DNA from: a virus
DNA length: 26,717 nucleotides
Strand: one strand, 5' to 3'
IMG/VR virus record: IMGVR_UViG_3300023180_005196
Location: 1 to 26,717 of that record
Shown: piece after piece, positions 1 through 26,717 of the stretch
How the letters are laid out: the number at the start of each line of letters is the position of its first letter
Position numbering within the stretch: the stretch's first letter is position 1
Position numbers and translations under genes: made by a program
The notes under the pieces: model-generated
The model's input: the letters and a program-made list of their open reading frames with translations, nothing else
What the model was told of the DNA's origin: nothing
The model's database searches: none

Positions 1-1
1 T

Positions 2-2644
2 ACTGATAAGTTTGTTGTAACTGCTGCTGGTGATGTTGGAATTGGCACATCCAATCCAACATCAAAACTTCATATTGTAGGTGGTCTAGCATTTACTGAT
101 TTAAATGTTACTGGTGTTGCTACATTCCAAGGTAACGTAGCAATCGGTGGATCCATTTATGATGCTAATGGATCATCAGGTGCTGATGGTCAAATATTAT
201 CTAACGTAACTGGAATTGGTCTTTCTTGGGCCAATACTGCTACACCTGCTGCTGCGGGATCTGATGGGCAAGTCCAATACAATAATTCTGGTTCATTTAG
301 TGGTGCCAGTGCTCTGTATTATGATGATATTAATAATCGTGTTGGTGTTGGGACAACTAATCCACAGACAACTCTGCACGTTGTTGATGAGTTCTTGGTT
401 TCTACTGCTGGTGCCGCAAGCTCTCAGAGAATTACACAGAGAGCATACACGACTGATAATGGAAGTCTGTCTTGGGAAGGTAGTGCTGGTCAGTTGTTCT
501 CTATTACAAACAACCTAACTTCTGGAAGTATCTTCTCGGTCAATGATGTCTCTGGTATTCCAAGTATTGATGTAGATGCTGATGGAACGATTCAGTTAGC
601 ACCATTCGGAGCATCAGAGTATGTTGGTGTTGGTAAGACAAATCCACAGGCAAAACTTGATGTTAATGGGGATGTATTAGTTAGTGGTGTAATTACGGCA
701 ACAGCATTTAGTGGTGATGGTTCTGGAATAACTAGTGTAACTGCTACAACTGCTACAAATGTAATAGGAACTGCGAATAGAGTCCTTTATAATTCGGGAA
801 CAGATACTACAACTACAAGTGCTAACTTAACGTTTGATGGTGGTGTTCTTGGAGTTGGTCAAACTGCAAATATTAATAGAATTACAGCAGCACATTCTAC
901 TGGTAGTATTATCGCAGGTGATGATACTACTGGTGTTACGATTAGTGGAACAAACACTGTAAATAATGTCTTTATTGGTGTAGGTGTTGGTCAAACAAAT
1001 AATGGTAATAATGGTGGTTATAATAACGTTTTAGGATATCAAGCAGGTGGCAGCATCGCCGGCGGTGGTGGCGGTATCAAAGGATATAATAATATCATGG
1101 GATATCAAGCAGGACAAAGTATAAACACTGGAAGTGGTGATGCTACTGGTTATAATAACATTTTAGGATATCAAGCAGGTAAATCATTAGATGGTGCTTC
1201 TCACAATAACATTTTAGGATATCAAGCAGGTCAATCTTTAAATGACGCACCTTACAATAACCTTTTTGGTTATAGAGTAGGAAATTCTCTTCACACTGGG
1301 GCAGGTGGTGCTGCAGGATATAACAATGTAATTGGTTATGAATCACTACTTGATGTTTCTGTTGGTAGTTCTCAAGATGCTGGTTATAATAACTTCATTG
1401 GTTATCAAAATGCTTATGTAAATCAATTAACTGCTGGTAGTGGTTACAATAATGGCATCGGATTCAGAGCACTTTATCAGACAAATGGTAGAGGAAATAA
1501 TGCTTTTGGTTGGTCTGCTTTATATGGATCAACTTCTGGTGATTATAATATCGGTATTGGATTCACTGCTGGTGGAGATATTACATCGGGATCTAGAAAC
1601 ATAGCCATCGGTTATGATGCACAAGTACCAAGTGCCACCGGAAGTGATCAATTAGCAATTGGTTCTAATGGTTCTTATTGGGTTCTCGGTGACTCTAGTT
1701 ATAATGTTGGTATTGGTACTGATACAATTGATACTGCTGTAAAACTGACAGTTGGTGGTGGTGTTACTGCTACTACTTACTATGGTGCTGGTCTTCATGT
1801 TTCTGGTATTGTAACCGCAACAAGTTCAATAGTTGGTGCTGCCGTTACAATTAATTCAACTGGTATTAATGTAACTGGTGTTGTAACCGCTACTTCCTTT
1901 GAGGGTGATGGTAGTGGATTAACTAATCTTTCTATACCATCATTTAATGGTGAATTCTACACTGGTATATCAAGTTCTGTTCAGATCACACCATTGTCAT
2001 ATGAGACATCCGTATTTACATTCCCATCAACGGCAGGTAAGCAATATGTGATTGAAACTATTAATGTTGCTAATGTTGATACATCTGTTGGAGTTGGAAC
2101 AACAATTAATATTGTTGCATCAATCGAAGATTCAACGGGTGAGCAAACTTATATTGCATATAATATTCCAATTGTAAATGGTGGATTGGTTGATCTACTT
2201 AAAAATCCAATTGTTGCCGGACCATCTGATGTAATTAAGATGTGGACAACGGATAATAGTTACATTGGAGTTTCTAATGCCGCAGAAGTTTATATGAACT
2301 ATACTGAGTTTACCAGCACAGAATATATTAGTGAGTATGCTTCTACCGTATCAATAGCAACGACGGATAGAACGACAATTTATACATCAAGTACTTATCC
2401 AACAACAATTGAGAGTATTCATCTGGCAAATAGAACTGATAGTGGAGATTATCCAGTTTCAATAACAATTACAAATGGAGTTACAACAACATATCTTGCG
2501 AAAGATTTAGTTCTCCCACGATACTCTGTTGTTGATATACTAGATAGATCAAAGAGAATTGAAACAAATGCCACAATTGATATTGAAGTTGGTTCAACAT
2601 CAACGATTGATGTCATTATTGCTGGTAAACAAATCACTTCGTAG
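2..2644 (+). CDS. Phage tail-fibre-like structural protein, 5'-truncated by the window
   Basis: The frame is open from base 2, so only the last 880 residues are visible and the true start lies upstream; ATG codons inside are not the start. Visible order: repeats of the type GIGTSNPTSKLHIVG and VGVGKTNPQAKLDVNG alternating with VxATxFxGDGSGxT segments (fragment residues about 1-260 and 570-650), a beta-roll array of YNNxxGYQAG units (about 338-556), and two similar beta-rich C-terminal domains (about 655-880). Such repeats are known from fibre and other virion proteins of T4-like cyanophages; the function here, a rigid trimeric fibre outside the particle, is inferred. It ends 12 bases before the first propeller gene, whose ribosome site lies in that gap, so the two are probably co-transcribed and act in the same appendage. 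No catalytic motif was seen. Confidence 0.85.
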   Translation, partial: TDKFVVTAAGDVGIGTSNPTSKLHIVGGLAFTDLNVTGVATFQGNVAIGGSIYDANGSSGADGQILSNVTGIGLSWANTATPAAAGSDGQVQYNNSGSFSGASALYYDDINNRVGVGTTNPQTTLHVVDEFLVSTAGAASSQRITQRAYTTDNGSLSWEGSAGQLFSITNNLTSGSIFSVNDVSGIPSIDVDADGTIQLAPFGASEYVGVGKTNPQAKLDVNGDVLVSGVITATAFSGDGSGITSVTATTATNVIGTANRVLYNSGTDTTTTSANLTFDGGVLGVGQTANINRITAAHSTGSIIAGDDTTGVTISGTNTVNNVFIGVGVGQTNNGNNGGYNNVLGYQAGGSIAGGGGGIKGYNNIMGYQAGQSINTGSGDATGYNNILGYQAGKSLDGASHNNILGYQAGQSLNDAPYNNLFGYRVGNSLHTGAGGAAGYNNVIGYESLLDVSVGSSQDAGYNNFIGYQNAYVNQLTAGSGYNNGIGFRALYQTNGRGNNAFGWSALYGSTSGDYNIGIGFTAGGDITSGSRNIAIGYDAQVPSATGSDQLAIGSNGSYWVLGDSSYNVGIGTDTIDTAVKLTVGGGVTATTYYGAGLHVSGIVTATSSIVGAAVTINSTGINVTGVVTATSFEGDGSGLTNLSIPSFNGEFYTGISSSVQITPLSYETSVFTFPSTAGKQYVIETINVANVDTSVGVGTTINIVASIEDSTGEQTYIAYNIPIVNGGLVDLLKNPIVAGPSDVIKMWTTDNSYIGVSNAAEVYMNYTEFTSTEYISEYASTVSIATTDRTTIYTSSTYPTTIESIHLANRTDSGDYPVSITITNGVTTTYLAKDLVLPRYSVVDILDRSKRIETNATIDIEVGSTSTIDVIIAGKQITS
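1013..1668 (+). repeat. In-frame YNNxxGYQAG tandem repeats (YadA-like beta-roll)
   Basis: About ten degenerate units of 14-25 residues, each with a core like GYNNILGYQAG followed by a loop of variable length, run through the fibre gene. Later units degrade to forms such as NNAFGWSAL, YNIGIGFTAG and RNIAIGYDAQ. The regular N-x-x-x-G-x-x-A pattern resembles the left-handed beta-roll heads of trimeric autotransporter adhesins (YadA family). The DNA repeats are in frame and imperfect. A trimeric beta-roll is inference from the pattern. Confidence 0.7.
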
Positions 2645-2656
2645 AGGTAATATAAA

Positions 2657-5600
2657 ATGAGCGTTCGTCAAGATGTCTTTGGATTAGAGACACTTTATCG
2701 TCTTCAGGTAGAAGGGCAATGGTCAACAAAATCTGATGTATGGTTAACTCCGAGTCCTTTTAGACTGGCACGTCCTTTTGGTTACTTTGGTGGTGGTGCT
2801 CAACCTGCTAGGGTATCAACAGTAGACCGTATTGATTATACTAATGATACTGACACTGCATCACCTAAAGGTCCATTGAGTGGTCCTACAGACTTCTTAG
2901 CTGCAACAGGCAATGCTGATTTTGGATACTTTGCTGGTGGTCAAACTCCTTCCACAACATCAAAAGTAGACCGTATCGAATATCGTAATGATACTGTTAC
3001 GGCATCACCAAAAGGACCATTAAGTCTTGCTAGATATGTTTTAGCAGCAACAGGAAATCAATCTTATGGTTACTTTGGTGGTGGTATTCCCTTTCCTATA
3101 TTATCACTAGTAGACCGTATTGATTATTCCAACGACACTGCAACAGCATTAGTTAGAGGACCATTGAGTGTTAGTAGATGGTACTTAGCAGCAACGGGTA
3201 ATCAATCATTTGGTTACTTTGCTGGTGGAAGAACTCCGAGTTATTTATCAACAGTAGATCGTATTGATTATTCTAATGATACTGCAACAGCACCAGCAAA
3301 AGGACCATTAAGTTCTGCTAGGGGGTATGTTGGAGCAACGGGTAATGCTTCATTTGGTTACTTTGGTGGTGGGTTTATTTCTGGTGTCGGGCAATTTTCG
3401 ACAGTAGACCGTATAGATTACTCTAATGATACGGCAACAGCACCAGCAAAAGGACCATTGAGTGTTGCTAGATATCGTGCAGGAGCAACAGGTAATGCAA
3501 ATTCTGGTTTTATTGCTGGTGGTGCCACTAGTACATCATCAGTAGAGCGTATTGATTATTCTAATGATACTGCTACAGCATCAGTTAGAGGTCAATTGAC
3601 CTATAATAGATTTGATATGGGATCATCAAGTTCTCAGGCAAACGCAATCACCACTAATACCTTATTACCGGCATCAAGCGACCAAAGACCCAATGTAGTC
3701 CCACAAGGAACTGACTTTGGTTACTTTGGTAGTGGCATTACTGGACCTTCTACAGTTCTATCAAGAGTAGACCGCATTGATTATTCTAATGACACTGCTA
3801 CTGCATCTGTTAAAGGATCATTAAGTGTTGTAAGGTATCTTCTTGGGGCAACAGGTAATTCTTCTTATGGTTACTTTGGTGGTGGTGGTGGTTCTCCTGG
3901 TGTAGTATCAACAGTAGACCGTATAGATTACTCTAATGATACACCAACAGCATCACCTAAAGGTCCATTAAGTCTTGGTAGATCTTTTATAGCAGCAACA
4001 GGTAATAATTCTTATGGTTACTTTGGTGGTGGTTTATTTTTTCCTGGACCCAGCGCATCGTATTCAATAGTAGATCGTATAGACTACTCTAATGACACCG
4101 CAACCGCACCACCTAAAGGACCATTGAGTTCTCCTAAGTTTGGTGTCCGTGCAACAGGTAATAGTTCTTATGGTTGGTTTGGTGGTGGTGGTCCTGGTCC
4201 AGTATCAACAGTAGACCGTATAGATTACTCAAATGATACTGCAACAGCATCACCTAAAGGACCATTAAGTGTTGCTAGACAACGTGGGGGCGCAACCGGC
4301 AATCAATCTTATGGTTACTTTGGTGGTGGGGTTCTTCCCGGTCCAACATCAGTAGTAGATCGTATAGATTACTCTAATGACACCGCAACAGCAGCACCAA
4401 AAGGACCATTAAGTTCTACTAGATATGGACCAGGAGCAACAGGTAATCAATCTTATGGTTACTTTGGTGGAGATTATCCGGCAAAAACAATAGTAGACCG
4501 TATAGATTATTCTAATGATACTGCAACAGCATCACCAAAAGGTCCATTAAGTCTTGCTAGGGGTGGTGTATCAGCATCAAGTTCCAGAGCAAATGCAATC
4601 CCACTCAAAGGACCTGGTGTCCTGGAAGTAGCAGTGAGATTCAGTGATGGAACTCTTGAGACTTACAATACCGGTTATTTTGGTGGAGGTCAATCTCCAT
4701 ACACATCAACAGTAGACCGTGTTGATTACTCTAATGACACGGCAACAGCATCAGTAAAAGGTCCATTGAGTCTTGCTAGAGCAGCACTAGCAGCAACAGG
4801 TAATGCTTCTTATGGTTACTTTGGTGGTGGTCAACCTGGTACAGTATCAACAGTAGACCGTATAGATTACTCTAATGATACAGCAACAGCATCACCTAAA
4901 GGTCCATTAAGTTCTAACAGACAATATATGGGAGCAACAGGTAATGCTTCTTATGGTTACTTTGGTGGTGGTCTTGTAACATCAGTAGTAGACCGTATAG
5001 ATTACTCTAATGATACAGCAACAGCATCACCTAAAGGTCCATTAAGTCTTGCTAGATATGGTTTAGGAGCAACGGGTAATCAATCTTATGGTTACTTTGC
5101 TGGAGGTGATCCTGGTGCAAGATCAACAGTAGACCGTATAGATTACTCCAATGATACCGCAACAGCATCACCTAAGGGACCATTAAGTGTTGGTAGATAT
5201 TACTTAGCAGCAACAGGTAATAGTTCTTTTGGATACTTTGGTGGTGGTGTTCCTGGTACAGTATCAACAGTAGACCGTATTGATTACTCTAACGACACCG
5301 CAACAGCATCACCAAAAGGTCCATTAAGTCAAGGTAGATATGGTTTAGGAGCAACTGGTAGTGCTTCTTTTGGTTATTTTGGTGGTAGTGCTCCATCAGC
5401 ATCATCAACAGTAGACCGTATAGACTACTCTAATGATACCGCAACAGCAGCACCAAAAGGACCATTGAGTTCTGTTAGACAAGATATGGGAGCATCAAGC
5501 GCCAGAGCCAACGGATTTGCTGCAATCGGTCCATCAGTAACAGCAAACGTTCCAACAACAACCATAGCAACAAACTTTGGTTACTTTGGTAACGGTAACG

Positions 5601-6454
5601 TTAAACGATTAGATCGTATTGATTACACCAATGATACTGCAACAGCATTGAGTAGAATATCTCCTTTTGCTCCAAGCGGAAATGCATTCCCAGCGGCAGC
5701 AAGTAGCAACTATGCTGGATACTGGGCTCCAGCTAGTTATAGTTATAACAATCCTCATCCAAATATAATAAAAGTTGATTACTCTAATGATACAACATCA
5801 ACAATTCCTGGAGCACTAATTACGGGGAGATATTACAGGGGAGCAACAGGCAATAAGGATTTTGGATACTGGGCTGGTGGATCTCCTGCATCTTTCTCTG
5901 GAACATCTTCAACTGTATCCCGTATTGATTATGCTAATGATAATGCAGCAGCATTGGAAAGGGGTCCATTAGTTAATGCAGTGAGACAACTGGCTGGAGT
6001 TGGTAATCAAAATTTTGGATATTTTCAGACTAGTATCACTGGTCCTGGTGCTGCTAACCGCATTGACTATTCTAATGATACTACAACGGCATCACCATCA
6101 GGGTCTCTTGGAATACAATACGACAATGGTATAGCGGGAAATGGTAATTTTGCATACATTTCAGGTGGTCCTGTAGCTACAAGTAGGGTACTTCGTTTTG
6201 ATTATAGTAATGATACGACAACAGCATCACAAAGAACTTATCTTAGTTCCGCAAGAACAAGATTAGGGGCAACGGGAAATAAAAACTTTGGTTATTTTTC
6301 TGGTGGTAGAACACCCAGTGTTGTATCAACAATAGACCGCATCGATTACTCTAATGATAGTGCAACAGCATCACCTAAGGGACCACTAAGTGGTACTCAG
6401 TATGACCATATGAATACTGCTACTAGTGCGGCAGAAAGCAACAACCCACAATAA
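2657..6454 (+). CDS. Giant kelch-like multi-propeller fibre protein, copy 1
   Basis: 1265 residues. An N-terminal cap (1-41) contains WSTKSDVW, then 24 repeats of about 45-52 residues follow. Each has GYFGGG, a variable loop, VDRIDYSNDTATA, KGPLS, a second variable patch and (A)ATGN. This matches a kelch blade: double glycine ending a strand, a Y of the VEVYD type, then an Arg-containing loop. Longer linkers after blades 6, 12 and 18 give groups at residues 42-354, 355-672, 673-974 and 975-1265, so four six-bladed propellers are predicted. The fourth group is the most divergent. The start is ATG 2657 with AGAGG 9 bases upstream, 12 bases after the fibre gene. No signal peptide or membrane segment. 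The likely role is a tail-fibre or receptor-binding surface protein; the family and the 4x6 count are read from sequence, the role is inferred. Confidence 0.85.
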   Translation: MSVRQDVFGLETLYRLQVEGQWSTKSDVWLTPSPFRLARPFGYFGGGAQPARVSTVDRIDYTNDTDTASPKGPLSGPTDFLAATGNADFGYFAGGQTPSTTSKVDRIEYRNDTVTASPKGPLSLARYVLAATGNQSYGYFGGGIPFPILSLVDRIDYSNDTATALVRGPLSVSRWYLAATGNQSFGYFAGGRTPSYLSTVDRIDYSNDTATAPAKGPLSSARGYVGATGNASFGYFGGGFISGVGQFSTVDRIDYSNDTATAPAKGPLSVARYRAGATGNANSGFIAGGATSTSSVERIDYSNDTATASVRGQLTYNRFDMGSSSSQANAITTNTLLPASSDQRPNVVPQGTDFGYFGSGITGPSTVLSRVDRIDYSNDTATASVKGSLSVVRYLLGATGNSSYGYFGGGGGSPGVVSTVDRIDYSNDTPTASPKGPLSLGRSFIAATGNNSYGYFGGGLFFPGPSASYSIVDRIDYSNDTATAPPKGPLSSPKFGVRATGNSSYGWFGGGGPGPVSTVDRIDYSNDTATASPKGPLSVARQRGGATGNQSYGYFGGGVLPGPTSVVDRIDYSNDTATAAPKGPLSSTRYGPGATGNQSYGYFGGDYPAKTIVDRIDYSNDTATASPKGPLSLARGGVSASSSRANAIPLKGPGVLEVAVRFSDGTLETYNTGYFGGGQSPYTSTVDRVDYSNDTATASVKGPLSLARAALAATGNASYGYFGGGQPGTVSTVDRIDYSNDTATASPKGPLSSNRQYMGATGNASYGYFGGGLVTSVVDRIDYSNDTATASPKGPLSLARYGLGATGNQSYGYFAGGDPGARSTVDRIDYSNDTATASPKGPLSVGRYYLAATGNSSFGYFGGGVPGTVSTVDRIDYSNDTATASPKGPLSQGRYGLGATGSASFGYFGGSAPSASSTVDRIDYSNDTATAAPKGPLSSVRQDMGASSARANGFAAIGPSVTANVPTTTIATNFGYFGNGNVKRLDRIDYTNDTATALSRISPFAPSGNAFPAAASSNYAGYWAPASYSYNNPHPNIIKVDYSNDTTSTIPGALITGRYYRGATGNKDFGYWAGGSPASFSGTSSTVSRIDYANDNAAALERGPLVNAVRQLAGVGNQNFGYFQTSITGPGAANRIDYSNDTTTASPSGSLGIQYDNGIAGNGNFAYISGGPVATSRVLRFDYSNDTTTASQRTYLSSARTRLGATGNKNFGYFSGGRTPSVVSTIDRIDYSNDSATASPKGPLSGTQYDHMNTATSAAESNNPQ
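2780..6436 (+). repeat. 24 kelch-like blade repeats, copy 1 array
   Basis: Tandem in-frame units of about 135-156 bases. The scaffold DNA, such as gtagaccgtatagattactc and gcaacagcatcacctaaagg, recurs almost unchanged including at synonymous positions, while the segment after the glycines and the segment after PLS differ from unit to unit. Linkers interrupt after units 6, 12 and 18 (about 3622-3718, 4573-4672, 5491-5578). Units 19-24 are clearly more divergent in both DNA and protein. Confidence 0.9.
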
Positions 6455-6474
6455 TATGCTATAATAAACAAAAC
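6455..6474 (+). promoter_or_regulatory. Repeated promoter motif 1 (extended -10 or late-type)
   Basis: TATGCTATAATAAACAAAAC begins on the base after the stop codon of propeller gene 1 and ends 9 bases before the ATG of the oxygenase gene. It contains TGCTATAAT, a perfect extended -10 element, and also resembles the T4 late box TATAAATA with one A missing. No -35 hexamer is visible at 16-18 bases. The same 20 bases recur at 11771 and 19406, which argues for a functional element. Confidence 0.75.
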
Positions 6475-6483
6475 ATTGATTGT

Positions 6484-7101
6484 ATGAGACAGAATATTAT
6501 TGTTGTTGATGATTTTTATTCCAATCCAGAAGAGGTCAGGAACTTTGCACTGAATGCAGAGTTTCCTGATCCTGGTGAGGACTATACATATCCTGGAAGA
6601 AACTCAGAAGGTTCTTATTATTCAGAAGACATTCATAAGAAGTTTGAGGATCTTGCCAAAGAACCATTGATTCCTGCTGATAAGAATGGATACTTCCGTA
6701 TTTCATTAGAGAAAGATTCTTATAAACAAGACGTTCATGTGGATCCATCCTGGGAATGGGGTGCGGTGATTTATATGTCTGATCCAAAAGATTGTGTAGA
6801 TGAAGGTGGCACATCTTTTTGGAGACATAATAGTTTAAAGATGGAAAACATTCCTAAGACAGATTTTGAGGCACAGCATCACGGATGGCCAACGTATAAG
6901 GAATGTTGGTGGACGACTGTATATGGTGATGGTCTGGATAGAGATAAATGGACACGTTACTTTCTGTGCCCGATGAGATATAATCGTCTAGTATTGTTCA
7001 GAACTCATTTGTGGCACTCACATAATTTTAATTTTGGCGATACATTGGAAAATGGTCGTATGGTTCAGTTGTTCTTCTTTAATCCTGTGAAAGAATGGTA
7101 A
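6484..7101 (+). CDS. Putative 2OG-Fe(II) oxygenase, DUF6445-like
   Basis: 205 residues beginning RQNIIVVDDFYSNPEEVRNFA, an opening typical of small phage 2-oxoglutarate/iron oxygenases of the DUF6445 type. The putative metal triad is H85-x-D87 (in DVHVDPSWEWGAVIYMS) with a distal His at H178 or H180 (LWHSHNF); R192 (NGRMVQLFFF) would bind 2-oxoglutarate. The expected reaction is hydroxylation of a protein side chain or sugar; the substrate cannot be read. It is the first gene after promoter motif 1 and overlaps the sulfotransferase gene by 7 bases (ATGGTAA), so the two should be translated together. The leader would be only about 10 bases with no clear Shine-Dalgarno. A degenerate paralogue lies at 15139. 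Family assignment is from recalled motifs. Confidence 0.72.
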   Translation: MRQNIIVVDDFYSNPEEVRNFALNAEFPDPGEDYTYPGRNSEGSYYSEDIHKKFEDLAKEPLIPADKNGYFRISLEKDSYKQDVHVDPSWEWGAVIYMSDPKDCVDEGGTSFWRHNSLKMENIPKTDFEAQHHGWPTYKECWWTTVYGDGLDRDKWTRYFLCPMRYNRLVLFRTHLWHSHNFNFGDTLENGRMVQLFFFNPVKEW

Positions 7102-7931
7102 AAACATATCACTTTATGGCAGGTCTTCCTAGGTCTGGAAGCACCTTATTGAAAAGTTTAATAGATCAAAACCCAAATATTCACACAGAACCAGTCAGTT
7201 CTGTGATGGAATTGATGTATCATACCGAGGAATACTTTAAGCAATCTGAGCAATATCAAGGATACCCAAAACCACAGAACGCTCATAAGATTATTAGTAG
7301 TTTTATAGAGAACCAGTATTATGAGAGAGAAGAGGAGATAATTATTGATCACTGTCGTGCATGGTCAAATAATATTGAAAGAATAAAGACTTATATTACT
7401 CCCAATCCCAAAATCATTTGCCCTGTTCGTGATGTCGTAGAGGTATTAACTTCTTTCATCACAATGATTCATCGTAATTCTGATGAACTTAATTTTGTTG
7501 ATAAGGCACTGATGGATGGTGGGTTTACTGTAGATGATGATAATCGTTGTCAGTATTTAATGGGTAATGATGGCATTGTGGAGCAGGCACTATGGGCACA
7601 ATCTCAGGCATTCATTCGTCATGATGAGAAGCATTTGTTGATGGTTGAGTATGATGATCTAGTCAATATTCCAGAAGAAACGATGAGAAGAATCTATGAT
7701 TTCTTAGAGGTTGATTATTATCATCACGACTTTAATAATGTGCAGAACAATCACAGGGAAAGTGAGGACCAGTGGAACCTGAAAGATATGCATTATGTTC
7801 GTAACAAAGTCAAGAAGACATCAAAGAAACCTGAAGAGGTATTGTCCCCTTACATTCTAAATAAGTATAAGAAACTGGAATACTGGAAGTATCCCGATAG
7901 TCCTTATTTAATACAAGATGGCAGTAACTAA
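7095..7931 (+). CDS. Sulfotransferase family protein
   Basis: 278 residues. The N-terminus MAGLPRSGSTLLKSLI (G10-T17 core) is the 5'-phosphosulfate-binding loop of PAPS-dependent sulfotransferases. ICPVRDVVEVLTSFI holds R112 and S120, spaced by eight residues as in the 3'-phosphate-binding site. The predicted reaction is transfer of sulfate from PAPS to a hydroxyl, most likely on a glycan or on Tyr/Ser of a protein; the acceptor is unknown. It has no signal peptide or membrane segment, so it would act in the infected cell's cytoplasm. It overlaps the oxygenase by 7 bases and propeller gene 2 by 14 bases, so the three form one tight operon. A product hydroxylated by the neighbour could be the sulfated acceptor, but that is speculation. 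Confidence 0.85.
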   Translation: MVKTYHFMAGLPRSGSTLLKSLIDQNPNIHTEPVSSVMELMYHTEEYFKQSEQYQGYPKPQNAHKIISSFIENQYYEREEEIIIDHCRAWSNNIERIKTYITPNPKIICPVRDVVEVLTSFITMIHRNSDELNFVDKALMDGGFTVDDDNRCQYLMGNDGIVEQALWAQSQAFIRHDEKHLLMVEYDDLVNIPEETMRRIYDFLEVDYYHHDFNNVQNNHRESEDQWNLKDMHYVRNKVKKTSKKPEEVLSPYILNKYKKLEYWKYPDSPYLIQDGSN

Positions 7932-10900
7932 TAAAAGAGGAATATTTTCATTACTTGATGTAAGAGAAAGGCAAGGTCTTGGTGTTTGGTCTGTAAAGTC
8001 TGATGTGTGGACCTCATTTTTTGAGCAGGCACATCCTTTTGGTTACTTTGCTGGTGGTGCTCCTGCTGTATCAACTGTTAGACGAGTAGACTACTCTAAT
8101 GATACTTCAACATCATCACCGAAAGGGGCATTATTTACACCAAGAAGACGACATGCTGGGGTGGGTAATCAAAACTTTGGTTACTTTGCTGGTGGTGGCA
8201 ACACCTCTGCTCCTCTTTTCTCATCGGTAGACCGTATAGATTATTCCAATGACACCTCCCAAGCAACGGTGAGGGGTCCTTTGAGTGCAGCACAAGCTTA
8301 TAATGCAGCAGCTGGTAATTCTGATTTTGGATACTTTGCTAGTAATAGAACGATTTTCGAACGTATCAATTATAGTAATGATACTGTTGCGGCATCACAG
8401 AGGGCAAGCATAAGTCCAGCAAGGTACTTAGCTGCAACAGGTAATGCTTCTTATGGTTACTTTGGTGGTGGTATTGTTGCTGCTGCAGTATCAACAGTAG
8501 ACCGTATTGATTATGCTAATGACACTGCAGCGGCATTAGTAAAAGGACCATTGAATACTGGTAGAAGTTTATTAGCAGCAACAGGTAATGCTTCCTTTGG
8601 TTACTTTGGTGGTGGAATAGTCGGACCAGCATTTAGTGGAGAACAATCCATAGTAGACCGTGTAGATTACTCTAATGATACAGCAACGGCATCACCAAAG
8701 GGTCCACTGTCAAATACACCCGAAGGACTAGCAGCAACGGGTAGTTCTTCATTTGGATATTTTGCTGCAGGAATTGTAAGTCCTAGTTTAGAATATTCTA
8801 CAGTGAATCGTGTTGATTATTCTAATGATACTGCAACGGCATCAATACGAGGTCCTTTACATACATTAGGTTATCAGTTTGCGGCATCAAGTGCTCAGGC
8901 AAATGGAATTACCAAATCAACATTCTTTTCAAAAGGAAATGTATTAAAGGATATAGGATTTGATACTGGTTACTTTGGTGGTGGATTTGGACCAACATCA
9001 TCAACAGTAGACCGTATAAATTACTCTAATGATACTGCTACAGCATCAGCAAAAGGACCATTAAGTGCTGGTAGATATCACCATGCAGCAACAGGCAATG
9101 CTTCCTTTGGTTACTTTGGTGGTGGTGCTCCTGGTCCACTATCAACAGTAGACCGTATTGATTACTCTAATGATACTGCAACCGCATCACCAAAGGGACC
9201 ATTAAGTTCTGCTAGATATCGTTTAGCAGCAACAGGTAATCAATCTTATGGTTACTTTGGTGGTGGTAATGGTCCAGTATCAACAGTAGACCGTATTGAT
9301 TACTCCAATGACACTGCTACAGCATCACCAAAAGGACCATTAAGTCTTGCTAGACAATACGTGACAGCAACTGGCAATAGTTCCTTTGGTTACTTTGGTG
9401 GTGGTAATCCCGGTCCATTATCAACAGTAGACCGCATAGATTATTCTAACGACACTGAAACAGCATCACCTAAAGGTCCATTGAGTCTTGCTAGAAGTCT
9501 TTTAGCAGCAACAGGTAATGCTGATTTTGGTTACTTTGGTGGTAGCACATCAACAGTAGATCGCATAGATTATTCTAGTGATACTGCAACAGCATCAGTT
9601 AGAGGTCCATTAAGTGTTGCTAGATCTGGTTTAGCAGCAACAGGTAATAGTTCTTTTGGTTACTTTGGTGGTGGTGATCCTGGTTCATTCTCAACAGTAG
9701 ACCGTATAGATTACTCTAATGATACCGCAACAGCACCAGCAAAAGGACCATTGAGTGTTGCTAGATATCACCATGCAGCATCAAGTGCCAGAGCAAATGG
9801 ACTTGTAACTAAAACAATACCTCTTCCAATAAATTATGCGACTGGTAATGTTGCTCTTTCTAATGTTGGATACTGGTATAGAACAAATACAAATGTTGAT
9901 GCTGTAACCGCACTAGATTTTTCTAATGATACTTCTAATATTAATAATAGAAGTTCTCTTAATTTTCCTGGTACACCACCACTTGGAGCTTTTGGATATG
10001 GTGCGATAGGAAATACAGGATTTGGATATTTTGCTGATGCGAATAGTCCTCAAACTGGTGTAAGACGTATAGATTATGCAAATGATACTGCCGATGCTAT
10101 TGTGACAAGAAATTTAAATCATTCTGCAGGGGCGCAGATGGTTAGAGCAGGTGTTGGTAATAATGTGTATGGATATTTTACTAATACTATTGTATCAGCA
10201 TTAGAGCGTATTGATTATGCTAATGATTTAGTGACCGATAGAGGAGGATGTCTTTATCCTTTATCTCAAAGATCAGGAACTGGGAATTTGAATTTTGGTT
10301 ATATTATTGGTGGTTCTGGTACACCATCTCCATCTAGCTCGTGGTCATCAATAGAACGTATTGATTATTCTACTGATGGAGCAGCAGCATTAGTTAGAGG
10401 TCCATTGAGTAGTGGTGAGAAAAGATATGGTGGTGCATGTGGTAATGCTGATGGTGGATATTCAATGGGTGGTGATGTTGGCGGTATACCTGGTACAACA
10501 TCATCAGTAGAACGTATAGATTACTCTAATGATACTGTTGCTGCCGCACCAAAGGGTAATTTGAATGTAGATAGAGATAATTGTGCGGCTTCTGGCAATG
10601 CAGATTATGGGTATGTTTATGGTAATGGATATTCTCCGTCAGCGACGGTAACATATTTTGATCGTATTGATTACTCTAATGATACTGCAACAGCATCAAT
10701 AAGAGGGACTGTTGCTAATATCCCTGCTTCTCCTGGATCAGGGACAAGATGTCATGCCGCAATAGGTCCTAGAGATAATGCTCTCTATTCATTAAATCCT
10801 AATACTGGACAACTTCCATCATCTTTAGGACTTCCTATAGCAAGTCGTCCAAGATTTCCAGTCACGGCATTTGGTTATTTTATATCTGGATCTCCTTCCT

Positions 10901-11760
10901 CGGGAAAACTGGGTCGTATTAATTTTCTAAATGATACTGAGAATTCGGTAATAAGAGGATTATTTCCAAGTCCATCTTTCAATTCAAGAGCAGCTACTGG
11001 TAATAGTTCCTTTGGTTACTTTGGTGGTGGAACATGGACATCACAAGTAGATCGTATTGAATATACTAATGATATCGCATTGGCAGTAACAAGAGGTCCA
11101 TTAAATCAAGCAAAAAGCTATCTGGGAGCAACAGGTACTCAAGATTTTGGTTATTTTGGTGGAGGAGATACACCTGGTACTGGAGCAGTATCAACATTGG
11201 ATCGTATTGATTATTCCAATGATACTGCTGCGGGATTAGCAAGAGGTCCATTACTGGTCAGCAGAAATAGATTTGATGGTGTTGGTAATCAATCATTTGG
11301 TTACTTTGGTGGTGGAAATCCTGGTCCAAAATCATCAGTAGACCGTATCGATTATTCTAATGATACTGCATCATTGACTCCTGTCGGACCATTAACACGC
11401 AATATGTATTCGTATGCCGTAACGGGTAATTCATCAGGTGCTTATTTTACTGGTGGCACCCCTGGAACTTTATCATCAGTAGAGCGTATGGATTATTCTA
11501 ATGATACTGCCGCACCAACACCAAAGGGTCCATTATCCCGTGGTAATGTCGAACATGGAGCAACTGGAAATGAAAATTATGGATATTTTATTGGTGGTTT
11601 TCCTGGAAACACATCAACAATAGAAAGAATTGATTATGCCAATGATACCGTGGTAGCATCAATCAGAAGTTTTGTTGATGGTATGGAAACTGATGAATGC
11701 CAAGCAGTATCACCAACAGAAAATGGACTTCCACAATCTTCAGGAACCTTGATTCTTTAA
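7918..11760 (+). CDS. Giant kelch-like multi-propeller fibre protein, copy 2
   Basis: 1280 residues with the same plan as copy 1: cap 1-41 (RGIFSLLDVRERQ, then WSVKSDVW), then 24 kelch-like blades grouped 6+6+6+6 at residues 42-350, 351-650, 651-985 and 986-1280. Only the second propeller (blades 7-12) is close to the consensus. The first, third and fourth contain many altered blades, such as GYFASNRTIFERINYSND and GYWYRTNTNVDAVTALDFSN. Its three linkers differ from those shared by copies 1 and 3. It starts at ATG 7918 inside the end of the sulfotransferase gene (14-base overlap), which suggests translational coupling. It ends 10 bases before promoter motif 2. The likely role is a virion fibre with multiple binding faces; the binding partner is unknown. 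Confidence 0.85.
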   Translation: MAVTNKRGIFSLLDVRERQGLGVWSVKSDVWTSFFEQAHPFGYFAGGAPAVSTVRRVDYSNDTSTSSPKGALFTPRRRHAGVGNQNFGYFAGGGNTSAPLFSSVDRIDYSNDTSQATVRGPLSAAQAYNAAAGNSDFGYFASNRTIFERINYSNDTVAASQRASISPARYLAATGNASYGYFGGGIVAAAVSTVDRIDYANDTAAALVKGPLNTGRSLLAATGNASFGYFGGGIVGPAFSGEQSIVDRVDYSNDTATASPKGPLSNTPEGLAATGSSSFGYFAAGIVSPSLEYSTVNRVDYSNDTATASIRGPLHTLGYQFAASSAQANGITKSTFFSKGNVLKDIGFDTGYFGGGFGPTSSTVDRINYSNDTATASAKGPLSAGRYHHAATGNASFGYFGGGAPGPLSTVDRIDYSNDTATASPKGPLSSARYRLAATGNQSYGYFGGGNGPVSTVDRIDYSNDTATASPKGPLSLARQYVTATGNSSFGYFGGGNPGPLSTVDRIDYSNDTETASPKGPLSLARSLLAATGNADFGYFGGSTSTVDRIDYSSDTATASVRGPLSVARSGLAATGNSSFGYFGGGDPGSFSTVDRIDYSNDTATAPAKGPLSVARYHHAASSARANGLVTKTIPLPINYATGNVALSNVGYWYRTNTNVDAVTALDFSNDTSNINNRSSLNFPGTPPLGAFGYGAIGNTGFGYFADANSPQTGVRRIDYANDTADAIVTRNLNHSAGAQMVRAGVGNNVYGYFTNTIVSALERIDYANDLVTDRGGCLYPLSQRSGTGNLNFGYIIGGSGTPSPSSSWSSIERIDYSTDGAAALVRGPLSSGEKRYGGACGNADGGYSMGGDVGGIPGTTSSVERIDYSNDTVAAAPKGNLNVDRDNCAASGNADYGYVYGNGYSPSATVTYFDRIDYSNDTATASIRGTVANIPASPGSGTRCHAAIGPRDNALYSLNPNTGQLPSSLGLPIASRPRFPVTAFGYFISGSPSSGKLGRINFLNDTENSVIRGLFPSPSFNSRAATGNSSFGYFGGGTWTSQVDRIEYTNDIALAVTRGPLNQAKSYLGATGTQDFGYFGGGDTPGTGAVSTLDRIDYSNDTAAGLARGPLLVSRNRFDGVGNQSFGYFGGGNPGPKSSVDRIDYSNDTASLTPVGPLTRNMYSYAVTGNSSGAYFTGGTPGTLSSVERMDYSNDTAAPTPKGPLSRGNVEHGATGNENYGYFIGGFPGNTSTIERIDYANDTVVASIRSFVDGMETDECQAVSPTENGLPQSSGTLIL
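8041..11700 (+). repeat. 24 kelch-like blade repeats, copy 2 array
   Basis: In-frame tandem units of about 125-160 bases. The DNA of units 7-12 is nearly interchangeable with that of copies 1 and 3, while units 1-6 and especially 13-24 have diverged at both DNA and protein level. Groups begin at 8041, 8968, 9868 and 10873. Confidence 0.88.
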
Positions 11761-11770
11761 ATGCCATAAG

Positions 11771-11790
11771 TATGCTATAATAAACAAAAC
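11771..11790 (+). promoter_or_regulatory. Repeated promoter motif 2 (extended -10 or late-type)
   Basis: The 20-base motif is identical to those at 6455 and 19406. It lies 10 bases after propeller gene 2 and 11 bases before the ATG of the GT-A glycosyltransferase. TATAAT is at 11776-11781 with TG one base upstream. A TTGATT at 11749 is 21 bases from the -10 and so too far to be a good -35. Confidence 0.75.
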
Positions 11791-11801
11791 TGTTATTTGA
11801 T

Positions 11802-12455
11802 ATGGGTATAATGATTGCTCTCCCCTGTCATGGGGGAATTGTGAATGAGAAGACAACAATGAGTTTGTTCAATCTGGGCAAACTCTTAGTAAGAAATGGT
11901 ATTCCACATGGTCTTCTCACACAGGCAAACTCTTCCTTGATTACTCATGGAAGGTCTAAGTGTGCAAACTTTTTTATCAACAACACAGATCATGAATATC
12001 TGTTCTTTCTTGATAGTGATATTGGATTTAATCCAGAAGATGTGTTAAAATTATTGAGTCATAATGAAGACATCGTTTCGGGTACATATCCAATGAAGAC
12101 AATACCGATTCGATATTGTGTTGATGTTCTTCAACCAGAAGAACGTAAAGGTGATTTACTCAAGGTTGGTGGTAATGGAATGGGATTTGTAATGATTCAT
12201 CGTAATGTCTTTACTGATATTGCACGGAAGTTTCCATACCTTAAATACACACCATCAACAAGGGATAGTAACCATCCACCATCAGAAGCAGAGATGAATA
12301 ACTCATATCATTACTTTGCAGAAGAAAGAATTGGTGATAGTTTCGCATCGGAGGACAAAAGTTTCTTTTATCGTGCTAGAATGATAGGATATAAACATTG
12401 GCTAGATACTACAATCAAACTACAACACGTTGGTTCACACGTTTTTGCTGAATAA
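11802..12455 (+). CDS. GT-A fold glycosyltransferase (GT2/Anp1-like)
   Basis: 217 residues. MIALPCHGGIVNEKTTMSL opens like a GT-A domain. LFFLDSDIGFNPED contains the metal and nucleotide-sugar binding DxD (D71-S72-D73), followed by IVSGTYPMK and a GNGMGFVMIHRNVF segment. Near the end are an acidic pair (SEDKSFFYRA, possible catalytic base region) and LQHVGSHVF, whose His could complete metal binding. It is predicted to transfer a sugar from a nucleotide sugar to a phage or host acceptor in the cytoplasm. It is the first gene of the operon after promoter motif 2, with 2 bases before the GT4 gene. It is shorter than typical GT2 enzymes, as phage versions often are. Sugar and acceptor cannot be read. 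Confidence 0.8.
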   Translation: MGIMIALPCHGGIVNEKTTMSLFNLGKLLVRNGIPHGLLTQANSSLITHGRSKCANFFINNTDHEYLFFLDSDIGFNPEDVLKLLSHNEDIVSGTYPMKTIPIRYCVDVLQPEERKGDLLKVGGNGMGFVMIHRNVFTDIARKFPYLKYTPSTRDSNHPPSEAEMNNSYHYFAEERIGDSFASEDKSFFYRARMIGYKHWLDTTIKLQHVGSHVFAE

Positions 12456-12457
12456 TT

Positions 12458-14212
12458 ATGAAATCTGGAGCAACTGAAAGTTCATTTTATTATCTTTCAC
12501 AACACTATGAGTTTCCTGAAGATGTAGAGGTATCACATCTACCAGAGGAACTTAAAAAATCTAATAAACCATATAAGGTTTTGTGGGCACATCATTCCTA
12601 CGATCAACCAGCACTTCTAAATTTCAATCATGAGACTGTAAATCATATTGTTACTCCTTCTCATTGGGCAAAGGAGCAACTGATTAAGTTTCATAAGGTT
12701 CCAAAGAATAAAATCACTGTCATTTCAAATGGTGTGAGTGACATCTTCACCTACTCTGAAAATAAAACGAAGACTTTTATTCATACTTCTATCCCTTATA
12801 AAGGATTGGAGTTGATGCCTGCCATTATACAAAGGATTCATCAAAGACATCCTGATGCGAAGTTCAAAATCTTTTCATCAATGTCCCTCTATGGTCCTCT
12901 GAATGATCCTTATATTGAATTGTATGAAGATCTGAAGAAACTGCCCAATGTAGAATACTCTGCCGCAGTAGATCAAGAAGAACTTGTTACTGCCTATCAG
13001 GATGCTGCCTTCTTTATTCATCCAAACATTTGGGAAGAGACATTCTGTGTCTCTATGGCAGAGGCAATGAAGTCTGGTGCCTATCCAATTATTACAAACA
13101 TTGGAGCACTGTCGGAAGTTGCTGGTGAGAACTTTGCCTCTGTTGTTCCTTTGGATGGAACCCGAACAACCAAGGGATATGAGGTTACAGAAAAGTTTCT
13201 AAATACTTTCGCAGAGGTTTGTTGTACTGCTCTAGATTATTTTGAAGGAGACAGAACATATTATAATCAAATCTCAAAATCACTTTCCAATCATATTTCA
13301 CAAAAGTGTGATTGGAAGAAAGTGGCACAACAATGGAAAAAACTGATTACACGAATTACTAGTGGAGAACCAATGACTAACGAAAACACTGCACTGTCTT
13401 ATACTCCCGTCACTTCTGAGCAGGCAGTGATGGATGATGATTATCTTCAGCAGGCATTTGCCAATGTTCTGAGATGGGAAGAGAGTGATAAGGAACTTGC
13501 ACAAGGTAGAACTAACTTCCAGTTGGAGAAGTTTGCTCTGCTTGAGACTCATACACTTCCCGTTGCCTTTGAGAATACTCTCAAGTCTCGTCGTCAGATG
13601 GCAGAGGGTTATATGTATAAACTCATTGAGATGAAGAAAAAGGTCCGTGAGTTTGAATTCAAGTGGGCAGGTAAGGACCGTAGCCAACCAATCATGTGGG
13701 AAACTGGTGGACCTGGTGGTGGTACGAAAGAACTGTGTTGGTTTGATCTGGATGAACTGTCACTGACTCATTATCTGAAGTCTTCTGAACTTGAGATTCG
13801 TGACCGTTTGCACCAGATGGAGCATCTGGATAAGATTCTTGCCAAACTTGTAGAAGAAAATGGTGGTAAACCAGTCAGTAGAGAGCAGTTCCTGGAAGGT
13901 GACGCTCTGTATTGGGAGCGTCGTTTTGCTGATCAGGCAATGGATGAAATGGTTGCGGCACAGACTGGTATCTCTATTGGTAACCTTCACAGTATGCGTC
14001 GTGCTTCTGCACCTTCTATCGTTGACCCAAGGAACACTCTTCCTGAGGGTTACATGCCTCTGAATAAGATTCTTGAAAGTCCTCAAGGTAGAATGGACTT
14101 CCTCAATGATCTTCAGAAGAAAGTTCTCACTGGTATTCAAGAAGTTACTGGTGAAAATCTTGGAATGATTACTGGTAGCACCGAGGAGCAGAAGAAACTG
14201 GAAGGTAACTGA
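12458..14212 (+). CDS. GT4-like glycosyltransferase fused to a C-terminal domain of unknown function
   Basis: 584 residues. Residues 1-305 form a GT-B glycosyltransferase of group 1/GT4: VISNGVSDIF at the domain hinge, SIPYKGLELM as a nucleotide-sugar domain opening, and HPNIWEETFCVSMAEAM with the EX7E pair E194/E202. Residues 306-584 are unrelated to any GT4 part I recognise. They are charged, mostly helical, with Glu/Lys-rich heptad-like stretches (RRQMAEGYMYKLIEMKKK, EIRDRLHQMEHLDKILAKLV) and a WETGGPGGGTKELCWFDLDE segment. I recall sequences like the second half as separate cyanophage genes, but cannot confirm it. The junction at M306 has its own Shine-Dalgarno. Five bases (plus the ATG of the next gene) separate it from the exostosin-like enzyme. 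The glycosyltransferase call is firm; the tail's role is unknown. Confidence 0.8.
   Translation: MKSGATESSFYYLSQHYEFPEDVEVSHLPEELKKSNKPYKVLWAHHSYDQPALLNFNHETVNHIVTPSHWAKEQLIKFHKVPKNKITVISNGVSDIFTYSENKTKTFIHTSIPYKGLELMPAIIQRIHQRHPDAKFKIFSSMSLYGPLNDPYIELYEDLKKLPNVEYSAAVDQEELVTAYQDAAFFIHPNIWEETFCVSMAEAMKSGAYPIITNIGALSEVAGENFASVVPLDGTRTTKGYEVTEKFLNTFAEVCCTALDYFEGDRTYYNQISKSLSNHISQKCDWKKVAQQWKKLITRITSGEPMTNENTALSYTPVTSEQAVMDDDYLQQAFANVLRWEESDKELAQGRTNFQLEKFALLETHTLPVAFENTLKSRRQMAEGYMYKLIEMKKKVREFEFKWAGKDRSQPIMWETGGPGGGTKELCWFDLDELSLTHYLKSSELEIRDRLHQMEHLDKILAKLVEENGGKPVSREQFLEGDALYWERRFADQAMDEMVAAQTGISIGNLHSMRRASAPSIVDPRNTLPEGYMPLNKILESPQGRMDFLNDLQKKVLTGIQEVTGENLGMITGSTEEQKKLEGN
13364..13375 (+). 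promoter_or_regulatory. Possible internal ribosome binding site and start within the GT4 fusion gene
   Basis: GGAGAACCAATG: a GGAG Shine-Dalgarno five bases before an in-frame ATG (13373) lies exactly at the junction between the glycosyltransferase domain and the C-terminal domain. Initiation here would give a separate 279-residue protein beginning MTNENTALSYTP. It may be a relic of a gene fusion or a working second start. Confidence 0.5.
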
Positions 14213-14216
14213 TCCT

Positions 14217-15134
14217 ATGGAAATTCTTTGCCAACAAAAATTTGCGGATCTTCATGACGGTGATAGAATATTCTATTCAAATATCGCAAGATGTTATGAG
14301 ACATTTAAAGAAATTGAAAAATTAGATCATGAAGTGATTTTAATTACTGGAAATGGACCAGAATTCGTTGGTCATTATGAAGATCCAAATGCAAAATATA
14401 ATGAAGCATATCAGTATTTGAATGATATTTTTCATAACCACCCTAAAAATATAAAATATTGGTTTGCTCAGAATAACATTACAAAAAAGGATAATGTTAT
14501 TCCCATACCACTTGGAATGAGAAATGGTATTCGCAGTTCGGTCAGACCAGATCATGTGACGGGTCATGATTGGGTTGTTGAGCAACATTTAATGTTGGCA
14601 GAAACATATAAAAGTAAAAAACCAGATCCCCAAAAACTTGTATATGTAAATTATTGTGATAGACCAGAACATAGGAGAACGATAGCAAAGTTATGTAATG
14701 ATTATTTGAATTCTCCTTTTCAGTATGCTAATTTAAAATATGAACTTTATCTTTCAAATATTTTAAATCATGAATGTGCCATGTCTCCAATTGGAGTTGG
14801 TGTTGACTGTTATAGAACATATGAAATTCTCTATTGTGATAGAATACCTGTTACAATGAAGGTAGGAAGACACGGTGTAGTATACAGTGATAGTACACCT
14901 CCTTCTTGGACGGGGACGCATAATGCTCCTCCACAGGATGAAGAATATCCTCTTTATACTGAGATATATTCTAAACTTCCAATTGTAATGCTAGACTCTC
15001 TTGAAGAATTAAAAGATAAAACACACTTGAAAAAATTAGTTGATGAACAAAAGAATAAAGAGTGGGATAGAAATCTTATAGATTTTAATTACTGGAAGAA
15101 TATGATTTATGAACACAAGGAACGTTTAAATTAG
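14217..15134 (+). CDS. Exostosin-like (GT47-type) glycosyltransferase
   Basis: 305 residues. The segment from about residue 145 (KLVYVNYCDRPEHRRTI) and especially residues about 185-213 (NHECAMSPIGVGVDCYRTYE followed by ILYCDRIPV) match the exostosin/fucosyltransferase-like GT-B C-terminal domain, where the conserved SPxGxGxDxxRxxE binds the nucleotide sugar. The N-terminal half (FYSNIARCYETFKEIEKL, then VIPIPLGMRNG) fits the acceptor domain. The predicted reaction is glycosyl transfer; donor and acceptor are unknown. It lies between the GT4 fusion and the degenerate oxygenase in the same operon, so three different glycosyltransferases could build a short glycan in sequence. No membrane anchor, unlike eukaryotic exostosins. 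Confidence 0.75.
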   Translation: MEILCQQKFADLHDGDRIFYSNIARCYETFKEIEKLDHEVILITGNGPEFVGHYEDPNAKYNEAYQYLNDIFHNHPKNIKYWFAQNNITKKDNVIPIPLGMRNGIRSSVRPDHVTGHDWVVEQHLMLAETYKSKKPDPQKLVYVNYCDRPEHRRTIAKLCNDYLNSPFQYANLKYELYLSNILNHECAMSPIGVGVDCYRTYEILYCDRIPVTMKVGRHGVVYSDSTPPSWTGTHNAPPQDEEYPLYTEIYSKLPIVMLDSLEELKDKTHLKKLVDEQKNKEWDRNLIDFNYWKNMIYEHKERLN

Positions 15135-15138
15135 AAAC

Positions 15139-15684
15139 ATGAATCAGAAGTTTGTAATTGTGGATGATTTTTATGATGTTGCACACCAATATCATAAAAG
15201 TTTTTTTGAAAACCAGTGTATGATAACTGAAGAGACAACTCAAAAATTATCTTATATTTTGGGTTGTCCTATTCAGATTGTAGAAGCATTTAATGAAGTA
15301 GAAGGAGAGGGTAGTAATAATTCTATCACTGCTAATGTTGGATGTGATTGGATTGCCGTAATTTATCTGACAATGCCATCTGATTGTGTGTCAAAAAAAG
15401 GTTTGAGTTTTTATACACACAAGAAAATAGGACTTGATAGTTTCCCAAATGAATATGCTCGTCAAATTAATGGTTGGCAGAACATGGATGATATTGTTAA
15501 GTCATTTAATGTTGATGATAGAAATGATTGGGAGGAATATGCCAGTGTATTTGTGAAATATAATCGTTGTATTATCTTCAGTGCAGATTTGTGGCATTCT
15601 TATGGAATGGGTTTTGGTAATGAAATAAATAACTCAATGATATACCAGAAACTGTTGATACAACATGGCAAGAGGAATATTTAG
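15139..15684 (+). CDS. Degenerate DUF6445-like oxygenase paralogue (probable pseudoenzyme)
   Basis: 181 residues. The opening QKFVIVDDFYDVAHQYHKSF and the blocks DWIAVIYLTMPSDCVSKKG, YNRCIIFSADLWHSYGMGFG align with the oxygenase at 6484 (EWGAVIYMSDPKDCVDEGG, YNRLVLFRTHLWHSHNFNFG). The catalytic residues do not: H85-x-D87 corresponds to T64-A-N66, and the 2OG-binding R192 corresponds to S166; only the distal His (H153) remains. The reading frame is intact with no stop, so this looks like loss of catalysis with retention of the fold rather than a dying gene. It overlaps propeller gene 3 by 20 bases and is the last small gene before it, as the sulfotransferase is before propeller gene 2. It may act as a binding or assembly partner of the propeller (speculative). 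Confidence 0.65.
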   Translation: MNQKFVIVDDFYDVAHQYHKSFFENQCMITEETTQKLSYILGCPIQIVEAFNEVEGEGSNNSITANVGCDWIAVIYLTMPSDCVSKKGLSFYTHKKIGLDSFPNEYARQINGWQNMDDIVKSFNVDDRNDWEEYASVFVKYNRCIIFSADLWHSYGMGFGNEINNSMIYQKLLIQHGKRNI

Positions 15685-18600
15685 ACTAAAGCAAGTTTAT
15701 GAAGAGCAGTTGTCTGGAAACTGGACTGTTAAACCTGATGTATGGTTAAGTCCGAGTCCATTTTTTGGATCTTGGGATTATGGTTACTTTGGTGGTGGTT
15801 CTCCTAGTAGAACAACAGTAGACCGTATTGATTATTCTAATGACACGGCAACGGCATCACCTAAAGGTCCATTAAGTGCCGGTAGAAATTACATATCAGC
15901 AACGGGTAATAGTTCTTTTGGTTACTTTGGTGGTGGTCAAACTCCTGCTAATGTATCAACAGTAGACCGTATAGATTATACTAATGACACCGCAACAGCA
16001 TCACCTAAGGGACCATTAAGTGCTGCTGGAGCAGCACGAGGAGCAACAGGTAATGGTTCTTATGGTTATTTTGGTGGTGGTGTTCCTGGTCCACTATCAA
16101 CAGTGGACCGTATAGATTACTCAAACGACACCGCAACAGCATCACTTAAAGGACCATTAAGTCTTGCTAGATATTCATTAGCAGCAACAGGTAATAGTTC
16201 CTTTGGTTACTTTGGTGGTGGTCGGGATTCTAGTCCTAGTACAGTATCAACAGTAGACCGTATAGATTACTCTAATGACACAGCAACAGCATCACCTAAG
16301 GGACCATTAAGTGTTGCTAGATATCGTTTAGCAGCAACAGGTAATTCTTCCTTTGGTTACTTTGGTGGTGGTGGAACTTTAGCAGTAGACCGTATAGATT
16401 ACTCTAATGATACCGCAACAGCATCACCTAAAGGTCCATTGAGTGCTGCTAGAATATACTTAGCAGCAACAGGTAATAGTTCTTTTGGTTACTTTGGTGG
16501 TGGTTTTCCTGGATTCTCAACAGTAGACCGTATAGATTACTCTAATGATACAGCAACAGCATCAGTAAGAGGTCCACTAACTCTTGCTAGAAGTGGTTTA
16601 GCAGCATCAAGTGCCAAAGCAAATGCAATCACTGATTTAACCTTATTGCCAGCATCAAGCGACCAAAGACCTAATGTAGTACCACAAGGAACTGACTTTG
16701 GTTACTTTGGTGGTGGTCAAACAGTATCAACAGTAGACCGTATAGATTACTCTAATGACACTGCAACAGCATCACCTAAAGGACCATTAAGTCTTGCTAG
16801 AAATTTTTTAGCAGCAACAGGTAATAGTTCTTTTGGTTACTTTGGTGGTGGTGCTCCTGCTCCAGTAAAATCAACAATAGACCGCATCGATTACTCTAAT
16901 GATAGTGCAACAGCATCACCTAAAGGTCCATTAAGTTCTGCTAGATATCGTTTAGCAGCAACAAGTAATAGTTCTTTTGGTTACTTTGGTGGTGGCAGTA
17001 CTCCTTCTGTAGTATCAACAGTAGACCGTATAGATTATTCTAATGACACTGCAACAGCATCACCTAAGGGACCATTAAATACTGGTAGAAGAGATTTAGC
17101 AGCAACTGGTAATAGTTCTTATGGTTACTTTGGTGGTGGTGGAAATCTAGGGCAAACGATAGTAGACCGTATTGATTATTCTAATGATACCGCAACAGCA
17201 TCACCAAAAGGTCCATTAAGTGTTGCTAGGTATCGTTTAGCAGCAACGGGTAACGATTCTTATGGTTGGTTTGGTGGTGGAGAGGCTCCAGGACCAACAA
17301 ATTTTTCAGTAGTAGACCGTATAGATTACTCTAATGATACCGCAACAGCATCACCAAAAGGACCATTAAGTACTTCTACAAGACAAGCACCGGCAGCAAC
17401 AGGTAATAGTTCTTTTGGTTACTTTGGTGGTGGTGATGATGGTGGATCTAGTTCAACAGTAGACCGTATCGACTACTCTAATGACACCGCAACAGCATCA
17501 CCCAAAGGACCATTAAGTCAAGGTAGAGAACGTTTAGCAGCATCAAGTTCCAGAGCAAATGCAATACCACTCAAAGGACCTGGTGTCCTGGAAGTAGCAG
17601 TGAGATTCAGTGATGGAACTCTTGAGACTTACAATACCGGTTACTTTGGAGGTGGTAATCCTAGTCCAAGATCAACCGTAGACCGCATAGATTACTCTAA
17701 CGACACCGCAATAGCATCACCTAAAGGTCCATTAAGTGCTGGTAGATATGATTTAGCAGCAACAGGTAATAGTTCTTATGGTTACTTTGGTGGTGGTAGA
17801 ACTCCTTCTACAGTATCAACAGTAGATCGTGTAACCTATTCTAATGATACTGCAACAGCATCACCAAAGGGACCATTAAGTCTTGCTAGATATCAATTAG
17901 CAGCAACAGGTAACAGTTCTTTTGGTTACTTTGGTGGTGGTTATAGTCCTGCTTCAGTATCAACAGTAGACCGTATTGATTACTCTAATGACACAGCAAC
18001 AGCATCACCTAAGGGACCATTAAGTGCTGCTGGAGGATACTCTGGAGCAACAGGTAATAGTTCTTTTGGATACTTTGGTGGTGGTGCTCCTGGTTTAAGA
18101 TCAACAGTAGACCTTATTGATTACTCTAATGACACTGCAACAGCATCACCTAAAGGACCATTAAGTCTTGCTAGAAATTCTTTAGCAGCAACAGGTAATA
18201 GTTCTTTTGGTTACTTTGGTGGTGGTGGTCCGGGTCCATTATCGACAGTAGACCGTATAGATTATTCTAATGACACTGCAACAGCATCACCAAAGGGACC
18301 ATTGAGTGTTATTAGCAGTGTATTAGCAGCAACAGGTAATAGTTCTTTTGGTTACTTTGGTGGTGGTTTTGGTCCATTATCGACAGTAGACCGTATAGAT
18401 TATTCTAATGACACTGCAACAGCATCACCTAAGGGAATATTAAGTGTTGCTAGACTGCGTTTAGCAGCATCAAGTGCCAGAGCCAACGGATTTGCTGCAA
18501 TCGGTCCATCAGTAACAGCAAACGTTTCAAGATTTGGTCCCGCAGGATATGGTTACTTTGGTGGTGGTAGTGGTAATAGTTCAGTAGTTAATAGAATTAA

Positions 18601-19405
18601 CTTTACTAATGATACTGCTACAGCAATACGTCTTGGTGATTTGTCTGATGGTAGAGATAAACTAGCAGCAACAGGTAACAGTTCTTTTGGTTACTTTGGT
18701 GGTGGAAAAAATGGTACAGTAGTGGATCGTGTTGATTATTCAAATGATACTCTGTCAGCGAAGGGTAATTTGACTACTCCTGGTAGAGAAAATCTCAAGG
18801 CAGTTGGTAATGCTAATTTTGGATATTTTACTGGCGGACAGGATTCTCCTGCTACTTATAGAAGTGATGTAGATCGCATTGACTATTCCAGCGATACTTC
18901 AACGGCATTAGATAAGGGTCCATTGACTGCTAATAGAGCTGAACACTCGGCAACTGGTAATCAAAACTTTGGTTATTTTGCTGGTGGACTACCTGGAGTT
19001 GGATCAAAAATAGAAAGAATTGATTATTCTGATGACACTGTAACCGCATTATCTAAAGGTTTTATTAGTACTCCTAGTAGAATTAGACTTGCGGCAACAG
19101 GTAATGCTAACTTTGGATATATTGGGGGAGGTGATCCTGGATTGTCAATAGTAGATCGTATTGATTATTCTAATGATACTGCTACGGCATCACCTAAGGG
19201 TCCATTGAGTGCTGGTAAATCATATTTGTCTGCAACGGGAAATCAAAACTTTGGGTATTGGATGGGAGGAAGTCCTAATGCATCTACTATAGACCGTCTT
19301 GATTATTCTAATGATACTACAGCTGCAACACCTAAAGGTCTATTGGCAAATGGAAATACAAAATCCGCAGCAGTTTCTGCAGGAGAATATGGACTTCCTA
19401 ACTAG
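15665..19405 (+). CDS. Giant kelch-like multi-propeller fibre protein, copy 3
   Basis: 1246 residues: cap 1-39 (RGIFRLKQVYEEQLSGNW, then TVKPDVWLSPSPF) followed by 24 blades grouped at residues 40-345, 346-658, 659-962 and 963-1246. The first three propellers are almost pure consensus, the most homogeneous of the three genes; the fourth has diverged. Linkers 1, 2 and 3 match those of copy 1 in the same order, with exact DNA identity over 77 bases in linker 2 and 51 bases in linker 3. It starts at ATG 15665, 20 bases inside the end of the preceding gene. Its stop codon directly abuts promoter motif 3. The role proposed is the same as for copies 1 and 2: a long propeller chain exposed on the virion; not proven. 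Confidence 0.85.
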   Translation: MARGIFRLKQVYEEQLSGNWTVKPDVWLSPSPFFGSWDYGYFGGGSPSRTTVDRIDYSNDTATASPKGPLSAGRNYISATGNSSFGYFGGGQTPANVSTVDRIDYTNDTATASPKGPLSAAGAARGATGNGSYGYFGGGVPGPLSTVDRIDYSNDTATASLKGPLSLARYSLAATGNSSFGYFGGGRDSSPSTVSTVDRIDYSNDTATASPKGPLSVARYRLAATGNSSFGYFGGGGTLAVDRIDYSNDTATASPKGPLSAARIYLAATGNSSFGYFGGGFPGFSTVDRIDYSNDTATASVRGPLTLARSGLAASSAKANAITDLTLLPASSDQRPNVVPQGTDFGYFGGGQTVSTVDRIDYSNDTATASPKGPLSLARNFLAATGNSSFGYFGGGAPAPVKSTIDRIDYSNDSATASPKGPLSSARYRLAATSNSSFGYFGGGSTPSVVSTVDRIDYSNDTATASPKGPLNTGRRDLAATGNSSYGYFGGGGNLGQTIVDRIDYSNDTATASPKGPLSVARYRLAATGNDSYGWFGGGEAPGPTNFSVVDRIDYSNDTATASPKGPLSTSTRQAPAATGNSSFGYFGGGDDGGSSSTVDRIDYSNDTATASPKGPLSQGRERLAASSSRANAIPLKGPGVLEVAVRFSDGTLETYNTGYFGGGNPSPRSTVDRIDYSNDTAIASPKGPLSAGRYDLAATGNSSYGYFGGGRTPSTVSTVDRVTYSNDTATASPKGPLSLARYQLAATGNSSFGYFGGGYSPASVSTVDRIDYSNDTATASPKGPLSAAGGYSGATGNSSFGYFGGGAPGLRSTVDLIDYSNDTATASPKGPLSLARNSLAATGNSSFGYFGGGGPGPLSTVDRIDYSNDTATASPKGPLSVISSVLAATGNSSFGYFGGGFGPLSTVDRIDYSNDTATASPKGILSVARLRLAASSARANGFAAIGPSVTANVSRFGPAGYGYFGGGSGNSSVVNRINFTNDTATAIRLGDLSDGRDKLAATGNSSFGYFGGGKNGTVVDRVDYSNDTLSAKGNLTTPGRENLKAVGNANFGYFTGGQDSPATYRSDVDRIDYSSDTSTALDKGPLTANRAEHSATGNQNFGYFAGGLPGVGSKIERIDYSDDTVTALSKGFISTPSRIRLAATGNANFGYIGGGDPGLSIVDRIDYSNDTATASPKGPLSAGKSYLSATGNQNFGYWMGGSPNASTIDRLDYSNDTTAATPKGLLANGNTKSAAVSAGEYGLPN
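15782..19370 (+). repeat. 24 kelch-like blade repeats, copy 3 array
   Basis: In-frame tandem units of about 129-153 bases, with groups beginning at 15782, 16700, 17639 and 18551. Units 1-18 are highly homogenised at DNA level; the phrase gcaacaggtaatagttcttt occurs many times. Units 19-24 are divergent and match the final units of the other copies only at protein level. Confidence 0.9.
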
Positions 19406-19425
19406 TATGCTATAATAAACAAAAC
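19406..19425 (+). promoter_or_regulatory. Repeated promoter motif 3 (extended -10 or late-type)
   Basis: The third exact copy of the 20-base motif starts on the base after the stop codon of propeller gene 3 and ends 9 bases before the ATG of the prolyl-hydroxylase-like gene. TATAAT is at 19411-19416. There is no -35 hexamer at the right spacing. Confidence 0.75.
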
Positions 19426-19434
19426 ACTGATAAT

Positions 19435-20097
19435 ATGATTAATAATCCACTGACTCATATTCTGATCCGACCCAATGTAATCTCTCCCGAAGGTATTCGG
19501 GAGATGGTTGACCACATTAAGAGATCACCTTGTGAAGATCTTTCTGTATTTGATGCGGAGACTACAAATAGAACTGGTGAAACATCATGGCAGGTTGATA
19601 AGAAGACAAGAGATACTCAGATTGTCCCTATGGGAGATTTATTTCCTAAAATTGAGCAACTTCTTCGTCATGCCGTAAAGGAAATCATCAATCCTTTTTA
19701 TGGTATTGAAGTATCCAGCAGTGAAATACCACAAGTTCTTTCTTATGGTGTTGGTGGTCACTATAAACCTCACATTGATGGGGAGAGTATCTGGGTCACA
19801 CCAAAGGGAGAACACATCTGGAAGAAATCTACGGATAGAGACATCTCCTTGGTATTCTATCTGAATGATGATTTTGAGGGTGGTGATTTTATTTTCCCAG
19901 AACATCATATTCGTGTGAGACCCGAACCAGGTATGATGGTTTGTTTCCCATCCAGTCATCATTACATGCACGGAGTAGAACCAGTAACCAGAGGAAAGAG
20001 ATATAGTATTGTGACCTGGGCTACGGTAAAAGGACAACCTAGTATGGATGAGATTAATAATCAGTTGTCTCAACAGTATGGAGTTCCTGTAATTTAA
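19435..20097 (+). CDS. Prolyl-4-hydroxylase-like 2OG-Fe(II) oxygenase
   Basis: 220 residues with the full P4H-type motif set: GGHYKPHIDGES supplies H113-x-D115, FYLNDDFEGGDFIFPE is the conserved strand pair after it, SSHHYMHGVEPVTRGKRYSI supplies the distal H179 and the 2OG-binding R189. The enzyme would hydroxylate a protein side chain (proline in the classical family) or a small molecule, using 2-oxoglutarate, O2 and Fe(II). It is unrelated at close range to the DUF6445-like oxygenases in this window. It is the first gene behind promoter motif 3 and stands 3 bases before the carbamoyltransferase, so both are one transcript. Such oxygenases are common in marine cyanophages; targets are not established. 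Confidence 0.85.
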   Translation: MINNPLTHILIRPNVISPEGIREMVDHIKRSPCEDLSVFDAETTNRTGETSWQVDKKTRDTQIVPMGDLFPKIEQLLRHAVKEIINPFYGIEVSSSEIPQVLSYGVGGHYKPHIDGESIWVTPKGEHIWKKSTDRDISLVFYLNDDFEGGDFIFPEHHIRVRPEPGMMVCFPSSHHYMHGVEPVTRGKRYSIVTWATVKGQPSMDEINNQLSQQYGVPVI

Positions 20098-20100
20098 ATT

Positions 20101-21522
20101 ATGGCAAATATTTTAGGATTGAACTTTGGACACGATGGATCCGTGTGCCTTGTTAAAGATGGTAGGTTGGAGTTTGCCATTGCAACAGAAAGAATTTCTA
20201 AGATTAAGAAGCAGCAAGGATTCACGGATGAGATTATTAATTATGTTTTAGATTCTTGTCGTATAACACTTGATGATATTGATTGTGTTGCCACAAATGA
20301 TTTTAAGCAAGAAGTCTTTGGTAATCAGTATCTGGTAGATAAGATAGTCATTCAAGGCAAAGAGTTTAAGTGCTATATTATTTCACATCACTTGTCTCAC
20401 TGTGCCTCTGCATATTACACAAGTCCTTATGATAAAGCATACTGTTTTAGTATGGACTGTAGTATGGGAAAACCAGAAGCAAATTCATTGATTGCTTATG
20501 GTGAAGGTAAAAAACTTATGGCAATGTACTGTCCAGCAGAGATGGTTGGTGTTTTGTATGGAGAAGTCACTGAAAAATTAGGATTGGGACCAGCACTCCA
20601 TAAGGCAGGAACAACAATGGGATTGGCATCTTATGGAACACCTTTTGATTTTGATTATCAATCCTATACTGATGAGATTAAACATAAGATGAATGTGGCA
20701 GCATCTGTTCAGGATTTATTTGAGAAAAAGGTTCTGAATGTATTGAGTGAACTTGATGATAAGACAGACAATCTTTGTTTATCTGGTGGGTCATTCTTGA
20801 ATTGTAACGCCAACTCCAAGGTTGTGATGTATTCTAAGTTCAAGAATGTTCATCACTTCCCTGCTTGTGGTGATGATGGAACCTCTGTTGGGTCTGCACT
20901 CTATGTTGCACATCATATTCTTGGGGAATCAAGACATGATTATCAACAGAAAGATCTATGTTATACTGGTAGAGAGTATCAGTCTCAAACGCCAGACTAT
21001 GAATACATAGCAAAGCAACTTGCCGATGGCAAGATTATTGGATTCTTTCAGGGTAGATCTGAGTTTGGTCCAAGAGCACTAGGTAATCGTTCTATTCTTG
21101 CCGACCCAAGAAACTTTCACAATCGTGAACTAATCAATCACGTTGTCAAGAATAGAGAATGGTTCCGCCCTTTTGCTCCTGTTACATTAGAAGAGTGTTA
21201 TCAGGACTGGTTTGATTTTCCTATTCCTAGTCCCTACATGCTTTATACTGCACAGGTCAAGCAACCAGAAAAGATACCAGCAGTCACTCACGTTGATGGG
21301 TCGGCTAGATTTCAAACAGCCACAGAAGAATCTAACAAACATTACTACGAGATTATCAAGGCATTTGGAAATCTGACAGGAGTGCCAGTCTTACTTAATA
21401 CAAGTTTGAATGGTAATGGACAACCTATTCTTGAAACGGAAGAAGACGCAAGAGAGTTTTACAAGAACTCCAATCTTGATATGATGGTTGTTAATGGTAT
21501 AATACATACAAATAAAGTGTAA
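20101..21522 (+). CDS. Carbamoyltransferase, NodU/TobZ family
   Basis: 473 residues. ILGLNFGHDGSVCLVKDGRL is the N-terminal ASKHA-type phosphate-binding opening (H11, D12). SHHLSHCASAYY (H96, H97, H100) is the family His cluster, LSGGSFLNCNANSKV a conserved sugar-kinase-like block, and GRSEFGPRALGNRSILADPR starts the YrdC-like C-terminal domain; WFRPFAPV and LLNTSLNGNGQPI follow as expected. The enzyme makes carbamoyl-adenylate from carbamoyl phosphate and ATP and transfers the carbamoyl group to a hydroxyl, in known cases on a sugar or antibiotic. It is slightly shorter than typical (about 550-600). In this setting the acceptor may be a sugar laid down by the nearby glycosyltransferases (inference). 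The promoter of the next gene lies inside its 3' end. Confidence 0.88.
   Translation: MANILGLNFGHDGSVCLVKDGRLEFAIATERISKIKKQQGFTDEIINYVLDSCRITLDDIDCVATNDFKQEVFGNQYLVDKIVIQGKEFKCYIISHHLSHCASAYYTSPYDKAYCFSMDCSMGKPEANSLIAYGEGKKLMAMYCPAEMVGVLYGEVTEKLGLGPALHKAGTTMGLASYGTPFDFDYQSYTDEIKHKMNVAASVQDLFEKKVLNVLSELDDKTDNLCLSGGSFLNCNANSKVVMYSKFKNVHHFPACGDDGTSVGSALYVAHHILGESRHDYQQKDLCYTGREYQSQTPDYEYIAKQLADGKIIGFFQGRSEFGPRALGNRSILADPRNFHNRELINHVVKNREWFRPFAPVTLEECYQDWFDFPIPSPYMLYTAQVKQPEKIPAVTHVDGSARFQTATEESNKHYYEIIKAFGNLTGVPVLLNTSLNGNGQPILETEEDAREFYKNSNLDMMVVNGIIHTNKV
21476..21503 (+). promoter_or_regulatory. Sigma70-like promoter for the glutaredoxin gene
   Basis: TTGATA (21476-21481), a 16-base spacer, and TATAAT (21498-21503) with TG one base upstream form a near-consensus host-type promoter inside the carbamoyltransferase 3' end. 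The glutaredoxin ATG is 22 bases past the -10. Unlike the motif ahead of the decoration genes, this one has a -35 hexamer. Confidence 0.65.
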
Positions 21523-21525
21523 CCT

Positions 21526-21768
21526 ATGAATTTTGCCGTATACTCAAAAGACGATTGCCCTTACTGCAAAAAAGTCAAAACCGTATTGGAGTTGACAGGT
21601 AGTAACTTTGTGGTCTATAATCTTGGTGAGCATTTTACCAAGGAAGAATTCTATGCCGAGTTTGGGAAAGGTTCTACATTCCCTCAGGTAGTATGTGACG
21701 ATAAAAAATTGGGAGGTTCTGTTGACACAATCAAATTCCTCAAAGAACAACAAGTCATCAAGTCCTAA
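21526..21768 (+). CDS. Glutaredoxin
   Basis: 80 residues, the full length of a small glutaredoxin. The dithiol active site is C11-P-Y-C14 (DDCPYCKKVK). TFPQVV carries the cis-proline (P53), and LGGSVDTIKF the glycine pair that contacts glutathione. It reduces disulfides using glutathione and, in T4-like phages, commonly serves ribonucleotide reductase, linking it to ThyX downstream in nucleotide supply. It starts at ATG 21526, 3 bases after the carbamoyltransferase gene, and its own promoter lies at 21476. Its stop codon is directly followed by a CATAAATA late-type box. Confidence 0.9.
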   Translation: MNFAVYSKDDCPYCKKVKTVLELTGSNFVVYNLGEHFTKEEFYAEFGKGSTFPQVVCDDKKLGGSVDTIKFLKEQQVIKS

Positions 21769-21776
21769 CATAAATA
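21769..21776 (+). promoter_or_regulatory. T4-type late promoter box
   Basis: CATAAATA, one base from the T4 late promoter consensus TATAAATA, directly follows the glutaredoxin stop. The gap to the next gene (21769-21959, 191 bases) holds this box, a 5-bp inverted repeat ACCAC/GTGGT near 21786-21802, and an open frame without a convincing start. The box is short, so chance cannot be excluded. Confidence 0.4.
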
Positions 21777-21959
21777 AACCAGATAACCACATAAATCGTG
21801 GTATTGAGTTTCTACTTAATGGAGGTAAAAGAAAGCAGACTTATCCATTTCACATCATCTTCGAAAAGATGGTTTGCTTTCTGAATAGGGAAGTTACTAT
21901 CTATTTCGAATTTTCCTTTAAGACAAGGAAGAGAAAAGTAATTCCCAGGAGAAAGAAAA

Positions 21960-22190
21960 ATGTTAGCAGTTAGTCTAGTCTTTGGTTCATTTCTGACTAT
22001 TCTATTTCTTATAGTGGGACTTGTGATTGGGTGGACTGCTAGAGAATATATGATGAACTATCGGGAAGTACCAAGACCTCACCCCGAAATGTTTGATAAT
22101 CAAGGAAACTTGATACCCGATGAGGTGATTGCATTTAATTTTGATAACTATCATGACTACGAAAGCAACGACGAAGAAGACGACGAGTAA
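21960..22190 (+). CDS. Small membrane protein with acidic tail
   Basis: 76 residues. Residues 1-27 (VSLVFGSFLTILFLIVGLVI) form one hydrophobic helix, followed by a short basic stretch (TAREYMMNYREV), the segment PRPHPEMFDNQGNLIPDEVI, and a very acidic end (SNDEEDDE). A single-pass inner-membrane protein with a cytoplasmic tail is likely, as the flanking positive residues follow the helix. I recall similar small proteins in T4-like cyanophages but know no function. AGGAG lies 8 bases before the ATG. Its 3' end overlaps the next gene by 38 bases. Confidence 0.75.
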   Translation: MLAVSLVFGSFLTILFLIVGLVIGWTAREYMMNYREVPRPHPEMFDNQGNLIPDEVIAFNFDNYHDYESNDEEDDE

Positions 22191-22743
22191 GACAAAAATA
22201 ACTGCGTCTCTTAATCTTCCAAACAACCCACTAACCTTTGAAATCTTTGATCTTGTATCTAAACAGAGAACCAAGGCAAAGAAGGTAGAGGTTCTGCAAA
22301 AGTATAATCACGATGCACTGAGAATGCTTCTGATTTGGAACTTTGACGAGTCTGTTCACTCAGCATTACCAGAAGGACCAGTTCCTTATTCTGGATATGC
22401 AGAGCAAACAACTTCTAGTGGAACTCTTTCTACAAAAATCACGGAAGAAGTTCGTAGAATGTATGAGACTGGTTCCTTCTCTGTGGGAGCATCGGATACT
22501 GATGGTAAGACCACTCTTCGTAGAGAGAGTAAGCACTTCTATCACTTCATCAAAGGTGGTAATAATGGTTTATCTGCTATTCGTAGAGAATCTATGTTCA
22601 TCAATCTTTTAGAAGGTTTGCATCCACTTGAGGCAGAAATTCTGTGTCTTGTAAAGGATAAGAAACTGTCTGATAAGTATAAAATCACCCAGGATGTAGT
22701 CGCAGAGGCATATCCCCAGATTCGTTGGGGAGGTCGTTCTTGA
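22153..22743 (+). CDS. Conserved T4-like phage protein, DUF6433-like
   Basis: 196 residues from ATG 22153. A TTG eight codons upstream would also be in frame, but the ATG start MTTKATTKKTT is preferred. Blocks that I associate with DUF6433: FEIFDLVSKQRTKAKKVEVL at the start, ALRMLLIWNFDESVHSALP, and near the end IRRESMFINLLEGLHPLEAE, then LVKDKKLSDKYKITQDVVAE and AYPQIRW. The first 20 residues are Thr/Lys-rich and likely disordered. The family is widespread in T4-like cyanophages with no known biochemical role. It overlaps the membrane protein gene by 38 bases and stands 1 base before the next gene. Confidence 0.75.
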   Translation: MTTKATTKKTTSKTKITASLNLPNNPLTFEIFDLVSKQRTKAKKVEVLQKYNHDALRMLLIWNFDESVHSALPEGPVPYSGYAEQTTSSGTLSTKITEEVRRMYETGSFSVGASDTDGKTTLRRESKHFYHFIKGGNNGLSAIRRESMFINLLEGLHPLEAEILCLVKDKKLSDKYKITQDVVAEAYPQIRWGGRS

Positions 22744-22744
22744 G

Positions 22745-23005
22745 ATGGGTAAGGGTATCAACATCATAACCCCAAATTGTGACCCTTCTGCCGCTAATGA
22801 TAAGAGTCTCCCACGAGATTCTTATCTGGTTACCTATGGTGATAATGGTGAAGAAAAACATGATATTGTTCAAGGTCTTCAGTCAGATATCTTCGATCAA
22901 TACTGGGATAAGTATCGTGATTTTAGAGCAATGAAGTGGACTGATGGAACGGTGAGTCCCAAGATGTGGGGTTACGTACCAAACGAAAAGAAGAAAAAGA
23001 AATGA
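22745..23005 (+). CDS. Conserved cyanophage protein of unknown function
   Basis: 86 residues: MGKGINIITPNCDPSAANDK, a middle with many aromatic and acidic residues (IFDQYWDKYRDFRAMKWTDG), and a poly-lysine end (NEKKKKK). There is no membrane segment or recognisable catalytic motif. It begins 1 base after the preceding gene, and its TGA stop overlaps the ATG of the next (ATGA), so it is part of a tightly coupled cluster. I recall related sequences in T4-like cyanophages only as hypothetical proteins. Confidence 0.7.
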   Translation: MGKGINIITPNCDPSAANDKSLPRDSYLVTYGDNGEEKHDIVQGLQSDIFDQYWDKYRDFRAMKWTDGTVSPKMWGYVPNEKKKKK

Positions 23006-23256
23006 ACGAAGAAAATCTCCGAGAACAAATAAATCAATTGATTCGTGATGAGATCCAAGAGAACATTAATGAGTTCGTTGATATGAAAGAAGAAGAAAGA
23101 AAGTCTGGACTCGGATTCATTGGTTCAGATGACAATAAAGACCTTACTGTAAGAATTCCTAACAAAGAGATTGATAAAATCATCAAAGAGTATAAGAAGA
23201 TAAAAAAATATCACAAGTCATCTTTGTTTGAAATCAAGAAGCTAAACCAAAATTGA
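23002..23256 (+). CDS. Small charged helical protein of unknown function
   Basis: 84 residues from ATG 23002, chosen because it forms an ATGA overlap with the preceding stop; an upstream start at 22966 would lie deep inside that gene. The sequence is dominated by Glu, Lys and Asn: NEENLREQINQLIRDEIQEN and KEIDKIIKEYKKIKKYHK suggest two amphipathic helices joined by SGLGFIGSDDNKDLTVRIP. There is no family I recognise. It ends the cluster; a sigma70-like promoter follows 60 bases later. Confidence 0.7.
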   Translation: MNEENLREQINQLIRDEIQENINEFVDMKEEERKSGLGFIGSDDNKDLTVRIPNKEIDKIIKEYKKIKKYHKSSLFEIKKLNQN

Positions 23257-23316
23257 CTTTTATTTCCCGGAATCGTCGGAAAAAACTCCGGCAAAATTTT
23301 GAGTCTGTAGGGTCGA

Positions 23317-23345
23317 TTGACTAAATATCAATAACAGGGTATAAT
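23317..23345 (+). promoter_or_regulatory. Strong sigma70-like promoter with palindromic -10
   Basis: TTGACT (23317-23322), a 17-base spacer and a perfect TATAAT (23340-23345). The -10 sits inside GGGTATAATACCC, an inverted repeat (GGGTA/TACCC) that a repressor could occupy. The downstream ATG at 23363 is 17 bases past the -10. The 106-base gap 23257-23362 holds nothing else I can support. Confidence 0.75.
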
Positions 23346-23362
23346 ACCCTTACGTTCATCCC

Positions 23363-23548
23363 ATGATTTTACCTCTACTGCTGGCACTGTCCTCACCAGA
23401 ACCATCATTACTTCTCACTTGTGAGCAGTTTGATTGGTTGGTAGAAAGAACTTTAGATACTAAGTCTCTTTCTCTTCCACAGAAAGTAGACTTTATTCAG
23501 AGTTATTCTAAATGGACAGATCCCTCATGTTTTGAGGTAGAAGAATAG
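23363..23548 (+). CDS. Small protein with hydrophobic N-terminus, unknown function
   Basis: 61 residues. The first 20 (MILPLLLALSSPEPSLLLTC) are hydrophobic, like a short signal or membrane segment with a possible lipobox-like LLLTC. The rest (CEQFDWLVERTLDTKSLSL, then QKVDFIQSYSKW) is amphipathic and acidic at the end. It lies immediately downstream of the sigma70-like promoter, with a very short leader and no clear Shine-Dalgarno. I have no family assignment; similar short proteins occur in cyanophage genomes as hypotheticals. Confidence 0.6.
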   Translation: MILPLLLALSSPEPSLLLTCEQFDWLVERTLDTKSLSLPQKVDFIQSYSKWTDPSCFEVEE

Positions 23549-23629
23549 GACGCAAGTAGGACGACGCGGAACGGATCGTTCATTCGCTATTCGCAAATAG
23601 CGAACGCAAACGCCGCCCGAAGGAACGGG
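23548..23629 (+). ncRNA. Structured GC-rich leader resembling the Downstream-peptide (glutamine) riboswitch
   Basis: The 113-base gap before the 48-aa gene is far more GC-rich than its surroundings. The core ATCGTTCATTCGC...CCGAAGGAACGG can form P1 CGTTC (23577-23581)/GAACG (23623-23627) enclosing a 9-bp hairpin TTCGCTATT/AATAGCGAA (23583-23604, loop CGCA). CGTTCA near the 5' end and CCGAAGGAACG at the 3' end are as I recall for the Downstream-peptide motif, a relative of the glutamine-binding glnA RNA known from marine cyanobacteria and cyanophage, always upstream of short peptide genes. GGACGCAAGTAGG at 23548-23560 is a second matching block but in an unusual upstream position. Recalled consensus, not aligned. 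Confidence 0.5.
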
Positions 23630-23661
23630 ATTTAACCGTCTCATTTCTTTGGAGTAAAACC

Positions 23662-23808
23662 ATGTCCCAAGTTACTTATCGTGGCAACAAGTACGATACC
23701 GAACAACACAATGCTGAGGTTCTTGCCGAAGCAAAGCGTGTTCGTGAACAGGAGAACTTTGCTCTCATGTATCGTGGCGTAAAAGTCAATCGTACAATGG
23801 TAAAGTAA
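23662..23808 (+). CDS. 48-aa peptide with YRG motifs (DUF4278-like)
   Basis: 48 residues: MSQVTYRGNKYDTEQHNAEV, a helical Glu/Ala/Lys/Arg-rich centre, then ALMYRGVKVNRTMVK. The VTYRGNKY and MYRGVKV elements are characteristic of the small cyanobacterial DUF4278 family, with one at each end here. Function unknown. It has a good Shine-Dalgarno (GGAG, 7 bases before the ATG) and follows the riboswitch-like leader, matching the known habit of the Downstream-peptide RNA of preceding small peptides. One base separates it from the next small gene, and both end at the terminator at 23905. If the leader is a glutamine sensor, the peptide would respond to host nitrogen status (inference). Confidence 0.72.
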   Translation: MSQVTYRGNKYDTEQHNAEVLAEAKRVREQENFALMYRGVKVNRTMVK

Positions 23809-23809
23809 A

Positions 23810-23899
23810 ATGATTGCAGGAATAGTGGGTTCATTCACTGCATTTTCTGCAGCATTTATGCTTCTAATCTATGCGGAAGTTAAATTACTGAGTAAGTAA
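23810..23899 (+). CDS. 29-aa single-pass membrane peptide
   Basis: MIAGIVGSFTAFSAAFMLLI then YAEVKLLSK: a 20-residue hydrophobic helix with a short basic tail, in the size class of small photosystem or cytochrome subunits but matching none I recall (PetG, PetL, PetN, PsbM, PsbT, PsaM compared from memory). It starts 1 base after the stop of the YRG peptide and ends 5 bases before a strong terminator, so it is placed as the last gene of that transcript. Its shortness means chance is possible, but the position between a gene and a terminator, and the coherent helix, favour a real gene. Confidence 0.5.
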   Translation: MIAGIVGSFTAFSAAFMLLIYAEVKLLSK

Positions 23900-23904
23900 G
23901 ATAC

Positions 23905-23933
23905 AGAGGGTTCTTGACGAACCCTCTTTTTTT
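23905..23933 (+). terminator. Rho-independent terminator
   Basis: AGAGGGTTC (23905-23913), loop TTGAC, GAACCCTCT (23919-23927), then a run of Ts to 23933. A perfect 9-bp stem with a T tract closes the transcript of the two small peptides and separates it from the thyX group. Confidence 0.92.
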
Positions 23934-23963
23934 GTGTAAAATGGGAAGAGAGAAATCTATTCT

Positions 23964-24128
23964 ATGGACAGAGACAAACTAAAACTCATCGTCCGTAATC
24001 TGGAACTGTTGGTTGATTCTCTCAAAGCAGAAATCTATTCTGATACTGAAAGTTACTTAAAGTATCAGGATTCAACACTACATGATTATGACGAGATCTT
24101 TGAAGATGACGATGGATACCCAGACTAA
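23964..24128 (+). CDS. Small acidic protein of unknown function
   Basis: 54 residues: MDRDKLKLIVRNLELLVDSL, KAEIYSDTESYLKYQDSTLH, then the acidic end DYDEIFEDDDGYPD. The first half is an amphipathic helix, the tail is strongly acidic. There is no known domain. It begins 30 bases after the terminator and ends 12 bases before thyX, in a region otherwise without a gene. I recall similar 50-60-residue acidic proteins near thyX in T4-like cyanophages, but not a function. No strong Shine-Dalgarno (AGAGAG about 14 bases upstream). Confidence 0.6.
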   Translation: MDRDKLKLIVRNLELLVDSLKAEIYSDTESYLKYQDSTLHDYDEIFEDDDGYPD

Positions 24129-24140
24129 AGAGGAACAAAA

Positions 24141-24776
24141 ATGAGTGTAAAATTGGTTAGTGTCACTCCCGATGCGGAGCAAACAATGGCATATGTTGCT
24201 CGTGTGAGCAATCCTAATAATCAGGAAAACCCCAACTATGCAAAGTTGTTAGGTTATTGTATTAAGCACAATCACTGGTCTGTGTTTGAACAGAGTTTCA
24301 TGACTCTGGAGATTGAGACTACTCGTGGTCTGGCGGCTCAAATCCTCCGACACCGCTCATTTACATATCAGGAATTTTCGCAACGCTATGCTGATTCTTC
24401 CCTACTCGCAGAGACGATCCCAGTCCCAGAACTTCGTCGTCAAGACACCAAGAATCGCCAGAATTCTATTGACGACCTGGATCCAGAGTTTGTGGAATTG
24501 ACTAATAAGCAGATTGAGACCTATTTTGCCCAAGGTATGAGTCTGTATCAGCACCTACTTGATAATGGTGTGGCAAAAGAGTGTGCTCGTTTTGTGCTTC
24601 CTCTGGCAACTCCTACTCGCTTATACATGTCAGGATCTTGCCGATCCTGGATTCATTACATCACTCTGAGGTCTGCAAACGGCACCCAGAAAGAGCACAT
24701 GGAGATTGCAGAAGCATGTAAGACTATCTTTGCAGAGCAATTCCCCACAGTTGCAGAAGCACTGGAATGGGTCTAA
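24141..24776 (+). CDS. thyX: Flavin-dependent thymidylate synthase ThyX
   Basis: 211 residues, normal for the family. LRHRSFTYQEFSQRYAD contains the ThyX signature R70-H71-R72 ... E78-x-S80-x-R82-Y83, which binds dUMP and FAD. LPLATPTRLYMSGSCRSWIH followed by YITLRSA is the conserved C-terminal block, and the N-terminal half has the NHWSVFEQSFMTLEIE strand. It methylates dUMP to dTMP with methylene-tetrahydrofolate and FAD, feeding phage DNA synthesis. The start ATG 24141 has AGAGGAAC about 5 bases upstream. It is a standard gene in T4-like cyanophages, here upstream of phoH-like and nuclease genes. Confidence 0.96.
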   Translation: MSVKLVSVTPDAEQTMAYVARVSNPNNQENPNYAKLLGYCIKHNHWSVFEQSFMTLEIETTRGLAAQILRHRSFTYQEFSQRYADSSLLAETIPVPELRRQDTKNRQNSIDDLDPEFVELTNKQIETYFAQGMSLYQHLLDNGVAKECARFVLPLATPTRLYMSGSCRSWIHYITLRSANGTQKEHMEIAEACKTIFAEQFPTVAEALEWV

Positions 24777-24800
24777 ATACAATATCTTGAATTTCTAACA

Positions 24801-25049
24801 ATGGCAACATATCCCGTAGTGAATAAGACCACTGGTGAGCAAAAAGAAGTTGTGATGAGTATTCACGACTGGAGTCAGTGGTTAAAGGATAATCCAGACT
24901 GGACTCGTGATTGGTCTGATCCATCCACCGCACCGATGGCTACCGATGTTGGTGAGTGGAGGGATAAATTGATTGCGAAAAACCCTGGATGGAACGATGT
25001 ACTTGAAAAAGCATCAAAAGCACCTGGATCTAAAGTAAAGAAACTCTAA
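24801..25049 (+). CDS. Conserved cyanophage protein of unknown function
   Basis: 82 residues, Trp-rich: MATYPVVNKTTGEQKEVVMS, then SIHDWSQWLKDNPDWTRDWS and GWNDVLEKASKAPGSKVKKL. The opening TYPVVNKTTGE resembles the small FmdB-like proteins annotated in many cyanophages, but no zinc-binding cysteines are present. It lies 24 bases after thyX, and its TAA overlaps the ATG of the PhoH-like gene (TAATG), so the two are coupled. Proteins of this kind are conserved in T4-like cyanophages next to phoH; function unknown. Confidence 0.75.
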   Translation: MATYPVVNKTTGEQKEVVMSIHDWSQWLKDNPDWTRDWSDPSTAPMATDVGEWRDKLIAKNPGWNDVLEKASKAPGSKVKKL

Positions 25050-25807
25050 TGGCAAGAAGAAAAAGAGCATCTGCAGAGCAACCAATTGGGGTTGGACTCA
25101 CGACAAAGCAGATGAAGCGGAAGAAACCGCTGAGTTCTGAGTATCTGGTGGAAATTGATCCACTTACCGATAATCAAAAAAAACTTTTTGATTCATATAA
25201 GGAGGGAAAACATCTAGTTGCCTATGGTTGTGCAGGTACGGGAAAGACCTTTATTACCCTCTACAATGCCCTTTGTGATGTTTTGGATGAAAGGACGCCA
25301 TATGAACGCATCTATCTTGTAAGGTCTCTTGTAGCAACCAGAGAGATTGGTTTCTTGCCTGGTTCCCATGAAGATAAGGCAGACATCTACCAGATTCCTT
25401 ATAAGAATATGGTGAAGTATATGTTCCAGATGCCTTCTGATGCTGACTTTGAGATGCTCTATGGTAATCTTAAATCGCAGGAAACCATCAAGTTCTGGTC
25501 CACTTCATTCCTTCGTGGAACCACACTTGATAATGCAATCGTGATTGTTGACGAATTCCAGAATCTTAACTTCCACGAACTTGATAGTATTATCACTCGT
25601 GTTGGTGAGAATACCAAGATTTGTTTCTGTGGTGATGCAGTTCAGTCTGATTTGCAGAAAACAAATGAGCGTAATGGTATTGTAGATTTTATGAATGTAT
25701 TGCGTAAAATGCAATCTTTTGATATGATTGAGTTTGGAGTAGATGATATTGTCCGTTCTGGACTTGTCAAGGAATACATTATTGCTAAAATGGAAGCAGG
25801 TTTTTAA
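25049..25807 (+). CDS. phoH: PhoH-like P-loop ATPase
   Basis: 252 residues. Walker A is GCAGTGKT (residues 60-67), Walker B IVIVDEFQNLN (D168, E169), and ICFCGDAVQSDL gives the GDxxQ motif of the PhoH/helicase-related fold; the TDNQKKLFDSYKEGKHLVAY segment before the P-loop is typical. The first 27 residues are basic. It hydrolyses ATP; in bacteria the family is linked to phosphate stress and RNA processing, while its job in phage is unsettled. It is a near-universal marker gene of marine T4-like phages. It is coupled on both sides through TAATG overlaps, to the small Trp-rich protein before and the nuclease after. Confidence 0.94.
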   Translation: MARRKRASAEQPIGVGLTTKQMKRKKPLSSEYLVEIDPLTDNQKKLFDSYKEGKHLVAYGCAGTGKTFITLYNALCDVLDERTPYERIYLVRSLVATREIGFLPGSHEDKADIYQIPYKNMVKYMFQMPSDADFEMLYGNLKSQETIKFWSTSFLRGTTLDNAIVIVDEFQNLNFHELDSIITRVGENTKICFCGDAVQSDLQKTNERNGIVDFMNVLRKMQSFDMIEFGVDDIVRSGLVKEYIIAKMEAGF

Positions 25808-26487
25808 TGTTTAATCATGTTGATATTAGTCTCCCTCAACTTGAGAGGGAGACCATTGATGGGGTGAGATATTACTCTGTCCCAGATGAAGAAGAACTTC
25901 TCCGACTGGTCTCCATCACTTCGGTGACCAGTCATTTTAATAAGGAGATTTTTGTCAACTGGCGTAAGAAAGTTGGTAATGAAGAAGCAGACCGTATCAC
26001 GAAGGCTGCAACAAGTCGTGGTACGGACATGCACACTCTGGTAGAGCATCACCTTAAAAACGAGGATCTACCAAAAGTCCAACCGATTTCTGATTTTCTC
26101 TTCAAAATCTCAAAATCAGACTTAAATCGTATAAATAATATATACGCACTTGAAGGTTCCCTATATAGTAAGCAACTGGGCATTGCTGGAACCGTTGATT
26201 GTATTGCTGAATATGATGGCGAACTAGCAATAATCGATTTTAAGACTTCTAAAAAACCCAAACCACGAGAGTGGATCGAACACTATTTTGTACAGTGCAT
26301 GGCATATGGTTGTATGCTGTACGAACTGACAGGAATTTCTGTCAAAAAACTTGTAATTATCATGGCATGTGAAAATGGAGAATGCGTCGTCTATGAAGAA
26401 CGAGACAAATCAAAGTACATCAAACTACTCACCCAATACATTAGAAAGTTTGTTAGAGATAAACTGGAACTCTATGGAACAGAATAA
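25807..26487 (+). CDS. PD-(D/E)XK nuclease, RecB/Cas4-like
   Basis: 226 residues. The RecB-family nuclease core is visible in order: H76 (SRGTDMHTLVE), E117 (YALEGSLYS), D131 (GIAGTVDCIA), D144-x-K146 (LAIIDFKTSKK) and the Q163-x3-Y167 helix (FVQCMAYG). This set predicts Mg-dependent DNA cleavage, probably exonuclease. There are no Cys residues arranged as in an iron-sulfur Cas4. The likely role is host DNA degradation, replication or recombination; single-domain nucleases of this kind are usual in T4-like cyanophages. It starts with TAATG coupling to PhoH and overlaps the next gene by 14 bases. Confidence 0.85.
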   Translation: MFNHVDISLPQLERETIDGVRYYSVPDEEELLRLVSITSVTSHFNKEIFVNWRKKVGNEEADRITKAATSRGTDMHTLVEHHLKNEDLPKVQPISDFLFKISKSDLNRINNIYALEGSLYSKQLGIAGTVDCIAEYDGELAIIDFKTSKKPKPREWIEHYFVQCMAYGCMLYELTGISVKKLVIIMACENGECVVYEERDKSKYIKLLTQYIRKFVRDKLELYGTE

Positions 26488-26717
26488 AGAATTAGAACAG
26501 GCACTAGAAAGTAAATTTTTAACACCTTCCAAATTTGCTTTGGAAATTGAGAAAATTGTTGCCGAAGAAAACTTTAACTATATTGATGCTATCTGTCACT
26601 ATTGCGAGATTAATAGTCTTGAGGTAGAATCAGTAGTGAAACTCGTGTCTAAACCTCTGAAAGAGAGGTTGAAGAATGATGCGATTAATCTAAACTTTAT
26701 GAAGAAAACATCGAGAG
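26474..26717 (+). CDS. gp33-like late-transcription accessory protein, 3' end cut by the window
   Basis: The visible 81 residues begin MEQNKELEQALESKFLTPSK and run to the window edge with no stop. FALEIEKIVAEENFNYIDAI, CHYCEINSLEVESVVKLVSK, then PLKERLKNDAINLNFM match my memory of cyanophage gp33 homologues, where this helical region is the most conserved part. In T4, gp33 bridges RNA polymerase and the gp45 sliding clamp to activate late promoters together with gp55. The ATG lies inside the nuclease gene (14-base overlap). If correct, this protein would act at the phage's late promoters, perhaps including the repeated motif found beside the propeller genes. Assigned from memory of the family, hence moderate confidence. 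Confidence 0.7.
   Translation, partial: MEQNKELEQALESKFLTPSKFALEIEKIVAEENFNYIDAICHYCEINSLEVESVVKLVSKPLKERLKNDAINLNFMKKTSR

Follow-up and report, generated by a model that had tools for sequence, protein, structure and literature searches.

The DNA analyzed here (the window) is the 26,717 nt IMG/VR record IMGVR_UViG_3300023180_005196, positions 1 to 26,717; the whole record is this 26.7-kb fragment. Its genes (Table 1) form an array that opens with a tail-fibre-like gene and continues with three giant kelch propeller genes and three groups of enzyme genes, called cassettes A, B and C below. NrdC, ThyX, PhoH-like and exonuclease genes lie downstream of the array, arranged much as in phage S-SKS1, and the NrdC-ThyX-exonuclease block beside the propeller array is syntenic with that phage; we identify the window as part of the genome of an S-SKS1-like T4-type cyanophage. 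Among the window genes tested, none was recognised as encoding a recombinase or homing endonuclease.

Table 1. Genes and junction motifs of the array, in window coordinates.
Feature	Position	Strand	Basis
Tail-fibre/adhesin-like repeat protein, first in array, 5′ end beyond window	2..2644	+	ORF; repeats such as GYQAG; same position in relatives
Giant kelch propeller protein 1, 1265 aa	2657..6454	+	phrog_19111 E=1.9e-204; kelch-type repeats
Junction motif copy 1, abuts propeller 1 stop; extended −10 (TATG C TATAAT) and A-rich stretch	6455..6474	+	exact match
Cassette A: DUF6445, 2OG-oxygenase-like with HVD...H	6484..7101	+	Pfam PF20043 E=2.5e-13; alignment
Cassette A: sulfotransferase	7095..7931	+	Sulfotransfer_3 E=6.6e-20
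Giant kelch propeller protein 2, 1280 aa; 14-nt overlap with sulfotransferase (recurs in relatives)	7918..11760	+	phrog_19111 E=2.4e-157
Junction motif copy 2	11771..11790	+	exact match
Cassette B: glycosyltransferase-like, 217 aa	11802..12455	+	phrog_1574 E=1.8e-31; phrog_34859
Cassette B: glycosyltransferase group 1, 584 aa	12458..14212	+	PF00534 E=1.1e-12
Cassette B: putative glycosyltransferase, 305 aa (GT305)	14217..15134	+	weak RXYLT1_C match, below cut-off
Cassette B: short DUF6445, HxD metal site lost	15139..15684	+	PF20043 E=5e-4; alignment
Giant kelch propeller protein 3, 1246 aa; 20-nt overlap with short DUF6445	15665..19405	+	phrog_19111 E=3.3e-237; structure model of one domain
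Junction motif copy 3	19406..19425	+	exact match
Cassette C: 2OG-Fe(II) oxygenase	19435..20097	+	PF13640 E=1.8e-18
Cassette C: NodU/Nol-type carbamoyltransferase	20101..21522	+	PF16861 E=4.2e-64

The cassette contents had been read earlier, from the sequence alone, as oxygenase plus sulfotransferase, three glycosyltransferases plus a degenerate oxygenase, and hydroxylase plus carbamoyltransferase, and the profile matches bear this out. The HxD site of the short DUF6445 protein is missing in all three phages aligned (the window, L073:12415-12948 and L086:9259-9759), and in these three the gene has kept its place, overlapping the propeller start; it is a probable conserved pseudoenzyme. No homologue of GT305 was found among the relatives fetched, and it is a gene gained within cassette B, away from the motif.

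The propellers match kelch structures by sequence, and each of the three in the window has some 20 blades or more, arranged in four groups of roughly six. An AlphaFold2 model of one propeller 3 domain, made with 51 homologous domains (pLDDT 83, pTM 0.86), matches Keap1 and the designed SAKe six-bladed kelch propellers in Foldseek with TM values of 0.78-0.80 and E near 1e-17. The modelled domain is predicted to be a kelch six-bladed beta-propeller in which six four-stranded blades are closed. Phage proteins matched by the propellers include some annotated as virion structural proteins. Each blade of the three window propellers carries YSNDT, with 20-22 NDT motifs and 35-47 N-x-S/T sites per protein, and short variable loops lie between the conserved blade motifs; these sites and loops are possible places of modification or diversification. 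In most cases, relatives included, the propeller start overlaps the preceding enzyme gene by 8-20 nt, which suggests that the enzyme and its downstream propeller are probably translationally coupled.

A 20-mer, TATGCTATAATAAACAAAAC, occurs exactly three times in the window and on the + strand only (shuffled windows contain a mean of 0.01 copies), and the count remains 3 when three mismatches are allowed. As the sequence-only reading had said, its copies start at 6455, 11771 and 19406, that is 0, 10 and 0 nt after the propeller stops and 9, 11 and 9 nt before the next enzyme starts. At the second copy, with its 10 nt gap, a second in-frame TAA is located one base 5′ of the motif: a newer, earlier stop probably arose upstream of this old one at the end of propeller 2. 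Identity among the three copies is confined to the 20-mer, with 0-2 extra bases upstream and 0-1 downstream. The motif had been said to follow every giant gene, which is true of the three propellers but not of the tail-fibre-like gene, which is directly followed by propeller 1 without it.

What kind of element is the 20-mer? At all three sites its core, TATG-C-TATAAT, within TATGCTATAAT, is a perfect extended −10 (TRTG-N-TATAAT), and by this consensus match the motif is promoter-like. A −35/−10 scan of the window listed none of the three sites and found no −35 there, so a −35/−10 promoter was rejected, as was a T4-type late promoter (NATAAATA is absent from all three). A promoter early stem-loop (PeSL) with its stem-loop was rejected, since RNA folding of the three junction flanks against shuffled sequences gave z-scores of 0.52, 1.02 and 0.06 and no hairpin; no terminator-like site lies on the + strand at the three window junctions. 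A known RNA element was also rejected, as the junction element has no Rfam match. In the window's clade, the extended −10 TATGCTATAAT is expected to be read, without a −35, by the host RNA polymerase and its housekeeping sigma factor.

Because the window's record is itself a 26.7-kb fragment, the 207.6-kb genome of a relative, G001, was used for a genome-wide test. A 19-mer allowed up to three mismatches has exactly three sites in G001 (5870, 12059 and 204993), all of them propeller-enzyme junctions, and a looser core, TATGNTATAATA, has one further site. The array was matched at 49 and 41 loci in two overlapping IMG/VR scans. Among non-redundant relatives, which are mostly metagenome contigs and may still include near-duplicates, a promoter-like element is present at 60 of 65 propeller-to-enzyme junctions (43 an extended −10, 16 an ATAAATA and 1 both). 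The extended −10 stands at 44 of the 65 junctions and at 5 of 374 other gene starts (p about 1e-38); its TG and TATAAT are set by the search rule and therefore give no independent evidence of conservation, and the flanking bases vary. Thus the motif is not equally common before unrelated genes, the outcome named beforehand as refuting a link to cassette boundaries, and the relatives carry it at the same junctions as the window. The exact 20-mer is not universal, each phage having its own version; the "identical 20-base promoter" of the sequence-only reading is right about the association with junctions but wrong in that versions are per phage and ATAAATA is found instead at a quarter of junctions. 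The same 18-mer precedes genes in the unrelated phages L009, L018, L019 and L020. The 18-mer matches in unrelated phages (L009, L015-L023) were rejected as members of the array; they have no propellers and are chance or convergent −10 sequences.

Does the promoter-like element belong to the propellers or to the enzymes? There are nine cases in which a cassette's first enzyme comes directly after another enzyme. Six of these have no promoter match, and in one more the match falls within the preceding gene; the remaining two (L036 and L080) retain a match because a collapsed one-blade propeller with its 3′ end remains. Because the promoter is usually absent where the same enzyme follows another enzyme, we assign the promoter-like element to the propeller 3′ end and not to the enzymes. 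The unit of promoter, enzymes and propeller proposed earlier is indeed repeated with different enzymes, but its promoter goes with the propeller before it. The collapsed propellers (L036:1835-2170 and L080:19815-20155) are down to one blade but still have the usual N- and C-termini as well as the promoter-like element, and in L082 (9915-10010) a propeller reduced to 12 codons (MSIREDVFGLPQ) still has a late-type element at its end.

Similarity between junctions of different cassettes is 0.75 when they share a genome and 0.66 when they come from different genomes (permutation p=0.0002), and the within-genome excess is found when propeller 3′ end, 20-mer and leader are each analysed alone. For example, TATGCTATAATAGTATAATAAAC is duplicated at both L036 joints, TATGTTATAAT is present at both joints of 003105 (L049/L076), and in G001 the leader AAAAGATTGATTATATG precedes three different genes. 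Similarity of the propeller C-termini goes with the genome (0.46 vs 0.29), with no association with the downstream gene (p=0.49); the N-termini track the upstream gene class (p=0.002) and the genome too. These comparisons indicate that the junctions are homogenised within each genome (concerted evolution).

The order of the cassettes is A-B-C in the window, 003259, L086 and L093 and B-A-C in G001, 025869, 003105, 043446 and others, and the two orders have switched at least four times on the tree of the 2OG proteins, a count that is approximate because many forks of this tree are weak. Repeats can give chimeras in metagenome assemblies such as those of the relatives, yet both orders recur in several contigs. 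Comparison of cassettes among relatives for breakpoints at the motif, as had been proposed, found one clean case at the motif edge, in a single pair (L073 and L029): over its last ~900 nt the propeller is mostly 94-100% identical between the two, the identity continues through TATGATATAATAAACAAAAC, and divergence begins at the last motif base, with a DUF6445 gene following in one and a glycosyltransferase gene in the other. The reordering and this breakpoint agree with the earlier idea of a modular locus that swaps cassettes at a fixed junction, but genes are also gained inside cassettes (GT305 and the stretch after the 2OG oxygenase). The stretch from the 2OG oxygenase to NrdC is a second hot spot (L026:8026-12211, L029:10509-14715, L049:12093-19672), which contains sulfotransferases, another carbamoyltransferase and many unknown genes.

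Could these patterns arise with no special recombination at the junction, the motif being a strong promoter under purifying selection and the cassettes the products of an old tandem duplication? Part of the identity among copies could come from selection for a strong promoter, as the conserved core is the extended −10 consensus, and the 18-mer of the four unrelated phages shows that an independent origin is possible. We nevertheless consider this explanation unlikely, given that the G001, L049/L076 and L036 variants are phage-specific, non-consensus and common to different cassettes of one genome, that within-genome similarity is in significant excess, and that the L073/L029 pair has its breakpoint at the motif.

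The junction elements fall into two classes, the sigma70 extended −10 (44 of 65) and the T4-type late ATAAATA (16-17 of 65, about a quarter), and the latter overlaps the propeller stop codon (CCACAATAAATA). Where the window's clade has the extended −10, sister clades have ATAAATA; the class switches at least three times on the 2OG-protein tree, and in 025869 joints 1 and 2 are of the extended −10 class and joint 3 is ATAAATA. In the T4-like cyanophages S-PM2 and Syn9 the late promoter is NATAAATA and early sites are sigma70-like (PMC2984593). Because enrichment of TATAAATA in the large relatives was not clearly above a reversed-pattern control, our late reading of the ATAAATA class is drawn from its position, the tail-fibre-like genes and the literature. 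An alternative is that the window's element is itself a variant gp55-type late promoter, not a sigma70 one, and that all cassettes are expressed late like other virion genes; the shared position of the two classes, the likeness of the propellers to virion proteins and the TATAAATA at one S-SKS1 junction would suit it. We judge it quite improbable, since TATAATAA is without the cyanophage late consensus (PMC2984593), the extended −10 match is perfect, and these phages have the same TATGCTATAAT core behind terminator hairpins at other sites. Such terminator-plus-TATGCTATAAT sites in S-SKS1-like relatives (e.g. L033:5701) suggest a shared promoter core. At a PeSL-like site upstream of ThyX (L033:5701, L037:7938, L039:14685), a hairpin (ggggggttgcaagaccctc) and a T-run are followed directly by TATGCTATAATTAATTCAAA.

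The reading that we favor, and regard as probable, is that of a modular array in which homologous recombination through the propellers shuffles cassettes, while the promoter fused to the propeller end supplies the next cassette with a promoter. In this array a tail-fibre-like gene and a kelch propeller are followed by two interchangeable [enzymes + propeller] cassettes (A and B) and a terminal cassette C, and the 3′ end of each propeller gene has a putative promoter fused to it that overlaps or abuts the stop codon. Recombination between the highly repetitive propeller genes, within them or at the joint and presumably by a phage UvsX-type system, would reorder, delete and homogenise cassettes; the window propeller genes have identical stretches of up to 77 bases in common, in principle enough for phage recombination. 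Because the promoter would travel with each propeller end, any cassette arriving downstream would stay expressed. That the 20-mer is instead the target of a site-specific or homing nuclease or recombinase that moves cassettes, as a short, fixed and identical sequence at the joints and the HNH and homing endonucleases of S-SKS1 might suggest, is very improbable given that the window genes tested have no recognised enzyme of this kind, that the 20-mer differs among phages and is replaced elsewhere by the ATAAATA class while reordering persists, and that the homologous propeller repeats already supply an explanation.

A further and more doubtful step from the modular array is a "self-promoting" recombination joint, in which the promoter fused to the stop of a surface gene would express any incoming cassette at once and exchange of sigma70 and late elements, as in 025869, would reset its timing. 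Because of the probable translational coupling and the chemistry of the enzymes, we infer that the cassette enzymes may modify the propellers or other surface structures.

PeSLs are mobile regulatory cassettes of T4-type phages (PMC4503421, citing Arbiol 2010 and Comeau 2014). They resemble the junction element in that both are short, conserved, promoter-containing intergenic repeats between modules, thought in the case of PeSLs to aid T4-like gene shuffling; the window's repeated element has, by its sequence, an early sigma70-type promoter and sits at module boundaries in association with shuffling. They differ in that the window-type joint has no stem-loop or terminator, its promoter is joined directly to the stop codon of a gene for a giant repeat protein, some joints have a late-type element instead, and homology reaches into the propeller genes. 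A stem-loop is a defining part of a PeSL. Because it is absent here, we keep the junction element outside that group: PeSLs are the closest known kind, and the element works like one but is not a member.

The 208-kb T4-type cyanophage S-SKS1 (Llyrvirus, NC_020851) carries an array of the same kind that runs across the ends of its record, with a tail-fibre-like gene, 2OG oxygenase, kelch propellers, sulfotransferase, 2OG oxygenase, other genes and NrdC at the end. It differs from the window in its enzyme set, in propellers that are interrupted or unannotated, and in having no 20-mer at its propeller junctions within five mismatches and TATAAATA at one of them. In the public record its propeller genes (201825-207188 and the record start) are for the most part missing from the annotation or present as fragments. 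The two junction classes match the early and late promoter classes of S-PM2 and Syn9 (PMC2984593), but here either class can occupy the one position at a propeller end, and one replaces the other from relative to relative and, in 025869, even between joints of a single phage. T4-like cyanophages also gain and lose mobile gene cassettes of zwf, gnd, petE and PTOX (PMC3037559), which are like the present cassettes in their gain and loss but are metabolic genes beside endonucleases, with no propeller-promoter joint. No published description of this propeller-enzyme array was found in the literature searched.

The array is widespread and pairs giant kelch proteins with hydroxylase-, sulfotransferase-, glycosyltransferase- and carbamoyltransferase-type enzymes, plausibly as a system that modifies and diversifies virion surface proteins. 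The proposal gives a concrete mechanism by which large marine phages could reshuffle surface-protein and modification genes without loss of expression, the promoter travelling with the repeat gene. Since joints of the host-type and phage-late promoter classes alternate, it would also link gene shuffling to the timing of expression, two questions that are mostly treated apart.

Follow-up and report, generated by a model that had tools for sequence, protein, structure and literature searches.

Several viruses are already known to encode enzymes that modify their own virions, a strategy to which the adhesin cassette described here would belong. Chlorovirus PBCV-1 supplies the glycosyltransferases that act on its virion protein, and its GT114 enzyme A075L, reported to build the capsid N-glycans, is a sequence relative of one gene in our locus (exo). 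The PBCV-1 acceptor is a capsid protein, whereas our locus belongs to a phage, its presumed acceptors are adhesins, and sulfation and hydroxylation would be added. STIV A197, described as an essential viral GT-A enzyme and suggested to glycosylate the coat protein B345, is the only solved relative of a second gene (gtA), but it is a single enzyme of an archaeal virus with a putative acceptor, in contrast to a multi-enzyme set. In mimivirus L230, a 2-oxoglutarate (2OG) oxygenase and a glycosyltransferase are reported to act one after the other on repeat proteins of the virus itself, much as we propose here, although the lysyl hydroxylase and glucosyltransferase are fused in one protein, the substrate is collagen and the families differ from those of our locus.

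Two precedents come from phages. Capsid and tail tube proteins of mycobacteriophages are glycosylated (Freeman et al. 2023, as cited in PMC12619734), and the citing passage mentions no kelch adhesins, sulfotransferase or oxygenases. Jumbo phage CBB has kelch propellers, as here, one of which (CBB_552) was found in the virion by mass spectrometry, but the passages on it describe no modifying enzymes. The comparison also draws on PMC5259590, PMC9614988, PMC10551542 and PMC11571054. An open-access literature search on cyanophages with fibres and glycosyltransferases gave no paper, and no title listed by the wider search described such a cassette.

In our locus, adhesin genes alternate with genes for hydroxyl-, sugar- and sulfate-adding enzymes, which makes it probable that the phage chemically decorates the fibres it makes. 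Self-decoration of the adhesins by the cassette enzymes is the best explanation of the locus, and we give it about an even chance of being right.

A block of kelch-propeller and enzyme genes

We analysed a viral window of 26,717 nt (the whole stretch of DNA considered here, positions 1 to 26,717 of record IMGVR_UViG_3300023180_005196, one strand), in which the genes of Table 1 lie between positions 2 and 21522, all on the plus strand. The enzyme classes that the original prediction had placed among propeller genes are all found at 6484–21522 on a single strand, some of them between the three repeat genes and some behind them. The block itself starts earlier, at rep1 (2657), and probably even at the fibre-like ORF g0 before it. 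In many relatives a g0 homologue directly precedes the cassette; g0 has no Pfam match and matches only one phage family of unknown function. Neighbouring genes overlap at three places (oxA/sulf by 7 bp, sulf/rep2 by 14 bp and oxB/rep3 by 20 bp).

Table 1. Genes of the block, with window coordinates.
Gene	Coordinates	Strand	Description
g0	2..2644	+	Fibre-like protein; 5' end missing at contig edge; phrog_28668 match (function unknown)
rep1	2657..6454	+	Kelch-propeller adhesin (probable); N-terminal tag VFGLETLYRLQ; phrog_19111 1.9e-204
oxA	6484..7101	+	DUF6445 2OG/Fe oxygenase-like; H85xD87, H178, R192; Pfam 2.5e-13
sulf	7095..7931	+	PAPS-dependent sulfotransferase; Sulfotransfer_3 6.6e-20; TPST1 8.4e-10
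rep2	7918..11760	+	Kelch-propeller adhesin (probable); tag IFSLLDVRERQ
gtA	11802..12455	+	GT-A glycosyltransferase; STIV A197-like; phrog_1574
gt4	12458..14212	+	GT4 (GT-B) domain fused to all-helical C-terminal domain
exo	14217..15134	+	GT114/A075L-like glycosyltransferase; A075L 1.6e-7; RXYLT1_C 1.1e-4
oxB	15139..15684	+	DUF6445 paralogue without HxD iron ligands
rep3	15665..19405	+	Kelch-propeller adhesin (probable); 24 blades behind N-terminal helix
oxC	19435..20097	+	Prolyl-hydroxylase-like 2OG-Fe(II) oxygenase; 2OG-FeII_Oxy_3 1.8e-18
carb	20101..21522	+	NodU/TobZ-type O-carbamoyltransferase; 3' of the interleaved part

The three repeat proteins, about 1,250 residues each, are predicted to be kelch beta-propellers with four-strand blades, GG and aromatic motifs and six-bladed rings, about four propellers apiece. 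In rep3, the spacing of GYF motifs gives four six-bladed propellers. An AF2 model of rep3 residues 1–345 (pTM 0.76) matches Keap1 and SAKe6 with Z scores of 35–37 and an rmsd of about 2 over roughly 267 residues. These proteins are probably tail-associated adhesins; if they are virion proteins, the modifying enzymes are encoded together with virion-protein genes.

No Rfam match and no tRNA were found in the window. The late-promoter motif TATAAATA occurs once where 2.5 matches are expected, ATAAATA four times against 8.2 expected, and sigma-70-like sites between positions 2500 and 22000 are fewer than in shuffles (43 vs 64.1).

Linkage of the enzymes to propeller genes

We gathered at least 396 loci in viral contigs, forming 127 dereplicated groups, and labelled their genes with HMMs built on the window proteins. 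Each scan took the best 80 of 112–526 confirmed relatives, so the counts favour close relatives. The scans included the all-helical C-terminal domain of gt4 (residues ~306–584, behind a GT4 domain at ~1–300), which freshwater relatives encode as a gene of its own.

The core enzymes adjoin propeller genes far more often than other genes do. Across 92 dereplicated groups (163 loci listed), a propeller gene is the neighbour of oxC in 65/82 cases, oxB in 22/26, oxA in 25/32, gtA in 30/41, sulf in 42/66 and gt4 in 37/70. In the same groups, this holds for 3 of 556 unlabelled ORFs, 0 of 49 glutaredoxin genes and 6 of 47 copies of g0. Within the best-80 scans, the groups lacking any kelch gene numbered 0 of 44 for gtA, 1 of 40 for the C-terminal domain and 10 of 45 for oxA. 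The sole kelch-less group of the C-terminal-domain scan is L235, a short locus. Among loci of at least 15 kb, a rep gene accompanies gtA in 36/36, with gt4 in 35/36 and sulf in 30/36, and accompanies the gt4 C-terminal domain in 27/27. Excluding loci below 15 kb from the with-rep percentages kept 36/44 groups for gtA, 27/40 for the C-terminal domain, 31/45 for oxA, 31/50 for sulf and 16/51 for oxC.

Gene order varies between lineages while the set remains together. We find gtA-rep-sulf-rep-gt4-rep-oxC and gtA-rep-gt4-rep-sulf-rep-oxC, as well as gtA-oxA-x-sulf-rep-rep-gt4-oxC-x-rep-rep-rep-rep. Many uncultured T4 relatives whose hosts seem to be cyanobacteria carry such a block. Hypervariable fibre regions do collect cargo, and exo and carb look like cargo, so unrelated functions might have gathered here by chance; but adjacency of about 53–85% for the core enzymes against 3/556 for other ORFs is not chance, and it recurs across lineages. 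For the core set, chance gathering is strongly disfavoured and, in our estimate, extremely improbable.

The same counts bear on whether other virion proteins, for instance g0 or fibres of the collagen type, are the substrates of the enzymes and the kelch genes mere neighbours. Fibre genes of the g0 type often lie just upstream of the cassette, and distant sulf relatives without kelch proteins adjoin other fibre genes. However, g0 itself adjoins kelch genes in only 6/47 cases, and the enzymes follow the kelch genes through changes of order; we regard this alternative as unlikely. That the toolkit is dedicated to the propeller proteins is well supported, both by these gene neighbourhoods and by the closest solved relatives of the enzymes, which modify proteins or are viral glycosyltransferases connected with capsid glycans.

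Not every enzyme belongs to the interleaved set. The original prediction's interleaving stands for oxA, sulf, gtA, gt4, oxB and oxC. It does not extend to carbamoylation: carb, although a clear carbamoyltransferase by its domains (Carbam_trans C 4.2e-64, N 1.5e-36), is never the neighbour of a propeller gene (0/21) and is found at most three genes away from the rep-oxC junction in just 16/60 (listed loci), which puts it outside the interleaving as a peripheral accessory. Likewise, exo was found in this window only, one match among 396 loci (best 80 relatives per scan), and is accessory cargo. Elsewhere, cassette cargo is again glycan chemistry (FkbM methyltransferase, GT17, DegT aminotransferase, GNAT).

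Conserved active sites and candidate acceptors

Of the expected hydroxylation by two oxygenase types, both types are present, DUF6445 (oxA) and 2OG-FeII_Oxy_3 (oxC), but one of the three genes lacks its iron ligands. Iron and 2OG residues of oxA are conserved in 32 listed copies (His85 and Asp87 31/32, His178 and Arg192 32/32), and those of oxC (H113, D115, H179, R189) in 80/80. oxC, the last cassette gene in relatives, has prolyl 3-/4-hydroxylases as closest solved relatives (1.5e-9 to 8.1e-9); a DUF6445 search against solved structures gave no match. In all 28 listed copies of oxB, the first HxD position is never His and the second never Asp, and the distal His alone is retained, which points to a probable pseudoenzyme.

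The closest solved relatives of sulf are the protein-tyrosine sulfotransferases TPST1/2. Its PAPS-binding loop PRSGST and the 3'-phosphate R...S pair are kept (R13 in 66/67 listed copies, the other row being gapped; G15, T17, R112 and S120 in 67/67). The Glu of the TPST GEETR motif is catalytic; in 67 listed sulf copies it is not kept, the aligned residues being P/T/A and V/N/S/I/T.

The three predicted glycosyltransferase types are all present as GT-A (A197-like), GT4 and A075L-like enzymes, the last, foreseen as exostosin-like, being the window-only gene exo. gtA has no Pfam match, matches A197 at 4.6e-8 and has a D71xD73 motif that is invariant in its alignment. Structural matches of gt4 (50 listed) are GT-B enzymes, including polysaccharide enzymes, small-molecule enzymes and adhesin O-glycosyltransferases; for its C-terminal domain, 72 pattern matches in cellular proteins yielded 0 confirmed relatives. 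By our own reading (numbering offset 3), exo retains the residues aligned to Asn148, Arg158, Gly203, Arg208 and Glu211, the donor contacts listed in the A075L paper, while Asn202 pairs with Val and the catalytic base Asp73 lies beyond the aligned stretch.

Could these enzymes instead act during infection on the surface of the host, on its LPS core, its capsule or the capsule precursors, blocking superinfection or keeping progeny from sticking to debris? Their place beside the adhesins would then reflect a need for adhesin and receptor chemistry to change in step. The gt4 fold is common to polysaccharide and LPS enzymes, carb resembles NodU and sulf weakly resembles NoeE; NodU and NoeE modify small signal molecules. 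Moreover, the kelch-less sulf relatives near fibre genes also stand beside other glycan genes. Yet the cassette enzymes come without a membrane protein or lipid-linked step (no membrane span in any; highest 19-residue hydrophobic mean 1.61, in sulf), adhesin genes alternate and overlap with enzyme genes one by one, and the viral relatives of exo and gtA belong to viruses with glycosylated capsids. We consider host-surface modification possible but doubtful; judged by sequence, a host glycan or a metabolite may still be an acceptor.

Within the blades, two candidate acceptors were rejected. The N-D-T sequence, proposed as a sequon, decays in related cassettes that keep the enzymes, which argues against a glycosylation sequon; a structural role in a kelch turn is likelier. 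Tyrosine sulfation at D-Y-S-N-D, suggested by the TPST match, fails because the blade tyrosine (column 4) is Phe in 96–98% of two freshwater groups with a sulf gene, so blade tyrosines lend the prediction no support. The GYF Tyr is replaced by Trp in one freshwater group, and the TPST-type acceptor, a Tyr beside acidic residues, is absent as a conserved feature of the presumed substrate blades. From the aligned blades, no single acceptor residue can be named. The broader idea of an own-fibre decoration toolkit survives in that the enzymes travel with propeller genes across lineages and orders, while its sequon, its carbamoylation and one hydroxylase do not.

Adhesin tags and a proposed maturation cassette

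Under self-decoration, the block would serve T4-like cyanophages as a cassette for maturing virion adhesins, making three paralogous kelch proteins from one gene block with a fixed set of soluble enzymes. The gene set, its linkage and the conserved residues of sulf, oxA and oxC are observed and the kelch fold is predicted; virion location, acceptor, reaction order and biological effect are inferred. After adhesin synthesis and before assembly, the adhesins, or a glycan attached to them, may be hydroxylated by oxA and oxC, glycosylated by gtA, gt4 and exchangeable cargo (the A075L-like gene, for example) and sulfated by sulf. The altered chemistry of the binding surface could change receptor choice or resistance to decoys.

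N-terminal helices distinguish the adhesin paralogues and usually track the upstream enzyme. The first 15 residues predict it in 102 of 116 cases (within-contig shuffles: mean 50, maximum 66, 0/300 as high); the last 15 carry no such signal for the downstream enzyme (47.5/116 vs 42.9 in shuffles). Synonymous codon differences at 45% of identical residues in the tags indicate constraint on the protein. These results would fit a leader helix on each adhesin that calls in a dedicated enzyme, much like the leaders of peptide natural products. But out of sample the tag predicted only 43 of 72 (those of 102 new reps with a labelled upstream gene), tags are swapped under the same enzyme order (L305/L307/L314 and L315/L316/L318), the other tag follows sulf in L045, and one lineage has tandem reps with distinct N-termini and no enzyme between them. 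In the freshwater set, past the first residues, reps that follow one and the same enzyme resemble each other no more than other reps do. Adhesins of the sulf type are retained in cassettes without sulf (L305, L314, L315, L319; absence refers to the cassette, and sulf may lie elsewhere in the genome), and L046 has sulf without its usual partner rep. Since tags and enzymes are each lost or swapped alone, we hold tag-guided modification only as a rival, and a rather improbable one; linkage by descent together with paralogue-specific assembly explains the tag pattern.

A more specific form of self-decoration, which we put forward very tentatively, envisages three chemically different adhesins on one propeller scaffold, told apart by the N-terminal helix, with a separate enzyme (sulfotransferase, glycosyltransferase or oxygenase) maturing each of them; a phage protein or its glycan would thereby be sulfated. 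If phages traded such enzyme-adhesin modules, receptor chemistry would shift and the propeller fold would stay as it is. If T4-like phages of aquatic cyanobacteria do mature their adhesins with dedicated enzymes, host range could depend on chemistry invisible in the protein sequence, hydroxylation and sulfation would join the known phage virion modifications, and 2OG oxygenases, sulfotransferases and glycosyltransferases would count as structural maturation genes rather than auxiliary metabolism. Among isolates, the cassette was found in one, the culturable phage S-SKS1, which grows on Synechococcus WH7803.

Linkage of the modifying enzymes to the propeller genes

The window is one entire viral record of 26,717 bp. 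Its + strand carries, in order, g0 (a fibre-like ORF, cut), rep1, oxA, sulf, rep2, gtA, gt4, exo, oxB, rep3, oxC, carb and a glutaredoxin gene, with DUF6433, thyX and PhoH-type genes further 3'. Here rep1 to rep3 encode predicted kelch-propeller adhesins, oxA and oxB are DUF6445 paralogues, oxC is a prolyl-hydroxylase-like oxygenase, sulf a sulfotransferase, gtA, gt4 and exo glycosyltransferases, and carb an O-carbamoyltransferase. Strong sigma-70-like sites at the end of carb and the start of glutaredoxin suggest that a new transcription unit may begin there. The marine single-cell phage contig AG-345-L05, classified in its record as Kyanoviridae, has the order g0-rep-oxA-sulf-rep-gtA-gt4-oxB-rep-oxC, that of the window minus exo, although the propeller proteins of the two are just ~24–30% identical. 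One reading frame of this contig resembles psbA by eye, which suggests a cyanobacterium as host.

Viral contigs were scanned independently with sulf, oxC, the gt4 C-terminal domain, gtA and oxA, and once more with rep3; locus scans kept the best 80 of 112–526 confirmed relatives. Together with the window and four named records, this yielded 396 loci, which dereplicate to 127 groups. The original prediction had hydroxylation, sulfation, glycosylation and carbamoylation genes all interleaved with the propellers. The first three are: core enzymes adjoin a propeller gene in about 53–85% of cases, compared with 3/556 other ORFs. Carbamoylation falls outside this pattern, as carb adjoins a propeller gene in 0 of 21 cases and sits no more than three genes away from the rep-oxC junction in 16 of 60. 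Among best relatives, a propeller gene was missing from none of 44 gtA groups, one of 40 gt4 C-terminal-domain groups and 10 of 45 oxA groups, these ten all being distant relatives at the bottom of the list. Gene order differs between a marine form, two freshwater forms in which the sulf and gt4 modules have traded places, and a lineage whose single-propeller proteins stand in tandem. Because the enzymes are kept together through this reshuffling, they form a functional set, and their dedicated association with the kelch adhesins is strongly supported. The sulf scan also caught a second sulfotransferase type, found beside other glycan genes and fibres without kelch genes, and sulf occurs with rep and oxC both absent in 12 of 92 groups; that the cassette enzymes act on other fibres is nevertheless improbable.

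Coordinates of features in the window and in related viral loci
Feature	Locus	Coordinates	Observation
gt4 all-helical C-terminal domain	window	13373-14209	
gt4 all-helical C-terminal domain	L034	14467-15303	
gt4 all-helical domain	L002 (Synechococcus phage S-SKS1)	820-1653	without GT4 part
oxB	window	15139-15684	
rep N-terminus (example)	window	15665-15715	
carb end / glutaredoxin start	window	21458-21621	three strong sigma-70-like sites (10, 11, 12 of 12)
Several propeller frames and oxC	L002 (S-SKS1)	1663-6884	apparently broken into neighbouring ORFs
Propeller protein with sulf-type N-terminus	L056	1041-2999	unrelated ~300-aa stretch ahead of kelch part
Kelch-free arrangement	L064; also L062, L074, L084	7074-12740 (L064)	gtA-type gene, GT2-like, 300-aa unknown genes, second sulf type

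Propeller proteins and their N-terminal tags

Propeller units of ~47 residues carry the motifs GYFGGG and DRIDYSNDT, and motif spacing groups those of rep3 as four sets of six. An AF2 model of rep3 residues 1–345 (32 sequences; pLDDT 76.7, pTM 0.76) places a helix at 8–16 before the ring and matches Keap1 and designed six-bladed kelch proteins (Z 35–37). Blade columns 19–20, 22–24 and 39–44 are hypervariable from blade to blade and are likely binding loops.

The blade N-D-T had been proposed as a sequon-like acceptor, a role that the alignments do not favour: the proposed acceptor columns vary among relatives retaining the enzymes. Since these columns are uninformative, we searched for a propeller part that depends on the neighbouring enzyme. 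In freshwater contigs, reps following the same enzyme in different contigs share identities of 0.77 (residues 1–6) and 0.62 (residues 7–12), compared with 0.51 and 0.41 for reps following different enzymes in one contig. Past about residue 19, reps that follow the same enzyme show close to background identity, and identity within a genome is mostly the higher of the two; marine reps show the dependence less cleanly. The first 15 residues predicted the upstream enzyme for 102 of 116 reps (shuffles 50, maximum 66), and the last 15 gave no prediction of the downstream enzyme in the same test.

This result suggested that the N-terminal segment, or tag, is an enzyme-docking site, but further loci spoke against it. 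Out-of-sample prediction reached 43/72; L305/L307/L314 and L315/L316/L318 have an identical enzyme order, in cassettes lacking sulf, but the opposite arrangement of tag classes; the rep after sulf in L045 bears a different tag; and in one lineage tandem propeller copies without enzymes between them are told apart by their N-termini. Most likely, tags mark adhesin paralogues for assembly and would sit near a given enzyme through linkage. Rep N-termini fall into short helix classes that separate the paralogues and in most cases correspond to the upstream enzyme, with the body homogenised per genome. One lineage (L234, L236, L240, L242, L368-L372) has many single-propeller proteins (~305–337 aa) with the same enzyme set, and their N-termini look glycine-rich, not helical.

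Enzyme relationships and the likely substrate

Two oxygenase types had been proposed for hydroxylation. The triad is retained in oxA and is intact in 80 of 80 copies of oxC, whose closest solved relatives are prolyl 3- and 4-hydroxylases; these two fit the proposal. It does not extend to oxB, where loss of the iron-ligand triad in 28 of 28 copies examined marks a predicted conserved pseudoenzyme, perhaps a partner subunit. It adjoins a propeller gene in 22 of 26 cases. For sulf, the closest solved structures are protein-tyrosine sulfotransferases (8.4e-10 to 5.7e-6), followed by a CurM-type domain (1.8e-5); PAPS residues are retained, and no Glu was found at the aligned TPST position.

Two of the glycosyltransferases have viral counterparts. 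gtA matches STIV A197, an essential viral enzyme that may glycosylate the coat protein. exo matches PBCV-1 A075L with aligned donor-site residues retained, and A075L is the xylosyltransferase of the capsid N-glycan. gt4 joins a GT-B enzyme to an all-helical domain that is a separate gene in freshwater contigs, weakly matches phrog_1409 and had no confirmed relative in cellular genomes. Predicted glycan-building cargo appears in other contigs: domains of the FkbM methyltransferase and GT17 types lie inside or next to gt4, and the space from oxA to sulf holds a DegT aminotransferase and a GNAT acetyltransferase. No enzyme of the window has a typical membrane span.

Judged by the genes around the enzymes and by the kind of relatives that they have, the most likely reading is that they act on the kelch adhesins, to which we give about an even chance; that they act instead on host glycans is less likely. 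The known category is virus-encoded modification of virion proteins. Within it, the pairing of a kelch scaffold with a hydroxylase, a sulfotransferase and exchangeable glycan enzymes is an undescribed variant as far as the open-access literature searched shows. A kelch protein was detected in virions of phage CBB.

The broken frames in S-SKS1 may be error or real decay, and this phage also has an unannotated propeller ORF of 455 aa. The kelch-free arrangement adjoins other fibre genes, and on visual inspection some of these look collagen-like.
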